Source of the DNA: a virus | Direction: 5' to 3' (one strand) | Length of the DNA: 64,000 nucleotides | Virus record (IMG/VR): IMGVR_UViG_3300006316_000001 | Coordinates: 1-64,000 of that record | In this document: piece after piece, positions 1-64,000 of the stretch | Position numbering within the stretch: the first letter of the stretch is position 1 | Layout of the letters: every line of letters starts with the position of its first letter | Made by a program: the position numbers and the translations under genes | The notes under the pieces: generated by a model | Told to the model about the DNA's origin: nothing | Seen by the model: only the letters and a program-made list of their open reading frames with translations | Database searches by the model: none

Positions 1-250
1 CAGTGCCTAGATTGAGTTCTTGGATCATTCGGCGAATGACCTTAACTGCTTTGTGGGTGGGTGCTGCGATACACACTGTTTTGTAGCGTGGAATCTTGTC
101 AACGATGTAATTCACCACCGTAGTCTTACCTGAACCTGCCGGACCGATGAGCGTATGGAACCTATTCTCTTGATCGAACCCTTTACTATTGATCGTGGTG
201 AGAATCTCATCTATACACTTTTCTTGCCCGTTCGTTAGCTTGAAGGACAT
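1..250 (-). CDS. dda: Dda-like DNA helicase, N-terminal part (runs off the left edge)
   Basis: Only the first 83 codons lie in the window. Reading leftward from the ATG at 250, the protein begins MSFKLTNGQ and shows a Walker A motif (GPAGSGKTT, about residues 38-46), followed by APTHKAV, which matches helicase motif Ia of the SF1B Dda/RecD2 family. T4 Dda has the same order: an LT-GQ start, then GPAGTGKTT, then AAPTHAAKK. Such helicases unwind 5' to 3' and help start replication and remodel recombination intermediates. The start overlaps the end of the upstream small gene by 16 nt, so the two are translationally coupled. Confidence 0.85.
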   Translation of the reverse strand, partial: MSFKLTNGQEKCIDEILTTINSKGFDQENRFHTLIGPAGSGKTTVVNYIVDKIPRYKTVCIAAPTHKAVKVIRRMIQELNLGT

Positions 251-405
251 ACATATTCTCCTGTTTCTTCATCGTATGTGTGACCATGAATGACTAAACC
301 ATGGTCGGTTAAATGGATATGTAAATCCACATTATGTTCATCTTCGTGCTGTATGATACAAACTAAAATTATGAGTACGATAGTGTTGAATGTCAGTATC
401 TTCAT
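235..405 (-). CDS. Small protein with N-terminal hydrophobic segment
   Basis: This 56-residue product starts MKILTFNTIVLIILVC, a hydrophobic stretch that could be an uncleaved anchor or a signal sequence. A histidine- and acid-rich tail follows (HEDEHNVDLHIHLTDHGLVIHGH). GAGG lies 9 nt before the ATG. It overlaps the helicase start. Function unknown; the His-rich tail could bind metal, which is a guess. Confidence 0.55.
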   Translation of the reverse strand: MKILTFNTIVLIILVCIIQHEDEHNVDLHIHLTDHGLVIHGHTYDEETGEYVCPSS

Positions 406-406
406 T

Positions 407-748
407 TTAGTGAACCTCATCATCACATGCAAGAAGGGGTTCATCTGGACCAATTACCAAAGATAGTTTCAATTCAGCACAAACAACCACTAGGATTGAA
501 GATATGATGCCAACCATTTGGAATGATGGTACGTCAAATTCTTCATTCTCATCTTCTGGTGGAGACGGTAAAAGAAAACACACTTCTAGTACTGAGTCAA
601 CTGGAGGCTTGACGGAAAAGCTGGTGTTTCTGTATGTGAATAGTGAAATTTGATATCCTGGAGCTACCGTGATGTCACGCTCGTCAACCCAATCAACCAT
701 ACACATAGTTATTTGCTTGGTCAGTTCCATAAAATCGTATTGTTTCAT
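407..748 (-). CDS. Hypothetical protein
   Basis: A 113-residue product starting MKQYDFMELTKQ. The ATG at 748 was chosen because AAGGA lies 7 nt upstream; the frame extends to an upstream TTG that lacks its own site. The middle is acidic (PSPPEDENEEFDVP) and a hydrophobic segment follows (VGIISSILVVVCAEL), possibly one membrane helix. It is the middle gene of a three-gene run driven by the promoter at 1152-1179. No family recognised. Confidence 0.6.
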   Translation of the reverse strand: MKQYDFMELTKQITMCMVDWVDERDITVAPGYQISLFTYRNTSFSVKPPVDSVLEVCFLLPSPPEDENEEFDVPSFQMVGIISSILVVVCAELKLSLVIGPDEPLLACDDEVH

Positions 749-802
749 GATGTCATCCTTCAATTTCTGTCTAGGGGGTTAAAACTAACCCCCCATATTT
801 AG

Positions 803-1102
803 TTAACAAAAAGTGCTTTTTATTACCATTTCTACACCACTTTCAAAGCCGAACTCGTAAACCGTTTTAGTGCAACCATGCATTGATATGATATTGGTAG
901 CCAAGTCAACCTCAAAGTAAGCGCCAGCTTCTTCATTGTTCCAGTTGTTTGTTTCCTTATCAGCCATTTTGAAGGTTTCGTATGAAGGATATAGTTCAAC
1001 GTCAGCTTTAGACATTTCATCTATGTTAAGTTGGCTAGCATTTGTGATTCGGTAGTTTAAGTTCGTTTGAGGATTTATAGCGAAAAGAGTAAAATTAGAC
1101 AT
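803..1102 (-). CDS. Hypothetical protein, first gene after a promoter cassette
   Basis: 99 residues, soluble and acidic, no recognised domain. Its leader and first codons (ATG TCT AA-) are identical to the leader of the unrelated gene ending at 13046, so the two genes share a duplicated promoter, UTR and start module. The 5' UTR carries AAAGG about 9 nt before the ATG. Confidence 0.65.
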   Translation of the reverse strand: MSNFTLFAINPQTNLNYRITNASQLNIDEMSKADVELYPSYETFKMADKETNNWNNEEAGAYFEVDLATNIISMHGCTKTVYEFGFESGVEMVIKSTFC

Positions 1103-1180
1103 AATTTAGAACCTTTAATAAAGGGGGTTAACCGTTAACCCCATAACAACCATTATACTCTAATTGAACGAGAAGTAAAG
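1103..1180 (-). promoter_or_regulatory. Sigma-70 promoter cassette with palindromic 5' UTR
   Basis: Minus strand: -35 TTTACT (1174-1179), 16-bp spacer, -10 TATAAT (1152-1157). Then comes the 19-bp palindrome GGGGTTAACGGTTAACCCC (1124-1142), able to form an RNA hairpin or act as an operator, and a second small palindrome CCTTTATTAAAGG. About 86 bp are identical to the cassette at 13044-13124. Confidence 0.85.
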
Positions 1181-1188
1181 CGTTTTTA

Positions 1189-2178
1189 TTAAATAATATC
1201 AAACAAAGATTGGGCTGTAGACTCAGGGTGACCGTCGTACTCATTGCGAGGTTTACCCCACCCCATTGTTGTCTTGATATACTTGTGTCCCTCGCATAAA
1301 CAGTTCTCTAGTGACATTATTGTTGGTTTCCAATCATATGGCCATTCAGGGAACCAATCATCGAAGGTATCGCGCATCCATATAACAAGCTCATCAGGGT
1401 CAATATTGCCCCAATTGGTAACGAAAGAAAGGTTTGGTGTGTTATTAGGGTTGCGGTAAGTATCCGTTAAATCTTCCGCAAATAAAAGCTGGAGTCCCAT
1501 TATCGCTCCTGGACCACACACAGTGAAAATGTCTTCGGATAGATCCAGTTCTGGGATATACGTTAGGTCAACAAAGTGTTGGTACGCCATGAAGTCGCCC
1601 ATGGTAGGCAATAATCGCAAGTAATCGTGAATGGTGCCCTCATGCTCAGTATTGATTATGAAGTCAGCAACGCCCATTTCCAAGAACTCGTCATACATTC
1701 GAGCTAGGTTTGAAGGTCGATATAGAGCTGGTTTACCTGATGGAGTTTTACCATTACTCTTACCAGTTTTATCAGCGAAGTACCCAGCTGCGTATTGATG
1801 TGATACTGGCATGTATGCGTTGCAGAGGTAGCCATCTTCCAGATCATTGTCCATTCGCCAGTACAACTTGTCACGATCCTTATTGTGCATAGGAAACCAA
1901 TCACCCATCGTGGTTATGTTGTTGTACATTCTAGCCGTGATTATGTTCAGAATCTTAGCTTCAAGAGTCATAAACCGATTTTTGGCAATATTATCAATCA
2001 ACCACTTTGAGTTGGTATCATCCTCGCGACGAACATTACAGAAGCGGTGATTGCGTAGTATTGGGTCATTCGTCCACGGCTTAAATTCTCCAGCTTCTTT
2101 CTTAATGCGAACACTTTCGCGCTCGACCATCCATTGTTTTAGTAATGTAAGTGCTTTGGTATTGAATTTGGGCATCAT
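1189..2178 (-). CDS. aGPT-PPlase / 5-hmdU DNA kinase helical-domain family protein (thymine hypermodification)
   Basis: 329 residues. Residues about 20-65 carry the family signature: R-x-x-x-G-E-x-KPWTNDPIL, then RFCNVRREDDTNSKWL. This matches the helical domain of alpha-glutamyl/putrescinyl thymine pyrophosphorylases and the 5-hydroxymethyl-dU DNA kinase C-terminal domain, described in phages with hypermodified thymine. No P-loop kinase domain is attached, so this is the helical domain alone. AGGAGG lies upstream of tandem ATGs at 2178 and 2175; the second has the better spacing. It has its own promoter. With the TS-family enzyme at 7270-8394, dUTPase and dNMP kinase it suggests a base-modification route. 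Family assignment is from memory of motifs; the chemistry is inferred. Confidence 0.65.
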   Translation of the reverse strand: MMPKFNTKALTLLKQWMVERESVRIKKEAGEFKPWTNDPILRNHRFCNVRREDDTNSKWLIDNIAKNRFMTLEAKILNIITARMYNNITTMGDWFPMHNKDRDKLYWRMDNDLEDGYLCNAYMPVSHQYAAGYFADKTGKSNGKTPSGKPALYRPSNLARMYDEFLEMGVADFIINTEHEGTIHDYLRLLPTMGDFMAYQHFVDLTYIPELDLSEDIFTVCGPGAIMGLQLLFAEDLTDTYRNPNNTPNLSFVTNWGNIDPDELVIWMRDTFDDWFPEWPYDWKPTIMSLENCLCEGHKYIKTTMGWGKPRNEYDGHPESTAQSLFDII

Positions 2179-2206
2179 TGCGCCTCCTTAGGTATTTTAC
2201 CAACAC

Positions 2207-2240
2207 CCATTATACTCTTACCAATTCGTGAAGTAAAGCC
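2207..2240 (-). promoter_or_regulatory. Sigma-70 promoter lacking the palindrome
   Basis: Minus strand: TTTACT (2232-2237), 17-bp spacer, TATAAT (2209-2214), close to the AGGAGG of the gene starting at 2178. It belongs to the same promoter family, but the 5' UTR is only about 25 nt with no GGGGTTAAC palindrome. Confidence 0.75.
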
Positions 2241-2261
2241 TTTTAGTTGAATTTTGAATGC

Positions 2262-2286
2262 AAAAAAGGCTCCCGAAGGAGCCTTC
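2262..2286 (-). terminator. Rho-independent terminator
   Basis: Minus strand: GGCTCC-TTCG-GGAGCC followed by TTTTTT, directly after the stop codon of the primase gene (2287) and back to back with the promoter of the next operon. Near-identical stems recur at 13150, 18798, 22231 and 33191. Confidence 0.9.
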
Positions 2287-3210
2287 TTATAATGCCGCAT
2301 ATTCAATAGCATCTTTGGCAGAGTCTAGCAATTTCTTTTGATCATACCACCCACCATCAAGATCATCCATTTGCTTGCCCATATCAGCCAATTCCTCAAC
2401 TGATAACGGGTAGCCAATCTTCTCAGCCTTACCACAAATCTTCAACATGAAGACATAGATAGCCTTATGGTGAGCGCCAGCCGGAGTCAAACGGTAATCG
2501 TCCATCATCCATTTATCAACAAACGGACAGTCACTTGAGGTGATGTCCATACTAGGAGTACCATGGTTGTTCTTGAACAGTTTCTGTTTCAGATCACGCA
2601 ATGGGTTTTTTATACGATATTTGTCAGATTCAGGGGGCATCGGGTATTTAGCGATTATTTGCTCCCAATTAAGGTCAATCCCAACGTTCTCCTTAAAAAT
2701 GTGACAGTAATCTGAACCCTTGTTAGTGTATCTAGCGGGAATATAGTGCATTCTTGATAGATCTTTGGTTTGATCATCAACCAAATCATCACACCAAGCA
2801 TTACATGCAAACCACAACTGCTTCAGTACCTCTTTGGGAGCTCGCTTATGTAAAGGGATACAAACACGAATCTTCAAGTGGTTCCTTGTGCAGTTTGCTG
2901 TACTATAGATTAGGTAGGAGAACGCCTTGAATTTCTCAACGATCTTCTGAGCATCATCAATACCCTTATCAATATCCAGTAGGACAAAGTCCCAAGCTGA
3001 CACATTTTCATTATTGCGCTTCATACCATCTTCAGCGTATATCGCACTAGAGATCAGCCCCTGAGTCTTATCATACTCATCGGCTGATGGTTTGTAGCCC
3101 TCAACCTCCGAGATTGAACGCATGTAACTGATGAAGGTTGGCCAATCGGCCAGTTGACATCGTTGCGGTTGGTTACTATAAAATCCGCTGAAAAATGAAA
3201 ATTCAATCAT
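2287..3210 (-). CDS. AEP-type DNA primase / primase-polymerase
   Basis: 307 residues. The acidic catalytic motif LLDIDKG (near residue 77) and the later SYLIYSTANC...KIRVCIPL are typical of archaeo-eukaryotic primases in phages and plasmids: the DxD metal ligands, then the H/R-containing strand before an IPL core. It probably makes primers for the T4-like replisome; no gp61-like zinc primase is seen in the window. The start overlaps the preceding stop (TAATG). The C-terminal 100 residues look like a PriCT-type helical region, without firm evidence. Confidence 0.7.
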   Translation of the reverse strand: MIEFSFFSGFYSNQPQRCQLADWPTFISYMRSISEVEGYKPSADEYDKTQGLISSAIYAEDGMKRNNENVSAWDFVLLDIDKGIDDAQKIVEKFKAFSYLIYSTANCTRNHLKIRVCIPLHKRAPKEVLKQLWFACNAWCDDLVDDQTKDLSRMHYIPARYTNKGSDYCHIFKENVGIDLNWEQIIAKYPMPPESDKYRIKNPLRDLKQKLFKNNHGTPSMDITSSDCPFVDKWMMDDYRLTPAGAHHKAIYVFMLKICGKAEKIGYPLSVEELADMGKQMDDLDGGWYDQKKLLDSAKDAIEYAAL

Positions 3211-3755
3211 TATGATTCCTTGAATTTGCAGTTATCGAAGTGCCATCTATACATGACTTGTCCGCCCTGTTTACCGCAGTGTGGGCAAGTTATAACCAAT
3301 CCCTTCTTAGCCTCTGACATCTTAGATTTGGTGCTATCAGTATGTTTCTTACCATAGAATGGATTACCTGAACCTTTAGTTTGATTCTTTCTAAAATTTG
3401 AAATTTGGGCGTACGAAGCATCAGTGAAGGTTTTCGGCTTTCCTGTGGTTGATTCAGATATATGCTTTTTGTGTTCTTCACTTTTTGGTATGCCTCTTGT
3501 AGCATCACTGGCATTGGTCGAGGTTAATCCGAACGAACAGTTTCCTATTTCATAGTGACCGCTGTCGCCATTACGCATCAAACAATATTTACCCTCTCCA
3601 GTACCTATATCATCTGGGGTTATTCCCGCCTCCTTGAATAGATACTTCATCTGTCCAATGGTCAACTTAAACTCAATGGGACTTCCATCTTTGTTAAACC
3701 GTTTACCGACAGTATTATTCTTCTTTGTCTTCCAGTAATGTTCTACTGTTCTCAT
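3210..3755 (-). CDS. Homing endonuclease-like protein with NUMOD3 repeats
   Basis: 181 residues. N-terminal about 70 residues resemble phage homing proteins (IGQMKYLFKEAGITPDDIG, then CLMRNGDSGHYEIGNCSF). The middle carries NUMOD3-like DNA-binding repeats (GIPKSEEHKKHISES; GKKHTDSTKSKMSEAKKG), and the end is a zinc-finger-like CPHCGKQGG...WHFDNCK. It sits inside the replication operon between primase and uvsY, overlaps the primase start by 1 nt and has its own weak promoter, as expected of a free-standing mobile gene. Confidence 0.75.
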   Translation of the reverse strand: MRTVEHYWKTKKNNTVGKRFNKDGSPIEFKLTIGQMKYLFKEAGITPDDIGTGEGKYCLMRNGDSGHYEIGNCSFGLTSTNASDATRGIPKSEEHKKHISESTTGKPKTFTDASYAQISNFRKNQTKGSGNPFYGKKHTDSTKSKMSEAKKGLVITCPHCGKQGGQVMYRWHFDNCKFKES

Positions 3756-3781
3756 TATGATATCTCCAGATATTTAAAACC

Positions 3782-3810
3782 GCTATACTACGAAGCCCTC
3801 TACAAGTAAA
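3782..3810 (-). promoter_or_regulatory. Weak sigma-70 promoter before the homing gene
   Basis: Minus strand: TTTACT (3805-3810), 17 bp, TATAGC (3782-3787). The -35 sits in the loop of an AGCCCT/AGGGCT hairpin just after the uvsY stop codon, so the site may combine partial termination and re-initiation. Confidence 0.5.
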
Positions 3811-3827
3811 GGGCTCCAGTTTAATGG

Positions 3828-4259
3828 TTATGCTCCGGCTTCGAACTTTCTAATCTCTAAAATTGAATTGATGTGGTTGTTACGGTAGCGTAGACTGATA
3901 ATCATTTCCTCACAAATATCCATGAGCAATTTAGCATTATCAACCTTGGCGCGATACTCGCAAATTTTCACATCAGCGTCAAGAAGTTTGTTTAGATGGT
4001 CCATATTCTTGACGATACCATTCCAAGGCTCAGCTTTGTACGCAGCCGCATCAGCCTCACCATTATAGAAATCTCTTCGCTCAAGAGCTAATTGGGCGAG
4101 TTTTGTCTCACCCTTGATCATAGCTGACTTGTACTGATAGTTTAGGCGAAGATACTTTGACATCAGATTCATTGTTCGATTAATTTCGGTTTCGAGATTC
4201 ATACGATTGATATCTGAATCAACCTCAACCTGAGCCATCAACTCATCAAAGTTCAACAT
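3828..4259 (-). CDS. uvsY: UvsY-like recombination mediator
   Basis: 143 residues, the size of T4 UvsY (137). Shared features are the early MSKYLRLN segment, the RRDFYNG motif (T4: RLDYYSG) and the C-terminal ILEIRKFEAGA (T4: IQDMRAFEAGK). UvsY loads the UvsX recombinase onto gp32-coated ssDNA; both partners are in this window (26080-27141 and 10372-11451). Its start overlaps the upstream stop by 1 nt. Confidence 0.85.
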   Translation of the reverse strand: MLNFDELMAQVEVDSDINRMNLETEINRTMNLMSKYLRLNYQYKSAMIKGETKLAQLALERRDFYNGEADAAAYKAEPWNGIVKNMDHLNKLLDADVKICEYRAKVDNAKLLMDICEEMIISLRYRNNHINSILEIRKFEAGA

Positions 4260-4555
4260 TATCGTTCGCCTTGGTAGTGATCGTGGATGAATAGTGGTGC
4301 TTTGGTTTCAGTCATCTCACGAAGAAGGTGCTTTTCGCGAGTCTTTGAGATGAATGCCAATCTACCGCCTGAGTGAAACTCGCAGGTACGAGGTCCAACC
4401 ATTTTGTATGTGTGATGTTCAATCATCTGCATTGTGAATCGGAAAGCCCACTCGGCTTGATTAACATCATTACACACATAGTGTACGCGATACCCTTCCG
4501 AAGCTTTGATTACAGCCTCGAGTACCTTACGGAAAGTTTGTCCTGTTGCTCGCAT
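4259..4555 (-). CDS. Hypothetical protein between uvsW and uvsY
   Basis: 98 residues, no confident family. The start MRATGQTFRKVLEAVIKASEG and the next strand (YRVHYVCND) look like the first strand-helix-strand of a degenerate P-loop fold lacking the GKT/S motif. Both ends overlap neighbours by 1 nt, so it is co-translated with UvsW and UvsY and may act in recombination; that role is inferred. Confidence 0.65.
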   Translation of the reverse strand: MRATGQTFRKVLEAVIKASEGYRVHYVCNDVNQAEWAFRFTMQMIEHHTYKMVGPRTCEFHSGGRLAFISKTREKHLLREMTETKAPLFIHDHYQGER

Positions 4556-6117
4556 TATACTGCCTCCAAGTTGATTGTTGTGACGTTTGTTTCAAACTGT
4601 TGATCATAGTAGAACGAAAGACGTTTACGTCCGTGCTCTAGAGTGTAATTTTCATATGCTCCCACAGAATAATCGTCCACAAAGTCGTACATTGTAACAT
4701 AGTTGCCATGTTTTGATTTACGCAACAAACGGCCAACTGACTGTAGAACCTTGATTCTCGATTTGGAGGGATGGGCGAATAACATATTATGTAGGCGCTT
4801 AATAGAGATACCTGTGCTAAGTACGCCCAATGAACCGATAATGATACTTCCATCTTCTTTCTCCATCAACTGTCTAATATTCTCGCGCTCATCACTTCCG
4901 GTGGCGCCAGTGTATAGGTAAATCTTACGTTCAGGAAATGCTTTTCTCATCCAATGATATAGATTCTCACCGTGCTCAACCTTATTGATCATCAGAATCG
5001 TATTACCCTTCAAACTAGCAGCAAACTTCATCAGAAATTTATTACGAGCCACATCAGTGGTGATTTCATCAATTTCTTGCGCATATGTAACCTTTTGTCT
5101 AGTCGGCTTACCATTTTCGCCTATTGGACCTCTCGGAGCACTACGCATGTGTTTACATTGTTTTTCTGGATGTTTTATAAGACCCACATGAACCTTCAGT
5201 TGGGCAACCGTGCCAGCATCCATCAACTCCTTTGTTGTGATTACTGTCTTGATTGGTCCAAATAACCCCTGAAGGGTTAGACGGTTCGTTTTACATTCAC
5301 CATCATCCAAAGTACCAGTCAACCCTAGTCGGAATTTGGCGTTCTTACACTTCTCAATGATATTTATGATTGAGTTTGCTGTGGCTGTGTGAACCTCATC
5401 GCAACTGAAGAACTTGAATTTCTCAAACCATTCCTTTGGTGGCATACTCTTACGGTTAGATAGTGATTGGTATGTTGAAATCACAATACGCTTGTTAGTG
5501 TCTTTACTGACACCAGCCATGATACCATGACACTCAGATTCAGCGTTCCATGACATATCCTCTGACGAGTAGTCTTTGAAGTCACCTATCATTTGAGTAA
5601 CAAGCCCAACCGTCGGCACAACAACAAGGAACTGATCTTCTGGTCCAATTTTCTCCCACATTCTATACACAATGTATTGAATTAGTGACTTACCAGATGA
5701 TGTTGGTGAAAGAAGTATACAGCGTTGCAATTCAAGTGCGAAATGGGCAGCATCTCTTTGGTAATCGTACGGGTCAATCTTATTACCATCGCTATGTACA
5801 TTCAGACTTTCAACAAACTTCTCAAACTTCTCACGAGGGAGATTGAAACGCTTGATGGATGGATCAAGTGTGAATGGGATATTCATACGCTCACAGAATT
5901 GCTTTATTTCTGACCACAACCCTAAGTAGATTTCTCCCGACTCTTTTAACATTCGAACCTTACCATCCCAGCTTCGATTTCGAAACGCAGGGTGGAATTG
6001 GTAGTTGTCGGCCATGAAGCTCATGTGGTCACGAAGTCGAATGATTGTGTCGAAGTTTTCGCAGCTAATGTGACCATATGTCTCATCAATCTTGATGAAA
6101 TATACAGTATTGTCCAT
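4555..6117 (-). CDS. uvsW: UvsW-like SF2 DNA helicase
   Basis: 520 residues with T4 UvsW architecture: an N-terminal substrate-binding region (residues 1-100, HPAFRNRSWDGKVRML), then YDYQRDA (Q-motif region), Walker A LLSPTSSGKS (about 135-145), Walker B with DEVH in place of DEAH, motif III GLTGTLDD, and motif VI QSVGRLLRK (about 465). UvsW unwinds R-loops and reverses forks, shifting replication from origin-dependent to recombination-dependent mode in T4. Confidence 0.92.
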   Translation of the reverse strand: MDNTVYFIKIDETYGHISCENFDTIIRLRDHMSFMADNYQFHPAFRNRSWDGKVRMLKESGEIYLGLWSEIKQFCERMNIPFTLDPSIKRFNLPREKFEKFVESLNVHSDGNKIDPYDYQRDAAHFALELQRCILLSPTSSGKSLIQYIVYRMWEKIGPEDQFLVVVPTVGLVTQMIGDFKDYSSEDMSWNAESECHGIMAGVSKDTNKRIVISTYQSLSNRKSMPPKEWFEKFKFFSCDEVHTATANSIINIIEKCKNAKFRLGLTGTLDDGECKTNRLTLQGLFGPIKTVITTKELMDAGTVAQLKVHVGLIKHPEKQCKHMRSAPRGPIGENGKPTRQKVTYAQEIDEITTDVARNKFLMKFAASLKGNTILMINKVEHGENLYHWMRKAFPERKIYLYTGATGSDERENIRQLMEKEDGSIIIGSLGVLSTGISIKRLHNMLFAHPSKSRIKVLQSVGRLLRKSKHGNYVTMYDFVDDYSVGAYENYTLEHGRKRLSFYYDQQFETNVTTINLEAV

Positions 6118-6677
6118 TATTCAAGCCCCGTCTTATCACCAGTTTCCATGTATCCGGTTTTGATTCGTTGAGAGTTTTTGATGTGCTTTGCATAGAATGC
6201 GTCAATAATTTGTTGATCAGTCACACCAAGGTATTGTTTAGCCGCTTCGATGTAGCGTAGCAGTTGAATTGTGAATGCTCGTTTCTCAGTACAAGCCATC
6301 ATCTGGTTCCACGCCTCAACCATCTTAGTTAGGGGTTCAGAGTCAGAATTGTAGGTTTCTGAGAATGCCACATCATTCATGATCTTGTGATCAAAATCAG
6401 TGACAACAAAATCATCTGTTTTGTAACGGTGCAATACAACAGAAATACCGAACGCGATAGTATCTACGAATTCTTCAAGCTGCTTTTCCGGTACGGGTGA
6501 CCAAGAAGGTTTCCACCATACCCAATCTTCAGTGCACTCATCAAGAAATTCGCTGAATTCTTTTTGAGCAGCACAAATCCATTTGATGTGTGGCACCTCA
6601 CGCCAGTCTTGGCCATTGAATTCGCCATTGATACGTTCTTGACGCATGAATAGTGTGATTAGTTCTTCATTGGTCAT
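6117..6677 (-). CDS. Dimeric (all-alpha) dUTPase-like pyrophosphatase
   Basis: 186 residues. KEFSEFLDEC...WVWWKPSW and QLEEFVDTIAFGISV match the EExxE...W-K...E-x-VD-x-x-HF metal-binding pattern of the dUTPase_2 family (all-alpha NTP pyrophosphatases). It would hydrolyse dUTP to dUMP, supplying the thymidylate-synthase-family enzyme at 7270-8394 and keeping uracil out of DNA. The start overlaps the kinase stop by 4 nt. Confidence 0.75.
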   Translation of the reverse strand: MTNEELITLFMRQERINGEFNGQDWREVPHIKWICAAQKEFSEFLDECTEDWVWWKPSWSPVPEKQLEEFVDTIAFGISVVLHRYKTDDFVVTDFDHKIMNDVAFSETYNSDSEPLTKMVEAWNQMMACTEKRAFTIQLLRYIEAAKQYLGVTDQQIIDAFYAKHIKNSQRIKTGYMETGDKTGLE

Positions 6678-7216
6678 CGTTTAAATCCCCAGTCAAGGTT
6701 GTTACAACAGAAATCGGCGAAATCGTACACACCAAGCTTATGGTGATCGAACTCATGTTCAACATTGAACGTTTCGATAATGTCTTCGGATGGATCACTA
6801 GTGGGATTAACCATATTGTTGATTCTGATTGTTTGGAATTTGAGGGACTCACACAGATCAAATTCGATTTGCTTACGAATATCAGTGATAAGAACCTTAC
6901 CCCCGTAACCATGAAGCTCAGAAACCAAGCGCTCAACATTATGGACGAATACTGCTGGATCCACTTCACGCAACTTATCAAGGCTCATCCACAATTCACG
7001 ATAAGTCAATCGATTCACGTTATGAGGGTGATCGATGATCTTCTCTTTATCTTCCGGCTTCACTTCAAGGTTTGGGGCTGACCAAGGATAGATGTTATCA
7101 GCAATCATCTTTAATTGATCAGAGAATGACACGCGAACAAAACCGTGTGCGCTGATAAGGTATGACGCCAAGTAATCTTTACCGCTTGATTTACGACCAG
7201 TTAATGCAACTAACAT
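6674..7216 (-). CDS. Deoxynucleoside monophosphate kinase (T4 gp1-like)
   Basis: 180 residues starting MLVALTGRKSSGKDYLA, a P-loop (GRKSSGKD) at the extreme N-terminus, as in T4 gp1-type dNMP kinases. VSFSDQLKMIA and the later LITDIRKQIEFD (Walker B-like) are family features. It probably phosphorylates dNMPs, including a modified dUMP if one is made. It lies between dUTPase and the TS-family gene, forming a pyrimidine cassette. Confidence 0.8.
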   Translation of the reverse strand: MLVALTGRKSSGKDYLASYLISAHGFVRVSFSDQLKMIADNIYPWSAPNLEVKPEDKEKIIDHPHNVNRLTYRELWMSLDKLREVDPAVFVHNVERLVSELHGYGGKVLITDIRKQIEFDLCESLKFQTIRINNMVNPTSDPSEDIIETFNVEHEFDHHKLGVYDFADFCCNNLDWGFKR

Positions 7217-7238
7217 ATTTATTTCCCTTTGCGAAAAT

Positions 7239-7258
7239 GGGCGACCGTATGGTCACCC
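7239..7258 (-). terminator. Terminator-like hairpin after the TS-family gene
   Basis: GGGTGACC-ATAC-GGTCGCCC stem on the minus strand, then ATTTTC, 11 nt after the stop codon at 7270. The T-run is short, so it may only attenuate. Confidence 0.5.
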
Positions 7259-7269
7259 ATGGTGGTTTA

Positions 7270-8394
7270 TTACTTCAATTCAACAGCGAACTTACAGAAA
7301 GGTGAGTTCTTAACGGCATTACCGAAGTTGTCATCTTTAAGTTTTACAGTGAAGTTCGTTTCACCACACTTAGTTACGATGTATGCAACACAAACCTTCA
7401 TGTATTCAAACAATAGGTTATTTTTCACATCAACACCATTGCCTTTGAAGATTTCCGCCAATACATCAATACCAGCGTTGAACATTTCACCATTACCATC
7501 ATTGTAGTGTTCGTCACACATATCGACGCCACTTGAAAGGAATGCCAATAGTTCATTGAAGAAATGGAGGTCACCTTCAACCGAACCAGTTGCATTCAAG
7601 CGCATTAGGTTTCTTTCGTGGAAAGTGGCGGTCTTAGTATAGTGATCAACAGCATCTTGTGCTTGGCTCTCAGTGAAGTCGTATAGGTGAAGGTTCGTCA
7701 CGAAATGTGTGTATTCGCCAACATCAACCTTCTCACCAGTAACTTCAGCAACGTTCTTCGCCATAAGTTCTTGAAGGAATGACCACTCAAATACATTTAT
7801 GTTGAGGCAACCCCAAATAGCATCACCAGAACGTTGGAACACATTACAGTTCAGTAGGTAGCCATCACCTTCTTCGTTCGGTGTTGTGAAGAATACTAGC
7901 TCGTTGTTACATGGACGATCTTTAGTCTTACCAAAGTCATCACCAGTATCGCGCTCAAGAATTGCAACTTTACTATCAAGCTCAGGTAGAAGAATTTGCA
8001 CAACTGATTGGCGAGTGTGGATGCCGTCAGTTTTGAATACTTCAACAGCCTCATGAAGTTGATTGTACATATATAAACGTGGTCCATATGCGCCACGCCA
8101 CGTCTCACCATCATCACTGAAATCTTTAGCACGAGGTAAGAAAAACGATAGAAGTGGATCAATACGATCATTACCAGCCATCACCCAAATCGTTTCAGCA
8201 ATTTGCGCAAAGATGTTTGACTTACGCCCTTCAAGGCTTAGGTGACGAGAGCGTGGATCTTTAAGATTCAGTACAGCATTGTTGATGCATTTTATTGGTC
8301 CATTACGGCTAGGTTGCTCACGAGCCGTAAGAAGATTAGCGTATGAATTTAGTGCTAGTTCGTTGAATGTGTCGCCGTGAATTGGAGTAAACAT
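7270..8394 (-). CDS. Thymidylate synthase-family enzyme (thymidylate synthase or dUMP hydroxymethylase)
   Basis: 374 residues, longer than cellular ThyA (about 264). The catalytic Cys is in DRPCNNELVFF; the substrate motif is FQRSGDAIWGCLNINVFEW, where TS proteins read QRSxD...G.PFNI. Asn in LNI favours dUMP over dCMP as substrate. NLHLYDFTESQ matches the H-x-Y helix. Sequence alone cannot say whether it reduces the methylene group (dTMP) or hydrates it (5-hmdUMP). Linkage to the aGPT-type protein at 1189-2178, dUTPase and dNMP kinase makes hydroxymethylation plausible. It has its own promoter and leader hairpin. Confidence 0.85.
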   Translation of the reverse strand: MFTPIHGDTFNELALNSYANLLTAREQPSRNGPIKCINNAVLNLKDPRSRHLSLEGRKSNIFAQIAETIWVMAGNDRIDPLLSFFLPRAKDFSDDGETWRGAYGPRLYMYNQLHEAVEVFKTDGIHTRQSVVQILLPELDSKVAILERDTGDDFGKTKDRPCNNELVFFTTPNEEGDGYLLNCNVFQRSGDAIWGCLNINVFEWSFLQELMAKNVAEVTGEKVDVGEYTHFVTNLHLYDFTESQAQDAVDHYTKTATFHERNLMRLNATGSVEGDLHFFNELLAFLSSGVDMCDEHYNDGNGEMFNAGIDVLAEIFKGNGVDVKNNLLFEYMKVCVAYIVTKCGETNFTVKLKDDNFGNAVKNSPFCKFAVELK

Positions 8395-8416
8395 CGTGTT
8401 TCCTTTTAGAATATAG

Positions 8417-8475
8417 AGGGGTAGGAAACGCCCTACCCACAGAACAATTATACTGATTGGGGATGTGGTGTATTA
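8417..8475 (-). promoter_or_regulatory. Promoter and leader hairpin of the TS-family gene
   Basis: Minus strand -10 TATAAT (8447-8452); the -35 is weak (AATACA at 16 bp). The leader has a 7-bp hairpin GGGTAGG-GCGTTT-CCTACCC (8419-8438), in the same position as the palindrome of the other cassettes but with a different sequence. Confidence 0.55.
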
Positions 8476-9153
8476 TGCGAACTCTGAGTCACGCTCCATC
8501 GCCATGAAGTATTTGAATTCAACATCTTCAACTTTAGCGGTGAATTGGATGATCTTCTTCTTGTTGATTTCAACATGGTAGTTCAGCGGAAGAAAGTCTA
8601 ACTTGTTACCTTTCTTGCTATGTTTCAGGAACACTTTGAACTCGCCAAGATCTTCTTCAGAAATCAACATAGAGTGGACGCGCTTAGGCTTCTCTTTATC
8701 AAGAGCCTTCAGATAAACCTTACCACCTTCACCAACGATAGCGATATCTTCAACACCAAGAGTAGTAGCGGCACTGATCACAGCCTTCAGTTTTTCTTCA
8801 GGTAGAGATAGCTCAATGTCAGCTTCAGGGAAGTTAACGTCACGCTCATCGTAGATCAGGTCTTCTTTGTCTGAGTAGTAGTACTCTTGAGAAGCGCCAG
8901 TAGCATCAGTGATAACAACTGACTTTTCGCCGAACTTGAAGTCGGGATCAGTGAACAACTTTAGAACCTTCAGGAAACCGGAAAGGTCATGAAGAGGAAC
9001 TTCTACAGGAAACTCGTCTTCAACTAGACAGCTGATCAGTGTTGTCTTCTTTTCGTTAACGGTCTTGATAACCTTGCCTGGAGCGATTACAATGTGTTGG
9101 TTGAATTTCGCGCAGTTTTGTAGAGCTGTGATTGTTAGTTCAGATAATTTCAT
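8473..9153 (-). CDS. 45: DNA polymerase sliding clamp (gp45-like)
   Basis: 226 residues, near the 228 of T4 gp45, starting MKLSELTITALQNCAKFN (T4: MKLSKDTTALLKNFATIN). Acidic, with alternating beta-strands and a conserved end (FMAMERDSEFA; T4: YVVALEADSTHDF). As a homotrimeric ring it tethers the polymerase at 13188-15839 and is loaded by gp44/gp62 homologues at 16425-17836. In T4 it also activates late transcription; here late genes probably use a phage RNAP instead. Confidence 0.88.
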   Translation of the reverse strand: MKLSELTITALQNCAKFNQHIVIAPGKVIKTVNEKKTTLISCLVEDEFPVEVPLHDLSGFLKVLKLFTDPDFKFGEKSVVITDATGASQEYYYSDKEDLIYDERDVNFPEADIELSLPEEKLKAVISAATTLGVEDIAIVGEGGKVYLKALDKEKPKRVHSMLISEEDLGEFKVFLKHSKKGNKLDFLPLNYHVEINKKKIIQFTAKVEDVEFKYFMAMERDSEFA

Positions 9154-9165
9154 GTTGCCGCCTTA

Positions 9166-10110
9166 TTATAGGTCAAAGATAGAAGTTTGTTGAACTGGGT
9201 TACAGTTCGGTTTAAATGCTGTCAACTCTTTCAAGAAAAGTGACATACGTTTTTGCATCATAAAGTTCATGGTTTTATTCATACCATGACGAGTTCGATT
9301 TTCCCAAGCACGTTCACAACCAAGTACAACACTTTCAGGGATGTGCTCAAGATTTAGAGAAATTAGTTTACGGTTACGGACGAAGCGAGCATACATCTCT
9401 TCACCAACATGGGTTCTGAATACTTCCTCACCCTTACCGAGTGCTTCATACGCCTCATCCTTCAGTTTCTGAGAAATTGGCGGAGCTCTGAACGCAGACA
9501 AACCTTCTTGCTTACGTTCGAATTTTACTTTGAAGAAGTCATCAGGACATCTTACTGACGGAACGCCATCTGACTCATCACCGTGCATTATAAGATCAAA
9601 TTCAAATCGCTTAGGATCATCAATCTTAACATACGGGATCTTGCGAATTTTATCACAAGGGCGTGTTTGTTTAACTAGAGGATTTTGGAGTAGTGCACCG
9701 AAATCCTTATCGTTTGAAATAATCAACAATGGTTCAGTTGTAGTTTGAGCCATCCAGCCGATGATATCATCCGCCTCAGCGCCTTGAACCTTCATTGTTG
9801 GGTAAGGGAAGTTATCTTTGATTTCTTCAGTGATTTGAGAAATCATAGTCATAATTTCTTCCCAATCGTTGTCTTCGTCTGGAGAATTCTTACGAGTCCA
9901 TTTATACAACGGGAATTCTTTGTTACGCCACGCTGATGAGTCAAAGATTAGATGCATCTCGCCCCATTCATCGCGGTACTTTAAGTTGTGAGCACGAATT
10001 GTATTCAGAACCAAGTGACGGATATACTCAAGGTGAGGTCGCTGACCGCCTTTGATATCAACGTGTAGGGCAGCGAATATAGTGCCCGAAAAATCAAGTG
10101 CAATTGCCAT
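9166..10110 (-). CDS. rnh: RNase H / 5'-3' exonuclease (T4 Rnh-like)
   Basis: 314 residues of the FEN-1/5'-nuclease superfamily. Metal-binding acidics are visible in MAIALDFSG, LIFDSS, QGAEADDIIGW and IISNDKDFGAL, in the order of T4 RNase H. It removes RNA primers from lagging-strand fragments. The last seven residues, QTSIFDL, look like a clamp-binding (PIP-like) peptide. Confidence 0.88.
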   Translation of the reverse strand: MAIALDFSGTIFAALHVDIKGGQRPHLEYIRHLVLNTIRAHNLKYRDEWGEMHLIFDSSAWRNKEFPLYKWTRKNSPDEDNDWEEIMTMISQITEEIKDNFPYPTMKVQGAEADDIIGWMAQTTTEPLLIISNDKDFGALLQNPLVKQTRPCDKIRKIPYVKIDDPKRFEFDLIMHGDESDGVPSVRCPDDFFKVKFERKQEGLSAFRAPPISQKLKDEAYEALGKGEEVFRTHVGEEMYARFVRNRKLISLNLEHIPESVVLGCERAWENRTRHGMNKTMNFMMQKRMSLFLKELTAFKPNCNPVQQTSIFDL

Positions 10111-10117
10111 AGTTTTA

Positions 10118-10198
10118 CGCCTTAGAAAGAGGGGAAGGGTTAACAGCTAACCCTTTACCCCATAACAGCCATTATACGCTTATTAGTAGAGAAGTAAA
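10118..10198 (-). promoter_or_regulatory. Sigma-70 promoter cassette before RNase H
   Basis: Minus strand: TTTACT (10193-10198), 16 bp, TATAAT (10171-10176). A variant palindrome GGGTTA-GCTGT-TAACCC lies at 10137-10153. It drives RNase H and the clamp. Confidence 0.8.
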
Positions 10199-10208
10199 GC
10201 TTTTTAGG

Positions 10209-10367
10209 CTATTCTCCGAAAAGAATATTTTGCTTTTCTTCGTCATCCTTCTTGAGTTTGATACGTTGCTCAAGAGTAAGATCTTTAGAGTCATCAACCT
10301 CACGTTCATGCTCTTCAATCAAAGAGCCATCACGTACATGGCTCTTAATCTTAACACGTTTAACCAT
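10209..10367 (-). CDS. Small charged protein downstream of gp32
   Basis: 52 residues starting MVKRVKIKSHVRDG, rich in Lys, Glu and Asp. The ATG is 4 nt after the gp32-like stop codon, suggesting translational coupling. The frame also runs back through the gp32 tail, where its Leu/Met-rich translation is a shadow and not part of this gene. Function unknown. Confidence 0.55.
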   Translation of the reverse strand: MVKRVKIKSHVRDGSLIEEHEREVDDSKDLTLEQRIKLKKDDEEKQNILFGE

Positions 10368-10371
10368 AGGC

Positions 10372-11451
10372 TTACAGTTCCATGTTAGCGAACGGGTCGT
10401 CCTCATCAGCACCAGCGGTTGTATTCGCGCCAGCAAAAGGATCAGGTTCATTACCAGCAGCATTAGCTTGACCAGCATTAGCATTAGCGAACGGATCAAC
10501 ATCATCAGGTTTAGCTTGACCAGCATTAGCATTAGCGAACGGATCAACATCATCAGGTTTAGCTTGACCAGCATTAGCATTAGCAAACGGATCAACATCA
10601 CCCGCTTGTTGCTGTTGAGCTTGTTGAGCTTGTTGAGCCTCAAACGGATTACCACCAGCGCCAGCCGCTTGAGCAGGACTGTACGCTTCACCAGTGATAC
10701 CAGCAACATACTGAGCGCCAAGAACTTTGATCATTTGATCTTTGAGCTCATCGTACTTTTTCCATTTGTCTTCAGTAACGAATTCTTTGAGATCAAACAT
10801 ACCGTTGTAGATTTTCTCAAGAACACCGTCATTTTCATGAAGGAGTGAAGGAGAATCAAACTCTGAATCATCATAGTTCAGGTAACCTGATTTATCTTTG
10901 GTGCGAACACGGAAGTTAGCGCCATCATCTAAATCAAATGGATTCATTGGCATTTGATCTTCATACTCAGGAGCCATCTTGGCCATGATCTTCTTCTGAA
11001 TCGCTGGACCAAATTCCCAAAGGAAGTTTTTACCATTGTTTTCAGGGTGAGCTGGATCATTGATAACCACGATGTTAGCAACATAACGTAGGCGGCGACC
11101 ACGCTTCTTAACTTCGTCTTGGTCATTACCATGGTTACGTTCCCACTGTAAGTGGTTAAGTTCAGCAACCGGATCATCTTGACCTAGAGAACGAAGAGAA
11201 CGGTTCCAGTAGTTACCGCCTTTGCCTTTGAATGAAAACTCAATCCACTCAACCCAAGACAGTTCGCCTTCAGCTTGACCCCAAGGCAGGAAACGGATAG
11301 TGGCAGAACCCACTTTAGTGTTCTTGTCATACGTCGGCTTCCAGAAACGCTCATCTTTAGGAGAACCGCTACCGCCTGCATTTTCAGCAGCTTTCTTTTG
11401 TAGGTTAGCTAGAACGTTTTTCTTATTTTTTCGTAATTCAGCAAATGACAT
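10372..11451 (-). CDS. 32: gp32-like single-stranded DNA-binding protein
   Basis: 359 residues from the ATG at 11451 (AAGGA 9 nt upstream; the frame extends to an unlikely TTG). The N-terminal basic segment (MSFAELRKNKKNVLANLQKK) corresponds to the cooperativity LAST-type domain. ATIRFLPWG matches the T4 gp32 core AVIRFLPS. The C-terminal about 110 residues are Ala/Asn/Gln-rich with five DPFA motifs and an acidic end (DEDDPFANMEL), acting as the protein-interaction tail. Zinc ligands of T4 gp32 are not obvious. It coats ssDNA for replication and recombination. Confidence 0.85.
   Translation of the reverse strand: MSFAELRKNKKNVLANLQKKAAENAGGSGSPKDERFWKPTYDKNTKVGSATIRFLPWGQAEGELSWVEWIEFSFKGKGGNYWNRSLRSLGQDDPVAELNHLQWERNHGNDQDEVKKRGRRLRYVANIVVINDPAHPENNGKNFLWEFGPAIQKKIMAKMAPEYEDQMPMNPFDLDDGANFRVRTKDKSGYLNYDDSEFDSPSLLHENDGVLEKIYNGMFDLKEFVTEDKWKKYDELKDQMIKVLGAQYVAGITGEAYSPAQAAGAGGNPFEAQQAQQAQQQQAGDVDPFANANAGQAKPDDVDPFANANAGQAKPDDVDPFANANAGQANAAGNEPDPFAGANTTAGADEDDPFANMEL
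10465..10600 (-). repeat. 48-bp tandem repeat in the gp32 C-terminal tail
   Basis: Three near-identical 48-bp units begin at 10465, 10513 and 10561 and encode DVDPFANANAGQAKPD. Units 1 and 2 are almost perfect; the third has drifted at its end. In-frame units mean copy number can change without breaking the protein. Confidence 0.95.
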
Positions 11452-11478
11452 ATTATTTTTCCTTGTGCCCAATTGGGC

Positions 11479-12081
11479 TCAGTTATTTAGATATCTCTGA
11501 AGTGTCGGCTTTAGAGACTCGGTATCAGTTTTAATCCAGGATTCATATTTCACTATCTTTCTTCGAATACTTGGCCAAACAAACTTGTCAGTAATCTTCC
11601 TGTCCCATTTATCCATCATTGCCCCATGGGTCAACATGTTGATGATACAAACAGTTTCCAAACTAACGTGTCCGCCATTCATTGCCTGAATGATAATGGG
11701 GATTCCTCCCGAAACGGAGTCGAACAGAAGCTTGAATTCTACACCGAGGGTCATGAGCCTTTTCAGGTCATCCTCAAAAATGTAGTCAATTCTATGCTGT
11801 CGCGATTTCCAATCCCTAAACACAAAATCCTCAAATTGGGATACGTGCGTTTTTCCTTGCAATATATTGGCCATGAAGAAGTTACCAAGGTCACCACGAA
11901 GATATTCGTAAGCTAGTGCATGATAAAAACTCTTATCAGGTCTTGCCTCGAATTGCTCCATTGTACCTCTGACGCGCCCCTTCATACGCCAAATATCATA
12001 ATTTTCACTTTCGAAGTGTTGTCTTATAGCAAGACACAGTTTATATGCCTGAAAGCCATTGAGTCGGTTGCTATATGACAT
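11479..12081 (-). CDS. 59: gp59-like replicative helicase loader
   Basis: 200 residues from the ATG at 12081 (GGAG 7 nt upstream). It begins MSYSNRLNGFQAYKLCLAIRQH, like T4 gp59 with its G-x-x-x-YKLYLMIKQH segment, and is all-helical and basic. Later motifs VEFKLLFDS and CIINMLT...DKWD correspond to T4 KKVEVSAFKEIF and LLDSFLNIIDKHD. gp59 places gp41 on gp32-covered forks. It lies directly upstream of gp32, as expected for a partner. Confidence 0.75.
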   Translation of the reverse strand: MSYSNRLNGFQAYKLCLAIRQHFESENYDIWRMKGRVRGTMEQFEARPDKSFYHALAYEYLRGDLGNFFMANILQGKTHVSQFEDFVFRDWKSRQHRIDYIFEDDLKRLMTLGVEFKLLFDSVSGGIPIIIQAMNGGHVSLETVCIINMLTHGAMMDKWDRKITDKFVWPSIRRKIVKYESWIKTDTESLKPTLQRYLNN

Positions 12082-12083
12082 GT

Positions 12084-12500
12084 TTATCTCCAACGCGGTA
12101 CTATACCAGTGATATATTCAATACAACGACCGATAAGGTAAGCGCGATGTTTACCGCCATGCGATGTAATCAGTTCACGGATTGCGCCAAGGTGAGCTTC
12201 AATTTGCATATCAATGCAATCCAACTCTTCCTTACGCTTCTTACTTTCATCAGCCAAAGCATCAAGACGCGCTTCATTCTCAAGATGACGCGCCAATTCA
12301 TCAGCCACTAAGACATCAGCTGACACGAATTCGAGAGCACCAACGCCACTATCACGTATATCCGCTGTGTACCAACCGCCACAAGAGTATTGGTTTTTCT
12401 TACAACGAATACAGAATGTTGTATCTCCATTACTGAATTCAACACCGCGATAACCACCCTTCAGGAACACAGTTCCTTTACATTGAACTTTGATCGTCAC
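12084..12500 (-). CDS. Hypothetical protein with Cys-rich N-terminal half
   Basis: 138 residues. Four cysteines in the first 40 residues (CKG, CIRCKK, CGGW) could bind zinc; a charged helical region follows (about 65-115: ENEARLDALADESKKRKEELD), likely coiled coil. The stop overlaps the gp59-like gene's ribosome-binding region, and its start overlaps the upstream gene, so it is in the same operon. No family recognised. Confidence 0.6.
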   Translation of the reverse strand: MTIKVQCKGTVFLKGGYRGVEFSNGDTTFCIRCKKNQYSCGGWYTADIRDSGVGALEFVSADVLVADELARHLENEARLDALADESKKRKEELDCIDMQIEAHLGAIRELITSHGGKHRAYLIGRCIEYITGIVPRWR

Positions 12501-12756
12501 GTTTCACCTCCAAGTGCTTGTATCGGTCGTGTAGAAACGAAGTTGATGACTCATATTTATCACCGGACATGGATTCGGAGTCTCCTTTGCATACTTTGAA
12601 TATGAATTTGAAGGCGCGTCCGTCCAGTGAGACGTCAGTTACCTCAATCACAACCCATTCAGCACCCCATTTGACGCACTCAAGCAGGTCACCAACTTCA
12701 ACATACACACGCTTGCATATGAAGTCCTCTAATTTACGTTTGAAAGTTCTTTTCAT
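12478..12756 (-). CDS. Hypothetical protein
   Basis: 92 residues from the ATG at 12756 (GGAG 6-7 nt upstream). It has a basic start (MKRTFKRKLEDFICKR) and a beta-rich middle (VYVEVGDLLECVKWGAEWVVIEV), like a small SH3-type barrel. It overlaps the next gene by 23 nt. Function unknown. Confidence 0.55.
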   Translation of the reverse strand: MKRTFKRKLEDFICKRVYVEVGDLLECVKWGAEWVVIEVTDVSLDGRAFKFIFKVCKGDSESMSGDKYESSTSFLHDRYKHLEVKRDDQSSM

Positions 12757-12815
12757 AACATTCTCCAGTTGTTTTAACGAGTAACCCTCGAAAGGGCTAC
12801 TGATTAACACAACTA

Positions 12816-13046
12816 TTATTGTTCAAAGGTTTCTAACACTAAGTCTGAATCAACAGTATATGCTTCAGCCAAGAATTTATTACACGCGAAGATATGACCC
12901 TTCGCCACGAATGTAACGCATTCAGAACCGTCTTCTAAGCTATACTCACCATTCAGTTCTGAATTAACAATCAAACCGTGCTTACCAGCAAGTTTAGTTA
13001 GGTCACCAGTTAGAGGAGCTATAGAAACGAATACCATTTTAGACAT
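12816..13046 (-). CDS. Hypothetical protein, first gene of the gp59-gp32 operon
   Basis: 76 residues starting MSKMVFVSIAPLTGDL, compact alpha/beta composition, no family recognised. It is transcribed from a cassette identical to the one at 1103-1180, including the start region, yet the proteins are unrelated. Confidence 0.6.
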   Translation of the reverse strand: MSKMVFVSIAPLTGDLTKLAGKHGLIVNSELNGEYSLEDGSECVTFVAKGHIFACNKFLAEAYTVDSDLVLETFEQ

Positions 13047-13123
13047 AATTTAGAACCTTTAATAAAGGGGGTTAACCGTTAACCCCATAACAACCATTAT
13101 ACTCTAATTGAACGAGAAGTAAA
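13047..13123 (-). promoter_or_regulatory. Sigma-70 promoter cassette (identical copy)
   Basis: TTTACT (13118-13123), 16 bp, TATAAT (13096-13101), 19-bp palindrome at 13068-13086. About 86 bp are identical to 1099-1181. Confidence 0.88.
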
Positions 13124-13149
13124 GCTTTTTAATAAAGTTTTTTAATGCA

Positions 13150-13176
13150 CAAAAGGCTCCCGAAGGAGCCTCTTTA
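13150..13176 (-). terminator. Rho-independent terminator after DNA polymerase
   Basis: Minus strand GGCTCC-TTCG-GGAGCC then TTTT, 11 nt after the polymerase stop. Confidence 0.88.
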
Positions 13177-13187
13177 TTATGGGATGA

Positions 13188-15839
13188 TTAACAGAAGAAA
13201 TCTTCGAGTGTCGCCACAGGTTCGGTGGTCCAGCCAATCAGGTCTGTCATATCACGAACAGGTTTAAGGAACGTTTTCTCAAACATGATGTCGTAATCAA
13301 CTTTCTTGTGGAGGTCCAGCTCAGGCGGTAGTACATCAGTGAACCCAATGACATTCTGATTCAATTTGTTCGGTAACTCTAAGTGTATGAACTTCATCTT
13401 ATCAGCCACACCAATAAACTCGTAGCTGTCATCGAGACCATAGTCCCTCAGCGCCTTATTGTAGACAATACCCGCCCGAGAGTGAATTGGAACCGTCTTA
13501 CCTTGGATGAAGTTACCAGCAACATCACAATAGGATTCTTCCAGCTTATTCACGCCACGAGGGAACGCTATGGCTTCAGGCTTCTCTTCTCGGAATCGTT
13601 TCTTGAAGTCAGCAATGAAATCCTGAACGTCAGACTCTTCCTTATTGAGTACAAGCTTCACAACATTCTTGGAAGCATCACGGACGAACTGTGGTGTGGA
13701 AGATTTAACAACCATACCGATACCCATCACCTTGATATATGCTTCTTCGAATTGCACGCCTTCTGAGTTCCAAACTGACATAGCATACATCTTCTTAGAA
13801 CAGAATACTGAGTTGTCTGAGATAACCTCACGCGCCATAATCATCTTCTGTGAATAGCTGTTACAGTACTGTGCCAAATCTTCGTAACCGCGATCAATCA
13901 TCGGAGTCATGTGGTCGTCACAGAACTGGTCAAGAGCACGTACCGCTTTCTGAACATCTTCACCTTCTTTCGCATTATGATCGAAACCGTGTCGTTCACC
14001 TAGGATTGCGCAAACAGGCTCCATGTTAACGTAGATTGAGTCAGTATCAGTGTACACTACGTAGTCAACGCCATCAGTCTTCAGAACGCCATTCAGGTAC
14101 TCATTTGTCTTACGGCCAACCCAACGGATTGCCAACTGACCAGCCAATGTGATTGACTCAGCGATACGGATATCAAACATACAGAAGTAGATGTTTGCGA
14201 GTGCGCCATAAAATGAGTTTAGAAGGATCTTACGAACCTGCTGACCGCCACCTTTCAAGGACTCTTGCTTGGCAATTTCTGTGACTAGTGCATCAAAATT
14301 ACCAACATCCATACCATACTTACTGTACATTTCGTTGATGACATTAACGTCACCACTCTGAACCAATTCACCGTCCTGTTCATGAACGAGCATTTGCTTC
14401 TTGATCGCCTTACGTTCTTTATATAGGCGTTCCATTTGTTGACCAGCAATACCTTGGAAAGATCGCAGGAATGTGTTACCTGAAGGAGCTACAGACAAAT
14501 CACCATCAGGGCGATCATAAGGTTCACCATCAACCATCATATCAACGTTGACTTGCGGAACCACCTTACTGGTGATCGTTTCTGGGCTCATGTTCCAGCC
14601 CATGATGATATGAGGATATAGTGAGTTCAAGTCGAATGAGCAAACCCAGCGGTGCTTACCTACCTGTGGAGCCTTAACGAACGCACCTTCATAATTCACT
14701 TTGTCATGGTTCTTCTTGTTCGGTAAGATGATATTCTTATCAATCAAGTCACGGTAGAAGATATTTTCCCAAGTTGCCACCGGAGAAGATACATCATTAT
14801 AGTTGATGCCCGCAGCATACGCTACCGCGAATGTGATACCGAGGAAGCCTAACTTCTCTTCAAGTTGAACGATTAGGGCTACATCGACCACGTTGTACGT
14901 AGCATAAAGTTCCCAGTCCTTCTTATGAAGTGTGCGTAGATCTGAAGCGACACTAGAATAATCAACCTTCTTACGACCAAGTTCAACCGATGCGATAAAG
15001 TCAAGCTTGTAAGATTCACGGGTGATGAAGCGGTTCTTCTTATACAGCTCAATGTAATCAAGGTCAGCGATACCACAGATATTAGCTTTGTATTCAAGCT
15101 TACCTTGGAACTCTTTCTCACGCACCATAACTTGACCCCATGGTGACAAGTCAGACATATCAAGACCCATGCGTTGGATACGGTTACACATGTAAGGTAA
15201 ATCGAAACCGCTTGAGTTCCAACCAGTGATGTATGCTGGGTAGTTTTCACCCCACCAACCCATCATGTGTTGAAGTAGCTCCAACTCATCATCCATTACA
15301 AATGAGATGACATCATCAGGGTTCACTTTCTCATCTTCAAGTAGGCGACGAACTCGTTCATTTACTGCAAAATCGCCCAAGCCCCAAACTCGATACTTCT
15401 TAGTGAATGTGTCATAGATACACATACAGTTTATAGCCCACGCTGCCTTTCCAGGATCAGGGAAACCCTTTTCAGCCGGACACTCAATATCGAGGAAGAA
15501 CCCGCGAATTAGTGAAGTGTCGTAGCTGTTTTCCATATCTTTGAACTTTTCATGAAGCATTGCATATTGGAAGTTACGGTTTCCGTAGATAGTCAAGCCG
15601 GAAACGTCATGAGCTTCACGGATAGCATTATTGGCTTCGCGAACGTTCTTGAATTTCTTAGGTAAAAGTGGAACACCAGAAACCAACTCCTTGAAGTTTG
15701 TATTTTGGCCATGAGCCTCGTAATACATGGTGGGTTGGTAGTCAGTTATTTTCGCATACTTAACCTCACCATTGTGGCTGTATGTTAAGAAGATGTTGTT
15801 ACCACGCTGTTCTGCGTTGATGTAGAATAATTTAGACAT
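13188..15839 (-). CDS. 43: Family B DNA polymerase (gp43-like)
   Basis: 883 residues from the ATG at 15839 (AGGG 5 nt upstream; an in-frame GTG lies two codons earlier). Exonuclease motif I is FFLDIECPAE (about 117), with further exo motifs around ITGWNSSGFDLPY and YNVVDVALIVQLE. Polymerase motif A is DLNSLYPHIIMGWN, motif B is KILLNSFYGALAN, and motif C is YTDTDSIY. Thumb and palm match the T4/RB69 type in length (T4: 898). The C-terminal ATLEDFFC is the likely clamp-binding peptide. It is the replicative polymerase with proofreading. Confidence 0.97.
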   Translation of the reverse strand: MSKLFYINAEQRGNNIFLTYSHNGEVKYAKITDYQPTMYYEAHGQNTNFKELVSGVPLLPKKFKNVREANNAIREAHDVSGLTIYGNRNFQYAMLHEKFKDMENSYDTSLIRGFFLDIECPAEKGFPDPGKAAWAINCMCIYDTFTKKYRVWGLGDFAVNERVRRLLEDEKVNPDDVISFVMDDELELLQHMMGWWGENYPAYITGWNSSGFDLPYMCNRIQRMGLDMSDLSPWGQVMVREKEFQGKLEYKANICGIADLDYIELYKKNRFITRESYKLDFIASVELGRKKVDYSSVASDLRTLHKKDWELYATYNVVDVALIVQLEEKLGFLGITFAVAYAAGINYNDVSSPVATWENIFYRDLIDKNIILPNKKNHDKVNYEGAFVKAPQVGKHRWVCSFDLNSLYPHIIMGWNMSPETITSKVVPQVNVDMMVDGEPYDRPDGDLSVAPSGNTFLRSFQGIAGQQMERLYKERKAIKKQMLVHEQDGELVQSGDVNVINEMYSKYGMDVGNFDALVTEIAKQESLKGGGQQVRKILLNSFYGALANIYFCMFDIRIAESITLAGQLAIRWVGRKTNEYLNGVLKTDGVDYVVYTDTDSIYVNMEPVCAILGERHGFDHNAKEGEDVQKAVRALDQFCDDHMTPMIDRGYEDLAQYCNSYSQKMIMAREVISDNSVFCSKKMYAMSVWNSEGVQFEEAYIKVMGIGMVVKSSTPQFVRDASKNVVKLVLNKEESDVQDFIADFKKRFREEKPEAIAFPRGVNKLEESYCDVAGNFIQGKTVPIHSRAGIVYNKALRDYGLDDSYEFIGVADKMKFIHLELPNKLNQNVIGFTDVLPPELDLHKKVDYDIMFEKTFLKPVRDMTDLIGWTTEPVATLEDFFC

Positions 15840-15870
15840 ATGCACCCTTTGCTTTGCATTAATGTTATGT

Positions 15871-15899
15871 AAAAGAGCCCAGTCATAACGGCTGGGCTC
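15871..15899 (-). terminator. Rho-independent terminator
   Basis: Minus strand GAGCCCAG-(9 nt)-CTGGGCTC followed by TTTT, between the MazG-like gene and the polymerase start. The polymerase must be reached by readthrough or an unseen promoter; none of the TATAAT cassettes lies in this gap. Confidence 0.75.
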
Positions 15900-15916
15900 A
15901 CGATCACTCAGTTCAA

Positions 15917-16414
15917 TTATCCGCGAATGAACTCATTCAGGTCGATCTTAGGATGATTAAGTAGCTTACATACTTTGTCATCACTATTGCGGTGAATTGA
16001 GTAGCGAGGAATTCCGCCAACGTGAGTGCAGACGATACAGTGTGATTCCGTATTACCATTATAAAGCTCATTGAATGAAGCTTCAGCGAAACCGTAGTCT
16101 ATTGTGTATTTAGTGTGGTTCTCGCCACAAACCGCATTAATCGCGCCTTGGTATTCGTGACCGTGAAGGAAGTTGAAACCGGACACAACTACATCAAGGT
16201 CACAACCGCCATCAAGAACTTCGCTCATATCACGATTAGCGATAGCTCGAACGGTCTCATCCAACTCTTCTTGAATGCGTTTAGCTTGATTATCTAACGC
16301 AGCCCAATATTCGTCAGAACCTATCACTGGTGGCGTTTTACCCCAAATCTCATTGAAAAGCTTAACGTTGTTGAATGTTGTCATTTGTTGAGTGTTTTCT
16401 GATACTTTTGACAT
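15917..16414 (-). CDS. MazG-like nucleotide pyrophosphohydrolase
   Basis: 165 residues from the ATG at 16414. RIQEELDETVRAIANRD followed by VLDGGCDLDVVVSGF fits the EExxE...DxxxD helical metal site of MazG-like enzymes. The C-terminal half is a less typical Cys/His-bearing extension (ESHCIVCTHVGG). It may clean the nucleotide pool or degrade (p)ppGpp-type signals, as proposed for phage MazGs. The start overlaps the clamp-loader gene's end region by context but not by sequence. Confidence 0.6.
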   Translation of the reverse strand: MSKVSENTQQMTTFNNVKLFNEIWGKTPPVIGSDEYWAALDNQAKRIQEELDETVRAIANRDMSEVLDGGCDLDVVVSGFNFLHGHEYQGAINAVCGENHTKYTIDYGFAEASFNELYNGNTESHCIVCTHVGGIPRYSIHRNSDDKVCKLLNHPKIDLNEFIRG

Positions 16415-16424
16415 GGATGTTTCC

Positions 16425-16904
16425 TTAGCTATTAGCCTTCTTTTGAGACTTCTTACGTTTGTTTTTCTGGATCCCACCCGCAACTTCCAACAGTTGGTCA
16501 AGTTGCGAGTCTGTTAGAACGCGAATCGCGTCCATTGCCTTTTCTTTTGTGTAGCCAGTCTTGTCCATCACATCCTTTAGTCTGGCTCCCTTAGCGGCTT
16601 TAGCCCACTTAGCAAACCCACGATGAGCAGGAATGGCACCCTTCAGGAAAACATATTGATATTCCTTGGGGATATGAGGAAGACGATTCATCAGTTGTGC
16701 AAACGGCATCGTATTTTGCGCCTGCATCAATCCTTTATTGATGATGAATGGGTCAAACCCCCGTAACTCTGGGTCATTTTCACGCAGGTCGTTCTTATCT
16801 TTGTTAATGCTACCAAGCCAATCAAACAGAGCAGGAGCAGCAGGTCGCTTATACTCCTCAACTATTTCTTCGGCTTCAATTTCTTCACCGAATAAGTTAA
16901 TCAT
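16425..16904 (-). CDS. 62: Clamp loader small subunit (gp62-like)
   Basis: 159 residues (T4 gp62: 187). It has a short acidic N-terminus, then FDWLGSINKDK, LPHIPKEYQYVFLKGAIPAHRGFAKWAKA (T4: YNYLMAAVPRGKRYGKWAKL) and a Lys-rich tail. It overlaps the gp44-like stop by 1 nt, as in T4, and with gp44 forms the ATP-driven loader of the sliding clamp. Confidence 0.8.
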   Translation of the reverse strand: MINLFGEEIEAEEIVEEYKRPAAPALFDWLGSINKDKNDLRENDPELRGFDPFIINKGLMQAQNTMPFAQLMNRLPHIPKEYQYVFLKGAIPAHRGFAKWAKAAKGARLKDVMDKTGYTKEKAMDAIRVLTDSQLDQLLEVAGGIQKNKRKKSQKKANS

Positions 16905-17836
16905 CAGCCAGCCTCCGCCATGAACTCTGTTATCGCAGCTAGTGCGTTGAGTTCGCGGTTAGGTACGATACCATGGTACTTCTGATATTCACCCAATTTA
17001 AGGATCATCAAAGGCATCAGGCTTGGATCAAGACGCTTCTCTGACTCTTTATACATCATGTTAAAGAAACTGTCAACTGAGTTATCAGTAACCCATTGCT
17101 TGGCCACCACAAAGTCCTTATCGATGATTGCTTTGAATAGAACGTCAACATTTGTCTTCATTGCGTCCATTATACCATCATCAATACAACCGTTTTGATT
17201 TGAGTATGCCTGAAGCTCATTCAAAATTTTACGGTTATCTGGGAAGTATTTCAGAACAGTTTCTTTCAATGCTTCAATTTCGAAAGACACACCTTCTTCC
17301 TTCAAAATGGCAGCACAACGACGAGCGAACTGCTGAACAAGCACATTCAGTTCAGTCTTGTCGAATTTGTAATCAATGGTAGCACAACGAGAATGTAGTG
17401 GCTCTATGATTTTATCAGGGTAATTGCACGTCAGGATGAAGCGACAACCACGAGCATACTTTTCCATGGCGTTACGCAATGCAGGCTGCAAGCGCCAGTC
17501 CATGCCATCAGCCTCATCTATAATGATGACCTTTGGTTGCTCATTACCATTAAGGCTAGTGGTGTGTGCGAAGTCAGCCACGTTCTGACGTAGCTCTTCT
17601 AGGTTCAATGAACCGTCTGAGCCATTATACATGATGAAATCGGCATCAAGCTCATTACAAAGTGCCTTTGCAAGAGTTGTCTTACCTGTACCAGCTGGTC
17701 CAGATATGAGGAGGTGGTTGATGTTACCAGCTTTGACCATGTTGTTTGCTTGATCTTTAACTGATTGTGGTAGAATGCAATCATCGATAGTTGATGGACG
17801 GTGCTTTTCTACCCATAGTAGTTGTTCAACTTGCAT
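16904..17836 (-). CDS. 44: Clamp loader ATPase (gp44-like)
   Basis: 310 residues (T4 gp44: 319), AAA+ type. It begins LLWVEKHRPSTIDD, then Walker A SGPAGTGKTT (about 44-53), Walker B VIIIDEADGMD, sensor 1 ILTCNYPDKI and the arginine-finger SRC motif (PLHSRCATIDY). It loads gp45 at primer ends with gp62. The leader is long (about 150 nt) and contains a hairpin and a 16-codon ORF. Confidence 0.93.
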   Translation of the reverse strand: MQVEQLLWVEKHRPSTIDDCILPQSVKDQANNMVKAGNINHLLISGPAGTGKTTLAKALCNELDADFIMYNGSDGSLNLEELRQNVADFAHTTSLNGNEQPKVIIIDEADGMDWRLQPALRNAMEKYARGCRFILTCNYPDKIIEPLHSRCATIDYKFDKTELNVLVQQFARRCAAILKEEGVSFEIEALKETVLKYFPDNRKILNELQAYSNQNGCIDDGIMDAMKTNVDVLFKAIIDKDFVVAKQWVTDNSVDSFFNMMYKESEKRLDPSLMPLMILKLGEYQKYHGIVPNRELNALAAITEFMAEAG

Positions 17837-17867
17837 GTTATTTCCTCTTAAATGATATTTGATTCAT

Positions 17868-17886
17868 GGAACGTTTTAATCGTTCC
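17868..17886 (-). promoter_or_regulatory. Leader hairpin upstream of gp44
   Basis: Perfect 6-bp stem GGAACG-ATTAAAA-CGTTCC in the untranslated leader, about 30 nt before the gp44-like start. No T-run follows, so it is not a terminator; it could be a translational operator. That role is inferred. Confidence 0.5.
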
Positions 17887-17891
17887 GCCTT

Positions 17892-17942
17892 TTACCAGCT
17901 TACCGAAACCTTGAGACGTACTGTTTCGTTAAGCTTTTTCAT
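17892..17942 (-). CDS. Possible 16-codon leader peptide
   Basis: ATG at 17942 in the position where other cassettes start their gene (AAAGG about 9 nt upstream); it reads MKKLNETVRLKVSVSW then stop. It may be a real leader peptide or the truncated start of a lost gene replaced by gp44. Too short to decide. Confidence 0.35.
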   Translation of the reverse strand: MKKLNETVRLKVSVSW

Positions 17943-18019
17943 AATTTAGAGCCTTTAATAAAGGGGGTTAACCGTTAACCCCATAACAAACATTATACTC
18001 TTATTTTACGAGAAGTAAA
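17943..18019 (-). promoter_or_regulatory. Sigma-70 promoter cassette for the clamp-loader operon
   Basis: TTTACT (18014-18019), 16 bp, TATAAT (17992-17997), palindrome 17964-17982. Confidence 0.87.
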
Positions 18020-18035
18020 GCTTTTTAATAAATAA

Positions 18036-18698
18036 TTACAGCTCAAGTGTACCGCGAGTCAGTAGCCACGCTTTCTGGTTTTCAGTTGGTTCTCCAACAG
18101 TCACCTTCATCGTACAACCTTTAGGGAAGTCGCCATTCTTTGAAGTTGACCATTTCACGTCAACACCATCAACCTCAATAACTAGACCTTGACGACGTCC
18201 GCTACCTGTCGAAGTAGTTTCTTCAGAAACCATATTATGTATAATCTTCTCGCTCTTAAGTAGATCGATTATCTCATTCTGGTAGATAGTCTTGGACATA
18301 CCCTCTTCACGTGTGCGGAACATCTCAGTACCGTTTACTCGGTAAACTGTCACACCGCGAGCAGTCGGGTTTTGGATGCGACTCACGACCATTGAGAACA
18401 TTCCAGTTAGTGGGATTGTTGGGATGATTGTGTATTCTTCACAAGTTGTAACATCAACGAAAACTGGAACTTTAGGAGCCTCAGATTCGTTAAGACCGTG
18501 GATTGCCACAATTTGGTGAGCGCGAGCAAGAATGCGCTTCTCGGCATTCGCACGACTTGAGAATCTCTTAACTGTTGGGAGATCATCACCGCCCATCGTA
18601 TTGAAATCAATAGCAAGCTTAGGAAGTGTGTTTAGATCAGAGATTGCATTATCTTTAACGTAAGAGCGAGCAAGTTCGATAGCGAAAGGAGAAGTCAT
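18036..18698 (-). CDS. Hypothetical protein
   Basis: 220 residues, soluble, no recognised domain. N-terminal region helical (MTSPFAIELARSYVKDNAISD), middle beta-rich (TGMFSMVVSRIQNPTARGVTVY), C-terminal half with VIEVDGVDVKWSTSKNGDFPKG. It is a monocistronic unit with its own cassette on one side and a cassette for the next operon on the other, suggesting high early expression. Confidence 0.65.
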   Translation of the reverse strand: MTSPFAIELARSYVKDNAISDLNTLPKLAIDFNTMGGDDLPTVKRFSSRANAEKRILARAHQIVAIHGLNESEAPKVPVFVDVTTCEEYTIIPTIPLTGMFSMVVSRIQNPTARGVTVYRVNGTEMFRTREEGMSKTIYQNEIIDLLKSEKIIHNMVSEETTSTGSGRRQGLVIEVDGVDVKWSTSKNGDFPKGCTMKVTVGEPTENQKAWLLTRGTLEL

Positions 18699-18774
18699 AA
18701 TAGTTACCTTTAATAAAGGGGGTTAACCGTTAACCCCATAACAACCATTATACTCTTATTAGCGGAGAAGTAAA
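18699..18774 (-). promoter_or_regulatory. Sigma-70 promoter cassette
   Basis: TTTACT (18769-18774), 16 bp, TATAAT (18747-18752), palindrome 18719-18737. Confidence 0.87.
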
Positions 18775-18797
18775 GCTTTTTAGCTAAGTTTTTATGT

Positions 18798-18826
18798 AAA
18801 AAAGGCTCCTTTCGGAGCCTCTTTAT
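18798..18826 (-). terminator. Rho-independent terminator after the PhoH gene
   Basis: GGCTCC-GAAA-GGAGCC then TTTTTT on the minus strand, 11 nt after the stop at 18838. Confidence 0.88.
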
Positions 18827-18837
18827 TAGGTTGAAGT

Positions 18838-20190
18838 TTAGAACTCTTCTTCAACGAACGCGGATAGACGAGAACGTTGGCCGCCATCCAACTGAATCAC
18901 TTGGGCATGTTCAAAGCCCTTCAGTTTGTTCATTGCGTATGTTAGACCTGATGACCGATCGCTAACCGCTGAGTTATCAATTTGGTCCAAGTTACCTAAC
19001 ACAATCACCTTACAATATTCACCAGCCCTTGTCAGTGCTGTCTTCATCTGACCACTCGTGAGGTTTTGAGCTTCATCAATTACCAGAACACGGTGATTGA
19101 TTGAGCGACCTCTGAAGAACAACATAGCTTTGAGTTTGATGAAGGGTTCTTCACCCATTATTGCATTTGCTGGGAAAAACTTCTCGTTCTTGGAAGCTCG
19201 CCCGATAACTTCCATGTTATCAAACACAGCACCAAGCCAAGGAGCCATCTTCTCAGACTCATCACCTGGAAGGAAACCGATCTGTTCAAAACTGCTGTCA
19301 TTTGAACGAGTGAAGATTATCTCTTCCATTCGATTTCCGGTCTTCTTACCTTTGACCAGCTCAGTGGCACCCGCCATGGCAATTAATGTCTTACCGGAGC
19401 CAGCTGGTCCATCAACAACCACAATATCAATATCTTTATCAAGAATTGAATCAAGCATGATTGATTGCTTGATGTTACGTGGCGTTATACTGGATGCTGA
19501 ACGCTTAGTGAATTGATTGATGTTCTGGAATTCAAATACAGAAATCTGATTCTCATTGTCAATGAAGCGCAATACCGCTAAGAATGTGCAACTTTCATCA
19601 ACAATCCATGTGTTGATATGGTCAATCATGGTCGGAATTTCACTATTGTGAATTTCAGTCAAGCCACAACTCTTCGCATGTATCTTATCCGTTGGAATAT
19701 TGTTTAACCAATCATCGCTGACGGTAACGACACCCGACGGTAAAAGATCGGCATCAACCACGATAATGTCATTGCGATACTCTTGAGCAATGCAACCAGA
19801 AGTTTTTGCCTTCAAACGCATGTTGATATCGTTTGAGATCAAGATGACTTCTGAATCATCATTGGCTTCAGTTAGTGCGATAGTTGTGTTTATGATCTTA
19901 TCATCATTACTTGTACCTTCAATCGGCACATTAGGAACATAGTCGGGTAGGAGGAACAGCTTACCTGTGTCATGTTCGACGCCTTTAATTGGATCTCCAT
20001 CACCAATTATACGATTCAGAACTCGAACTGCAGCTCGAGCATCACGAGAAAGGTCATTCTTTCTCATTTTCTGATCGTCAAGTTCTTGCAATACAGCCAT
20101 TGGTACCACAACCTCATGACCGTCGAAACCGTATGGTGCGTTGGGATCATTAAGAAGAACATTTGTATCAAGCACGAAAATTTTAGACAT
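18838..20190 (-). CDS. PIN-PhoH ATPase/ribonuclease (PhoH2-type)
   Basis: 450 residues with two domains. Residues 1-150 are a PIN nuclease domain (VLDTNVLLNDP, acidic LQELDDQK, VILISNDINMRLKA). Residues 245-450 are a PhoH P-loop ATPase: VVVDGPAGSGKTLIA, Walker B RVLVIDEAQN, then VIVLGNLDQID. The order matches cellular PhoH2/YlaK proteins, which unwind and cleave RNA. PhoH-type genes are common in marine phages, but their phage role is unsettled. Confidence 0.88.
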   Translation of the reverse strand: MSKIFVLDTNVLLNDPNAPYGFDGHEVVVPMAVLQELDDQKMRKNDLSRDARAAVRVLNRIIGDGDPIKGVEHDTGKLFLLPDYVPNVPIEGTSNDDKIINTTIALTEANDDSEVILISNDINMRLKAKTSGCIAQEYRNDIIVVDADLLPSGVVTVSDDWLNNIPTDKIHAKSCGLTEIHNSEIPTMIDHINTWIVDESCTFLAVLRFIDNENQISVFEFQNINQFTKRSASSITPRNIKQSIMLDSILDKDIDIVVVDGPAGSGKTLIAMAGATELVKGKKTGNRMEEIIFTRSNDSSFEQIGFLPGDESEKMAPWLGAVFDNMEVIGRASKNEKFFPANAIMGEEPFIKLKAMLFFRGRSINHRVLVIDEAQNLTSGQMKTALTRAGEYCKVIVLGNLDQIDNSAVSDRSSGLTYAMNKLKGFEHAQVIQLDGGQRSRLSAFVEEEF

Positions 20191-20246
20191 AGTATTTTCC
20201 TTTGGGGATGTTTGTGTGGAGGTGGTTCTACACTTTAGGTTTCTGG

Positions 20247-21419
20247 CTAGAACTCATACTCAGATAAGTCCACACCAGACATGTCACCATCAATCTGGCC
20301 AACGCGATAGTTTCCATTATCACGCTCTTGTGGAGCCACTTGAACCATTGATGGATTTAGATAGAACTCAACCCACGGTAGAGGGTGTTCAGACATAGGT
20401 TTGTTGTATTTCATACCAACAGCGGCAAATGCGCCAGTCGCTAGATAGTCCACATATTCCTTCATGAGGACTGCGTTCAAACCAACCATCTTACGACCTT
20501 CACTGAATAGGTAGTCAGCCCACTTGTATTCAGCACCAACGATTTCATACATAACTTCTTCGAAGAATGGAACCAGTTCATCAAAGATAGGTGCAAATTC
20601 TTCATCACGTTTTAGCGTGTTAAGAATTTCCATTGTGAATCGAGTATGGAGTGCTTCATCTTTAGCGATCAGTTTGAGAAGGTCAGCCGTACCCGACATA
20701 ACTTTCTCATCAGCCAATTTGAAAGTACACGCAAATGATGCGAAAAACTGAATTGACTCTAATGCGTAAAGTGAGGCGAACGCCTTAACTAGCTGCTTCT
20801 TACAAGCATATTTGAAGATTTCTTCCGCATCATCATCCATATCAATATCAGAATTTGAGATGATACATGCTTCGTAGTGTGTGATGGAGTTCAACTCAAT
20901 CAGAGTGTGAAGAGCCGCCAACTGACTCAGCTTATCGAATTCGCGAGTTATTGCTTCAAGGCGATCCATTGATTGCTCTAAGTTGGCCACTTTATTACGG
21001 ATTCGTTCTGGATCAGGGAAGATTGAACGAATAATGTGTTGATATGTACGGCTATGAATCTGCTCAAAATACTGCCATTGGTTTATGAGTTCTTCTAGCT
21101 CGGGGTTTGTTACAAACGGCATGATTGCCATAATAGGAGCTCGGCCAGCAATTGAATCGCCGTGTGATTGCCAAGCAAGGTTCAGAACCGCGATATCCTG
21201 AATGTTTACAGGTAACGTTGGCCATTGCATTTGGTCGGATGACAGGTCAGTTTCTGTCTCAATCCAATATTGCGCTCGTTGAGTTAGAGCCAGATTCTCA
21301 ATCTCGGGAAACGTGGTGTCAACCATATCATGTAGGCTCATACCTTGACCCAAAAAGAGGGGGTATTTTGGAGTCTCACCATTAGTGTATTGACGGCTCT
21401 TATTAAATAGTACTGACAT
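20247..21419 (-). CDS. nrdB: Ribonucleoside-diphosphate reductase beta subunit
   Basis: 390 residues, class Ia type (T4 NrdB: 388). Di-iron ligands are visible in LNSITHYEACIISNSD and AKDEALHTRFTMEIL; radical-site surroundings are QFFASFACTFKLADEKVM. The C-terminus ends with acidic DLSEYEF, the tail that docks into NrdA (cf. DLSNFQL in E. coli). With NrdA (22272-24557) it makes dNDPs. Confidence 0.93.
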   Translation of the reverse strand: MSVLFNKSRQYTNGETPKYPLFLGQGMSLHDMVDTTFPEIENLALTQRAQYWIETETDLSSDQMQWPTLPVNIQDIAVLNLAWQSHGDSIAGRAPIMAIMPFVTNPELEELINQWQYFEQIHSRTYQHIIRSIFPDPERIRNKVANLEQSMDRLEAITREFDKLSQLAALHTLIELNSITHYEACIISNSDIDMDDDAEEIFKYACKKQLVKAFASLYALESIQFFASFACTFKLADEKVMSGTADLLKLIAKDEALHTRFTMEILNTLKRDEEFAPIFDELVPFFEEVMYEIVGAEYKWADYLFSEGRKMVGLNAVLMKEYVDYLATGAFAAVGMKYNKPMSEHPLPWVEFYLNPSMVQVAPQERDNGNYRVGQIDGDMSGVDLSEYEF

Positions 21420-21451
21420 CTTCTAGTCCTCGTATGGTTTGAATGTGGGTG

Positions 21452-21470
21452 GGTGGGGAATGACCCCACC
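21452..21470 (-). terminator. Intergenic hairpin downstream of the 21483-22124 gene
   Basis: GGTGGGG-TCATT-CCCCACC on the minus strand, between the hypothetical gene and nrdB. No T-run, so it is perhaps an mRNA-processing or stability element rather than a terminator. Confidence 0.4.
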
Positions 21471-21482
21471 GTTTAAGTTGGA

Positions 21483-22124
21483 TTATGAGTACCAAGCTGG
21501 AACAAAATCAAATTCTACTTTGAGTGGCTTGGCGCGAGATTTCCATTCTTGGAATTTATCACAAAGATATGCTTGGTATGCTTTACACACACCTACGACT
21601 GATGACATGGCAATGAATTCTTCACCAGCGGCTACAGGAGGTCTGACGAATCCATTTTCTGGGATAGACTTAGGAGCGGCTGCGATGATATCTAGAATAC
21701 CTTCAGTTTTGTGGCTTCGGCCAGTGCGCGTTGAGTATAGTTCGCACAATTTCTTAGCGCATTCCCACACCCAAATGTAGTGGTCGTATGATTGGCGAAC
21801 CCAGATTGCGCTAGGGTGGTTAACATGGGTGTGAGCGTAAACGACTTTGTCAACTAACCAGCGACGTCCAAAACGAAACTCGAATGTGTCACTAGGTAGT
21901 TCGTACCAGTCTACTTGCTTACACTTAACTTTTTTGATTTTCGTACCGTCTTCAAGTTTGATGTTGTAGACGCGCTTGACCCAAACCTTACAAAGTGAAC
22001 CTTCGTATAAGCGAATTGCTGTGGAAAGTAATTGGGTATATTCAACAATCATTTTGACTTGGTGGATACGAACATGCTCATTAGCAGCTTGACTAGGACA
22101 ATCGTTAGTGTAAAATACGTTCAT
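21483..22124 (-). CDS. Conserved-looking phage protein of unknown function
   Basis: 213 residues starting MNVFYTNDCPSQAANEHV. Distinct motifs HPSAIWVRQSYDHYIWVWE, then GRSHKTEGILD and PPVAAGEE resemble a protein common in large phages with no assigned role. Trp/Tyr-rich helices suggest an enzyme or DNA-binding fold. It is the first gene of the nrdB unit, with its own promoter cassette. Confidence 0.7.
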   Translation of the reverse strand: MNVFYTNDCPSQAANEHVRIHQVKMIVEYTQLLSTAIRLYEGSLCKVWVKRVYNIKLEDGTKIKKVKCKQVDWYELPSDTFEFRFGRRWLVDKVVYAHTHVNHPSAIWVRQSYDHYIWVWECAKKLCELYSTRTGRSHKTEGILDIIAAAPKSIPENGFVRPPVAAGEEFIAMSSVVGVCKAYQAYLCDKFQEWKSRAKPLKVEFDFVPAWYS

Positions 22125-22208
22125 TTTTAACCTCTAATAAAATAAAACTGTAAGGGCTAACCGTTAACCCTATAACAACCATTATACTCTTATTTTACGA
22201 GAAGTAAA
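22125..22208 (-). promoter_or_regulatory. Sigma-70 promoter cassette
   Basis: TTTACT (22203-22208), 16 bp, TATAAT (22181-22186), palindrome at 22154-22170 with one wobble pair (GGGTTAAC-G-GTTAGCCC on the minus strand). Confidence 0.87.
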
Positions 22209-22230
22209 GCTTTTTTATTTGGTAAAATGC

Positions 22231-22255
22231 AAAAAAGGCTCCCAAACGGGAGCCT
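22231..22255 (-). terminator. Rho-independent terminator after nrdA
   Basis: GGCTCCC-GTTT-GGGAGCC then TTTTTT on the minus strand, 17 nt after the nrdA stop. Confidence 0.9.
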
Positions 22256-22271
22256 AATTTAAATGGCTATG

Positions 22272-24557
22272 TTAAAGCGTACAGGTGTCGCAGTTTTGAC
22301 CTTTATTAGAGGCTGAACCACCATTATCACCTTCAGTGTTGAAGTAGTAGAATGTCTTCAGACCTGCTTTACAAGCGAACATGAAGTCTTGAAGTAACTC
22401 ACCCATTGGAAGTTTAGCTCCAGGATATTTGTTGTAATCATATTCAACGTTGTAACTGATACTTTGGCCAATGAACTTCTGAAGAACTGCCATTGATTTG
22501 ATTTTATCTTTCGGACTGATATCAAATGCGTACTGGTAGTCGAACTGAAGTTCAGCGTAATCAGGAACGATCTGAGGAATGTCACCTTGGCGACTAGCCT
22601 TGATCATTAACCAGTTACGAGGTGGCTCGATACCGTTGGTTGCACCGATAGTCACTGAGCTCGATTCACTAGGCATGTAAGCCTCAAGAACTGAGTTGCG
22701 CATACCGAATTCAGCCATATCAGAACGTAGAGCATCCCAATCATATTTCAGATCAGCATCATGGAAAGATTCAACGATAGGTAGAGCCGATTCATGAGGG
22801 AAGATACCTTCAGAATATGTCGTACGATCAAAGCCCTCACAAGCGCCCTGCTCAGCAGCAAGTTGGATTGATGCTTTGTGTAAGAAGTAGCTCATACGCT
22901 CAGCTTGCTCATGCATAAATGTGCGACCTTCATTTGAATCGTAACCTAAGCCTTGTTGAGCCAAAGCGTGAGCAAGGTTAATCATACCGACACCAACAGA
23001 ACGACGATAGTTAGCTGAAGCTTTCATTGAAGGGAACGAGTAAACCTGCATACTGATCACATTATCAATCAACTTCAGAAGAAGGTACGCCACACGAGCA
23101 TACTCAGCATCAGAAGAAATTCGGTTGATCACGATACCACCAAGGTTACAAAGAGCAACTTCACCATCAACTTCCGGATCAAACGTGTCACTGTAAACGT
23201 CCATTATGTGTTGGTGAGGGTGAGTCGGAAGAAGTATTTCTTGACATAGGTTTGAACTGCGGATAGAATCCTTAAACGTTGAGCGACGGTTAGCCTCATC
23301 AACACGAACACAATAAATGCGACCAGTATCAGCACGCTGTTGAATGAACAGACTAAATAGTTCTCTTGCGTCAACCCACTTCACTGGAGAAATGAAACCG
23401 TCACGAGTCTTGATGACTTTCTCATCTTTCCATTTATCAACAGCAGTTTCGTAAGCTTCGATGAAGCCATCTACATCTTTGGTGTAGAATAGTTGGTGAG
23501 CCTTCTTCGCATAGTACGGGCTGATTAGAGCGATCTGTTCACCGCGAGCCAGTTTACCTAGGAAGTAGTTGCTGATCGCAAGTGAGTAGTCCATTGTGTC
23601 AATACGCTTATCATCAGAAACGCGCTGAGAACGTAGACGAAGAAGAGTCATCACTTCAGGATCAAACACAGGGAACTGCATTGTAGCCGAACCACCACGA
23701 GCTTGTTGTGTATTAGCTTTGATTGAACGGTCAAGCCATTTGTAGTATGGAAGTTTACCTTGGTGCTCAATCATACCACCCTTAACAGGCTCAAGAATAC
23801 CACGAGTCTCAAAATCGAGACCGATACCAGCACGGTTCGCCACCATCTTATAAGCAACGTGTTCAGCAGCATCCATTGAGTCAACTGAGTCACCACCAGC
23901 AATAATACAACAAGAAGCAAAGCCCTTCAGTGGAGAGCGAAGACCTAGGAGTACGGGAGTTGGAATGTTAATCTGAAGCTTACTCAGCGAGTGGTACAGA
24001 TCAATCACATCATCAAGGGGAGAATTGTTGGTCATACCCGCCATAGCCAGACCCATGTAGAGCATTTGTGGGCTCTCATAAATCTCACCAGAAACTTGGT
24101 TATTCATCAGATACTTATCACCCATCTGACGAAGACCTGAGTATGGGAACAGCTTATCACGGTCATGATCAATTACACCATTGAGTACCTTTAGTTTGTA
24201 CTCATCAAAATGCATATCTTCCCATAAACCACGCTCAACCATATCGTGGTAAAAATCACTAAATTTTGGTGGTTGGAAGGTTCCGAATACAGATTTACGT
24301 AGATTGGCTAGGTAAAGTTTTGCTGCAGGCTTTTCGTACTCAGAATTAGTTTGAATTAGACTAACGCACGCATTGATTAGGGCTTGTTGCCAATCAGCAG
24401 AAGTCATTCCATCGTAGCCAGCTTTGATTGCTTTGGATAGAATTAGAGACCATGAAACGCCAATAGCACCCTCACAGCTCCACTCTGCCCAGCCATTTGC
24501 CTTATCTGCATCCCATGGAACTACTTTACCATTGCGTTTTGTAATTGTTTCAATCAT
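22272..24557 (-). CDS. nrdA: Ribonucleoside-diphosphate reductase alpha subunit
   Basis: 761 residues from the ATG at 24557 (AAGGTGAAATC upstream). The N-terminal IETITKRNGKVVPWD is an ATP-cone-like segment. Substrate-pocket Cys is in FASCCIIAGGDSVDSM; radical-site CNLGGIVI is preceded by LCQEILLPTHP; PSESSSVTIGATNGIEPP follows; C-terminal redox cysteines are in NCDTCTL. Length equals E. coli and T4 NrdA. It makes dNDPs with NrdB. Confidence 0.95.
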   Translation of the reverse strand: MIETITKRNGKVVPWDADKANGWAEWSCEGAIGVSWSLILSKAIKAGYDGMTSADWQQALINACVSLIQTNSEYEKPAAKLYLANLRKSVFGTFQPPKFSDFYHDMVERGLWEDMHFDEYKLKVLNGVIDHDRDKLFPYSGLRQMGDKYLMNNQVSGEIYESPQMLYMGLAMAGMTNNSPLDDVIDLYHSLSKLQINIPTPVLLGLRSPLKGFASCCIIAGGDSVDSMDAAEHVAYKMVANRAGIGLDFETRGILEPVKGGMIEHQGKLPYYKWLDRSIKANTQQARGGSATMQFPVFDPEVMTLLRLRSQRVSDDKRIDTMDYSLAISNYFLGKLARGEQIALISPYYAKKAHQLFYTKDVDGFIEAYETAVDKWKDEKVIKTRDGFISPVKWVDARELFSLFIQQRADTGRIYCVRVDEANRRSTFKDSIRSSNLCQEILLPTHPHQHIMDVYSDTFDPEVDGEVALCNLGGIVINRISSDAEYARVAYLLLKLIDNVISMQVYSFPSMKASANYRRSVGVGMINLAHALAQQGLGYDSNEGRTFMHEQAERMSYFLHKASIQLAAEQGACEGFDRTTYSEGIFPHESALPIVESFHDADLKYDWDALRSDMAEFGMRNSVLEAYMPSESSSVTIGATNGIEPPRNWLMIKASRQGDIPQIVPDYAELQFDYQYAFDISPKDKIKSMAVLQKFIGQSISYNVEYDYNKYPGAKLPMGELLQDFMFACKAGLKTFYYFNTEGDNGGSASNKGQNCDTCTL

Positions 24558-24574
24558 GATTTCACCTTTGTGGA

Positions 24575-24591
24575 GGGCACATTCCGTGCCC
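24575..24591 (-). promoter_or_regulatory. Hairpin just upstream of the nrdA ribosome-binding site
   Basis: Perfect GGGCAC-GGAAT-GTGCCC stem ending about 17 nt before the nrdA ATG. Not followed by Ts; could tune nrdA translation or protect the mRNA end. Confidence 0.4.
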
Positions 24592-24650
24592 ATTTATTGT
24601 TAGTGATGGTTTGTTGTGTTGTTTCGTGGAACTAAACTGATGTCATACCA

Positions 24651-26069
24651 TCAAGTCTTAAGACCATTCAGTGAAGGAGTTGCCTTCTTACTACCCAATA
24701 CAGAAATGTCTAATGTTTCCATTGACATCGCTTGATTGGACTGTTTTATTTGAGATTTATTGACGCCATCCGAAGCTTCTTTCTTCAGATCATACAACCT
24801 CATTTTGGCTCGCTCAATCCCCACCATAAATTTACGGTAGTAATTGACATCGCCATAACGGTTCTTGATTTGAACCATCATAATCTTATTGACCGCCTCC
24901 CACTCTTCAGTCGATATGATACCGATAAGAAGGTCAAGAGTGGCAGCCAAGCCGTGTGATTCAGACACATCCTCAAAACTCAAATCAGTCGAAGATTGTC
25001 CACCACGGTTTGTCTGTGTTGCCGTGATAATAGGCAAATCAAACTCAACCGCAAGCGCACGAAGTTCTTCAGCAATATTCTTAATCTTTGTGTAAGAATT
25101 ATCGCTAGCATTACCGCGATTAGTTGCACAGATGTTGAGGTAATCTATGAACACGTAATCGAATTCAACACCCTTCTTATTCTTTGCTTCAATAAGCAAA
25201 TTTCGGAAGTGGCCAGCATGAGCTGACGACGTTGGGTATTGTTTGAATACACAAGTACCACCCTTTGCCTTCATCTTGTTGATGTAGTGCTGTTGCTTAA
25301 CCGTGAATTCCGACTTACTCAACTTCTTCATTTGGTTAAGTGGAACGTCCATCAAGTTAGCCTCAAGACGCTCAGCCAGACGAAGTTCTGCCATTTCAAG
25401 TGAAATGTATAGAACCTTGTTACCAGCAAGCGCAGCTTTGGCCGCAATATCACACATCATCAGAGATTTACCGACACCAGTACCAGCAAGGAAACAGTTA
25501 AGTGTACCGGAAGGGACACCACCGTTAGTCACTAAGTCAAGCATCTCCAAAAATAGACTTTTACGGTCTTCGTCTGACGTGTACATATCATAACGAAGAT
25601 GACAGTCTTCAACTAGATCGTGCCCCACTGAGTTATCAAAGTGGAACGAAATAGCTTCTTGGAAAATATTGGCGTATGAATCAACTTCACCACCTTCCTC
25701 AAAGTCACCATAAGTCTTTTCAAACGCAAGCGAAACGCGACGTCTACGGATAAATTTCTCAGTATATTTCTCAAGCCACTCTTGTGACTCGATCATATAT
25801 GCATCCTTTCCGAGGACGTCATTCACAATATGCTTATCTAACGAATTGACGTTAGGTAAGTCTTTCAGCATTACTACCGTCTCTTTGGCAGACGGAGCTT
25901 TACTATAAGTGGCATGATATTCAGATACCACACCACATATTGCACGCTCAGTATCATTAGCGAAAAACTCAACATCCAAATATGGAGCTACCTTAGCAGC
26001 ATAATGTTGGTTTCGAACTACATTTGCAAGAACTATGGACGACATTTCCGCATCAGCGACAAATGACAT
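24651..26069 (-). CDS. 41: Replicative DNA helicase (gp41/DnaB-like)
   Basis: 472 residues (T4 gp41: 475). N-terminal helical domain, then RecA-fold core: Walker A LAGTGVGKSLMMC (about 190), YISLEMAELRLAERLEAN, Walker B FIDYLN, and the DnaB motif PIITATQTNRGG followed by SESHGLAATLDL. It is the hexameric 5'-3' fork helicase, loaded by the gp59-like protein and partnered with a primase, here probably the AEP enzyme. Confidence 0.94.
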   Translation of the reverse strand: MSFVADAEMSSIVLANVVRNQHYAAKVAPYLDVEFFANDTERAICGVVSEYHATYSKAPSAKETVVMLKDLPNVNSLDKHIVNDVLGKDAYMIESQEWLEKYTEKFIRRRRVSLAFEKTYGDFEEGGEVDSYANIFQEAISFHFDNSVGHDLVEDCHLRYDMYTSDEDRKSLFLEMLDLVTNGGVPSGTLNCFLAGTGVGKSLMMCDIAAKAALAGNKVLYISLEMAELRLAERLEANLMDVPLNQMKKLSKSEFTVKQQHYINKMKAKGGTCVFKQYPTSSAHAGHFRNLLIEAKNKKGVEFDYVFIDYLNICATNRGNASDNSYTKIKNIAEELRALAVEFDLPIITATQTNRGGQSSTDLSFEDVSESHGLAATLDLLIGIISTEEWEAVNKIMMVQIKNRYGDVNYYRKFMVGIERAKMRLYDLKKEASDGVNKSQIKQSNQAMSMETLDISVLGSKKATPSLNGLKT

Positions 26070-26079
26070 ACAATTGCTC

Positions 26080-27141
26080 CTAGTCTAGTTCAGGTAATTC
26101 ATCAGCTTCCATATCAGCGCTTGACGCACCACCAAGACAATACTTGGATTCGATATGCTTAATGAAATCAGGGTGAGACATTAATCGTTTGAACCAATCA
26201 TGTTGATTATAAATGTCACGCTTACGAATTGAAGTCTCAGACATTGCGCCAGTATCAAAGTCCATTAGCTTACACCAAGCACCAATCTTAGCCATGCCGA
26301 TTTCAACCGCTTCTTCAAGAAGACCTGAATATGGGTTGATACCTTCTTCAAATGTTGAGTGGATGAAGATCTTGGTCTTTTCTTTACACTCACGAGACTT
26401 ATCGATATTGAGAACGAACCAATAACCTTTTAGGTCGGAAGCTGTACCATCTTGTTGACGACCAATGATCCACACATCATCAGCTGCAAGATACACTTTC
26501 TTACCACCTGACACGTTGTAAGTACCTTTACCATCCATTGACGTGTAACCGTGGTTAATGATAACCGCAGGAATGTCATTGAATGCAATGTATGGTGTCC
26601 AAATACGGAACAGTGAGTTCAGCTCACGAGCACGCGTCATATCAGCAGCTGAGTTTTCTTCTTCAGCGTTGCTAACTTCTTTGGTTGAAGGAAGCATACC
26701 GATTGAGTCAACCATGATCATCATCGGAACACCTTCTTCTTGAAGCATCTTCAGTTGAGAAACTGAGTCAAACTTCAACTCTTCAATATTGAAGATAGGC
26801 GTGTGAAGGATGCGCGACATGTCCATGTTACGTAGTTTGAAGTATTTGATTGGAGCACCTTTCTCTGAATCATAAAACAGGATAACGCCATCAGGATGCT
26901 TCTCTTGGAAACCCTTTGCCACTTCCAACATGAATCCCGTTTTAAAATGTTTTGATTCACCACAAATCATCAATAATCCAGGAGACATACCAACATCAGT
27001 CTTACCTGATAGTGCCACATTCATCATTGGGATTTGTAACGGAAATGAACCGTCATCACCGCTGTAGAATTTGGATTCTGACAACGCAGCCGCCATCGGT
27101 GATTTGCTGTTCTTTTTCAAACGCGCCATAATATCTGACAT
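26080..27141 (-). CDS. uvsX: UvsX recombinase (RecA-like)
   Basis: 353 residues. Walker A region LMICGESKHFKTGF, degenerate like T4 UvsX (G-x-S-K-x-F-K-T). Walker B MIMVDSIGML; loop region MTRARELNSLFRIWTPYIA; INHGYTSMDGK; the acidic C-terminal tail binds gp32/UvsY partners. It catalyses strand exchange. It precedes gp41 by 10 nt. Confidence 0.93.
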   Translation of the reverse strand: MSDIMARLKKNSKSPMAAALSESKFYSGDDGSFPLQIPMMNVALSGKTDVGMSPGLLMICGESKHFKTGFMLEVAKGFQEKHPDGVILFYDSEKGAPIKYFKLRNMDMSRILHTPIFNIEELKFDSVSQLKMLQEEGVPMMIMVDSIGMLPSTKEVSNAEEENSAADMTRARELNSLFRIWTPYIAFNDIPAVIINHGYTSMDGKGTYNVSGGKKVYLAADDVWIIGRQQDGTASDLKGYWFVLNIDKSRECKEKTKIFIHSTFEEGINPYSGLLEEAVEIGMAKIGAWCKLMDFDTGAMSETSIRKRDIYNQHDWFKRLMSHPDFIKHIESKYCLGGASSADMEADELPELD

Positions 27142-27143
27142 AG

Positions 27144-27674
27144 CTATTCCTCAGTTGTTTGTGTTTCCAAATCATCTAGAGATTTGAATTCGGTTTTATC
27201 TTTAAAATTATCAAGCATCCAATTCATGTTACCTTTGGATAATTCACCATAAATAGTGATATCGCCAGCATCACGGAACTGCTTGGTTTTGGTGCTATTA
27301 TATTCCACTGGGGCGGCACCATTGAATGATACCATCACAGCAGGTTTACGAGCACGTGTAACCTTCTTAGGTTCTTCCTTAGTCTCGACAGAACTAACAA
27401 CGTTGAATTGTATGCCAGTTCCTCGGATATCTGAAGGAGTTTCCATTTCCCTTTCGAAGACTTCCCATCCTTTATCAGTCAGGTTCAAAGATCCATTCTT
27501 ACCTGAAGAGCCTGTGATTAACCCTTCCTTCTTAAGATTGGTGTAAGACTGCATAACTTGACCCCAAGTCTTCTCAAACGCTTTATCAAATTCCCATAAA
27601 GAGATATCTGAATCATCACCCTTAGTTGAATTTTGTCCGATATAGCGGAGAATTAGAGATTCATGATTAGTCAT
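27144..27674 (-). CDS. Winged-helix protein of unknown function
   Basis: 176 residues. The first about 75 residues fit a winged helix: LILRYIGQN, WGQVMQSYTNLKKEGLITGSSG, LTDKGWEVFE. The C-terminal about 70 residues form a small domain with YNSTKTKQFRDAGDITIYG; a Lys/Arg linker (KKVTRARKP) joins them. The stop and the uvsX start are 2 nt apart. It could be a regulator or a replication-associated DNA-binding protein. Confidence 0.65.
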   Translation of the reverse strand: MTNHESLILRYIGQNSTKGDDSDISLWEFDKAFEKTWGQVMQSYTNLKKEGLITGSSGKNGSLNLTDKGWEVFEREMETPSDIRGTGIQFNVVSSVETKEEPKKVTRARKPAVMVSFNGAAPVEYNSTKTKQFRDAGDITIYGELSKGNMNWMLDNFKDKTEFKSLDDLETQTTEE

Positions 27675-27762
27675 TGTTTTAAGCCTTTTTAAGAAGGGAA
27701 GTTGTTAACCTTAACACTTTACCCTATAACAGTCATTATACTCTTATTTTACGAGAAGTAAA
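27675..27762 (-). promoter_or_regulatory. Sigma-70 promoter cassette for wHTH-uvsX-gp41
   Basis: TTTACT (27757-27762), 16 bp, TATAAT (27735-27740). The leader holds GTTAAGGTTAAC (27704-27715) inside a GGG...CCC pair, a second class of leader shared with 31954, 33076 and 45839. Confidence 0.82.
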
Positions 27763-27781
27763 GCGTTTTATTAAAGTTTAA

Positions 27782-27799
27782 AGGTCACCCGAAAGTGAC
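27782..27799 (-). terminator. Terminator-like hairpin after the RNA polymerase gene
   Basis: GGTCAC-TTTCGG-GTGACC then TTTAAACTTT on the minus strand, 7 nt after the stop at 27807. Confidence 0.65.
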
Positions 27800-27806
27800 C
27801 AATAGT

Positions 27807-30164
27807 TTATGCGAAGAAGAAATCACTTTCTCTAACTTCTGACGCTTGAAGATCGCCCATCTCAAAGAAATCCGTGTAGTGAGGTAGGTTGGCTGCAGCT
27901 TCGTATTCACCATTTTCTCGTAAGAAGTCGACCCATTGATCGAACCACTTCTGCGGCCAGTTCTGTTCGTAGATGTCAACCCACGCTTCCTTAGCCTCAT
28001 GAAGAAGGGTTGCTGCATCATCAGGAGCTGAACCGAAAGAATCGTGAACCATAGCAAAATCTTCAATACCAACATCCTCACAACGATTGGTCGTAATGGA
28101 TAGATGGCTAGCATCACATGAGTGTGTTATGTTAGGTGAGCTTGAGCTCTCCATCTTAGCTTTGTTGATTTTGTTTGTATGGGTCAACATCTGGTAGTTC
28201 GTGTGCTTACCGTTGAATCTGATGTTAATATTCTTACGCTTCAGAATCTTCGGAGATTGTATGCATTGCATTCCGGCTGGGTTATCCCAAATCAACGGTA
28301 GGTTCACGGATGCTATGATACCAGCACAAGTTTGAACCCATTCCATGAATGCCATTGGACCCTTCAGCGATTCATCCATATTATCCCAAATACGTTCACC
28401 CATCCAGTTACCCGATTTAAATGGGTCACTGAAGTGATCTTCCTTACCACTATCAATGATGAACTCTTGGATACCCTCTTTTATGCCGTACAATTTCGCA
28501 CCATATGAACGAGTCATAACTGGTGTCTTAGTAATTTTACGGTCAAGAAGATTCGATGATAACCACTCAACGCCAAACGGACTACCGACGCCACGCAAAT
28601 CGCTAATCACACCATCACAAACATAACCATAAACATCACCACGCTTCTTAGTCTTAATTAGACCAACGTGGGGAGCAACAATACGGTCTCGTGTGATAGC
28701 AGCCAAGTTTTGAACGCCATTACACAAACCATCAAGTTGAACGTGGGTATTGATGAATGCTTGAGGGTTATCCAACCACTTCACATATTCAACAGCAGCC
28801 GCATAACCTTGGAATGGCTTATCCCAACCATGCCACAATTGACATTTGATAGGGTCTTTCACAACATCACGAAGAAGTTGCTCATTCGCTATAGTCCAAG
28901 CCACACGCTCATCAAGCTCAAGCTTATCATGACCGACAAGGTTGGCCATATTGATCATCATCCATCGAGCACCATCTAACGTTTTGACCTGTGTTGGTTT
29001 GAATTTGATCAAGCCTTTCTGATGGTCTGACCCCTGTGTATTTAGACCCGTCATACATTTATTGTAAATGCGCATACGAGAATCTAAGTCATGCGGAAAG
29101 AATATCTCAGGATAATCCTTGAACATTCTAGCCTGTTCAACTGAAGAACATCTCGATAGAATATTTGATACTCTACCTTGGCGCTTCTTCTTATTCAGTC
29201 GAACCTTTCGGCTCCACTTTCGGTGAATCTTTTTCTGGTCTTCGCTCATATCCGCATATTTGACATTAGGAAATGGCGCATTCTCATCATCAGGAACTGA
29301 CGCTGGGAATGCCTTCTTCAAAGATTCTGGACCATCTTCACCATATTGGTCAAAAAGGTTTAGTACATCAAGATTTACAGACCATGGTGTGCTTTGAATT
29401 GCGTTCATACCCTTTGCAATGTTCGCATTTATATTAGCATCTTCACCAACGTTCCTCTTCTTGATAGCATTAACCTTCAGTTGATCGCTATAGAAACCGC
29501 CATTATTACCCGTACTATCCCAATACTCAGGACGGTAGATCATCGGATAGATAACGTTGTTCATCATGGCAATGTTCTGGAGCTTACTTTCATATTTGAC
29601 GCGAAACTCTTCAGAGAGACCAACTAACCACTCCATGTGTTTAGAATCTGTATCAAAGAAATCTTTTCTGAATGTCAAAATATCAGTGAAGTTATCCTGA
29701 GCCAGTTGCAGAAGAACAAGAGAAACCTTACCACACTCAAACACACTCAACGCATCATCACCAACAATATTCGAATGAATTGTGTTACCAATTTGTGTGG
29801 ATATGTTAACGACCTTAAGATCACCATTCGCCATGTTAGTCATCAGTGAGCGCATAACAATGAATGACAATTGATCAGGAGTTGCCGGAAGATATTCAAA
29901 ACCAGTCTTGGTGTTCTTCTTGTTGATATAAAATCTCGCGTCACTGATCTTCATTAGCAGTGGTTTGTGCCCACTCTTATAGTTGACGCGCTCTTTTGCG
30001 GTGGCACTCTTGATTGCGCCTGTTAAACGCTCAATCATTTTCTCAAGAGTCTTTACCAGTGGACTATTGAAGTCATCGCTGGCTTCAACCGTCTCAAGGA
30101 ATTTCTCAGTACCTAGCCGCATCATATCATCTTCAAGTTGTATTTGATCATCATATGTCGACAT
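27807..30164 (-). CDS. T7-type single-subunit DNA-directed RNA polymerase
   Basis: 785 residues (T7: 883, so a shorter N-terminal domain). Motif A is VQLDGLCNGVQNLAAITRD (T7: DGSCSGIQHFSAMLRD). Motif B is RKITKTPVMTRSYGAKLYG, with the catalytic Lys and the Tyr that selects NTPs. Motif C is HSCDASHL followed by MVHDSFGSAPDDAA. The protein ends DFFFA, matching the T7 foot DFAFA. It would transcribe genes from a private promoter; the element CAATAGAAGGCTAATAGGAA lies 288 bp upstream of this gene and twice before the late genes. Rifampicin-insensitive late transcription would be expected. Confidence 0.93.
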   Translation of the reverse strand: MSTYDDQIQLEDDMMRLGTEKFLETVEASDDFNSPLVKTLEKMIERLTGAIKSATAKERVNYKSGHKPLLMKISDARFYINKKNTKTGFEYLPATPDQLSFIVMRSLMTNMANGDLKVVNISTQIGNTIHSNIVGDDALSVFECGKVSLVLLQLAQDNFTDILTFRKDFFDTDSKHMEWLVGLSEEFRVKYESKLQNIAMMNNVIYPMIYRPEYWDSTGNNGGFYSDQLKVNAIKKRNVGEDANINANIAKGMNAIQSTPWSVNLDVLNLFDQYGEDGPESLKKAFPASVPDDENAPFPNVKYADMSEDQKKIHRKWSRKVRLNKKKRQGRVSNILSRCSSVEQARMFKDYPEIFFPHDLDSRMRIYNKCMTGLNTQGSDHQKGLIKFKPTQVKTLDGARWMMINMANLVGHDKLELDERVAWTIANEQLLRDVVKDPIKCQLWHGWDKPFQGYAAAVEYVKWLDNPQAFINTHVQLDGLCNGVQNLAAITRDRIVAPHVGLIKTKKRGDVYGYVCDGVISDLRGVGSPFGVEWLSSNLLDRKITKTPVMTRSYGAKLYGIKEGIQEFIIDSGKEDHFSDPFKSGNWMGERIWDNMDESLKGPMAFMEWVQTCAGIIASVNLPLIWDNPAGMQCIQSPKILKRKNINIRFNGKHTNYQMLTHTNKINKAKMESSSSPNITHSCDASHLSITTNRCEDVGIEDFAMVHDSFGSAPDDAATLLHEAKEAWVDIYEQNWPQKWFDQWVDFLRENGEYEAAANLPHYTDFFEMGDLQASEVRESDFFFA

Positions 30165-30166
30165 GT

Positions 30167-30433
30167 CTATTTACCTTTAATTCTTGGTTGAATGTGGCAC
30201 CATGCGTCAGCCAGAGTTTTGAGATCAGGAAGAGGTCTCTCATCATGAAGACAATCCACAAATTCAATCTTACGTAAATCAGTGGGTACTGTGCTAGTGA
30301 AGTGTATCTCATTTGTCACATTTTCGGGGATCTCTTCACCATCGAAAAACTCGTCAGAAAGTGAATGAATAGCATCCATAGTTGAATGCCCCTCAACCAA
30401 AAAGTCGTTAATAAATTCTTCAGAAAAAGCCAT
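30167..30433 (-). CDS. Small acidic protein co-transcribed with the RNA polymerase
   Basis: 88 residues, acidic (FFDGEEIPENVTNEIHF), ending 2 nt before the polymerase start, so tightly coupled. Its start is 18 nt downstream of the putative phage promoter. No family recognised; a role in controlling the polymerase is a guess from position. Confidence 0.65.
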   Translation of the reverse strand: MAFSEEFINDFLVEGHSTMDAIHSLSDEFFDGEEIPENVTNEIHFTSTVPTDLRKIEFVDCLHDERPLPDLKTLADAWCHIQPRIKGK

Positions 30434-30451
30434 ATAAATATCCTGTGGGGT

Positions 30452-30471
30452 TTCCTATTAGCCTTCTATTG
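30452..30471 (-). promoter_or_regulatory. Putative phage RNA polymerase promoter (copy 1, autoregulatory)
   Basis: Minus-strand CAATAGAAGGCTAATAGGAA, identical over 20 bp to 46329-46348 and 47598-47617. A-rich then AATAGGAA resembles the initiating end of T7-class promoters (TATAGGGA). It is placed to transcribe the small gene and the RNA polymerase itself. Confidence 0.7.
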
Positions 30472-30504
30472 GGAAAGGGAAACCGCATGTTTTATGTCAA
30501 AAAA

Positions 30505-31236
30505 TTAACAAGAATGTTTTAGTGAACCTTGGGAAATTGCCTTACGGTCACCGAATGAAATAGGCTTAGGAAGACGTTCAACGCGAACGGTGAAACAATC
30601 CAAGCCTATGAATAAGAATAGATTTCCAGAGTAATGGTCGGAAAAATCGCCCATCCATAAAGCGCCTGTATTATCCATGCGCTTCACGCCCTTACCAGTG
30701 GCAGTTTTACTCAAACCATACCATATTTTGGTGGTACGTTTTATGTCTCCGGTGAGGCGACTGTTGCGACTCAATTCTCTAGCATTTATCGTGTTAGCTT
30801 GCTCAATAAAGAAATCCTGAATGTGATCGTGCATTTCTTCTGAGTGTACATCATCGTCAAGCTTTTGAGCCTTTCTATATTCTTTGAAATTGGTTACATC
30901 ATTATCTAGATCACACCATAGATTATGTTGTAGAATATCAACGAATTCGCCAGCCTCTATTTGCCCCACTTTCCGATTCAGAGAAAACTCTATCAGAAAT
31001 CTGTGTGGTTTTCGCTTGGCGCCATTATCGTACACCCTCACTCGGATGTCTTGAATTATATCACGGTATCCGGTGATTATGCCGTTGAAAGTCATATATT
31101 CCATACTTTTACCTTTGGTTATCTCACCAGTACTTTTGTCAATTTTATTTCTGGGTTGATCAAAAATTGAAAATAACCCAGTTTGAAGCAGAGCATGCTT
31201 AGTTTTGAAGCGCGACGGCTGGTCAAAAATGCTCAT
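30505..31236 (-). CDS. Hypothetical protein with doubled SIFDQP motif
   Basis: 243 residues. The N-terminus holds SIFDQP twice (residues 2-7 and about 23-28), similar to the C-terminal SIFDL of the RNase H homologue, so these may be clamp-binding peptides. The rest is alpha/beta (MTFNGIITGYRDIIQDIRVRVYDNG) with GKGVKRMDNTGALWMGDFSDHY. No family recognised. SD AGGAGG lies about 8 nt upstream. Confidence 0.7.
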   Translation of the reverse strand: MSIFDQPSRFKTKHALLQTGLFSIFDQPRNKIDKSTGEITKGKSMEYMTFNGIITGYRDIIQDIRVRVYDNGAKRKPHRFLIEFSLNRKVGQIEAGEFVDILQHNLWCDLDNDVTNFKEYRKAQKLDDDVHSEEMHDHIQDFFIEQANTINARELSRNSRLTGDIKRTTKIWYGLSKTATGKGVKRMDNTGALWMGDFSDHYSGNLFLFIGLDCFTVRVERLPKPISFGDRKAISQGSLKHSC

Positions 31237-31267
31237 AACGCGCTCCTCCTGTTAAACGTCGTTATCA

Positions 31268-31300
31268 CATTACACTCTAGATCTTATAAGTTGAAGTATG
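31268..31300 (-). promoter_or_regulatory. Possible weak promoter
   Basis: GAGTGTAATG on the minus strand (-10 TGTAAT, 31268-31273) resembles the cassettes' GAGTATAATG, but no good -35 is visible and there is no palindrome. Confidence 0.25.
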
Positions 31301-31646
31301 GACCTCGAACCCAAGATGGATCAGCCTTACCGAATGTTGTAATACAGTACAAGTTCTCTTCAGCCCAAACCACCGCAATACATTCAATTGGAATGAATAC
31401 GCGATGCTCTTTACCACCACTAATCAATGTGAATGACATCCCAGATTCACCATTATGAAAGTGTTTTACTGTTGGACCACTCAAACATAGCCTAGCTCTG
31501 TGTGGATTCTGGAAAATGAAATCTGGTCCAATAAAGCCTTTACTGTGTACGAACATCACATTCACAGACCCGCCCAGTTCATCTATGATGTCTATTGTTG
31601 AATTGATCAATCTCATTTTGATGTGTTGTTTGGAAATATTATGCAT
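31284..31646 (-). CDS. SspB-like ClpXP adaptor candidate
   Basis: 120 residues from the ATG at 31646 (AGGAG 8 nt upstream). The segment LCLSGPTVKHFHNGESGMSF, then RVFIPIECIAVVWAEEN, parallels SspB: a hydrophobic strand, small beta domain, then VP-x-x-AV-x-AIYARENG. SspB delivers ssrA-tagged proteins to ClpXP. If correct, the phage may redirect host proteolysis. Similarity is by motif shape only. Confidence 0.5.
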   Translation of the reverse strand: MHNISKQHIKMRLINSTIDIIDELGGSVNVMFVHSKGFIGPDFIFQNPHRARLCLSGPTVKHFHNGESGMSFTLISGGKEHRVFIPIECIAVVWAEENLYCITTFGKADPSWVRGPYFNL

Positions 31647-31953
31647 CTCCCCTGCTCCTCTTACAAGTCTCAATGAAGTTCTCTAGGATTGCAGAAGAAC
31701 CACCTAAAGTTGTTTTTGAGATGTTTGTTGAGATGTTTATGATTTCGCCATTACATGAAGAGTTTAGTGTGATGTAAGGTGTATTGGTCCAATCCACTAA
31801 ACGAATATAGAAAAACGAACCATGGAGGAGATAGATCACACTGTCAGGCGTATCATCTTTCAGTTCAGCATTGTGGTGTTCTAGAATGGTTCTAAACGCA
31901 TCAGCGTACTCATTCAGTCTATCAACACCCTTCAAATTACCAGATATTCTCAT
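31639..31953 (-). CDS. Hypothetical protein
   Basis: 104 residues, alpha/beta, overlapping the SspB-like start by 8 nt. First gene of its operon after a promoter cassette. No family recognised. Confidence 0.6.
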   Translation of the reverse strand: MRISGNLKGVDRLNEYADAFRTILEHHNAELKDDTPDSVIYLLHGSFFYIRLVDWTNTPYITLNSSCNGEIINISTNISKTTLGGSSAILENFIETCKRSRGDA

Positions 31954-32042
31954 TACGTTGCAACCTCTACAGTAAGGGAAGACACTAACCCTAGCACTTT
32001 ACCCTATAACATCCATTATACTCTTATTTTACGAGAAGTAAA
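31954..32042 (-). promoter_or_regulatory. Sigma-70 promoter cassette
   Basis: TTTACT (32037-32042), 16 bp, TATAAT (32015-32020). The leader has the GGGTTAG...CTTCCC arrangement of the second leader class. Confidence 0.82.
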
Positions 32043-32065
32043 GCGTTTTAGTTAAGTTTTAATGC

Positions 32066-32095
32066 AAAAAGAGTTCCCTCCTTGGAACTCTTTAT
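32066..32095 (-). terminator. Rho-independent terminator
   Basis: GAGTTCC-AAGGAG-GGAACTC then TTTTT on the minus strand. The 5' edge overlaps the stop codon of the gene at 32092-32379. Confidence 0.88.
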
Positions 32096-32379
32096 TTCCT
32101 CTCTCGATAACCCATATTAATGAGGTTTGACAAGACGAGGTTATATTTACTCACTAGCACTATTTCCCACGCACCTTTGTGTTTAGCCCAAGGCTTTTCA
32201 CCACGTTTATGGAGTAGAACGAAACCGTGAAACTGTGAATTAGATAATCTGAATTCACCATTCAGATCATCGTCTTCTTGTTCTGTTATTTCGAATGTGT
32301 AGCTCCCGTCAGTATAACATCCGACATTAGTTACGGTAATGTCCAGCAACTCCTGTACAGAATCTAATAGTCTCTTCAT
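32092..32379 (-). CDS. Hypothetical protein
   Basis: 95 residues starting MKRLLDSVQELLDIT, alpha/beta, acidic centre (ITEQEDDDLNGEFRL), basic C-terminus. No family recognised. Its ATG is 3 nt after the stop of the 30-residue gene. Confidence 0.6.
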   Translation of the reverse strand: MKRLLDSVQELLDITVTNVGCYTDGSYTFEITEQEDDDLNGEFRLSNSQFHGFVLLHKRGEKPWAKHKGAWEIVLVSKYNLVLSNLINMGYRERK

Positions 32380-32382
32380 AAA

Positions 32383-32475
32383 TCACCCTGATTCAAGTTC
32401 AAACATAAGTTCGTTGTATTCATCAAGTGTTATTTGTCCATTTTCGTATGCGTATTCTAACATTGACTGTGACAT
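32383..32475 (-). CDS. 30-residue small protein
   Basis: ATG at 32475 with AGGGG 7 nt upstream; begins MSQSMLEYAYENGQITLDEY and continues acidic to ESG. Its stop is 3 nt from the next start. The clean Shine-Dalgarno and spacing support expression. It could be a short helical regulator. Function unknown. Confidence 0.5.
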   Translation of the reverse strand: MSQSMLEYAYENGQITLDEYNELMFELESG

Positions 32476-32484
32476 AAATAACCC

Positions 32485-33075
32485 CTAGAATGAGTATTGT
32501 ACACCCAGTGACGCAGAGAAGTCAGAGTTCTCAACAACACCGTAATCGAACACGTCATATCCGATAGAGCCGTAAATGTCAATCCCTTCCCAACCAGTTG
32601 TGCCACCAAGCTGAACTGAGTAGTATTTCACATCAACGTCACCCACGCTTTCTGATGTGTCATTGACTGTTGTACTCTCTTTACCTTGAGCGTCAATGGT
32701 TGTGATAGTTTGTGAACGTGATAATGTGACATCACCAGTTCCAAAACCGTATTCGCCTTTGATGAACGTTTGAACGCCAGAAAGGTCGAATAGATCGTAT
32801 GTGATGCCGAATGTGTAGATTTTGTTTTCTGCATCTTTACTATCATGGTAATATTCATCATACGTCTCGGTCTTTTTGACGCGAGTGAATTCCTTTTCTA
32901 GATTGGATTCACCAGTCATGTAACCAAATGAGAATGACACATCATCAATCTTTTGGCCAACCGAGAAGTGGGTGAAGCTATCGCCAGTCGCTTTGAATTC
33001 AGCGCGAACGAATGTCTCTGCGTTTACTGAAAGTGATGCTGATGCTATAAGTGTTGCTAAAATTAGTCGTTTCAT
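32485..33075 (-). CDS. Secreted outer-membrane beta-barrel-like protein
   Basis: 196 residues. A clear signal peptide (MKRLILATLIASASLSVNA, cleavage before ETFV) is followed by alternating-residue beta strands (FTHFSVGQKIDDVSFSFGYM; VKYYSVQLGGT; GIDIYGSIGYDVFDYG) and a terminal Phe (LGVQYSF), the outer-membrane assembly signature. A small 8-stranded barrel is likely. Phages carry such proteins as surface modifiers (Lom-, Cor- or OmpX-like), perhaps for superinfection exclusion; the role is inferred. Confidence 0.75.
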   Translation of the reverse strand: MKRLILATLIASASLSVNAETFVRAEFKATGDSFTHFSVGQKIDDVSFSFGYMTGESNLEKEFTRVKKTETYDEYYHDSKDAENKIYTFGITYDLFDLSGVQTFIKGEYGFGTGDVTLSRSQTITTIDAQGKESTTVNDTSESVGDVDVKYYSVQLGGTTGWEGIDIYGSIGYDVFDYGVVENSDFSASLGVQYSF

Positions 33076-33165
33076 AATATTTTTCCTATTTTAAAGAGGG
33101 AAGTCTGTTACCATTAACGCTTTACCCTATAAGACACATTATACTCTTTTTATTGGAAAAGTAAA
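33076..33165 (-). promoter_or_regulatory. Sigma-70 promoter cassette for the barrel protein
   Basis: TTTACT (33160-33165), 16 bp, TATAAT (33138-33143); second-class leader (GGG...GTTAATGGTAAC...CCC). Confidence 0.82.
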
Positions 33166-33190
33166 GCGTTTTTAGTAACTTTTTAAAAAT

Positions 33191-33219
33191 AAAAAAAGGC
33201 TCCCCGAAGGAAGCCTTTT
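33191..33219 (-). terminator. Rho-independent terminator
   Basis: Minus strand AAAGGCTTCC-TTCG-GGGAGCCTTTTTTT with one mismatch, after the gene at 33229. Confidence 0.88.
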
Positions 33220-33228
33220 AATGTGGTT

Positions 33229-33432
33229 TTAGAATTGCCTGAAGAACCAACCGATTAATGCAAGAACTGCACAAATTGATAGCGCAATACCTATCACAAC
33301 CACGGAAAATACTATGAAGCATATGTAAGAGATAAGCATCACGGCAAACTCAGCCCATCGGCAAATTGTTGATGCTATCCAAAGAATTGTTGCTGCTAAC
33401 CATTCAATACAATCAAGTGATTTACTTAGCAT
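33229..33432 (-). CDS. Small membrane protein
   Basis: 67 residues, mostly hydrophobic with two predicted transmembrane helices (residues about 8-25 and 30-62; ISYICFIVFSVVVIGIALSI). Overlaps the upstream gene by 7 nt. Last gene before a terminator. Function unknown. Confidence 0.6.
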   Translation of the reverse strand: MLSKSLDCIEWLAATILWIASTICRWAEFAVMLISYICFIVFSVVVIGIALSICAVLALIGWFFRQF

Positions 33433-33950
33433 GGTATACCCTCACACAAGTCAGGTTTTCTATTACATACACGATAAAGCGGTTTCTTTATGCGCTGCCC
33501 TTTGATCTTAACGTCAGCGCCTTTATAGCCAACGCGAGTCAATTGGCGCTTGACACCAGTCAACTCATTAATGTATGGGCTATTGATTCCGCGATTGTAA
33601 AGAGAAATCAACTTTTCCAATTTGAAATATTCGCAACGGCTATTCATGACATGGAATCGCCCATTATCATTCGGCCATGTTGTCAAATAAAGACCTATGC
33701 TGTTAGCAAAAGCATTGAGTTTGTGCCAATGCTTTATGTCTATTCTCAATTTATGTTTTTGCTCAAATGTTTGTTTGCTCATTTCTGATACTCCTTCCAA
33801 ACTAGCCGTGTATGTCACGGTTCCCTTAATGGTATGTGACGTTATACGTGGCTCTTGGTTGGTGGGCGCTGGATGTATTTGTTTACCATCTATTGTCAAA
33901 GTACACACATCCGTGATTGTCACACCATTCACTTCTATTTCTATGCTCAT
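33426..33950 (-). CDS. Hypothetical protein with basic C-terminus
   Basis: 174 residues. N-terminal 50 residues are beta-rich, the middle has KHKLRIDIKHWHKLNAFANSIG, and the C-terminal 50 residues are strongly basic (KRQLTRVGYKGADVKIKGQR), suggesting nucleic-acid binding. No family recognised; ends overlap both neighbours. Confidence 0.6.
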   Translation of the reverse strand: MSIEIEVNGVTITDVCTLTIDGKQIHPAPTNQEPRITSHTIKGTVTYTASLEGVSEMSKQTFEQKHKLRIDIKHWHKLNAFANSIGLYLTTWPNDNGRFHVMNSRCEYFKLEKLISLYNRGINSPYINELTGVKRQLTRVGYKGADVKIKGQRIKKPLYRVCNRKPDLCEGIPC

Positions 33951-34252
33951 GATATTGGCCTATATGCTATTTCCGATTGTCTGATATCTTCCTTTTCCCA
34001 GTCATCCGGACAACGCACCAGTAACCCGTCCCGAATGCAATGATCGTTAATTCTCCACACATCATTGTGTAGTGAACCCCTAATCTCGATGTACCGCTTA
34101 CCTTCGATAGCAACTATTGGAGGGGTGTGCTCCCCAAAATGGATATAAGTATCGTCATGGTCATCACGACCATTCAGAATTTCATCTTCACCAATAACGC
34201 ACGCCTCTAGAGCCATTTCGCCACTCAAAGTATTTCTTGGATCAATCATCAC
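33947..34252 (-). CDS. Hypothetical protein
   Basis: 101 residues, acidic, no recognised domain. Tandem ATGs at 34252 and 34249. 4-nt overlap with the next gene; 3-nt gap to the DUF4326-like gene upstream. Confidence 0.6.
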   Translation of the reverse strand: MMIDPRNTLSGEMALEACVIGEDEILNGRDDHDDTYIHFGEHTPPIVAIEGKRYIEIRGSLHNDVWRINDHCIRDGLLVRCPDDWEKEDIRQSEIAYRPIS

Positions 34253-34255
34253 ATT

Positions 34256-34549
34256 CTACCCGAAAAGAGGACTAATGCTACTCTCAGCCAATTCCACATA
34301 CACATCACCGTGGCATGGTTTAGGCTTACAGAAACATCCTAGTCGTTTGCCTTGAAGAGAGTTGACCCGATCCCTGAATTCAGGGTCGGTATTATACCGA
34401 TGTATCGCGTACTCTCTATGTTTAGCGATAGACTGGGTTCTACCCAGCCCACCGAATGGATTACCGAAGTAGCCATCGCAACCATGCCCAGCCCTTCCGA
34501 TGTATACATCATATTCGTCAGTCTTGAGATTCACTACTGTTGTTTGCAT
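34256..34549 (-). CDS. DUF4326-family protein
   Basis: 97 residues with the family pattern: VVNLKTDEYDVYIGRAG, GYFGNPFGG, and a C-terminal GKRLGCFCKPKPCHGDVYVE. CFCxPxxCHGD is diagnostic of DUF4326. The biochemical role is not established; the Cys/His cluster suggests metal binding. Confidence 0.78.
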   Translation of the reverse strand: MQTTVVNLKTDEYDVYIGRAGHGCDGYFGNPFGGLGRTQSIAKHREYAIHRYNTDPEFRDRVNSLQGKRLGCFCKPKPCHGDVYVELAESSISPLFG

Positions 34550-35129
34550 GATGTACCGTTCCTGATATAGTTCCGTCTTCTTCGACCAAATAATTAGTCA
34601 GTGACGTTGTGTATGGTGAGGTAGCAAAGGCTTCAACCCAAGCATCGAGGTTCTTTTGTTGATCGTCATAACAAATAACCTCTTCAGGCTTGAATTCATG
34701 GCGCATATAGTCGACTTTACTTAGACGCCATTGCTTATGACACTCATGGATAATTCGCTTGACATCATCAGGATTATCGATATTTGCCGTTAATGACTGC
34801 TCAGCTCGAATATATGCTTTGTTTCTGAAACAAAAATGATCAATTCGATGAACGTCAACTCCAAATTCAACTAACTGTTTCATAGTCATCATCTGATAAA
34901 TTGAATCATCAGGACGAGCAGAACATAACACAACTGTTGAGTTAGGATCAGCTATAGCTTCTTTCATTCGCTCGACCACAGTCTCAACCGCTGGTTGTTT
35001 GGACATGGTAGAAATGAATGTGTCCCAATTGAAGCCTTCACCAACCCAAGGGTGGTCATAATTATGCACCAGTGTACCATCAAAATCAAAAATGTGTAGC
35101 TTCTGCTTTACTTTATCATTCACATTCAT
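34518..35129 (-). CDS. HAD-superfamily phosphatase
   Basis: 203 residues from the ATG at 35129 (AAGGA 8 nt upstream). Motif I is HIFDFDGTLVHN (DxDGT), motif II VVLCSARPDD, and a later ICYDDQQKNLDAW supplies the acidic motif IV. It resembles HAD phosphatases of the polynucleotide-phosphatase type, so DNA/RNA end repair or nucleotide dephosphorylation are possible; the substrate cannot be read from sequence. Confidence 0.75.
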   Translation of the reverse strand: MNVNDKVKQKLHIFDFDGTLVHNYDHPWVGEGFNWDTFISTMSKQPAVETVVERMKEAIADPNSTVVLCSARPDDSIYQMMTMKQLVEFGVDVHRIDHFCFRNKAYIRAEQSLTANIDNPDDVKRIIHECHKQWRLSKVDYMRHEFKPEEVICYDDQQKNLDAWVEAFATSPYTTSLTNYLVEEDGTISGTVHHANNSSESQD

Positions 35130-35253
35130 CAAGTTTTTCCTTTTCTTCAACAATTACAGTTTCGTGACACTTAGGGCAATCTACAAGATCACCATCTTTA
35201 GAATCTTCAGGCATATCCCAACAGATCCAACAACTATGGCATTTAGCCTTCAT
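35116..35253 (-). CDS. Small zinc-ribbon protein
   Basis: 45 residues from the third of three tandem ATGs (GGAG 7 nt upstream). CHSCWICW and CPKCHE form a plausible CxxC...CxxC zinc ribbon with an acidic tail. Overlaps both neighbours. Confidence 0.55.
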   Translation of the reverse strand: MKAKCHSCWICWDMPEDSKDGDLVDCPKCHETVIVEEKEKLDECE

Positions 35254-35494
35254 CATCATTCTCCATGTAATCCACAAATGATCTATAAATGTACAGAAGA
35301 AATGCAGGTAACCACATAAGGGCAATCATACCACACATCTTGTGGGTGCCAATGTAGTTGATTGGGAATTTGTGATCAAGTTTACCCGTTCTCATGTATG
35401 TTATGAAATCAGGAATGACGATAATCAAGTAGGCGATTACAACTGTAACCAAGTAAATGCCCAAACCGATAAAAATGTTATTTAGGTAATTCAT
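35243..35494 (-). CDS. Membrane protein
   Basis: 83 residues, two transmembrane helices (residues about 5-30, IFIGLGIYLVTVVIAYLIIV; and 52-72, MCGMIALMWLPAFLLYIY) joined by a basic loop. Function unknown. Confidence 0.6.
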   Translation of the reverse strand: MNYLNNIFIGLGIYLVTVVIAYLIIVIPDFITYMRTGKLDHKFPINYIGTHKMCGMIALMWLPAFLLYIYRSFVDYMENDDEG

Positions 35495-35681
35495 GTTTTC
35501 TCTCCACTGCTACGAAACCGCCCTTTCCGTGAACAAGCTTAATGCCAGCCATTTCGAAGTAAGATGCACAAGTTTCAACTTCACCTTCAACCATACTGCC
35601 CGCATCACCACAATCATTCAACTGTGATAGTGATGAGTATAGTATCACCAATGTCTTTTCTGCTTCTGTTAGATATATCAT
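35478..35681 (-). CDS. Hypothetical protein
   Basis: 67 residues, MIYLTEAEKTLVILYSSLSQLN start, no recognised domain, overlaps neighbours at both ends. Confidence 0.55.
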   Translation of the reverse strand: MIYLTEAEKTLVILYSSLSQLNDCGDAGSMVEGEVETCASYFEMAGIKLVHGKGGFVAVERKHELPK

Positions 35682-35899
35682 TTCAACCCCTTAATCCATG
35701 CGATAGATTTGTTACGAGATCTTGAAATACTGAAGTGGGCAATGTTAGCATCGCGCCAGATGTAGATGCTATAGAATACTTCATTTTTGCGTGTGATTGT
35801 AACATCCATGGATAATTCAACATCATTACCCAACACTTTCTTAGCAACTTTTGAAAGATAAAGCTTTCGCTTCATCACCGAAATTAAAATATTGTCCAT
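35678..35899 (-). CDS. Hypothetical protein
   Basis: 73 residues, basic, beta-rich (VELSMDVTITRKNEVFYSIYIW). An alternative internal ATG at 35875 exists (MKRKLYLSK). 4-nt overlap with the next gene. Confidence 0.55.
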   Translation of the reverse strand: MDNILISVMKRKLYLSKVAKKVLGNDVELSMDVTITRKNEVFYSIYIWRDANIAHFSISRSRNKSIAWIKGLK

Positions 35900-35908
35900 A
35901 AGATTATC

Positions 35909-36229
35909 CTAGTTTATTTCTTCGACAAATGCCCATGCGGCATGATAAACTGAAGCACCTTTATCATCTCGCATACACACTGTATCCACAGGAGCGACAA
36001 CACGGTAAAGAACAGGTTCGCCACCAACGGAACGGGCAGCACGTCCTGCGTATATCTCAGCCAAACCTTTGTCCGCAGTGAAGAAGACTCTATCAAGGTT
36101 CTTCTTACGACCTTGCTCAGACAACACACCACTACACTCAGGCGGAAGAAGCATAGATTCTATACCAGCAGCCGAGCAACTACCGTGGTAGTATGTGGTT
36201 GTTTGGCGTTTACAATCTACTGTTATCAT
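35909..36229 (-). CDS. ADP-ribosyltransferase-like protein
   Basis: 106 residues. TYYHGSCSAAGIESMLLPP, then NLDRVFFTADKGLAEIYAGRAA, then PVLYRVVAPVD recalls the small Arr/PARP-like ART fold: YHG-T/S, a VYFT/FFTA strand, A-x-x-YA-x-x-A helix and a VY-x-V strand. An H...Y...E triad is possible (His in YYHG, Tyr in EIYAG, Glu near the C-terminus in VEEIN). It could modify host protein or RNA early in infection. Identification is by motif only. Confidence 0.5.
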   Translation of the reverse strand: MITVDCKRQTTTYYHGSCSAAGIESMLLPPECSGVLSEQGRKKNLDRVFFTADKGLAEIYAGRAARSVGGEPVLYRVVAPVDTVCMRDDKGASVYHAAWAFVEEIN

Positions 36230-36318
36230 TACTGTTACCCTCGTTTTAGAACCTTTGTTAAGGGGTTAACCGCTAACCCCTATAACAATCATTATACTCT
36301 TATTTTACGAGAAGTAAA
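36230..36318 (-). promoter_or_regulatory. Sigma-70 promoter cassette
   Basis: TTTACT (36313-36318), 16 bp, TATAAT (36291-36296), palindrome GGGGTTA-GCGGT-TAACCCC at 36262-36280. The -35 lies inside the last codons of the upstream gene (stop at 36300). Confidence 0.87.
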
Positions 36319-36800
36319 GCTTTTTGTTTAAGTTTTTTATGCTTAGTAATCAAGCCCTTAATACGTTTTAATAAGTTCTTCTGGTCTTTGATACATTCCA
36401 AATTGAACTCAGTTTCTTCTGGATCATCGGCTTCATCTTCCAACCATTGCTTGTACCGTTCCAACGAAAGTTCACCATCATACAGTGCATATTTCAACGC
36501 ATTCAGTTTGGTGGTGTAGAACCCTTCAGGTAGGCGTTCAGCCTCGAGTCGAAACTGCATTTTGTACATCTGTCTGATGCCACCATACCACTTTCCTGCT
36601 TTGCTATCGAACGTTTCATCATTCTTGACAGCTATGTTGACACGCTTACTGAAATCAACACGAGTACGCCAATTGGGTATTCTAGGAAGTTGTATAGTCC
36701 GAACATGCCACTCATCAACGTGTATCTTTCTGTCACCACACACCATGACTTTGTACAGAACTTTACCCACAAAGAGTTTGGGAGTCTTTTGACGCTTCAT
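36300..36800 (-). CDS. Hypothetical basic protein
   Basis: 166 residues, strongly basic. The N-terminal half is beta-rich (KLFVGKVLYKVMVCG), the middle helical, and the end Lys-rich (ITKHKKLKQKALLLVK). The final codons are supplied by the next promoter cassette: AAAGCTTTACTTCTCGTA encodes KALLLV, so the cassette probably inserted into or trimmed the gene end. Confidence 0.6.
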   Translation of the reverse strand: MKRQKTPKLFVGKVLYKVMVCGDRKIHVDEWHVRTIQLPRIPNWRTRVDFSKRVNIAVKNDETFDSKAGKWYGGIRQMYKMQFRLEAERLPEGFYTTKLNALKYALYDGELSLERYKQWLEDEADDPEETEFNLECIKDQKNLLKRIKGLITKHKKLKQKALLLVK

Positions 36801-37213
36801 TAAACTATACCTCCGAACATATTCAATGTTCTTTCAAAATGGAATTCTTCAACCAATTCACCTAGAGCGCGAGCCTGATTGATGCTATCGCGACTGGGTT
36901 TGGCAAACATGTCTGTTAGGACTGTGTCTTTAGGTAGAGACAATAGAACATCAACCAAATTGGGGTTCTGAAGGAGGTATTGACGCCAAAGTTCCTTATA
37001 GAGTTGCCATTGCCGTTCTACGGTCATCTCATTGATAGGTGGTTTACCTTTGCCCTCTTTTATGGAACCATACCCTTTGATTGTGCATTGATACCAAGCT
37101 TCGATACATTGACCTCGACCATCAATACACACCCAAGCGTAAAATGCAGAGAATCTTCTATCACCGTAAGAAGAGCATTCATAACCATTAATGTGTTCAA
37201 CCGCCCATCTCAT
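36800..37213 (-). CDS. Hypothetical phage protein
   Basis: 137 residues. SSYGDRRFSAFYAWV, CTIKGYGSIKEGKGKPP, LWRQYLLQNPNLVDVL and TDMFAKPSRDSINQARAL have the look of a conserved phage family of unknown role. 1-nt overlap with the next gene. Confidence 0.65.
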   Translation of the reverse strand: MRWAVEHINGYECSSYGDRRFSAFYAWVCIDGRGQCIEAWYQCTIKGYGSIKEGKGKPPINEMTVERQWQLYKELWRQYLLQNPNLVDVLLSLPKDTVLTDMFAKPSRDSINQARALGELVEEFHFERTLNMFGGIV

Positions 37214-37523
37214 TTTCCATCCCTCTTAATATGTCGAATGTGATATTGGTGAGTTCAATATTACTATTTATCCATTCATAAATACTCTCATCGGTCATAC
37301 CATTCATGGCAGTTTGCATATCAATCGGAAATAAATCGAAAGGTATTGTCCAAGTGCGTTGTAGTGTGCCAATGTTTATGGAACGTTGTGTATACAAATC
37401 AAGCACTTTAGTGTTTGAGTCAACCAATGCGACCCTGATGGCGGCAACATGAAGGAATAGATCTGTTGCATAATTAATTTCTATTGTTTTGGTGTGTAAC
37501 ACCGTTTTATTGAAGCGTATCAT
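37197..37523 (-). CDS. Hypothetical protein
   Basis: 108 residues from the ATG at 37523 (GGGAG 8 nt upstream). Mixed alpha/beta, no recognised domain; overlaps the next gene by 17 nt. Confidence 0.55.
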   Translation of the reverse strand: MIRFNKTVLHTKTIEINYATDLFLHVAAIRVALVDSNTKVLDLYTQRSINIGTLQRTWTIPFDLFPIDMQTAMNGMTDESIYEWINSNIELTNITFDILRGMENEMGG

Positions 37524-37681
37524 TATTGTTCTCCCACGATTGATATACCACAATCACAAAAAGTATCACCACACTCGAAACATAACTCTTCAGACATTTC
37601 CAACGCGGCAAAGGCCACGACAGCATCAGAAACGTCATCACCTAACATATCCGATGCAATATTTAAATGGTTCAAGTCCAT
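37523..37681 (-). CDS. Small Cys-containing protein
   Basis: 52 residues from the ATG at 37681 (AGGTG upstream). CFECGDTFCDCG near the C-terminus could bind metal. 1-nt overlap with the next start. Confidence 0.5.
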   Translation of the reverse strand: MDLNHLNIASDMLGDDVSDAVVAFAALEMSEELCFECGDTFCDCGISIVGEQ

Positions 37682-37682
37682 A

Positions 37683-37922
37683 TCAATCACCTGTATCAAC
37701 TGAAACAATGAAGCACCAATGGGTTTCCAATATCGAAGTCTTATGAGTGATGCGATCCTCTAAAGCCTTCATGGTCAGGATGGTGTAGCTATCGAATAGA
37801 TAACCATCACAAAACCCTTCCATGTATTCGACGGAACGAAATTCACGCTTCAGAAGTTTATCAACATCTTCACGCTTCCCTGATGTCTTTCTCGAGTCCA
37901 CCATTATCGCAAAATTAGCCAT
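37683..37922 (-). CDS. Hypothetical protein
   Basis: 79 residues from the ATG at 37922 (GAGG 8-9 nt upstream, inside the end of the upstream gene). Starts MANFAIMVDSRKTSGKRED. No family recognised. Confidence 0.5.
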   Translation of the reverse strand: MANFAIMVDSRKTSGKREDVDKLLKREFRSVEYMEGFCDGYLFDSYTILTMKALEDRITHKTSILETHWCFIVSVDTGD

Positions 37923-38133
37923 TTCTAATACCTCTTCTAATTTCTGATGCGCAAGTACCACACTTTGCTCGTTTAGGTTCTGGTGCAGTTTCATTCTTAG
38001 CCAATTCACTCGGGACATAACGGTACTCTTCATGTCCACATTCTAGAGTTAGTTCCCACCACCAAGAGCGTGTACTACGAACAAAACCAGTGCACCCACA
38101 ACATAGGGATGCCTCAACCACTTTACGCATCAT
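37915..38133 (-). CDS. Zinc-ribbon-like small protein
   Basis: 72 residues. CCGCTGF near the start, LECGHE in the middle and CGTCASEIRRG near the end supply at least six Cys; typical small phage zinc ribbon. Overlaps neighbours by 8 and 11 nt. Confidence 0.55.
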   Translation of the reverse strand: MMRKVVEASLCCGCTGFVRSTRSWWWELTLECGHEEYRYVPSELAKNETAPEPKRAKCGTCASEIRRGIRNG

Positions 38134-38353
38134 CTTGAATATCCTCCAATCGAGTTATCTTATGGAAGTCTGTCTCCACCGACTGGCCAACTTCTAGTGT
38201 TAGTACGTGCCCATTCCAGAACCATCGATCATCCATGGTAGATCCCTTTACGGTTTTCTCTGATGTCAACCATGTCGGTGCATCATTCTCAGTGAATGTT
38301 TTCGCCTCAGAATCTTCCGGCCAGAATAGTGACACCATTTTGAAGCGCATCAT
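38123..38353 (-). CDS. Hypothetical protein
   Basis: 76 residues, acidic, Trp-rich (DRWFWNGHVLTLEVG). Overlaps neighbours by 11 and 4 nt. No family recognised. Confidence 0.5.
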   Translation of the reverse strand: MMRFKMVSLFWPEDSEAKTFTENDAPTWLTSEKTVKGSTMDDRWFWNGHVLTLEVGQSVETDFHKITRLEDIQDDA

Positions 38354-38610
38354 AGTAGAGTCCTCACAAGAACCTCAATGAATGCTGTTTTGCCCCAATA
38401 ACCATGATAGTCACCGTTATGGAACACTGCAGGACGATTCCAACGATTCAGAGTTTTCCAGATACCATTACCTATTGGGCTGTTGGTCTCCACAATCTCC
38501 TTCACATTCCAGATTTCACCCACTCTTTCTTCCATGACGATGCGAAGCTTTCCTGAGCCATTACCGCTTAGGGTGATTCTGCGCTTCCATTTGTATTCAT
38601 TAACTACCAT
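38350..38610 (-). CDS. Hypothetical protein
   Basis: 86 residues, beta-rich with RITLSGNGSGKLRIVMEE; no recognised domain. Starts inside the end of the 33-residue membrane peptide gene. Confidence 0.5.
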   Translation of the reverse strand: MVVNEYKWKRRITLSGNGSGKLRIVMEERVGEIWNVKEIVETNSPIGNGIWKTLNRWNRPAVFHNGDYHGYWGKTAFIEVLVRTLL

Positions 38611-38701
38611 GATATGCTCCTAAGATAAATGATATTGTGACCACAACGACAACAATTGCGGGAACGAATAAATGCCAAATTGGTTGTTTGCTATTGAACA
38701 T
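38600..38701 (-). CDS. 33-residue membrane peptide
   Basis: Starts MFNSKQPIWHLFVPAIVVVV and continues hydrophobic to GAYHGS: one transmembrane helix. Its start overlaps the stop of the upstream membrane gene, and its end overlaps the downstream start by 11 nt, a strong sign of translation. Confidence 0.5.
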   Translation of the reverse strand: MFNSKQPIWHLFVPAIVVVVVTISFILGAYHGS

Positions 38702-38919
38702 TAGTCCTCCTCATGTCCTAAAGCGTGATATATGCCCACCATTATCCAAAATATGAGCCAAATACAAGTGGAAACGAGAAATGATGAGATTATCATATCA
38801 GTCTGAGAGATCACCACCTCAGAATCGATTATCTTTGCATCCCATAACCACCAGAAAACTGCGGTATATTCTAACCAAAGAAATATAGCAGCCAAAAATG
38901 TCTTTTGCTTTTTATTCAT
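38701..38919 (-). CDS. Membrane protein
   Basis: 72 residues, two transmembrane helices (about 7-26, FLAAIFLWLEYTAVFWWLW; and 44-66, SFLVSTCIWLIFWIMVGIY). Function unknown. Confidence 0.6.
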   Translation of the reverse strand: MNKKQKTFLAAIFLWLEYTAVFWWLWDAKIIDSEVVISQTDMIISSFLVSTCIWLIFWIMVGIYHALGHEED

Positions 38920-38927
38920 GATAGCTC

Positions 38928-39086
38928 CTAATAACCACGCTTCTTCTTTTTGGCGAGTATTTTGGACTTGACGCGACGTTCGTATTCAGAATTGCCTGAT
39001 GTGCGCAATAAAAAGTCTTCATAACTCTCACCACGCTTACTCAGGTCAGCGCCAGCAGGTTTGTTGAATCTTCCTGTATAACCCAT
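38928..39086 (-). CDS. 52-residue basic protein
   Basis: Starts MGYTGRFNKPAGADLSKRG and ends in a Lys-rich ILAKKKKRGY. First gene after the promoter at 39141-39168. Probably nucleic-acid or ribosome associated; unknown. Confidence 0.5.
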   Translation of the reverse strand: MGYTGRFNKPAGADLSKRGESYEDFLLRTSGNSEYERRVKSKILAKKKKRGY

Positions 39087-39168
39087 TCTATGATTTCCCC
39101 TTCTTCATAATTAAACACCTAGTTCTTTATCACAACAACCATTATACTCTCTTTATTCAAAAAGTAAA
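39087..39168 (-). promoter_or_regulatory. Sigma-70 promoter
   Basis: TTTACT (39163-39168), 16 bp, TATAAT (39141-39146). No palindrome in the leader. Confidence 0.8.
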
Positions 39169-39200
39169 GCACTTTTTATGTGTATCTTTTCTATGTGTGT

Positions 39201-39233
39201 AAAAAAGGGCGATTGCCTAAACAATCACCCTTT
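39201..39233 (-). terminator. Rho-independent terminator
   Basis: Minus strand AAAGGGTGATTG-TTTAGG-CAATCGCCCTTTTTT, one wobble pair, 4 nt after the stop of the gene at 39237. Confidence 0.88.
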
Positions 39234-39236
39234 GCA

Positions 39237-39431
39237 TTACATTGTGGACAGTAGATCTTTTGTATATTGGAAAGTGTTGGAGAATTCAGAATACCAATCA
39301 CATACATTCATTGTTAGGTATGCCACCATCAATCCTATAAATATACCAATAAACCATGCCGTTAATGCCAAACCGAGGATCACAATCCCCGTACCAACAA
39401 CACATGCAACCGTCTTCAGACCTTTGTGCAT
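39237..39431 (-). CDS. Membrane protein
   Basis: 64 residues, hydrophobic from residue 7 to 43 (VACVVGTGIVILGLALTAWFIGIFIG), two helices. Last gene of its operon. Function unknown. Confidence 0.55.
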   Translation of the reverse strand: MHKGLKTVACVVGTGIVILGLALTAWFIGIFIGLMVAYLTMNVCDWYSEFSNTFQYTKDLLSTM

Positions 39432-39669
39432 ACTGATTCCTTACCAATAATCATTGGGGTCAATCATAATTATCATCATATTAATACCATTCTATTACTG
39501 TTAATGAAAGTTAATTTTACACCATTTACACCTCCTACCGCTACAACATGACATGTCTAATCATAACGGTAGGCATATGTATTATAAAGTATAAATACCC
39601 ATATGGATATAAAATAGATTTAATATAAATTGCACATCGCTCCAAGCCTACCGTCCATCATTATTCATG
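39432..39669. other. AT-rich intergenic region with inverted repeat
   Basis: 238 bp without a convincing gene. CCTACCG (39533-39539) and CGGTAGG form an inverted repeat around a 26-nt centre, and CCTACCG occurs again near 39649. An AT-rich stretch with TATAAT-like words lies between. Possibly a regulatory or processing site; no cassette promoter is present. Confidence 0.4.
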
Positions 39670-39942
39670 TCAATCACTCACTATTTCATTGCATGATTCA
39701 GCACAAAATGGTGAACCGCAATATTGACAACCTTCCTCTGGCCAATCTTCTTCCATAGTATTCCCCGATATTTCATTTAGTCCAATAACAAACAATATCC
39801 AACCGATCACCACCATCAATGCTAATGACGGTGCCAATAAATCCCAAGGATCATGCCCTTCTATTTCCAACCAAAGTGCAGTAGCAGCGCACATAGAAAT
39901 GAAAATAATTGAGATTCGCATAACCAGCTTATTATTGACCAT
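39670..39942 (-). CDS. Two-helix membrane protein with EGHDP motif
   Basis: 90 residues from the ATG at 39942 (GAGG upstream). Two transmembrane helices flank an EGHDP turn, and a Cys-rich tail follows (CQYCGSPFCAESC). The EGHDP loop and second helix match the neighbouring gene at 39953, so the pair looks like a tandem duplication with an added zinc-like tail. Confidence 0.6.
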   Translation of the reverse strand: MVNNKLVMRISIIFISMCAATALWLEIEGHDPWDLLAPSLALMVVIGWILFVIGLNEISGNTMEEDWPEEGCQYCGSPFCAESCNEIVSD

Positions 39943-39952
39943 AGTTTCCTCT

Positions 39953-40129
39953 TTATTTGTATTTATTAAACAAAAACAACATCCATTCAACCAAAACCAA
40001 TGCTGTGATTGTTGCAGCGCCCATCATGATTGTAATTTCCTTAGGATCGTGCCCCTCTGCGTAGTAACCTAAGAAAGTGAATACATACACAGGAATGGCG
40101 ACTAGTAAGAACAACATCGCATTCTTCAT
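39953..40129 (-). CDS. Two-helix membrane protein with EGHDP motif (paralog)
   Basis: 58 residues from the ATG at 40129 (GGTGG 5 nt upstream). MLFLLVAIPVYVFTFLGYY, then AEGHDPKE, then a second helix ending WMLFLFNKYK. Paralogous to the gene at 39670 but without the Cys tail. Confidence 0.55.
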   Translation of the reverse strand: MKNAMLFLLVAIPVYVFTFLGYYAEGHDPKEITIMMGAATITALVLVEWMLFLFNKYK

Positions 40130-40130
40130 A

Positions 40131-40529
40131 TCAACCACCACCAATTTTGACAATTTTCGACTCACTTAGGGTTTCAGTGAGATCGCCATCAGAGATGCAT
40201 TGGAATACTTCATCCTTCGACACAGCCGAATGTATCTTCGATGGGTTGCCATTGTAGAACGAATCGTAGAAGAACAAATTCTCACTATCCTCCACTAGAA
40301 TGCCATACTCAGGACAGTCCACTTCAGGAAAATAATCTGGTTTGTTGCTTATGAAGAATGAGACCTTTCCTGTGCTGAAGTATGTCTTATAACCTTGCCA
40401 TTCGCAACATTCAGAACATGCAGCATCATTGGCAAATTCATCCCATTTGAGAGTACCAATACTCTGACATTTGCGGCATTTCTTATGAGAAACGTCTACT
40501 GATAGATTACCCGCTGATGTAAGCTTCAT
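40131..40529 (-). CDS. Zinc-ribbon-containing hypothetical protein
   Basis: 132 residues. CRKCQSIGTL...CSECCEW in the first 42 residues is a CxxC/CxxC ribbon; the C-terminal part is acidic. Its SD (GGAGG) overlaps the upstream stop. Confidence 0.6.
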   Translation of the reverse strand: MKLTSAGNLSVDVSHKKCRKCQSIGTLKWDEFANDAACSECCEWQGYKTYFSTGKVSFFISNKPDYFPEVDCPEYGILVEDSENLFFYDSFYNGNPSKIHSAVSKDEVFQCISDGDLTETLSESKIVKIGGG

Positions 40530-40538
40530 ATTCCCTCC

Positions 40539-40625
40539 TTACATAGAGAATAGTGATGGTGCTTCGCTAAGAACTGTGAATATAGCTATGACGATCAATA
40601 TGTCAACTATATCTATCTTTCTCAT
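40539..40625 (-). CDS. 28-residue membrane peptide
   Basis: Starts MRKIDIVDILIVIAIFTVLS; a single short hydrophobic helix. Its stop runs into the SD of the next gene (TAAGGAGG). Expression plausible but unproven. Confidence 0.4.
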   Translation of the reverse strand: MRKIDIVDILIVIAIFTVLSEAPSLFSM

Positions 40626-40659
40626 GCTATGCATCCCATGTGTTAATTAGTACCATGGT

Positions 40660-41109
40660 TCACCTCTTTAATTCGAAGTCACCAGATTCATACATAGCAG
40701 AAGCAATGCACGCAAACGACCATTCACCTTCGCTACTGATATCTTCGGCAATCGCTTCTACCCTCTTAATGAATTTCTCACGTTCCGGAGATACACCATT
40801 GATTTCTTTCTGGTGGAATTTACCAGTCTGCTTATCTAGATAGAAATTGATGGTAATTCCTTGAATAGACAGAGTGTTCGTTTTATAACAATAATGGTTC
40901 TGTCTAGAGATTCCATTGACTAAAGTCCAAATCTCGGCACAGTTAGGTGTGTGTGGCCAGAACATTATTTGATGGTCTACTGAACCAACAGCACCACATG
41001 CTGTGCAAGAGAACGCTGACAATAGACCTTTCTGGCCAGTTCCATTACACGTCTCACATTTAACAAGCAGTCTTGTATCGACTACCTTTCCAACTCTTGG
41101 CCTATTCAT
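40660..41109 (-). CDS. DnaJ-type zinc-finger protein
   Basis: 149 residues. CETCNGTGQKG and CTACGAVG form a DnaJ-like CxxCxGxG zinc module near the N-terminus; the rest is an unknown alpha/beta domain. 4-nt overlap with the upstream gene. Confidence 0.6.
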   Translation of the reverse strand: MNRPRVGKVVDTRLLVKCETCNGTGQKGLLSAFSCTACGAVGSVDHQIMFWPHTPNCAEIWTLVNGISRQNHYCYKTNTLSIQGITINFYLDKQTGKFHQKEINGVSPEREKFIKRVEAIAEDISSEGEWSFACIASAMYESGDFELKR

Positions 41110-41378
41110 TGTTTATCTCCTATCATTAGGTTGTACCATAATTGTGCCCTTTGTGTAAGCTCTACACATATGACACATTCAGCAATGTCGGCAATCTTAC
41201 CATCATCATCTAGCTTAATCGCCTCTAGACCATCAATAAGATCTTGAGCGATAGACATCTGGGAAAGCTTCCAATTCGGATCTACCTCTGCCTCAGATAT
41301 CACCATTCGCAATTCTTTTATTGCCTGAACCAATGAGGCTATAACCTCGAATCCTTGCTTATTGTTGTCTGTTTCCAT
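41106..41378 (-). CDS. Hypothetical protein
   Basis: 90 residues from the ATG at 41378 (GGAG upstream). Mostly helical and acidic (SLVQAIKELRMVISEAEVD). The ATG overlaps the stop of the membrane gene upstream. Confidence 0.55.
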   Translation of the reverse strand: METDNNKQGFEVIASLVQAIKELRMVISEAEVDPNWKLSQMSIAQDLIDGLEAIKLDDDGKIADIAECVICVELTQRAQLWYNLMIGDKQ

Positions 41379-41533
41379 TACATTCTCTCCACGATCACTG
41401 ATACAATGAATGCTATCACGATACAACCAACAACACCCTTTACACCAAGCAGTTCAACACCACCAGCCAAGACAAGTAGACCACCAGCAACAATGACAAC
41501 ACAGCACCATATGATCATTTGAATTATTGTCAT
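41378..41533 (-). CDS. 51-residue membrane protein
   Basis: Two hydrophobic segments: MIIWCCVVIVAGGLLVLAGG and VVGCIVIAFIVSVIV. SD AAGGAG upstream; 1-nt overlap with the next start. Function unknown. Confidence 0.5.
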   Translation of the reverse strand: MTIIQMIIWCCVVIVAGGLLVLAGGVELLGVKGVVGCIVIAFIVSVIVERM

Positions 41534-41576
41534 AACTGATTCTCCTTACGATCAGGAACCATTCCCAATCCTTAGA

Positions 41577-41606
41577 ACCATTATACTCTATTGCGACTTA
41601 AAAAGA
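41577..41606 (-). promoter_or_regulatory. Promoter with good -10 and poor -35
   Basis: GAGTATAATGG (TATAAT 41580-41585) is identical to the cassette core, but the -35 region is TTTCTT at 17 bp. Probably the degenerate promoter of the operon ending at 40131. Confidence 0.5.
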
Positions 41607-42350
41607 AACCTCTAATTTTCCCTATTTTATTCGCCTCCCTAGCCTGAACTTGTTTCACCTATTTAATACATATAGCGATAGAGACTAGGCATAGATAGAA
41701 CATACACTATTACTCTAATCATACATACTCTCCTATACATATACATACATACCATATAAGGAATAGACATAGACATAGTACGATAGACTATAGCATCATA
41801 CCATACTCCTAGCATAGATCATAGTACTGAGCATAGATAAGATTATATAGATAGAACATAAGAGAGAACAAGAACATGATAAGGTATCACTGCAATGAAT
41901 AATGCTCTGGGTCTGGATAAAAAATGTTACTGGTAAGTATAGGGGGAGTCTCTCAAAAATATGATATCTATGATAATAACCGCGCGATACCTAATTTCAC
42001 GTAAAAATAAAATCGTAATGTTTAAAATGATTTACCATCAATTAAGCTGAAACATACTAAAAACCCTGTCTGGCACAAGCGATTACGTTCATTACGTACC
42101 ATTTTAGCTGTAATAACGTTAGGTTTGTCCTAGGATGAAAATTAAAGGATTTAAGCTACCATATTCTGAACTCAAATTTCTCGAACTTGTTCAGACCCAG
42201 AGCAGCCAACAATCCCACCACAAAAGCCAACTACAGCCCACTGCAGCCAACCATTACCAACACATATTCCCCATAACCAAGAATGGCCAACCACAGTTAC
42301 CTGCAGCTAGCCATCTGTCCCGCGTCCCCCCGCATTAGTCCCCTAAGTTT
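41590..42350. other. Long non-coding, low-complexity region
   Basis: About 760 bp without a supported gene. 41650-41880 is built of short ATAGA/CATAC/AGCATAGA words. 41880-42130 is ordinary AT-rich DNA. 42195-42320 is C/A-rich on the plus strand with repeated CAGCCAAC and GCCAAC words (G/T-rich on the minus strand). A 67-codon plus-strand frame from 42135 reads through this repeat and is not convincing. Candidate origin, packaging or regulatory region. Confidence 0.5.
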
Positions 42351-42400
42351 TATCTAGGCACTATGCAAAATAGAATAATCTATCTAGGCACTATGCAAAA
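42351..42400. repeat. Direct repeat of 20 bp, period 30 bp
   Basis: TATCTAGGCACTATGCAAAA occurs at 42351-42370 and 42381-42400, perfect copies three helical turns apart, just beyond the stop of the gene at 42408. Likely a protein-binding pair. Confidence 0.9.
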
Positions 42401-42407
42401 CCGTATA

Positions 42408-43211
42408 CTACACATCATCCCAAGGCTTCGGAACGTTCAGAGCAGCTCTAGCGTGAACACCAAACCGCCCGTAGTGTCTCACACTTTGATTGGTTGTCTC
42501 TTCAGTTACGATTTGCGGAGACCGCACTGAACTATCAGAAGACACGTCAGCGTTGGGAAGGACACGAGAGCGCGCATCAACAAAATACGGTTTATCAGGA
42601 TCAATTCTATACCCGATAGAAACGTCTGGATCAGAAGCGCGTTCTACACCCGTTACTAACCCTGTTCCTGACCGAACGGTGATTGACACATTACCGATAG
42701 GATCTTCCAATAATTGTACCGTGTCAGGAGTGTCCGGTTCAGAATCCATTTCAATATCTTCGTCGTCGACAAAGAACAATTCAGATAATGACGGCTCTTT
42801 TTCTGAATGAGTTTCTAGTTGATTCTCGGCACTATCCTCATCGGCAGTGACATGGAGAGTTCTAACCAACCTAGCATGTTCTGGTAAGAATACCAATTGA
42901 GTGTACCCTTCATGAACGTGCTCTTCTGGAACATTATACACACCGATGCGAAGTTCTTCATCTTTAAGTTCTTGAGGTTTGAAGAACCAACGACGAAGAG
43001 ATTGTATTGAATCAAACCCGAATACATAATCAGATCTGTTATCCCAAATGTCATCCCATATATCACAAAGCTTACCATCTTCTTGAGGTACTGGGTGACG
43101 GGAGATATCTTGACTGATAATGTGTCGTGACGACGTTCGGTAGAATCCAGTATTGACATTTGGATGTGCGTTACTTTCTTCTGTTTTGTGTTCAACGCGG
43201 TATACAAGCAT
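42408..43211 (-). CDS. Hypothetical protein with acidic C-terminal half
   Basis: 267 residues. The first about 125 form a compact domain (MLVYRVEHKTEES...GFYR, WDDIWDNRSDYVFGFDSIQSL, then YNVPEEHVHEG) reminiscent of a widespread phage domain of unknown role. The rest is acidic and low complexity (DDEDIEMDSEPDTPD), probably unstructured. Starts 9 nt after the upstream gene's stop. Confidence 0.65.
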   Translation of the reverse strand: MLVYRVEHKTEESNAHPNVNTGFYRTSSRHIISQDISRHPVPQEDGKLCDIWDDIWDNRSDYVFGFDSIQSLRRWFFKPQELKDEELRIGVYNVPEEHVHEGYTQLVFLPEHARLVRTLHVTADEDSAENQLETHSEKEPSLSELFFVDDEDIEMDSEPDTPDTVQLLEDPIGNVSITVRSGTGLVTGVERASDPDVSIGYRIDPDKPYFVDARSRVLPNADVSSDSSVRSPQIVTEETTNQSVRHYGRFGVHARAALNVPKPWDDV

Positions 43212-43220
43212 GATAGGCTC

Positions 43221-43523
43221 CTAGTATTTAGAAATGTGTTGTACAGTAACGCGATTCGTACCAGTCTCTCGAACCGCAATCTGAAGCCAATCGTAGTCTT
43301 TATTCTTCAGGCTGAATACACGGTAGCCTTCGTCAAGAAGTGCTCTAGCTGGTTCATCAGGTTGGGCGAAGATTAACTCATTGGTCACTGAGTTGTTCAC
43401 TTCGTACTCAGAGATGTAGTCACCTGAATCAGATTTGATTTCAGCGTTCTTACCGCCACCAATAACATTCACAAGGCGCATTGTAGTGCCGCGTGGTATA
43501 GTGATATTTAGTTCGTGTTTCAT
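43221..43523 (-). CDS. Hypothetical protein
   Basis: 100 residues from the ATG at 43523 (AAGG upstream), beta-rich, no recognised domain. First gene after a cassette. Confidence 0.6.
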   Translation of the reverse strand: MKHELNITIPRGTTMRLVNVIGGGKNAEIKSDSGDYISEYEVNNSVTNELIFAQPDEPARALLDEGYRVFSLKNKDYDWLQIAVRETGTNRVTVQHISKY

Positions 43524-43539
43524 AATTGGAGCCTTAATG

Positions 43540-43601
43540 ATTAGGAGGGCTAACAACTAACCCTATAGCAACCATTATACTCTTATTAGCGGAGAAGTAA
43601 A
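43540..43601 (-). promoter_or_regulatory. Sigma-70 promoter cassette
   Basis: TTTACT (43596-43601), 16 bp, TATAAT (43574-43579), palindrome GGGTTAG-TTG-TTAGCCC at 43547-43563. Confidence 0.86.
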
Positions 43602-43628
43602 GCTTTTTAGGAAGGTTTTTATGCGAAG

Positions 43629-43651
43629 AGACCCCACTCTAGGTGAGGTCT
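43629..43651 (-). terminator. Terminator-like hairpin
   Basis: AGACCTCAC-CTAGA-GTGGGGTCT on the minus strand, one mismatch, followed by a weak CTTC; 11 nt after the stop at 43662. Confidence 0.6.
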
Positions 43652-43661
43652 GATATTGGTA

Positions 43662-44012
43662 TTATTTTGAGCTGAGTTTGGGACTAAATTCCTCTTGTTC
43701 ATAACTCCCATCACGTTGTAGTATTATGGAGATACCATTATCCTTTAGTCTTCTCTCCAATAATTGAAGTTTGTGGCGGAAATCCTTGCGGTCACTCTTA
43801 AATGCCCCAAATTTACTCCAGTTCAGAATGTTATCCAAGATATCTGCAATACTTGCGGGTGCGGCAGTTACTTTACTGTGTTTGAACATTAATATCTTGC
43901 CCGTTTCTCTATCTCGAAGACACGCTTCAATTTGGTCATGACCAACATACGAGAACATCTCAACACGACCTTCAACAATGAATGTACCTTCCTTATCATA
44001 TTTACAAGACAT
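43662..44012 (-). CDS. Hypothetical protein
   Basis: 116 residues from the ATG at 44012 (AAGGG 6 nt upstream, overlapping the sigma-factor stop). Beta-rich N-terminus (GTFIVEGRVEMFSYVGHDQIE), helical C-terminus. Co-translated with the sigma factor; it could be a partner or anti-sigma protein, which is a guess. Confidence 0.6.
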   Translation of the reverse strand: MSCKYDKEGTFIVEGRVEMFSYVGHDQIEACLRDRETGKILMFKHSKVTAAPASIADILDNILNWSKFGAFKSDRKDFRHKLQLLERRLKDNGISIILQRDGSYEQEEFSPKLSSK

Positions 44013-44014
44013 AA

Positions 44015-44923
44015 TCAACCCTTATTATCTTCAGTGATGAAATCATCAAAGTGAACATCAGCCAAGTCAACGTAGAATCGAAGTTTCGATAAGCCATCAT
44101 TTTGAAGTTGACGGATTCGTTCTCGTGTTAGACCGAAGTGTTGACCACACTCTTCTAGTGTTTGATCTTCAAAGTAGCGCATTCTGATGATCTCGGAAAT
44201 GCGAGGTTTGATCACACCAAGATAAGTGTTCACATATTTATTGAATGCTTCAGGATCAACATTCAGCGCGTTACCATCTTCATCGGCTATGTGATCGTGA
44301 TGATCTAAGAAGTCCATAGGTTTACCATCGTCACCTTCAACGATTAGTTCATCGAAGCCTCTGATCGAACCACACATGAGTTTGATTGCGCTTCGGATAG
44401 ACGTTCTAGTCAGACATGATTCATTGAGGTTCTTTTCTTTGACGTACGCAGAAATGATGTCAATGGCATCAACAGAATCAACAACCGTATTGGCTTGGCG
44501 AAGAGCTGCACGGGAAACCTGCATAGCACGACCAATGTGAACAGGATATCTCATGAATTGGTCAACGTGACCTTCCATCATGTATCGTACTATACTCTGA
44601 CGAATCCATTGCATTGAGTACGTTGATAGTTTGAAGCCGCTTTGAATGTCGAATTTATCGATAGCGATCATCAGACCCATCATACCTTGGTTAAATAGGT
44701 CAAGGTAAAACTCCTCACGGCCAGCACCTGAATATTTTCTGGCCATCTTACTAACCAGTTTGATATTGTGCTTGATCAGCTCATCGCGAGCCCAAGCAAC
44801 CTGACCCTGTTGCCATAAATCGATTAGGATTAGCTCACGCCCTTTCTCAAGAACGGAATGATCCATGTAAGGTTTGAACATCTCAGGAAGTTCAATTCTA
44901 ACTACTTTTTGTTTAGCTCTCAT
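44015..44923 (-). CDS. Sigma-70-family transcription factor
   Basis: 302 residues from the ATG at 44923 (GGGAG 8 nt upstream). Region 2 is LVSKMARKYSG, then LFNQGMMGLMIAIDKFD and FKLSTYSMQWIRQSIVRYMM (cf. FSTYATWWIRQAITR). Region 3.0-like is FMRYPVHIGR (cf. TIRIPVHM). Region 4 is ISEIIRMRYFEDQTLEECG, then FGLTRERIRQLQNDGLSKLR. It resembles group 2 (RpoS-like) factors, not ECF, and would direct host RNAP to TATAAT-like -10 elements. Unusual next to a T7-type RNAP gene. Confidence 0.9.
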   Translation of the reverse strand: MRAKQKVVRIELPEMFKPYMDHSVLEKGRELILIDLWQQGQVAWARDELIKHNIKLVSKMARKYSGAGREEFYLDLFNQGMMGLMIAIDKFDIQSGFKLSTYSMQWIRQSIVRYMMEGHVDQFMRYPVHIGRAMQVSRAALRQANTVVDSVDAIDIISAYVKEKNLNESCLTRTSIRSAIKLMCGSIRGFDELIVEGDDGKPMDFLDHHDHIADEDGNALNVDPEAFNKYVNTYLGVIKPRISEIIRMRYFEDQTLEECGQHFGLTRERIRQLQNDGLSKLRFYVDLADVHFDDFITEDNKG

Positions 44924-45186
44924 ACTACGGACTCCCTGCATCCAATTAGAGAAATGTCTTCTTCGTCCTTATCTTCGAAAAATACGATATCAAGACCTTT
45001 TATCTTAAAATAATTTTTATTGGCGGTAACTTCGGCACCACCATTTTCAAACTGATCAGAAACGGCTTCAGCGTACGCAACCTGCCAATCATCATGGCTG
45101 AGTGAAACTGTCATATCACATCTACCCATTTCTTCATATCGCTTTATGATGTATTTGAGTAGTGACATAGAGAATAAGATTTCCAT
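44920..45186 (-). CDS. Hypothetical protein upstream of the sigma factor
   Basis: 88 residues from the ATG at 45186 (GGGGGAAA upstream). Starts MEILFSMSLLKYIIKRYEEMG, ends acidic. 4-nt overlap with the sigma gene. No family recognised. Confidence 0.55.
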   Translation of the reverse strand: MEILFSMSLLKYIIKRYEEMGRCDMTVSLSHDDWQVAYAEAVSDQFENGGAEVTANKNYFKIKGLDIVFFEDKDEEDISLIGCRESVV

Positions 45187-45392
45187 TACGCTTTCCCCCA
45201 TTTAAACATTCCAGTAACCATATCTTGCCCCATCCCAACACCATCAATGAATCCGGATAACTCCGCTTCGGACCAAAACTGCTTTGACCAATCAGTTCCA
45301 TTCAGCGTCAAGAGTGCGCAGTACTCTCCTTGTGGGGTGGTTTCAGTTTTGATGGTAAACCCACACAAACCAGCCTTAGCATTTAATTCCAT
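45186..45392 (-). CDS. Hypothetical protein
   Basis: 68 residues from the ATG at 45392 (AAGGA 8 nt upstream). CGFTIKTETTPQGEYCALL; no recognised domain. Starts 1 nt after the Imm-like gene's stop. Confidence 0.5.
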   Translation of the reverse strand: MELNAKAGLCGFTIKTETTPQGEYCALLTLNGTDWSKQFWSEAELSGFIDGVGMGQDMVTGMFKWGKA

Positions 45393-45393
45393 G

Positions 45394-45582
45394 TTATGAA
45401 TCCTTCTTGGTATTATCCGTGAAGCACCACACAATGGCCACTAACCAGAAGATTCCGGTGAACAGTCCAATAATGTTGCAAATAAGAATTGCAGCCGCGC
45501 TGTTGTGTTTTCGGTAGCAAGCTATGATCATTGGAGCGAACGCCAATACCGCAACCACTATAAGTAAAATTGTTGAAGCCAT
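45394..45582 (-). CDS. Imm-like superinfection-immunity membrane protein
   Basis: 62 residues, two transmembrane helices. The pattern LLIVVAVLAFAPMIIACYRKH, then ILICNIIGLFTGIFWLVAIVWCF matches the superinfection immunity family (P-x-I-IA-x-x-RKH, then N-x-x-x-G-x-TG-x-x-W-x-x-A-x-x-W) to which T4 Imm-like proteins belong. It probably blocks DNA entry by later phages at the inner membrane. Confidence 0.7.
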   Translation of the reverse strand: MASTILLIVVAVLAFAPMIIACYRKHNSAAAILICNIIGLFTGIFWLVAIVWCFTDNTKKDS

Positions 45583-45586
45583 GATT

Positions 45587-45838
45587 CTATCCTCTCATCT
45601 CATCGATGACAAATTGTAATCTATTCAGTTCGGCTTCCGAGGCACCTTTGAGGAAAGCTCTGATGCGCACTCGGGAACCCAGTGTTCGTTTGTTCTCAGA
45701 AGGTGCCGCTGTAGCACTTTCCTTTACCTTTTTAGCCTTAGTTGGTTTTGCTTCATGCATTTCATTAAGTAAGGCGGTCAGTTGCTTCTCCGCATTCTTA
45801 TGTGAGGCAGGCTTTGGACCAATATTAAACATATTCAT
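45587..45838 (-). CDS. Small basic hypothetical protein
   Basis: 83 residues; Lys/Ala-rich linker (EAKPTKAKKVKESATAAP), then a small helical domain (RVRIRAFLKGASEAELNRLQ). Possibly DNA or ribosome binding. First gene after the last minus-strand promoter. Confidence 0.6.
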   Translation of the reverse strand: MNMFNIGPKPASHKNAEKQLTALLNEMHEAKPTKAKKVKESATAAPSENKRTLGSRVRIRAFLKGASEAELNRLQFVIDEMRG

Positions 45839-45926
45839 TTAGTTACCCTTATATAAGAAGGGAAGCTGTTAACCTTAACGCTTTACCCTATAGCAACCAT
45901 TATACTCTTATAGTTTTAGAAGTAAA
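45839..45926 (-). promoter_or_regulatory. Sigma-70 promoter cassette, rightmost of the early region
   Basis: TTTACT is replaced by TTTACT-equivalent AGTAAA on the plus strand (45921-45926), 16 bp, TATAAT (45899-45904); second-class leader with GTTAAGGTTAAC. It reads away from the late genes. Confidence 0.82.
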
Positions 45927-46072
45927 GCCTTTTATTAAAGTTTTTTAATGTTCTGATCGCTGCTTTGGGTCTCTATTGAAATGTTCCGTTTACATTTTTT
46001 TCTTTTTTAGTTTCCGATATTCTTGTCTCTAATTCTCTCTATTATATTATAACCCCCGTTATTTTCCTCCGG

Positions 46073-46104
46073 AACGATCAAACGATCATACGATCATTCA
46101 ATCA
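46073..46104. repeat. Four tandem 8-bp iterons
   Basis: AACGATCA, AACGATCA, TACGATCA, TTCAATCA in direct tandem; the first three contain GATC. Confidence 0.85.
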
Positions 46105-46184
46105 TTCCTTCGAAAAGGTCACGGACACGCTCACGCGCATCCTTAGACGTTCAACTGATAAAAGCATGCTCGCGTAGCGACTGT

Positions 46185-46203
46185 GCACAGCACAGCACAG
46201 CAC
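46185..46203. repeat. GCACA microsatellite
   Basis: GCACA repeated with period 5 for nearly four copies, in the divergent spacer. Confidence 0.85.
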
Positions 46204-46328
46204 TACACTCCCACAACATTCAACAACATCTCACCAGAACATTCCTTATATTTCCCACACACACGCGCGCGAGCATGCACACGAGAGAGACACTCGATAT
46301 GACCCAGAATGCCAGTTTAAGTGAATTT

Positions 46329-46348
46329 CAATAGAAGGCTAATAGGAA
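46329..46348 (+). promoter_or_regulatory. Putative phage RNA polymerase promoter (copy 2)
   Basis: CAATAGAAGGCTAATAGGAA, identical to 47598-47617 and to the minus-strand copy at 30452-30471, located 92 bp before the capsid-paralog start. Followed by GGAAAG and a small GTGT/ACAC hairpin. Confidence 0.7.
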
Positions 46349-46440
46349 GGAAAGTGTGCTTTTTAAAACACGCGACCTTTCATTTTATTGATGGGATAAT
46401 TCGATTACCCCATATCAAAACTAATGAGTGGGGAAATGAC

Positions 46441-47565
46441 ATGCATTTCAATAAGAAACTGAGAGCTATTGTTCTCGAAGCCGCACCACAACTGAAGGAA
46501 TCCATTCTTGAAGTTTTGAAAGCGGATAATGGTGAGATGAAGCTTGACCTTTCACGTAAGGTTAAACTTGACGACTCACTAAAGCTTAATGTTAAAACAT
46601 TGGCGATCGGTGGTACTGGTGGTGAAGCCCTAGCTATCGATGAATTGTTAATGGCTGATATCACAGATCGTGCTATTAACCAATTCTCAGGTATTTTTAC
46701 TGACCTTGATATTTCAGTGATCAATTCAGTGAATCATCGCGGTCTTGTGGAGTTAAATTCTCTTGGTGTAACTAAAGGCGTTGAAAACGTTCCTGGTCTA
46801 CCACAGTCTATGACTCCAACTGGTGAACTTGGTCAGCTTGTATCTCAGGTAGGTAAGGCTGCTATCATTACTTTTGTTTCGCAAGAAGCAGTGCGTGATA
46901 CGATGAATGGAGATTCGGTTTCTCTATGGGATTATATAGTTGAATCGGCTGCGCGCCAAATCGTACATTACTTCTCTATTCAGATCATCGCTGGAGATGG
47001 TAAACCTGACCGTCTTCGTGGCTTGGTATCTTCTAAGCGTATTGATGATGAAGAATCACTGAAGCCTGATCATGAACGTGACCCAGATTTTCTGCAAGTC
47101 AAACTATCAGGTGTCGATGGTGATTTTGGTACTGACGATAAGACAGCAGTTGAGAACATTGTATTTTTCTTGAACTCGGTTCCTTCGAAGAATCGTGCCA
47201 ATAGTAAAGTGTATATGAACTCAACAACTCACGCTGCGATTGAACTTCTTTCTTCTACGTCACCTCGTTTACGATTTGATGAAAAGGTTGTCGATGGTCA
47301 ACTGGTTACTACCGTTAATGGTTTTGTAATCTCTCTTGACGATATGATGCCTAATATGGATATGGGCTCAATCCCTATGTTGGTTGGCGATATTAATGCC
47401 GCTATTGAGTTTGCTTGGCACGACAAACAAACTGTCGTTGACCCATTCTCGATTGACGGTGCTATTAAATATAGTCAGTTCCCGCGTGCTTCAGAGCGTA
47501 TGAAAGATAATACCGCTTTACGAGCCTTCAAAATGTCAGCTGAAGCGATTCCTGCTCCTAATTAA
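46441..47565 (+). CDS. Second HK97-fold capsid protein (major capsid paralog, possible vertex protein)
   Basis: 374 residues from the ATG at 46441 (GGGGAAATGAC upstream; a longer GTG-initiated frame starts at 46321 inside the promoter and is rejected). Clearly paralogous to the major capsid protein at 55773-57026: KTLAIGGTGGEALAIDELL against KALAVGGTGGEALAIDEEL; ISVINSVNHRGLV against KSVSSVNYREMV; AGDGKPDRLRGLVSSKR against FGDGRPDNLRGILSSKR; VDPFSIDGAI against VDPYTTDGVV. It has a shorter N-terminal pre-domain. Own phage promoter, 9 kb from the capsid. By analogy with T4 gp24/gp23 it may form the pentameric vertices. Confidence 0.82.
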   Translation: MHFNKKLRAIVLEAAPQLKESILEVLKADNGEMKLDLSRKVKLDDSLKLNVKTLAIGGTGGEALAIDELLMADITDRAINQFSGIFTDLDISVINSVNHRGLVELNSLGVTKGVENVPGLPQSMTPTGELGQLVSQVGKAAIITFVSQEAVRDTMNGDSVSLWDYIVESAARQIVHYFSIQIIAGDGKPDRLRGLVSSKRIDDEESLKPDHERDPDFLQVKLSGVDGDFGTDDKTAVENIVFFLNSVPSKNRANSKVYMNSTTHAAIELLSSTSPRLRFDEKVVDGQLVTTVNGFVISLDDMMPNMDMGSIPMLVGDINAAIEFAWHDKQTVVDPFSIDGAIKYSQFPRASERMKDNTALRAFKMSAEAIPAPN

Positions 47566-47597
47566 AACTTGGGTTCAGAAACACAGTTATAGGTTTT

Positions 47598-47617
47598 CAA
47601 TAGAAGGCTAATAGGAA
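47598..47617 (+). promoter_or_regulatory. Putative phage RNA polymerase promoter (copy 3, late operon)
   Basis: CAATAGAAGGCTAATAGGAA followed by GGGAAG, 33 bp after the capsid-paralog stop; drives the long late operon. Confidence 0.7.
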
Positions 47618-47855
47618 GGGAAGTGCCGCAACCTTTTAGGTGTTAGCGCAGTTACATTATCACTACTGACTTTGACCCTTCAAACTATGGTGAACAATTC
47701 TGGGATGTCTAATTGAGCGTGATAAGCTCGACCCGAACATGAAAAATTCCCAGAGCCGTAGACCCCCATTTACGACGAGTGTGTTGGGGAATGCCTCGTC
47801 GTATCTTACCTTTGAACACTTTTCCCCTTCGGGTTGAGTATCCAAAGGTAAGGTT
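47618..47855 (+). promoter_or_regulatory. Structured leader with RBS-sequestering hairpin before endonuclease VII
   Basis: Two perfect stems: ACGACGAG/CTCGTCGT (47772-47779 with 47795-47802) and CTTACCTTT/AAAGGTAAG (47805-47813 with 47844-47852). The second 3' arm contains the AAGG ribosome-binding site of the gene starting at 47856, so the stem would hide it. Upstream, a frame without a start codon (ending DFDPSNYGEQFWDV at about 47721) may be the remnant of a gene. T4 gene 49 is known to be controlled by a similar leader hairpin. Confidence 0.65.
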
Positions 47856-48335
47856 ATGAAAAGAATAACAAACAACCAAAAAGAAATGTGGAGACTTTTC
47901 CTCCACGATAAGCAGAAAGGGATATGCCCACTTTGTGGAACTTATATTTCTCTCTGTAATGAAGACGGTAAGGATGAGTCCGTATTGGACCATGACCATG
48001 ATACAGGTCGTATCCGTGCCGTTCTCCATCGCAGCTGTAACTCTGCTGAGGGTAGAATTCTGAACTTCGCTGATAAGCGGTGTCGGAGTGAAGACCCTAA
48101 ATCGTTCTTGGTCAACATGGTGAAATATTGGGAAGCTGATTACAGTCATCACCCATTCCACCCTGACCATACTATTGAGGAAGAAGATGAACGTCTGAAA
48201 TTGAAGCGCAAACTGAAGAACTTGAAGGCAGCACATGCCATCGATAAAACCAAAAAGCGCATCGCTGAATTGTCAGAAATCATCAAAGCGAGTATCGAAC
48301 TTGTTCCTCCACCTTCTGAATGGTTTAAAAAGTGA
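47856..48335 (+). CDS. Recombination endonuclease VII-family nuclease
   Basis: 159 residues. The His-Me (beta-beta-alpha metal) finger is clear: CPLCGTYISLC, then LDHDHDTGRIRAVLHRSCNSAEGRI, with zinc cysteines and the DHDH catalytic core of the T4 gp49 family. It lacks the long C-terminal half typical of branched-DNA resolvase, but has a coiled Lys/Glu segment (about 115-150). It may resolve Holliday junctions before packaging or act as a homing nuclease of the same family. Confidence 0.85.
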   Translation: MKRITNNQKEMWRLFLHDKQKGICPLCGTYISLCNEDGKDESVLDHDHDTGRIRAVLHRSCNSAEGRILNFADKRCRSEDPKSFLVNMVKYWEADYSHHPFHPDHTIEEEDERLKLKRKLKNLKAAHAIDKTKKRIAELSEIIKASIELVPPPSEWFKK

Positions 48336-48342
48336 GTGCACT

Positions 48343-48576
48343 ATGAATGGTAAAATTCCTGAGCGTGGCTATTTCGGTAGTAGCTCGAAGATGCTTGCAC
48401 TCACTGATGATTTCATTTCTGGTATCCGTCAGAAATGTAAAGAGCGCAAGTTGAAATTCAGCTTCCAGAAGAAAGACGATTACACAACCGATTTCCAAAT
48501 TGGTTATGATCTATATCGTTTGTCTAATAATGGTACGAGCGCATCGACCCAATTTTTGGGCACAATGAAATTCTAG
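48343..48576 (+). CDS. Hypothetical protein
   Basis: 77 residues from the ATG at 48343, basic (RQKCKERKLKFSFQKKDDY). Its stop codon shares one base with the start of tRNA-Asn. No family recognised. Confidence 0.55.
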   Translation: MNGKIPERGYFGSSSKMLALTDDFISGIRQKCKERKLKFSFQKKDDYTTDFQIGYDLYRLSNNGTSASTQFLGTMKF

Positions 48577-48651
48577 GACGGTTAGCTCAGTAGGTAGAGC
48601 AGTGGACTGTTAATCCATTGGCCACAGGTTCAAGTCCTGTACTGTCCGCCA
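48576..48651 (+). tRNA. tRNA-Asn (GTT)
   Basis: Complete 76-nt cloverleaf. The acceptor GGACGGT pairs with ACTGTCC (one GT pair), D-arm TAGCTCAGTAGGTAGAGC, anticodon loop CTGTTAA with anticodon GTT, T-arm ACAGG-TTCAAGT-CCTGT, and an encoded CCA end. Confidence 0.95.
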
Positions 48652-48888
48652 GTTTCGGTAAAGTATCTCACCTGATCAGTTAGTGAAAATCCGAAGTCAC
48701 CTTTTAAGAATCTAGAGTCTATGAAGGTGATGGAGCGGGGCATCTCCTAAACTGCCCAACAATGTTGCATTAAATGAAGTTCCTGACAGTCAGGAAGTGA
48801 ATGTTCACTACTGGACAGCTTCATTTAATCATCGCTTTCTTAGCTGAGTTGGTTTAGTGGGACTCAGACCCAAGAGCCATTTCAAAAT
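48652..48888 (+). ncRNA. Highly structured non-coding segment after tRNA-Asn
   Basis: No convincing gene. An 11-bp outer stem ATTAAATGAAG (48769-48779) / CTTCATTTAAT (48819-48829) encloses TTCCTGACAGTCAGGAA (48780-48796) and GTGAATGTTCAC (48797-48808). Just upstream lie CAACAATGTTG and GGGCA...TGCCC stems and a CACCTT...AAGGTG pair. Looks like a multibranched RNA; may be a new small RNA or degenerate tRNA-derived DNA. Confidence 0.45.
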
Positions 48889-49203
48889 ATGATTTGCAAA
48901 AAGAAAACACCTCCACAAACTAGGATATCCGAGTGGTATAAATGGTGCGGTAAAAGTCCGAAGTATCCGCGAATTAATTTCATGCATCCTGAGATTTACA
49001 GGCTTCACGAAATCATGTGTGTAAGAGCAGGTCGTTTCGCCCCCAAACGTTGTGTGGGGCATAATTTAAGCATTCTTCAACCACTTATAGTTGGCCACCG
49101 TATTGTGGTGTCTCACTGGAGAGTGTTTAAATTATCTACATTCAGTTCGCCAGAAGTAACTTTTCAAAAGTGCGGTGGTGCTGAATGTTTCATTTGTGCC
49201 TAA
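48889..49203 (+). CDS. Doubtful hypothetical protein
   Basis: 104 residues, Cys/Arg-rich (MICKKKTPPQTRISEWYKWCG), without a Shine-Dalgarno site and overlapping the next tRNA by 8 nt. May be a pseudogene or non-coding. Confidence 0.3.
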   Translation: MICKKKTPPQTRISEWYKWCGKSPKYPRINFMHPEIYRLHEIMCVRAGRFAPKRCVGHNLSILQPLIVGHRIVVSHWRVFKLSTFSSPEVTFQKCGGAECFICA

Positions 49204-49273
49204 AGCTCATTAGGTATGAGCCGTCGCCTCATAAGCGAAGGGTAGATGGGTTCGAATCCCTCTAGGCGCACCA
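49196..49273 (+). tRNA. Divergent tRNA with CAT anticodon (Met or Ile2)
   Basis: Acceptor GTGCCTA pairs with TAGGCGC, then A-CCA. D-arm GCTC...GAGC, anticodon loop CTCATAA (anticodon CAT), T-loop TTCGAAT. Weak points: a mismatch at the top of the anticodon stem, and the T-stem GA-GGG/CCCTC pairs only if one T is bulged. Functional or decaying. Confidence 0.6.
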
Positions 49274-49302
49274 CTCCAATGTTTGACTATTCAGAGGTAT
49301 CT

Positions 49303-49533
49303 ATGAAGACTATCGAACAATTGGTCAAGCATATGAAAGAAACATATGATGTGACCATCACTCCTGAAATGCAAAGCCGCATCGAAGGAATTAGAAAACC
49401 GACTAGCAAAACCGATTTTCCAGGAATCACGTTGATCGCTCCATATCGTGGCCAGTTTGGTGTACATCGTATCATCGAAAAGGATGAATGCATCTTTTCT
49501 ATATCTGATACATTTCTGACCGCAATTAAATGA
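49303..49533 (+). CDS. Hypothetical protein
   Basis: 76 residues from the ATG at 49303 (GAGG upstream). Starts MKTIEQLVKHMKETYDVTIT; alpha/beta, no recognised domain. Confidence 0.55.
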   Translation: MKTIEQLVKHMKETYDVTITPEMQSRIEGIRKPTSKTDFPGITLIAPYRGQFGVHRIIEKDECIFSISDTFLTAIK

Positions 49534-49543
49534 GGATTTAACG

Positions 49544-49957
49544 ATGTCTCTTGATCAAAAACACCCAGATTACGCAAAACATGTTCTGATCACTAAAGGT
49601 GATGGGAAAGTTACAGCTTCAAACCTTTACATTTTCACTACTCGAAAGGAACGTCGCGGGTACTTTATCTGTGATAGTGAAGGTAATCCGCTGGAACCGC
49701 AAGTGATTAACGATAAGATCTCTGAGCCTTCAGTTCCTGAGATCACTACACAACCGATGCCTGACCTTCAGACATCTGATGTTGAAATCACTACACAGGC
49801 AACTCCTGAACTTGAAGTGAAAGAACCTGAGATCGAAGTCAAAGTCGATGAATCGGCTGTACCTGAAGACCTTGTTTGCCCTCATTGTGAAGCCAAAGCT
49901 CGCACTGAATCTTCATATTTGAAGAATCATGGCGACAACTGCTCAATGAAGGTGTAA
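49544..49957 (+). CDS. Hypothetical protein with Pro/Thr/Glu linker and zinc finger
   Basis: 137 residues: an N-terminal beta domain (1-60), a low-complexity linker with EITTQ repeats (about 68-115, VPEITTQPMPDL and VEITTQATPELE), and a C-terminal CPHCEAKARTESSYLKNHGD segment ending in another Cys, a C2HC-type finger. May bind DNA or head proteins. Confidence 0.6.
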   Translation: MSLDQKHPDYAKHVLITKGDGKVTASNLYIFTTRKERRGYFICDSEGNPLEPQVINDKISEPSVPEITTQPMPDLQTSDVEITTQATPELEVKEPEIEVKVDESAVPEDLVCPHCEAKARTESSYLKNHGDNCSMKV

Positions 49958-50014
49958 GTTTGGTGTTGGGGGTAGTTTCCTCGCCCTCAGCGCCCTTTTG
50001 CCTAGGAGTGTGTT

Positions 50015-50410
50015 ATGATACCTGTTAAGTGTGTCGCTCCAGGATGTCGAACCATCGTTCGTGATCCAGGGCATAGTCGGTGCGAGCTCCACCGCAAAAA
50101 GCAAAAAGGGCATGCCAATAAGGTTCGCGCTGAACAGAGAAAAGTGCAGAACAAAGCGAAGTCCTTTATATACAATACAGCATCATGGAAACGTTTGTCT
50201 ATTAAGAAGAGAACCGTTGATCCATTTTGTGAAGAATGTCTACTCCAGAATCCGGTAATCTATAAACAGGCTGACGTGGTCGACCATATTGTCGAACTTA
50301 CTGATGGTGGTGAGCCATATCTTTGGACCAACCTCAGATCCCTCTGTCACGCTTGTCACAACCGGAAAACTGCTCAAGAAAAGAAAAAGCGAAAGCGCAA
50401 TATTGTGTAG
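50015..50410 (+). CDS. HNH endonuclease next to terminase
   Basis: 131 residues. Basic N-terminus with CVAPGCRTIV, then CEECLLQ (zinc), VDHIVELTDGGEPYLWTNLRSLCHACHNRKT (HNH core D-H...N...H). Matches the small HNH proteins beside terminases in HK97-type phages, which help TerL cut DNA during packaging. Confidence 0.88.
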   Translation: MIPVKCVAPGCRTIVRDPGHSRCELHRKKQKGHANKVRAEQRKVQNKAKSFIYNTASWKRLSIKKRTVDPFCEECLLQNPVIYKQADVVDHIVELTDGGEPYLWTNLRSLCHACHNRKTAQEKKKRKRNIV

Positions 50411-50442
50411 TGTCGTTCATCCCTTTGCGAACGGCACTACAC
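50405..50442 (+). promoter_or_regulatory. 14-bp hairpin overlapping the HNH stop codon
   Basis: GTGTAGTGTCGTTC pairs with GAACGGCACTACAC around a 10-nt loop (one GT pair). No T-run, so it is more likely an RNA-processing or stability element than a terminator. Confidence 0.55.
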
Positions 50443-50461
50443 AAACAATCGAGGATTTATT

Positions 50462-51346
50462 ATGTACATTAAAATAGGTATGCGTGAAATCGAACTTGAT
50501 CTTGACGCAAAATACCATGTGTATGGTGAAAACATCGATGCGCAAGCTGTTGTCGAAATGGACTTTGAGCATCTCAACTGGTTAGACCAACGTATTGTGT
50601 CGCAGAGCATCAACCTCAATCAGGAAATTTCAATACTATTCCATCCGGAAGTTGTCTCTAGCTTGGAGACTGAAATTGAGAACAGTCCTTTTTGGGAGAA
50701 AAACCGTTTCGAAGCTTTAGCCGTATTCAGACGTCTTCAACAGAAGACACCGGATGCAAAAGAAGACAAGCAGAAACGGAAGATGCTGAAGGAAGTTGAT
50801 TTGAAAGAATCCAAGTACGTTCAGAAACGCTTCAGAGTCGTGAATATGCTGGTGTCCCGAGGGTATGAACGCCCTGACGCTATGGAATATTTGACCGCAG
50901 TTATTGAACAGAAAGGTTCAGGCGTCATGAACTTGAAGCCAGCTGAGATATGTGATTTCGTTGACATATTCACTGGTGCAGTTCAAGATCCAAATGAAAC
51001 CCAGTATCATACACGTGATGATACTCGTCCTTGCACGTTGTACTATTTACAGTTCACTCACCAACAAACGGGTGAGACGTTCAAGAAAATAGGTATAACT
51101 GTGAGACCATTGGCTGAGAGATTTGTATTGGACGTTAAGACATTCGATCTTGACATTATCCATACAGTGGAACTTCCGGCTAATGAAGCAAAAGACATCG
51201 AAGCGGCTATCAAGAAAGAGTTTAAGCCATACAAGTACACCCCTGAAACCAAATTGCGTAAAGGTGGTGATACTGAATGCTTCACTGATGAACTTATTGA
51301 TGCGTCCGTCATGAAGATGATGGGCAGAAACAAAGTTTCATTGTAG
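50462..51346 (+). CDS. T5orf172/GIY-YIG-like domain protein before terminase (possible small-terminase fusion)
   Basis: 294 residues. C-terminal half: LYYLQFTHQQTGETFKKIGIT, then RPLAERF, then AIKKEFKPYKYTP and GGDTECF, the pattern of the T5orf172 (GIY-YIG superfamily) domain. The N-terminal about 165 residues are helical and unassigned. Because it fills the slot where a terminase small subunit normally lies, the N-terminal half may be TerS with a nuclease-like appendage. That is inference from position. Confidence 0.55.
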   Translation: MYIKIGMREIELDLDAKYHVYGENIDAQAVVEMDFEHLNWLDQRIVSQSINLNQEISILFHPEVVSSLETEIENSPFWEKNRFEALAVFRRLQQKTPDAKEDKQKRKMLKEVDLKESKYVQKRFRVVNMLVSRGYERPDAMEYLTAVIEQKGSGVMNLKPAEICDFVDIFTGAVQDPNETQYHTRDDTRPCTLYYLQFTHQQTGETFKKIGITVRPLAERFVLDVKTFDLDIIHTVELPANEAKDIEAAIKKEFKPYKYTPETKLRKGGDTECFTDELIDASVMKMMGRNKVSL

Positions 51347-51355
51347 AATTAACAG

Positions 51356-51375
51356 AAGGTCATTTAGATGGCCTT
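51356..51375 (+). terminator. Weak hairpin before terminase large subunit
   Basis: AAGGTCAT-TTAG-ATGGCCTT with one wobble, then TTGATTAATTTT. Possibly a partial attenuator. Confidence 0.35.
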
Positions 51376-51401
51376 TGATTAATTTTGCTAAGGATATTGT
51401 T

Positions 51402-53159
51402 ATGAATTATCTTAAGAAGGTAAAGAATTTCGATATGGAGCAATTCAACCATGGGGTTCCCGAATATAATATGACTTGGGAGTCCATGGACCAATATGCA
51501 TACAATGTCATGATGGGAATTGTTCCCGTCGGAAAACAAGTAAAGTATTGTGTGGCTCGTTATATTTATGATCGAGTTACAAGAAAAGATTTAGAATTGA
51601 GAACTCACGAAGTAGATGAGTTGTGTCAATTCGCTGGTCTGTTGAAACACGTTAAAGGTCCATTGAATGGTAAGCCTGTCGAGTTGATGAACTGGATGGT
51701 ATTCGTTCTTGGTAACATCTTCGGATGGTATCACAAAACTGGGCATAAGAAAGGTACGCGAAGATTCACCAAAGCATTCACATTAGTTGCTCGTGGTAAT
51801 GCAAAATCTTTCTTATGTTCCATTGTTGCTCTTTGGACTCAGTTGACCTCACCCAACGGTTCTCCGTCATGTTATTCAGTTGCTCGTCAACGGGATCAGG
51901 CGAGAATCGTTTTTGACGATGCGTCTAAGATGCTTAGAAATGCTGATCCTATTTTGAGGCGTTGGTTCAAACCCCACGCCCATGATATGGAGTGTATATT
52001 CCAAGATGGTATCTTTAAACCGATGTCGTCAGATTCTCAATCGTTGGATGGGCACCGTGTTGCTTTGGGTATCGCTGATGAGCTACACGCTCACCACAGT
52101 GGTGAACTCCTTAACACATTATTGTCTGGTACGACAGCTGTTAATGATCCTCTAGTATTCTCAATATCTACCGCTGGTAAACAGTTGGAAGGTGTTTGTG
52201 TTTCAGAGAGGAATGTTGTGCGCTCAATCAATGAAGGCTTCGAAAAAGAGGATTCATACTTCGGTATCGAATATGCCCTTGATGAAGATGATGATTGGGA
52301 TGACGAGAGTTGTTGGTATAAATCCAACCCATCTCTTGGACATGCTGTGAGTATTGACGATTTGCGTGGTAAGGTTGTTCGTGCTAAGAATAACGTAGTT
52401 AACCGCGTTGATTTCCAGACCAAGCACTGTAACATATTTGTGAACACCAATGATAATCCATATTTGGACATCTTGGAACTTCAAATAAAATGTGCCAGAG
52501 AAGACCAGAAACTGTCAGACTATGTCGGACGGGAATGTTTCGGTGGTCTCGATTTGGCGCAGAAAACGGATTTGACCGCTCTAGCATTATTGTTCCCTGA
52601 GAAAGATGGTTCATTGACTGCTTTCTTCCGGCACTACCTACCTGAAGGTGCGTTGGAAAAACAGACCGCAGGTCGTTATGAAGCATATCTTCAGTGGGAA
52701 GAAGAAGGACACATGATATTCACGGAAGGTTTTTCCACGGATTATGCGTTCATAGAAAAGGACATTCGTTGGGCTGCTAAGAATTTCGATCTTCAGCAAG
52801 TTGGGTTTGACCCATACGCTGGTACGCAGCTAGCACTTGGCCTTATCAAAGATAATATTGATATGGTCGAGGTTCGCCAAGGCTATGCGAGTTTGAGTGA
52901 ACCTGCCAAGTTATTCCAATCTCTAATCGTCGACGGCAAATTCAACTATCAGGATTCTGACAAAGTCTTTGAGTGGTGTGCATCAAACTCTGTTTGTAGC
53001 GCCGACCTCAACGAGAACATCAAAGTCCATAAGGCGAAAGATAAGCCTCATGACAAGGTTGACTCTATTGTTGCCTTGATTACTGGCTTGGCTCTTGCCA
53101 AGTTGAAAGAACCTAAGAAGAAATCACCATACCGTAAACGGGGTATGTTGGTTGTTTAG
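51402..53159 (+). CDS. terL: Terminase large subunit
   Basis: 585 residues from the ATG at 51402 (AAGGA 7 nt upstream; an in-frame TTG lies earlier). HK97/lambdoid Terminase_1 type: Walker A TLVARGNAKSFL (about 130), Walker B ALGIADELHAH, coupling motif FSISTAGK, and C-terminal nuclease with FGGLDLAQKTDL, then QVGFDPYAG and DKPHDKVDSIVAL. It translocates and cuts DNA into the prohead. Confidence 0.95.
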   Translation: MNYLKKVKNFDMEQFNHGVPEYNMTWESMDQYAYNVMMGIVPVGKQVKYCVARYIYDRVTRKDLELRTHEVDELCQFAGLLKHVKGPLNGKPVELMNWMVFVLGNIFGWYHKTGHKKGTRRFTKAFTLVARGNAKSFLCSIVALWTQLTSPNGSPSCYSVARQRDQARIVFDDASKMLRNADPILRRWFKPHAHDMECIFQDGIFKPMSSDSQSLDGHRVALGIADELHAHHSGELLNTLLSGTTAVNDPLVFSISTAGKQLEGVCVSERNVVRSINEGFEKEDSYFGIEYALDEDDDWDDESCWYKSNPSLGHAVSIDDLRGKVVRAKNNVVNRVDFQTKHCNIFVNTNDNPYLDILELQIKCAREDQKLSDYVGRECFGGLDLAQKTDLTALALLFPEKDGSLTAFFRHYLPEGALEKQTAGRYEAYLQWEEEGHMIFTEGFSTDYAFIEKDIRWAAKNFDLQQVGFDPYAGTQLALGLIKDNIDMVEVRQGYASLSEPAKLFQSLIVDGKFNYQDSDKVFEWCASNSVCSADLNENIKVHKAKDKPHDKVDSIVALITGLALAKLKEPKKKSPYRKRGMLVV

Positions 53160-53183
53160 GTATAAAAATGTCGGGAGACCACA

Positions 53184-54524
53184 ATGAATTTTATTTCTAA
53201 AATAAAGGGTGCATTAAGTGGTACATCAACTCCAGTCAAGCCTTATGTTCCAGAAATGAAACAGAAGGCGAATCCGTACAGTGATAATTCATTTTTCGGC
53301 AGCTTAGGTGTTAAATCATCATACGCTGGCGTTGACGTCAATTATACGAGCGCAATGAGACACAATGATGTTTACACATGTGTTCGTATAAAGGCTGAAT
53401 CATTAGGACAACTTCCTATTCAGCTATACCGTCACAACGCAGATCGAAAAACGAGAATTACATCAGGACGTGAATACAAGATATTCACGCAGAAACCTAA
53501 CGCATATCAGACATGGCAAGATTTCATTGAGCAATACGTTGCATCATTAGAAATCCAAGGCAACTTTTATGCTGAGATTAAGCGAAATACATACGGAAAC
53601 GTGTATGAGATTGTACCATTCAGATACCAGAACAACGTGAGCGTTGAGATGGATTCTTATGGTCGTGTGTACTACACATACTCAACTAACGATGGCAAAG
53701 GGCGAGTCGAAAAGAAGACATACGCTCCTTCATCAATACTACACGTTAAATTGTTCACCACAGATGGCTATCGAGGATTATCCCCGATAACTCAATGTGC
53801 GAGAGCAGTGGGTGTCGCAATCGCAAGTGAAACCACCGCAGCTACAATGTTCGAAAAAGGAGCAAAGCCTGCAGGTGTGTTACAAACAGACGAAGTGTTC
53901 GATGATGACGATGATTCTATAAACCGTCTTCGCGACCAATGGCAAGAATTATATGGTGGACCTGATAACTCGGGTAAGATCGCCATCCTTGAATCAGGTT
54001 TGAAATTCCAATCTGTTTCATTGTCTGCTGTTGATTCACAACTTCTGGAACAACGTAAATTCACTCGTGAACAAATCTCATCAATCTTCAGAGTTCCATT
54101 ACACATGCTTCAAGCAGCTTCCGGTATGAAATATGCCTCGGTTGAGGGTAACAATAAATCTTTCTATAAAGATGCGTTGATGCCTTTGGCTATTAAGTTG
54201 CAGAATGCGATTAATGAAATTCTACCAGAGAACCATACCATTAAAATGGACGAGAAAGAATTCGTCCGTGGCGACCGTGAGTCGCATGTTAAGACAGTCA
54301 AGGAAGAATTGACTGCTGGGTTTATCTCTATCAATGAAGGTCGAATCGAATTAGGTTATCAGCCAGTCGAAGGTGGCGATGTATTTGCTGTACAGACGAA
54401 TAACTTGACGTTCGGGCGTTATGATGAACTACCATCAGTTGAGGAACAGATGAAATCTAAGAATCCATCCAGTCCTGAGCCTAAACCTGATGCCCCTCCG
54501 AAGGAGAGTAACAATGGCACGTAA
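53184..54524 (+). CDS. Portal protein (HK97 family)
   Basis: 446 residues. VYTCVRIKAESLGQLPIQLYRH, LEIQGNFYAEIKR, VLHVKLF-like SSILHVKLFTTDGYRGLSP, and FTREQISSIFRVPLHML are standard phage_portal features. The tail is Pro/Ser-rich. It forms the dodecameric vertex ring through which TerL pumps DNA. Ends inside the protease start (11-nt overlap). Confidence 0.93.
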   Translation: MNFISKIKGALSGTSTPVKPYVPEMKQKANPYSDNSFFGSLGVKSSYAGVDVNYTSAMRHNDVYTCVRIKAESLGQLPIQLYRHNADRKTRITSGREYKIFTQKPNAYQTWQDFIEQYVASLEIQGNFYAEIKRNTYGNVYEIVPFRYQNNVSVEMDSYGRVYYTYSTNDGKGRVEKKTYAPSSILHVKLFTTDGYRGLSPITQCARAVGVAIASETTAATMFEKGAKPAGVLQTDEVFDDDDDSINRLRDQWQELYGGPDNSGKIAILESGLKFQSVSLSAVDSQLLEQRKFTREQISSIFRVPLHMLQAASGMKYASVEGNNKSFYKDALMPLAIKLQNAINEILPENHTIKMDEKEFVRGDRESHVKTVKEELTAGFISINEGRIELGYQPVEGGDVFAVQTNNLTFGRYDELPSVEEQMKSKNPSSPEPKPDAPPKESNNGT

Positions 54525-55671
54525 AATGCAAACAAAAGGTTTTGACCAAAAGATTATCATCAAGTCCAAGGATGACGCACCGGAAGGTACATTCGTGGCA
54601 TATGGTAATGTGTTTGGCGTGAAAGATAACGCTGGTGACATCACAGTCAAAGGCTGTTTCTCAAACACAATTAAAAAGCATAAGTCTGAAGGCACAATGC
54701 CTCGCTTATTGGCGCAACACGGACATCGTATGATGCCTATTGGTATCATAACTGATATGATTGAAGACGAAAAAGGTCTTCGCTTTGAAGGTCAATTCTG
54801 CCTTGAGACGCAAGCTGGCTCTGAAGCCCACGCTCTTTGTAAGATGGGCGCAATCGATCAGTTTAGTATCGGTTACGTGACACTTGATCAAGAGATGACA
54901 ACTAAAGGTAATCTGTTAAAAGAACTTGACGTTGCTGAAATTTCTCTTGTGACTTTCGCTTGTAATGAACATTCAACATTAGTGGACGTTAAGTCAGCAG
55001 TGGAGAATGAAGAATTGACCCCGCGCCTTCTTCAGAAAGCGATCCGCGATGCATTCGGTCTTTCTAAACGTCAGTCTGAAGCAGCTATTAATGCGATAAA
55101 AGCGACTGAGCGTGAAGAAGTTGAAGAAGAATCCACCGAAGTTAAAGAACTTGGGTTGGACGAAGCGTTCCGCGTCAAAATGTCAGAAGCTCCGGAACTT
55201 ACTAAGTTCTCCGACGGACTTGAAGTCAAGTCCCTTGGCGATAAGTCTTTCCAACAGGTTCTTTCTGGAATCAAATCAGCTCTGGTTGAACCAATCGGTC
55301 ACTGGGATTTCTATCTTGATGATGTATTTGAATCTAAAGGATATGTCGAATTCTGTGACTACCGCGCTCGCAAGTACAAGCATGCTGAGTTCGAATGGAT
55401 GATGGACGACATGGGCGAAGTTCAAGTGACTTCCTTCAAGACTGGCACCAAAGAATACGGCACAACATTTGTTGTTGATGCTGAAGATGGCGTTAAAAAT
55501 AACGTTGACGACATCGAATCTAAACACGAAGATGAAGAAACTGTTGAATCATTAGCAGCGAAACTTCTTGGTGTTGATTTCGAGACCAAAGAAGAATCGG
55601 ATGTTGAAAATAACACAAAAGCCGATGATATTGATCTCGAAACTATTGATCTAACTGAATTGCTCAAGTAA
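54514..55671 (+). CDS. HK97-type prohead protease with long C-terminal extension (possible scaffold fusion)
   Basis: 385 residues from the ATG at 54514 (AAGGAGA upstream). Residues 1-165: GTFVAYGNVFGVKDNAGD, catalytic His in LLAQHGH, Ser in DQFSIGYVT and EISLVTFACNEHS, a U35-type serine protease. About 220 extra residues follow: a Glu-rich linker and a folded-looking domain (GHWDFYLDDVFESKGYVEF). HK97 gp4 is about 225 residues, so the extension may supply scaffold or other functions. Confidence 0.9.
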   Translation: MARKMQTKGFDQKIIIKSKDDAPEGTFVAYGNVFGVKDNAGDITVKGCFSNTIKKHKSEGTMPRLLAQHGHRMMPIGIITDMIEDEKGLRFEGQFCLETQAGSEAHALCKMGAIDQFSIGYVTLDQEMTTKGNLLKELDVAEISLVTFACNEHSTLVDVKSAVENEELTPRLLQKAIRDAFGLSKRQSEAAINAIKATEREEVEEESTEVKELGLDEAFRVKMSEAPELTKFSDGLEVKSLGDKSFQQVLSGIKSALVEPIGHWDFYLDDVFESKGYVEFCDYRARKYKHAEFEWMMDDMGEVQVTSFKTGTKEYGTTFVVDAEDGVKNNVDDIESKHEDEETVESLAAKLLGVDFETKEESDVENNTKADDIDLETIDLTELLK

Positions 55672-55772
55672 GTGGGGGAACCACTTAATTGACGGATGAC
55701 TCTTTGTGGTGGTCCACATAGATAAATCCAAACACATCTTTTATTATAATCCCTCATTTAAGGATACATACA

Positions 55773-57026
55773 ATGTCTGCTATTGAACAAATCAAAGAAG
55801 CTCAAACACTAGCTGTTAAAGAAGCAACGGCTCCACTGAACGAAAAACTAGACCAACAAGAACTTGTCATCAAAGAACAAGGTGAACTGATCACATCACA
55901 AACTGAGCTTCTTGAAGAAGTTAAGCAAACTGTTGCTGATCTTGAATCTAAGCACTCTGATCTGGTTCCTGCTTCTGTGGAAGTGTCTGAAGTTAAATTC
56001 GACCGCAAAGTGCTGAACCAAAAGCTACGTGATCTATTCACTGGCGATAAAGGTGTTGACCTTGCGAATGTTGACACTAAAGCTCTTGCTGTTGGTGGTA
56101 CTGGCGGTGAAGCCCTAGCTATCGATGAAGAACTAGGTCGTCGCGTTATCGAGCGTTCTCGTGAAAACGTTGCAATCCTTGGTCTAATCGGTTCTAAGTC
56201 TGTAAGTTCTGTTAACTATCGTGAGATGGTTCTTCGTAACTATCCTGGTACTGCTAAAGGTATCGAGAACGTTGCTGGTACTGACTGGAATGCGACAGCG
56301 ACACAGACTTACGAACAGGTTGTGATGCAAGTTGCTAAGCAATACGCGAAGCCACAAATCACACACGAAGCTGCACGTGACCCACACATCGACCTAATGG
56401 CGCATCTTGAAACACTACTAGCTGAAGAAATGTCTCGTTACTGGGCTCTTCAAGTTCTATTCGGTGATGGTCGCCCTGATAACCTTCGCGGTATCCTATC
56501 AAGCAAACGCGCATCACTTGGTGCTGGCTCAGAATCTCGTAAAGATGCTGCTGAGCGTGACTTCGACTTCTACAAAGTTGTACCATCAACTGAAGCCGCT
56601 AAACTTGGTTCTGATCATGAAGAGATCATCGACAACATGATTGATCTGACTATCGAAGTTCCAACTCAGTACCTATCTAATTCATCTTACACGATGAACC
56701 GTCGTACTCTGGGTGTTCTTCGTAAGATCAAACAATCTACGGATGGTACTGATCTTCGTCCTCTGATCCAATTCGAAGCTGGTAACTTTACTCTTGTTGG
56801 CTATGGTGTTAACATCGAAGACTACATGCCTGATGTTGCGACTGACTCAATGCCGATCATCTTTGGTGATCTTTCTCGCGCATTCGTTCTTATCGACATC
56901 GATGACGAGTACCTAGTTGACCCATACACCACAGATGGTGTTGTTACGCTGAAGTCTACTTCTCGTAAAGGTGAAATTGTTCAGAACAACGATGCTATCG
57001 TTATTCTGTCGTGTGAAGCAGCATAA
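55773..57026 (+). CDS. Major capsid protein (HK97 fold)
   Basis: 417 residues. An N-terminal coiled-coil delta domain (about 1-70: LNEKLDQQELVIKEQGELI), presumably cleaved by the protease, then the HK97 core: GGTGGEALAIDEELGRRV, SVNYREMVLRN, ITHEAARD, LQVLFGDGRPDNLRGI, P-domain and VDPYTTDGVV near the C-terminus. SD AAGGA 8 nt upstream. A hairpin terminator follows, as expected for a highly expressed gene. Paralog at 46441-47565. Confidence 0.93.
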   Translation: MSAIEQIKEAQTLAVKEATAPLNEKLDQQELVIKEQGELITSQTELLEEVKQTVADLESKHSDLVPASVEVSEVKFDRKVLNQKLRDLFTGDKGVDLANVDTKALAVGGTGGEALAIDEELGRRVIERSRENVAILGLIGSKSVSSVNYREMVLRNYPGTAKGIENVAGTDWNATATQTYEQVVMQVAKQYAKPQITHEAARDPHIDLMAHLETLLAEEMSRYWALQVLFGDGRPDNLRGILSSKRASLGAGSESRKDAAERDFDFYKVVPSTEAAKLGSDHEEIIDNMIDLTIEVPTQYLSNSSYTMNRRTLGVLRKIKQSTDGTDLRPLIQFEAGNFTLVGYGVNIEDYMPDVATDSMPIIFGDLSRAFVLIDIDDEYLVDPYTTDGVVTLKSTSRKGEIVQNNDAIVILSCEAA

Positions 57027-57047
57027 TCTCACTTCATAGTGAAACAC

Positions 57048-57072
57048 GGGAGACCTCGGTCTCCCATTTTTA
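57048..57072 (+). terminator. Rho-independent terminator after major capsid
   Basis: GGGAGAC-CTCG-GTCTCCC then ATTTTT. Confidence 0.85.
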
Positions 57073-57096
57073 ATCTAACATTCTCGGAGAATGAAA

Positions 57097-57426
57097 ATGT
57101 CTAAAACATATGAAGGTACAAATCCGGCTGTCGATCACACGAACGCGGCAACGGTTCCGGCTGGTGTTACTATAGCAGAAAACATTGACTTTGACGGTCA
57201 AGCTCGCGGCATTGATGAAATTGCTGTGCAACTTGACGCCATTTTCGATCATGCTGTAGCTGGCACTATGACAGTCGAACACAAAGCTCAATACGCTAAT
57301 CTGATGCGTCAACTTGGTACAGTTCTACAGAACACTTCAATTGAAGGTTTACGTGGCAAAGCGACTGGCGCGACTCCAGCAGCAGGTTCACTATCCGAAT
57401 CTCTTGCTGTGATCTTTGCTCTGTAA
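57097..57426 (+). CDS. Head-associated hypothetical protein
   Basis: 109 residues from the second ATG (57097), since GGAGA abuts the first. Ala/Thr-rich (MSKTYEGTNPAVDHTNAATV), soluble. It lies between two terminators directly after the capsid, so probably abundant; a decoration or head-completion protein is a guess. Confidence 0.6.
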   Translation: MSKTYEGTNPAVDHTNAATVPAGVTIAENIDFDGQARGIDEIAVQLDAIFDHAVAGTMTVEHKAQYANLMRQLGTVLQNTSIEGLRGKATGATPAAGSLSESLAVIFAL

Positions 57427-57450
57427 TTGAGTTTCCTGATTACAAAAAAT

Positions 57451-57490
57451 GAAGCCCACTGGTCGCTTAGAGCACTAGTGGGCTTTTTTG
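57451..57490 (+). terminator. Rho-independent terminator
   Basis: AAGCCCACT...AGTGGGCTTTTTT with a 13-16 nt loop region. Confidence 0.88.
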
Positions 57491-57504
57491 TTTAGGGGGT
57501 TCTG

Positions 57505-57585
57505 ATGAGAACAAAAATAATTTCTGTGGATATGTCGGAAGACATAGTAGGCACAGATGAAGCTATGCAGTCATTCTCGAATTGA
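57505..57585 (+). other. 5' segment of the head-tail connector gene, out of frame with the rest
   Basis: ATG at 57505 with strong GGGGG 6 nt upstream; 26 codons ending GTDEAMQSFSN, then TGA (57583). Skipping one base at about T57577 joins EAMQSF to RIEDDYD, recreating the usual E-A-x-x-x-x-RI-D-x-D-D-D start of gp6-like connectors. Confidence 0.6.
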
Positions 57586-58066
57586 GGATGACTACGACAT
57601 TGAGCTTGTTCAAATCCAAGTTGCTGCTGCGACTGATCTGGTTTCAAAATGGTTGAATCGGAAGTTGTTCCCTACTGATATGGTGGGTTCTATACCAACA
57701 TACCGCAAGAAGATTAATCTTCCTTATCCTCCAATACATTCCGTTTCGAAGGTCACTATTGAGGATGACGATGGGAATGAGATGACACTCACAGAAGGCG
57801 TTGATTATGTATTCGACGACATCAGTGAACAAGTTATTTTCCGAGTGATTCCCCCACAGAATACCCGCAATAACGTCAAGGTGCATTTCTCATGCGGCTA
57901 CCAAACCGCTGAAGAAGTTCCTCAAGCTATTAGGCATGCTATCAAACAGACATTCGCCACATTGTACGAGAATCGTGAAGATACCGTTATTGGTGCGTCT
58001 GTGAATGAAGTGCCACTCAAGACTCAACGTCTGATTGGTGCGTATCGTATTAAGGCGATCTCATAA
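57557..58066 (+). CDS. Head-tail connector protein (HK97 gp6-like)
   Basis: 169 residues from the ATG at 57557, though the natural start is probably 57505 through a frame change. RIEDDYDIELVQIQVAAATDLVSKWL, then PPIHSVSKVTI and VHFSCGYQTAEEVPQAIRHAIKQTFATLYENRED are typical of the phage gp6-like head-tail connector family. It binds below the portal. Confidence 0.85.
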   Translation: MKLCSHSRIEDDYDIELVQIQVAAATDLVSKWLNRKLFPTDMVGSIPTYRKKINLPYPPIHSVSKVTIEDDDGNEMTLTEGVDYVFDDISEQVIFRVIPPQNTRNNVKVHFSCGYQTAEEVPQAIRHAIKQTFATLYENREDTVIGASVNEVPLKTQRLIGAYRIKAIS

Positions 58067-58398
58067 TGGCTGTTCGTGCAGGGAGACTGCGCCATAGATT
58101 AGAATTGTGGAAGTTGGCTGGGACAAAAGATAAGTTCGGCTCAATCACCAATGAGAAGGTGCGGGTTGGTACATATTGGTGTAACATTGAAAACACCAAG
58201 AATGAGACTGTTGGGACTGACGTAAGGCAGAACCAGAATAGTATCTCATTCATAACCAGATACAATCGAACATTGGAAACTCCGGACAATAACATGTACG
58301 TGGTATTCAAGGGCGTTGAGTATGACATTAATAGTGTCCTCAATCCAAGATTCTTGAATGAGCGTTTGGTTATAGAATGTGTAGCTAGAGGTAACTGA
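58066..58398 (+). CDS. Head-tail joining / head closure protein
   Basis: 110 residues. AGRLRHRLELWKLAGTKDKFGSI, then WCNIENTKN and the C-terminal VFKGVEYDINSVLNPRFLNERLVIECV match the SPP1 gp16/HK97 gp7-type stopper family. 1-nt overlap with the connector. Confidence 0.85.
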   Translation: MAVRAGRLRHRLELWKLAGTKDKFGSITNEKVRVGTYWCNIENTKNETVGTDVRQNQNSISFITRYNRTLETPDNNMYVVFKGVEYDINSVLNPRFLNERLVIECVARGN

Positions 58399-58399
58399 T

Positions 58400-59023
58400 A
58401 TGCCTTTTGAAGTCACGACGTCAGCGATTGGAATCAAAGATACGAACAAAGCCCTAGAGAACATGGCTGATGAACGCGGAAAGAAATGGAAGCGTGATGC
58501 ATTCATGAAATCAGGTTTCGAATCATTCCAACACGCAGTTCGAAAATCGCGCGCTAATGCCCCTGTTGGTGAAACTGGCCTCACTAAGAGAAGCATCACA
58601 TCAACGCGTGGGTATTATAACAAAAGAATTCGAACAACATCTTCTGGAAAGATAACCAAGCGCACAAGGAATGAATATTCAATTTCCACAACCCTTAAGA
58701 ATTCTTTTAATGCGAAAGCGCCTAAGAATCGAAAGGGGCAAGCGGTCAGATATCCATTCATGAATGAAGTTGGCGTTCCGGCTCAAACGTATACCCGTAT
58801 ATCCAAAAACGGAATGCTTCATTCAGTTACCCGAAAAGCTTCCCGAAACCCTTTGTTATTTCAACATAGGGCGTTGGGCACAACAGCAAATAAAGTAGTT
58901 AGTACTTGGAATCGAAAGTTCTCATTCTACCTAGATTTATATGCAAAATCGACCTATGCTACTTTGAGGGGTGCACACAGTGCATTCATTCGAACTGGTG
59001 GTGTTGGTTCTAAATGGAAATAG
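58400..59023 (+). CDS. Tail component (HK97 gp10-like)
   Basis: 207 residues, strongly basic. The N-terminal helix region, then HAVRKSRANAPVGETGLTKRSI matches the HK97 gp10 family (tail terminator/neck-associated). A central basic insertion (KRTRNEYSISTTLKN) is longer than usual. Confidence 0.78.
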   Translation: MPFEVTTSAIGIKDTNKALENMADERGKKWKRDAFMKSGFESFQHAVRKSRANAPVGETGLTKRSITSTRGYYNKRIRTTSSGKITKRTRNEYSISTTLKNSFNAKAPKNRKGQAVRYPFMNEVGVPAQTYTRISKNGMLHSVTRKASRNPLLFQHRALGTTANKVVSTWNRKFSFYLDLYAKSTYATLRGAHSAFIRTGGVGSKWK

Positions 59024-59027
59024 ACAT

Positions 59028-59411
59028 ATGGCATTGACATTGATACATGATAAGTTTAAAGTGCTTATTGATGGAATTACGGGAGGTGATGCATATCCTG
59101 TATTCATCCCTGAAGAAGCTTCATTTCCGGCATATATGTACTCGTTGGAAACGCTATCCCGCGATATCGAGAGTAACCTTCGTGATACCACAGTATCAGC
59201 TCACGTTTTTGGTGTACATGTTGTCGATAAGACATTCGCTGGTTGTCATGACCGAACGCAAAAACTTTTAGACGGCTTGGATCAGTACACTGAAGGATCT
59301 TCTGGATCTCTTTTGCTGGTTCTTGTTGAGGATGCTCAAGACGGGTTTGACCCTGATCTTGATGCATACACAAAGACACTCGTAGTTTCAGTACGAGTCA
59401 AGGAGATTTAA
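59028..59411 (+). CDS. Tail terminator / tail completion protein
   Basis: 127 residues from the ATG at 59028. PAYMYSLETLSRDIESNLRD, then a beta-strand (VSAHVFGVHVVDKT) and a C-terminal VVSVRVKEI fit the DUF3168/gpU-like tail-completion fold by position and pattern. Confidence 0.65.
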   Translation: MALTLIHDKFKVLIDGITGGDAYPVFIPEEASFPAYMYSLETLSRDIESNLRDTTVSAHVFGVHVVDKTFAGCHDRTQKLLDGLDQYTEGSSGSLLLVLVEDAQDGFDPDLDAYTKTLVVSVRVKEI

Positions 59412-59412
59412 A

Positions 59413-59907
59413 ATGGCTTTAAAAGACATTTCTCTCGCAAACTTTACCACAGTATCATTCTTCGATCATGACGTTGGTAGTGGTGAGTTTGTTGAGATAG
59501 CAGAAGTGCAATCATTGACGCATCCCACGGATGAGCGAACAATTATTGAAGTTCCCGAGTTTGGAACTGATTATCCAACCAAGCGTGTTGGTTCGAGTTC
59601 AACGGGTAATGCTGAGGTTGTTGTTAACTTCAACCCTGCTGAACCGTCACATATTCGCATGCTCGAAATTTATGAGAAGCGTGCTCTTATGTTGTTCCGA
59701 ATCACAATCAACAGTGATAACGCTGGAACTGACAGTTCATTTTTCGAATTCAATGGACAAGTGGCATCGAAAACATCTTCAGGTGAATTTGACGCGATGA
59801 CTACATTGACATTCTCAATCACAGTTGATGGAAAATTGGGTGAGTGGGATACTCCACTTTCAACCCCTGCTCCAGATCCTGAACTTCCTGACGAAAATGC
59901 TCCATAA
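59413..59907 (+). CDS. Major tail tube protein A
   Basis: 164 residues. Shares with the next gene QSLTHPTDE, TGNAEVVVNFNP, GQVASKTSSGEFDAMTTLTFS and a G-EW end. Beta-rich, as tail-tube subunits are. The C-terminus is a Pro/Asp-rich tail (PAPDPELPDENAP) absent from the second copy. Confidence 0.82.
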   Translation: MALKDISLANFTTVSFFDHDVGSGEFVEIAEVQSLTHPTDERTIIEVPEFGTDYPTKRVGSSSTGNAEVVVNFNPAEPSHIRMLEIYEKRALMLFRITINSDNAGTDSSFFEFNGQVASKTSSGEFDAMTTLTFSITVDGKLGEWDTPLSTPAPDPELPDENAP

Positions 59908-59918
59908 GGGGGAAAATG

Positions 59919-60371
59919 ATGGCAGGTTTAACTGACATTTCTATTGGTAACTTTACCAAGGTGTATTACAACACCGGAACAACAGCATCTCCTACATGGG
60001 TTGAGATTGAGCGCATTCAAAGCCTAACGCATCCAACAGATGAAAAGAATATCGTGGAAGTTCCTCGATACGGTAGTATCTACCCTACCAAATTGGCTGG
60101 TTCTGCCTCAACTGGTAATGCTGAGATTGTTGTTAACTTTAATCCTGATAATTCAACACATCAATACTTGCTTGCTTCATACAAAAATGGTAGTTCTGAA
60201 GAATTCAAGATTGAAGTGAATGAAGACATTGACGGTACAAACGGTTCATATTTCCGTTTCGCAGGTCAGGTTGCTTCTAAATCATCATCAGGTGAATTTG
60301 ATTCCATTACCACAATGACATTCTCATTATCTGTGAATGGCGCTATTGGTGATTGGACACCTAACGCTTAA
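59919..60371 (+). CDS. Major tail tube protein B (tandem paralog)
   Basis: 150 residues from the second of two ATGs (GGGGGAAAA upstream). Roughly half identical to the preceding gene and similar throughout. Two tube proteins may co-assemble, or one may be a minor form. Confidence 0.82.
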   Translation: MAGLTDISIGNFTKVYYNTGTTASPTWVEIERIQSLTHPTDEKNIVEVPRYGSIYPTKLAGSASTGNAEIVVNFNPDNSTHQYLLASYKNGSSEEFKIEVNEDIDGTNGSYFRFAGQVASKSSSGEFDSITTMTFSLSVNGAIGDWTPNA

Positions 60372-60383
60372 ACTTTGTACATT

Positions 60384-60410
60384 AACCCAACTTAACCGTT
60401 GGGTTATTTT
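60384..60410 (+). terminator. Weak terminator hairpin after tail tube genes
   Basis: AACCCAAC-TTAACC-GTTGGGTT then ATTTT; probably attenuates downstream expression. Confidence 0.55.
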
Positions 60411-60426
60411 CGATGAGGAAACCATC

Positions 60427-60723
60427 ATGAGTGATATTCGTGACCGCCTTTTGGCAATCAAAGACAAAATTCATAAAGTGGAAGTTGGCGGTGTTGTCGT
60501 CTACTTTAAGCACCTAAAATCATCAAACGCATCAACCATCATGAAGATGAAGGGCACTGACAGTGACTCGTTAATCTTCACTATGTGCGCTTGTGAAGAA
60601 TCTGGTGAACCATTATTCACATTGGAAGAGATTGACGTTGTCAAAGAACTTCCACAAAATATAGTCAAAGCTGTAGTTACAGGCGCAGTGATGGGCAATG
60701 AAAAAAAGCCGCTCGGAGCCTAA
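60427..60723 (+). CDS. Tail assembly chaperone (lambda gpG-like)
   Basis: 98 residues from the ATG at 60427 (GAGGAAACC upstream). Lies between tail tube and tape measure. Ends at AAAAAAAGCC, which contains the slippery heptamer A AAA AAG, so a fraction of ribosomes shift to the next frame. Confidence 0.85.
   Translation: MSDIRDRLLAIKDKIHKVEVGGVVVYFKHLKSSNASTIMKMKGTDSDSLIFTMCACEESGEPLFTLEEIDVVKELPQNIVKAVVTGAVMGNEKKPLGA
60702..60708 (+). promoter_or_regulatory. Programmed -1 ribosomal frameshift site
   Basis: A AAA AAG in the zero frame (GAA AAA AAG). After slippage the reading continues GCC GCT CGG AGC CTA without a stop into the gene starting at 60747. A TCGG/CCGA pairing just downstream could stimulate it. 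Confidence 0.88.
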
Positions 60724-60746
60724 TCGAAAACCCCGATAGGAAGTTT

Positions 60747-61160
60747 ATGCTCCAGTTGGCAATAGCTTGGGGTCAACCCCTTGAGTATATTGAGAACTTA
60801 CCCTTTGAGGTTCTATCGGAATTTAAAGCTCTCAATGCATGGAGTCCATTCACTCCTGAACGGCAAGCTCATCAGCTCGGTGCTATAGCATCAATGCTCT
60901 CACATAAGGTCTACAAGAAGGGAAAATCCGCTAGTGAACTTTTCACATATCTTCAAGATGGCGTTCCAAGCTTCATGGAAGATGAGAGGGTCTATAAGGC
61001 TCGTTCTCTAATTCGAAGTGCGGGTGACGCGCCAGCTCATATACGCGAACAACAATTAAAAACAATAAAGACCGCTATTGCAGAAGAATTGGAAATTGAG
61101 AATAACAGCGATGACCCAGACCTGTATGTAATTAGGCAATTGACTAAATTGATTAACTAG
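60747..61160 (+). CDS. Tail assembly chaperone extension (lambda gpT-like)
   Basis: 137 residues if started alone; more likely made as the C-terminal part of a -1 frameshift fusion with the preceding gene (junction KKAARSLIENPDRKFMLQ). Helical, beginning LQLAIAWGQPLEYIENLP, as in other gpGT-type proteins. It helps fold the tape measure and recruits tube protein. Confidence 0.85.
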   Translation: MLQLAIAWGQPLEYIENLPFEVLSEFKALNAWSPFTPERQAHQLGAIASMLSHKVYKKGKSASELFTYLQDGVPSFMEDERVYKARSLIRSAGDAPAHIREQQLKTIKTAIAEELEIENNSDDPDLYVIRQLTKLIN

Positions 61161-61170
61161 GAGATCAGAG

Positions 61171-63510
61171 ATGTCCCAAAATCTATCACAGGTCAATATT
61201 GTCCTGAATGCCAATAGTGCTGAGTATGTGAGAAAACTGGCGCAGACTCAGAAGAAAACAAACACTGAACTGAAGAAGATGGAGAAGTCGTACAACAAAC
61301 TTTCTTCAGCTATTAGTCCAGTGACATCCACAGCATTAGCTGCAGGTGCCGCATTACTCAGCGTGGCTGAAAATGCCAGACAAAATGCAGTTGAGTTGGA
61401 ACGGAGCGCCTACGCTGCTGGTTTGACGGTTCCTGAATTTCAGGCAATGTCGCTCGCAGTTAAAACTGTTGGCATCAATACTGAGCAGTTGGGTTCGATT
61501 CTTGGTGACACCGAAGAGAAAGTTGCTGACTTCCTAACATCAGGTGGTGGTGGGTTTTTGGACTTTGTTGAGGTCATGGGTTTCACAAAAGAAGAAGCTC
61601 GTGAAGTTGCCAAAGAACTCCAAGGTCTTTCCGGACGAGACGTTTTAGTTGAGATGACTCGGCGAATGGAAGAGGCTGGCGTATCTGGTGAGAAAATGAA
61701 TTTAGCCCTAGAGGGTATGGCTTCAGATTCCCGCCACCTAATTCCGCTATTACGAGATAATGGTAGAGAATTGGAAACCATGGAAAAGCGCATGGGGTCT
61801 TTGGCTACAACTCTTGAAGAAGAGACTGTTGATGAACTGAACAAACTGGCGACTGTTACGACCATTGTTGCTAATAACATGTCCAACACACTAGCTACCG
61901 CGCTTGTTTCTGTTTCAGATTACTTGCTTGAAGCTGGTGAGAATGCTGCATTCTTTTGGGCTAGTCTACAGACAGGAACTTCGCAACAAGTTCTTTCTGA
62001 TATGGCAACTGTTTCTGACCAAATGAATGCAATCAAACGCGAGATTGGTGAACTTGAGGATGGTAATACATTTGCCAACTTCATAGGTCAGGGTGACGAA
62101 CAGATAGAAAAGCGTTTGGACCGTCTTGCTGAACTTGAGGTTGAGTATAAGAAATTGTCCGACCAGTACAAGTCACTCCAAGGTCTGGAAGTTCCTGAGC
62201 TACCTAGTGGTACAATTGAGGTCGACACTGTCATCAATCCACCGGAGCCTAAAACTCAATTCGATAAAGACCTTGAGAAAAAGGCTGGTGATATATCTAT
62301 GTCCAGCGGTTCATTACTTGGAGCGATCTCTCAAGAAGAAATCGAAGCCAGTAATAAACTCATGGAAGAAGAGATGAAGAAGTTGCAACAATACTCTTCT
62401 GACCTCAAAGATCTTTCTAATGAAAATGCGTTGAATCGAGCACTGATGGGTGGAAACCCTGATGAGATTCTTTCAGCGAAGAATGACCTTCTCAATAGCT
62501 CAATGCAACAAGAGATTGATTCTCTTGATAAGAGCCTGATGACCACTGAGCAGTATGAGGCTAATAAATCTGCCATTGAAGAGAAGTATCGCATACAACG
62601 TTCAGAACTGGCTCAAAGGGATAGTGATGAGCGTATGACGATCATGGAAGAAGAGATCCTGAAAATGGAACAATACTCTTCTGACCTTCAAGCGTTGACT
62701 CAGCAAAATGACCTTTCGCGTGCCATTATAGGTGGTAATCCTGAAGAGATTATTGCTGCCAAGGATGCTCTTCTTGAAACCTCAATGCAACAAGAGATTG
62801 ATTCTCTTGACCAGAGACTGATGACTACTGAACAGTTTGAAGCCAATAAAGCTGCCATTGAAGATAAGTACCGTCTGGCGAAACAGCAAGCTGATAAAGA
62901 TGCTGCTCAAAAGAAACATGATTTGGACAAAGCTTATCAGGACATGGAACTCACGGTTGCTAAGACTACCGTTGATAGTCTGGGGCAGATCAATAGCATC
63001 ATGGGTGAAGATAACCAAGTTCTCAATGCTGCTTTATTCGCGGCACAACAAGTTCTGGCAATCGCTCAGGTTACTATAGATACACAACGCGCTAGTATGG
63101 CGGCATTGGCCATTGACCCGACGGGTTTACTTTCAGCCAAAGCAGAGATGCAAGGTTCTATTGCGTTGGGTATAATTGGTGCGACATCTGTTGCTAAAGC
63201 AGCATCAGGTCAATTCCACGGTGGTATTGATGAACTTCCACAATCAATGGACAACAAATCATTTATGTTGAAAGCTGGTGAGCGTGTTGTTCAACCAAAA
63301 GCCAATGAAGAGTTGACTGAGTTCTTAGGTGCGCAGAAAGAGAATGGCTACCAGTCTGGTGGTCAACAAGTCATAAACGCACCACTGACCATTAATGGTT
63401 CAGTTACAGACGAAGCTTGGTTCAACAAAAAGCTTGTACAGCACCGCAACACAATAGCGGCTTCTGTTAAGAAAGTTGAGAAAGAGCGACCAAATAAATC
63501 TAGACGATAA
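61171..63510 (+). CDS. Tape measure protein
   Basis: 779 residues; a length near 115 nm of tail is expected at about 0.15 nm per residue. Helical N-terminus (KLAQTQKKTNTELKKMEKSYNK), a hydrophobic segment (STALAAGAALLSVA), a domain to about residue 260, a long coiled-coil middle with a 94-residue tandem repeat, then hydrophobic helices (AQQVLAIAQVTI) and an Ala/Gly-rich end (FMLKAGERVVQP). No lysozyme or peptidase domain is evident. Confidence 0.92.
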   Translation: MSQNLSQVNIVLNANSAEYVRKLAQTQKKTNTELKKMEKSYNKLSSAISPVTSTALAAGAALLSVAENARQNAVELERSAYAAGLTVPEFQAMSLAVKTVGINTEQLGSILGDTEEKVADFLTSGGGGFLDFVEVMGFTKEEAREVAKELQGLSGRDVLVEMTRRMEEAGVSGEKMNLALEGMASDSRHLIPLLRDNGRELETMEKRMGSLATTLEEETVDELNKLATVTTIVANNMSNTLATALVSVSDYLLEAGENAAFFWASLQTGTSQQVLSDMATVSDQMNAIKREIGELEDGNTFANFIGQGDEQIEKRLDRLAELEVEYKKLSDQYKSLQGLEVPELPSGTIEVDTVINPPEPKTQFDKDLEKKAGDISMSSGSLLGAISQEEIEASNKLMEEEMKKLQQYSSDLKDLSNENALNRALMGGNPDEILSAKNDLLNSSMQQEIDSLDKSLMTTEQYEANKSAIEEKYRIQRSELAQRDSDERMTIMEEEILKMEQYSSDLQALTQQNDLSRAIIGGNPEEIIAAKDALLETSMQQEIDSLDQRLMTTEQFEANKAAIEDKYRLAKQQADKDAAQKKHDLDKAYQDMELTVAKTTVDSLGQINSIMGEDNQVLNAALFAAQQVLAIAQVTIDTQRASMAALAIDPTGLLSAKAEMQGSIALGIIGATSVAKAASGQFHGGIDELPQSMDNKSFMLKAGERVVQPKANEELTEFLGAQKENGYQSGGQQVINAPLTINGSVTDEAWFNKKLVQHRNTIAASVKKVEKERPNKSRR
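62390..62880 (+). repeat. 94-residue tandem repeat inside the tape measure gene
   Basis: 282-bp period: QYSSDL, then GGNP-EEI, then SSMQQEIDSLD-x-x-LMTTEQ recur. 29 bp around CAATGCAACAAGAGATTGAT are identical at 62500 and 62782. Confidence 0.9.
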
Positions 63511-63530
63511 TATCTCCAAAGGAGGAGACT

Positions 63531-64000
63531 ATGGCTGATAATACACTTCCAGACAATCTGGTTTTCTCCGATGTTGTTTTGGACATTTTTATTCCGACTT
63601 TCACATCAGAAAGTTTGAGTCTGAAGAAAAGCAGTAAGCACCGTGGATTGCACAAATTGTCGGGATCAATCGATGTTACGATAGGCGGCTTAGACGAACA
63701 GCGAGCGTACATTGCATTCATCAATAAATGTCGTGGACAAAGCGCAACGTTCGAACTTGATTTGCCGTTACACTTTAGTAACGATGGTATTGTCGGTGTC
63801 GTCCAAACAACAGCATCATCGGGAGTTGGTGCTGTTGAACTTCAATTGGGTGCAACATTTTCCGGCTTTATACGAGCGGGTTCCATGTTCACTATTCTGA
63901 ACGACGATAAGACGTATGTTGTGGAAGAAGATGTTTTGGCTGGTGGAATAATGAAGTTCTTCCCTGCCATGCGCCTAGCTCATCCAACTGGCACTGTTAT
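63531..64000 (+). CDS. Minor tail protein, N-terminal part (runs off the right edge)
   Basis: 156 codons present, starting MADNTLPDNLVFSDVV with GGAGGAG upstream, 20 nt after the tape measure stop. Beta-rich; VELQLGATFSGFIRAGSMFTI is consistent with a distal tail protein, as position predicts. Not certain from the fragment. Confidence 0.7.
   Translation, partial: MADNTLPDNLVFSDVVLDIFIPTFTSESLSLKKSSKHRGLHKLSGSIDVTIGGLDEQRAYIAFINKCRGQSATFELDLPLHFSNDGIVGVVQTTASSGVGAVELQLGATFSGFIRAGSMFTILNDDKTYVVEEDVLAGGIMKFFPAMRLAHPTGTV

Follow-up and report, generated by a model that had tools for sequence, protein, structure and literature searches.

The promoters of the T7 group (T7 TAATACGACTCACTATAGGG) are contiguous sequences of about 20 bp, in which an A/T-rich stretch is followed by GG and which are read by an enzyme of the T7 family. 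The strong promoter of the Klebsiella phage KP34, T(A/G)ATGTTACAGGAGTA, was proven in vitro; it is 16 nt in length and occurs in three genome copies, one of them tied to the polymerase gene (PMC6834552). In the same phage, a repeated 32-nt sequence once predicted as a promoter proved inactive, which is a precedent for caution (PMC6834552). For Syn5, the promoter has a length of 15 nt (PMC6834552).

The window analyzed here comprises the first 64,000 bases of a virus record of 106,815 bp, and the element described below was searched across the full record. The virus is a siphovirus whose replication module is T4-like. The 20-bp sequence CAATAGAAGGCTAATAGGAA was found in three perfect copies, with none for the reversed control and an expected count of approximately 1.6e-7 (order-2 Markov model). 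The first-pass annotation had proposed it as a candidate promoter of the phage's own RNA polymerase, and its coordinates and strands for the three copies were reproduced. Leader lengths were counted from the first G of AATAGG, taken as +1. The features are as follows:

16426-16445, minus: 17/20 near-match to the 20-mer, coding, in the end of the gp62-like clamp-loader gene
27807-30164, minus: T7-family single-subunit RNA polymerase, 785 aa (Pfam RNA_pol, 1e-69)
30167-30433, minus: ORF of 88 aa between copy 1 and the polymerase, function not assigned
30452-30471, minus: copy 1 of the 20-mer; predicted +1 at 30455, 22 nt before ATG 30433
46329-46348, plus: copy 2; predicted +1 at 46345, 96 nt before the capsid paralog ATG 46441
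46441-47565, plus: capsid paralog, 374 aa, 31% identical to the major capsid protein at 55773-57026
47598-47617, plus: copy 3, head of the late operon; predicted +1 at 47614, 242 nt before ATG 47856
47856-48335, plus: endonuclease VII-like gene, the first late gene behind copy 3

All three copies are intergenic and in sense orientation, before the polymerase gene, the capsid paralog and the late operon, as had been annotated. Copy 1 separates an upstream ORF from the 88-aa ORF, which is followed by the RNA polymerase gene. Copy 2 is located within a mechanical ORF opening at GTG 46321 and was counted as intergenic because the real start of the capsid paralog is likely ATG 46441; the alignment of the paralog to the major capsid protein starts at residue 45 (2.8e-47). 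Copy 3 is found between the capsid paralog and the endonuclease VII-like gene, behind which lie an HNH gene and the genes for terminase, portal, protease, capsid and tail. The late block on the plus strand extends from 46.3 to 86.7 kb (about 40 kb). The varying leader lengths (22, 96 and 242 nt) speak for a start of transcription at the element and against a translation signal. The flanks had been described as different, which holds for the upstream sides, where the three copies are unrelated; downstream, the late copies 2 and 3 have GGRAAGTG in common.

In a mismatch-tolerant scan of the full record, the next best site was the one at 16426 with three mismatches, all others having at least six, and no pattern of many copies inside genes emerged. 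The near-match, already reported in the annotation, is real and coding. It encodes KKANS* and carries CT where the 20-mer has GG, and the sister gp62 proteins (see below) are without a KKANS* C-terminus. It is probably not a promoter. Chance combined with coding is its most likely origin, and it could also be a relic of the element.

The 20-mer is one contiguous conserved block without a spacer, in which it resembles the promoters of T7, KP34 and Syn5. In all three copies AATA is followed by GG, i.e., an A/T-rich melting region stands right before a predicted purine start, in line with the previously suggested resemblance to the initiation end of T7-class promoters. The sequence is otherwise unlike the T7-group consensus near TAATACGACTCACTATAGGGAGA, agreement being limited to the TA-GG end and a few positions, and the T7 group has many promoter copies, whereas three are present here, in a genome of another type. 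The similarity to KP34 includes the 16 nt upstream of +1, the three copies and the link of one copy to the polymerase gene, but the KP34 copy is located behind the polymerase and the copy found here in front of it, and the sequences differ. The structure of the leaders was dropped as support for a promoter, since of the three only the copy 2 leader folds better than shuffles (z -2.7); a predicted hairpin in the copy 2 leader pairs the first GG. The long leader before the first late gene (47640-47855) contains several inverted repeats, and an Rfam search of 45800-48400 gave no match.

For the 785-aa protein, the best match among solved structures was T7 RNA polymerase (2.2e-86, three-member profile). 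All four catalytic residues are present, D478, K546, Y554 and D708 corresponding to D537, K631, Y639 and D812 of T7. N748 of T7 is a promoter contact residue (contact rule), and it aligns with N647 of the 785-aa polymerase. If +1 is the first G, position -11 of the 20-mer is a G and position -10 an A, as in T7. This agreement favours a pairing of the enzyme and the element, yet it is suggestive only, depending on the alignment and on the assumed +1. The closest relative of the polymerase (47% identity) was found in the uncultured virus G001, where it also stands before UvsX. G001 lacks the 20-mer, as expected given its different specificity loop, and no repeat of the same kind was found in it. 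In other collections, the 20-mer gave one coding match in IMG/VR and none in the GTDB genomes.

The nearest named phages, as judged by portal and DNA polymerase, are the Vibrio phages V6Aob, 2.058.O (and 3.058.O) and henriette 12B8. Their structural and replication genes are related to those of the virus studied here, many proteins being 50-63% identical. A portal scan of IMG/VR revealed no closer relatives, and a scan of IMG/VR for polymerases of the sister type found none. Each of the five phages compared has exactly one T7-family polymerase. The sister polymerases are about 25% identical to the 785-aa enzyme and lie in opposite orientation beyond the UvsX end of the replication block. In henriette 12B8 the polymerase (104479-107046) carries the label of a hypothetical protein, and its annotated start lies 110 codons too far downstream; the 2.058.O polymerase is likewise labelled hypothetical.

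For the sisters, words common to the polymerase-upstream and late-head regions were searched. The 15-bp sequence AAAAACATRCACTTA occurs exactly three times in 2.058.O (743, 88887 and 91853) and exactly three times in henriette (94165, 104374 and 400 on the minus strand). V6Aob carries AAAAACAATAACTTA, likewise a 15-bp element, at 651 and 11671 and AAAAACATACACTTA at 3608, two of its copies being changed to one identical new sequence. All copies in V6Aob, 2.058.O and henriette are intergenic and sense (9/9). In each phage one copy precedes the polymerase, a second directly follows it and the third heads the late block; the regions used for discovery did not include the site of the second. The expected exact counts are below 0.001 per genome. 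The discovery score was 5.5 compared to a null minimum of 6.0 (0/150; 150 shuffled and 150 genomic nulls), which is a modest margin. In the searchable literature, no published description of these three-copy elements was found. Another sequence, CCCTTGNNNTATAAGGG, was rejected as a sister promoter; it is an inverted repeat and is also present before the minus-strand block of the virus studied here.

The sisters thus resemble the present genome in the number of copies (three), in their intergenic sense placement and in the occupied sites ahead of the polymerase and at the start of the late block. They differ in the sequence and length of the element, which does not end in GG, in the polymerase and in the position of the third copy behind the polymerase gene. 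The 20-mer is absent from the sisters (at least five mismatches), and the sister elements are absent from the present genome. Behind copy 3, the genes at 49544 and 50015 have homologues behind the post-polymerase copy of V6Aob. Since each element is missing from the other group and the polymerases are so dissimilar while the genome places are kept, polymerase and element seem to have undergone a joint change. The sisters represent two independent lineages only, the polymerases of 2.058.O and henriette being 98% identical. This comparison, in which a different polymerase goes with a different three-copy element at equivalent places, is the strongest new evidence that supports the putative promoter function.

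A second transcription factor gene, absent from the first-pass annotation, was identified together with a family of promoter-like sites:

44015-44941, minus: sigma-70-family factor, 308 aa (Sigma70_r4 1.5e-14, r2 4.1e-11)
32013-32042, minus: TTTACT-N16-TATAAT site, the nearest sigma-70-type site upstream of the polymerase operon
45897-45926, minus: TTTACT-N16-TATAAT site, head of the minus-strand block holding the sigma gene

The nearest relatives of the 308-aa factor are RpoS and RpoD, and both region 2 and region 4 are present. The genome contains 21 TTTACT-N16-TATAAT sites with a long common consensus, all 21 confined to the minus strand and spread from 1150 to 104000 (e.g., 22179 and the two listed above). 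Their conserved bases extend well beyond the hexamers, and the sites are often followed by GTTATAGGGT and an inverted-repeat-like tail. The 308-aa factor is a candidate reader of this family, which may be read by a host sigma factor, the phage factor or both. Neither the sisters nor G001 yielded a sigma gene with any of three profiles, and when they were roughly searched for repeated words of the TATAAT type, no family comparable to the 21 sites turned up. Because both the sigma gene and the 21-copy family are missing in the sisters, which keep a three-copy element, the 20-mer was assigned to the polymerase; the sigma gene would go with the 21-copy family. In the Vibrio phage D506 and the Microcystis phage MaAM05, which have related sigma factors, the same profile detected no T7-family polymerase. 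The combination of both in one phage may be uncommon, as judged from only these two records.

Form, placement, absence elsewhere and the sister comparison together support the annotated function, and the 20-mer is very probably the promoter that the phage's T7-family RNA polymerase recognises. Against this count the small number of promoters, only three and two of them adjacent, for a block of 40 kb, as well as the unmatched T7 consensus and the fact that no direct homologue of the promoter was found for comparison. The sigma gene opens another reading, in which the 20-mer is a promoter for the host core enzyme carrying a sigma factor, most notably the 308-aa one, since this sigma-70-family factor with its regions 2 and 4 gives the phage a second transcription specificity. 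We consider this unlikely. The 20-mer does not contain -10 and -35 hexamers spaced 16-18 bp apart, its contiguous conservation ends where the -35 would fall, and over none of the three copies could a sigma-70 site be recognised. The TATAAT family suits an RpoS/RpoD-like factor better, and the sisters maintain their three copies, although neither a sigma gene (three profiles) nor a family of that type (rough word search) was found in them.

The sister layout, identical in arrangement and different in sequence, also argues against an operator or an RNA-level signal (a repressor or activator site, or a signal for processing or translation) in place of a promoter. Protein-binding sites can be short perfect repeats, and copy 1 is located inside a minus-strand block, so that upstream transcripts could carry the element. 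The 20-mer is not palindromic, however, its distance to the start codon lies anywhere between 22 and 242 nt, and two copies head the late block, on a strand that has no member of the 21-copy family; such a signal is very improbable. There is hardly any likelihood that the copies are functionless traces of recent dispersal by recombination, homing or a mobile repeat, an explanation to which their perfect identity and the HNH and endonuclease VII genes near copy 3 would lend themselves. The flanks of the copies differ, the copies span different modules, and their sense orientation at three operon heads would be left without explanation.

As a polymerase promoter, the element would extend from roughly -16 to +4, with the start at the first G of AATAGG. 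The sigma-type minus-strand promoters would first produce the early genes including the polymerase, for which the site at 32013 is the nearest. From copy 1, the polymerase would then increase its own expression and that of the replication genes behind; its transcription of the capsid paralog and of the 40-kb late block would begin at copies 2 and 3. Recognition by the 785-aa enzyme, the start point and this order of events are what we infer from the sequence and the comparison with the sisters. The switch is of a known kind with a new sequence. A more extensive proposal is a layered cascade, in which the RpoS/RpoD-like sigma factor steers the host polymerase to the 21 near-identical minus-strand promoters, the three promoters of the polymerase gene and the late genes are served by the single-subunit enzyme, and polymerase and promoters are exchanged as a unit within the phage group, the places being kept and the sequence not. 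Such a combination would be rare, and the proposal is tentative, being somewhat more doubtful than an even chance.

If the promoter assignment is correct, a polymerase-promoter pair of new specificity is present in siphoviruses with a T4-like replication module and not in T7-like podoviruses, and the sisters would add two more pairs. Joint turnover of polymerase and promoters at persisting positions would provide a natural data set on the co-change of specificity loop and promoter. As the phage has a sigma factor in addition to the polymerase, how the two share the work can be tested directly.

Further repeats were observed in G001 (L017) and at the ends of the record. In G001, a divergent pair of AGCTGGACGTCCATATAG (TCCAGCTGGACGTCCATATAG) at 4519 (minus) and 4562 (plus), covering 4519-4579 within an inverted repeat, is a lead only, as a possible promoter pair or operator. 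It is flanked by the polymerase operon and by a minus-strand block that has homologues of the genes at 49544 and 50015. The contig end of G001 (approximately 12-220) carries a tandem array of the 10-bp unit GGTCCGGTAT. In the record analyzed here, bases 1-58 recur at 106512-106569, 304 bases before the end, which is perhaps a terminal-repeat or assembly trace.

Follow-up and report, generated by a model that had tools for sequence, protein, structure and literature searches.

The window that we analyzed comprises bases 1-64000 of a 106,815-bp IMG/VR virus record (~107 kb), the genome of a marine-type phage. The left 46 kb of the window are mostly on the minus strand and carry replication and nucleotide genes, together with genes for a single-subunit RNA polymerase, a family B DNA polymerase and a DnaB-type helicase. 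To the right, plus-strand genes encode terminase, portal, S78 protease, major capsid protein (MCP), neck, two tail-tube-like proteins, tape measure and fibres, and the tail tube is lambda-like (PF16460). On structural genes the closest phages are the Vibrio phages V6Aob, 2.058.O and henriette 12B8 (98-107 kb), whose large terminase subunits (TerL) are 53-55% and MCPs 58-59% identical to those of this phage. The MCP gene has its place in a TerL-portal-protease-MCP order, and a second capsid gene is found 8.2 kb away from it. The main genes and the element that follows the MCP gene are:

27807-30164, minus strand: single-subunit (T7-type) phage RNA polymerase (RNAP) gene (PF00940, E 1e-69)
46441-47565, plus strand: diverged capsid paralog, 374 aa, HK97 fold (BLASTP, PF05065, TIGR01554, AF2/Foldseek)
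51375-53159, plus strand: terminase large subunit, TerL (phrog_9, E 2e-141)
53184-54524, plus strand: portal protein (PF04860, E 7e-83)
54490-55671, plus strand: prohead protease, S78 (PF04586, E 3e-21)
55773-57026, plus strand: MCP, 417 aa, with an N-terminal coiled-coil pre-domain (relatives' MCPs; gene order; AF2 helix 2-61)
57048-57065, plus strand: terminator-like hairpin, immediately 3' of the MCP gene

Between the capsid paralog and the terminase there are two tRNA genes, tRNA-Asn (48576-48651) and tRNA-Met (49196-49273). The phage also carries, on the minus strand, a BCCT-family (betaine/choline/carnitine) transporter gene (genome about 96.8-98.2 kb; PF02028, E 2e-53) and genes for two 5-hmdU DNA kinase-type proteins, one at 1189-2178 of the window and the other at about 100.3-102.1 kb of the genome. 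Both of the latter match PF18723, the longer one also PF18748, and they are 29% identical; the pair suggests that the phage DNA may contain hypermodified thymine.

The initial annotation had taken the genes at 46441-47565 and 55773-57026 for paralogs, with the HK97 fold in both products. Both open reading frames are present at these coordinates, and BLASTP aligned their products with 103 of 332 residues identical (31%, E 3e-47). Both proteins match PF05065 (E 3.7e-14 for the paralog and 5.9e-34 for the MCP) and TIGR01554 (E 1.1e-15 and 4.5e-40, respectively), the paralog scoring above the curated cut-offs of the two families (53.2 bits against 24.2, and 57.6 against 27.5). The AF2 model of the paralog has a pLDDT of 73.9, with residues 61-371 mostly well predicted and residues 1-60 unreliable (pLDDT <50), and its best Foldseek match is the RcGTA capsid (6tb9, E 3.8e-18). 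When compared with solved structures, both models retrieved the RcGTA capsid, then the capsid of the cf-PICI EcCI2, with HK97 lower down; by sequence profile and by fold, RcGTA Rcc01687 and the EcCI2 capsid are the nearest solved structures for both proteins. The RcGTA shell, including its pentamers, consists of a single capsid protein (PMC7296036). The paralogy and the fold both stand, and the paralog can be placed in the HK97-type major capsid family (PF05065/TIGR01554), with a predicted HK97 fold.

As had also been noticed, the pre-domain of the paralog is the shorter one: ~51 residues precede the conserved K-x-L-A-[IV]-G-G motif, versus 102 in the MCP. The long helix that AF2 predicts at residues 2-61 of the MCP is absent from the paralog; the coiled-coil portion of its pre-domain has been lost. 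Moreover, it retains 27 of 43 near-invariant MCP residues, while true MCPs retain 41-43 of about 44, and four of the residues that it has lost are in the E-loop. By these residues and by its lack of a coiled-coil pre-domain, the paralog does not qualify as a main shell protein; its frame is intact, and its sequence indicates that constraint on it is altered. The same losses, together with the retained N-arm, also give it a dominant-negative look. It might, as the initial annotation also considered, be an interfering or decoy subunit, acting outside the normal virion, that poisons capsid-hijacking satellites or superinfecting relatives, or regulates head size. The promoter-proximal, moron-like cassette described below would suit such a decoy, and capsid assembly would then be under a novel kind of phage control. 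We nevertheless regard a decoy as rather unlikely, as a phage that highly expressed an assembly poison from its own late promoter would be harming itself, and the literature searched held no known phage example.

Conservation between the paralog and the MCP is uneven. Identity reaches 14/16 at the start of the N-arm and 23/47 in the post-spine helix segment, and is 18-38% in the rest of the mature domain. Together, the two segments have 37/63 identical residues against 61/245 elsewhere, a ratio of 2.36 (Fisher p 7e-7, an optimistic value, as the segments were picked after inspection of the alignment). In 11 other capsid proteins the ratio ranged from 0.59 to 1.12, and none shows the pattern of the paralog. 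The conserved segments are equally close to the MCPs of V6Aob, henriette and L003 as to the phage's own MCP, which argues for retention and not recent exchange. N-arms mediate capsomer-capsomer contacts in JBD30 (PMC11445458) and in T4 (PMC9958956). We had first supposed that the two conserved segments are both turned towards neighbouring capsomers, but gave this up for the post-spine one by analogy with the RcGTA capsid, where Asp210 is at the pentamer axis (PMC7296036), the residue numbering there not being matched to the paralog. By this analogy the post-spine segment may be close to the axis of the capsomer and not at the contact between capsomers, so we draw no conclusion about an interface from it.

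The two genes also share a short block of nearly identical DNA:

46609-46644, plus strand: 36-bp block encoding GGTGGEALAIDE, 35/36 identical to 56094-56129
56094-56129, plus strand: MCP counterpart of the 36-bp block

The blocks are alike except for one base, just as first described. In a simulation that took the shared 12-residue motif and each gene's codon usage as given, a match of this kind had p ~0.0035. Outside the block, identical residues have identical codons in 45 of 99 cases, against 47.6 expected, with no excess over chance. A recent duplication, as might be read from the block, is ruled out because synonymous sites are saturated elsewhere; the duplication is therefore old, perhaps with a small conversion tract added later. 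What the block itself reflects is the shared motif together with codon bias; at the very most it marks a tiny conversion tract, for which it is weak evidence.

To place the paralog among related capsid proteins we used a tree of 36 rows, in which it stands beside the henriette-type MCP clade with support of 83/69, on a branch of length 2.75 (median 0.24, about tenfold shorter). An AU test did not reject its grouping with the outgroup (p 0.157). The paralog and 9/9 henriette-clade MCPs have two motifs in common, a pre-domain one ([DE]xK[FL]D) and an N-arm one (GxGG[EQ]xLAID), which the other capsid proteins compared all lack. In the paralog the first of them reads:

46534-46548, plus strand: EMKLD motif, residues 32-36, otherwise seen in henriette-type MCPs only

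The restriction of the two motifs to the paralog and this clade favours descent of the paralog from an MCP of the kind found in Vibrio phages henriette 12B8, V6Aob and 2.058.O. The motifs also argue against a different origin that the loose placement in the tree would allow, namely that the paralog is an alternative MCP from another phage, building a second kind of head of other size or shape. Such a protein would, in addition, have come without a coiled-coil pre-domain and without a protease, portal or scaffold of its own, and we consider this origin quite improbable.

Within the sensitivity of the scans, no closer relative of the paralog came up in phages, plasmids, IMG/VR or species genomes. 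Each of 15 related records searched whole (11 named phages and 4 from IMG/VR) has a single capsid gene; one of them, Artemius (W07), gave an extra marginal match over 49 profile columns. Among the tblastn matches listed for phages, all were MCPs; a phage record that matched in two places proved to be a split circular record. In plasmids there were only weak matches of 23-27%. Pattern scans of IMG/VR and species genomes, whose reach is limited to close relatives, found no ortholog, and a DNA-level search with the paralog cassette matched only the endonuclease VII gene.

The cassette is delimited by repeated promoter-like sequence:

30452-30470, minus strand: putative promoter, third copy, preceding a small ORF and the phage RNAP gene
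46326-46356, plus strand: 31-bp direct repeat (promoter) at the left border of the paralog cassette, 97% identical to 47595-47625
46330-46348, plus strand: putative (late) promoter for the phage RNAP, upstream of the paralog, an exact 19-mer common to 47599 and 30452
46345-46460, plus strand: leader of the paralog mRNA, structured and spanning the ribosome-binding region (MFE -29.8, z -3.34)
47595-47625, plus strand: 31-bp direct repeat (promoter) at the right border of the paralog cassette
47599-47617, plus strand: putative promoter, second copy, right after the paralog and before the endonuclease/tRNA/terminase region

Positions 46328-46350 hold a promoter-like 23-mer, TCAATAGAAGGCTAATAGGAAGG, of which 47597-47619 is a perfect second copy (0 expected by chance), and an exact copy of the putative phage-RNAP promoter is located 92 bp upstream of the paralog. 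Its 19-bp core has three exact occurrences, before the RNAP gene, before the paralog and right after the paralog; no further copies were found in the rest of the genome, and the sequence was not found elsewhere in IMG/VR. The separate phage promoter proposed for the paralog is supported as a putative one of late type, with exact copies before the RNAP gene and the late region. These copies also bear on the possibility of an assembly chimera, in which the paralog gene would belong to a different phage of the metagenome. In favour of a chimera are the source of the contig, an IMG/VR virus record, and the lack of a known ortholog; yet the promoter is identical to those of this very phage, and G+C and codon usage are continuous across the region, which makes a chimera highly improbable.

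Paralog and promoter form a 1269-bp unit between the 31-bp direct repeats (spacing 1269 bp), and such repeats could explain a clean gain of the gene or its precise loss by recombination. A non-essential moron or decaying duplicate, without a present role in the head, would look much like this: a removable gene-plus-promoter unit, absent from all relatives examined and on a very long branch. We consider it unlikely, however, as the 374-codon frame is intact after synonymous saturation, the N-arm and post-spine segments have been selectively retained, and the codon usage of the paralog is typical for this phage. Codon adaptation to the MCP is 0.488 for the paralog, compared with 0.741 for the MCP itself and about 0.40 for portal and TerL, and the structure of the MCP leader is not unusual (z -1.26), in contrast to that of the paralog. 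Codon adaptation and the structured leader fit a moderate expression of the paralog; promoter activity, late timing and stoichiometry are what we infer from these features. A separate family of ~55-bp repeats on the minus strand (at 32008, 33131, 36284, 39134, 43567 and 45892) reads as host-type promoters, AGAGTATAATG with upstream CTTTACTTCT, and these are likely to be early promoters.

In T4, gene 24 adjoins gene 23, while the paralog described here is at a distance from the MCP gene and has its own putative promoter. Hexamer/pentamer division of labour is described as rare in tailed phages, with T4 as the standard example (PMC13185644; PMC9958956). Its vertex protein, gp24, is a paralog of gp23, ~20% identical to it and with a propeptide of 10 versus 65 residues; it probably arose by duplication and can be bypassed by MCP mutations (PMC9958956). 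Our paralog resembles gp24 in being a strongly diverged MCP duplicate encoded by a separate gene, with the same fold as the MCP and a shorter pre-domain (cleaved in gp24). It differs in that gp24 is an established vertex protein and the paralog a candidate one, and in family: the paralog and MCP belong to PF05065/TIGR01554, in a phage with a lambda-like tail tube, and neither matched the T4-type capsid family (Pfam E up to 10, NCBIfam E up to 1). The independence from gp23/gp24 suggested in the initial annotation is supported by this, and a vertex role would have to be a separate origin. In the open-access literature searched, T4 was the documented case of a vertex paralog in tailed phages; the vertex protein reported for phiCbK was set aside as a precedent, having been published as a processed form of the MCP.

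Most likely, the paralog is a neofunctionalised minority subunit of the shell, made late with the head proteins. Accelerated divergence, loss of the self-assembly coiled coil, and retention of the N-arm and post-spine loop fit a minority partner of the MCP, as do the lower codon adaptation and the structured leader, and the genome holds both the MCP and a diverged paralog of it, as expected for a vertex protein. This pattern is compatible with the vertex without being specific to it. In the mechanism that we propose, an old duplicate of a henriette-type MCP gene would have become a dedicated minority shell subunit, expressed late from a promoter for the phage's own RNA polymerase. As the scaffolding coiled coil of the pre-domain is gone, this subunit would be unable to drive assembly alone; the MCP-built shell would take it in via the N-arm, which has been retained. 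Its short pre-domain would then be cut by the S78 prohead protease at the junction marked by the conserved K-x-L-A-[IV]-G-G motif, and the subunit would occupy the eleven non-portal vertices, working like T4 gp24. Co-assembly, cleavage, vertex position and low copy number are all steps that we infer. We give this complete reading, with the duplicate at the vertices, a little under an even chance, and the vertex, as proposed in the initial annotation and held with that same reserve, is the likeliest site by analogy with gp24.

Several observations count against the vertex. Henriette 12B8, V6Aob and 2.058.O each have one capsid gene only, and their vertices are evidently made of MCP, which means that capsids of this type can do without a vertex protein. 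The four lost E-loop residues could equally mean loss of assembly, the position of the gene between direct repeats and far from the MCP is like that of a removable moron, and no ortholog among the searched sequences speaks for long-term conservation of the gene. A minority subunit elsewhere in the head (scattered in hexamers, around the portal, or in the prohead only, timing the action of the protease) would be backed by the same sequence evidence, differing from the vertex reading in location alone. We hold it to be unlikely, given that the best documented precedent for an HK97-fold paralog, T4 gp24, is at the vertex. Should the paralog indeed be a vertex subunit, tailed phages would have evolved a dedicated penton protein a second time, independently, in the PF05065 family and apparently in one lineage only, with single-protein close relatives; we consider such an origin possible, with slightly less confidence than the vertex role itself. 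Since those relatives have a single capsid gene at the MCP identity given above, the states that precede and follow the origin of a vertex protein could both be studied, the isolated phages henriette 12B8 and 2.058.O representing the single-protein state.

Finally, the capsid gene is not the only duplicated structural gene in this phage. The tail-tube-like genes at 59413-59907 and 59916-60371 are a tandem pair with 53% mutual identity, and both match one same gene in V6Aob, henriette and 2.058.O. The tape measure gene contains an imperfect direct repeat of 232 nt (77%), at 62360-62591 and 62642-62873.
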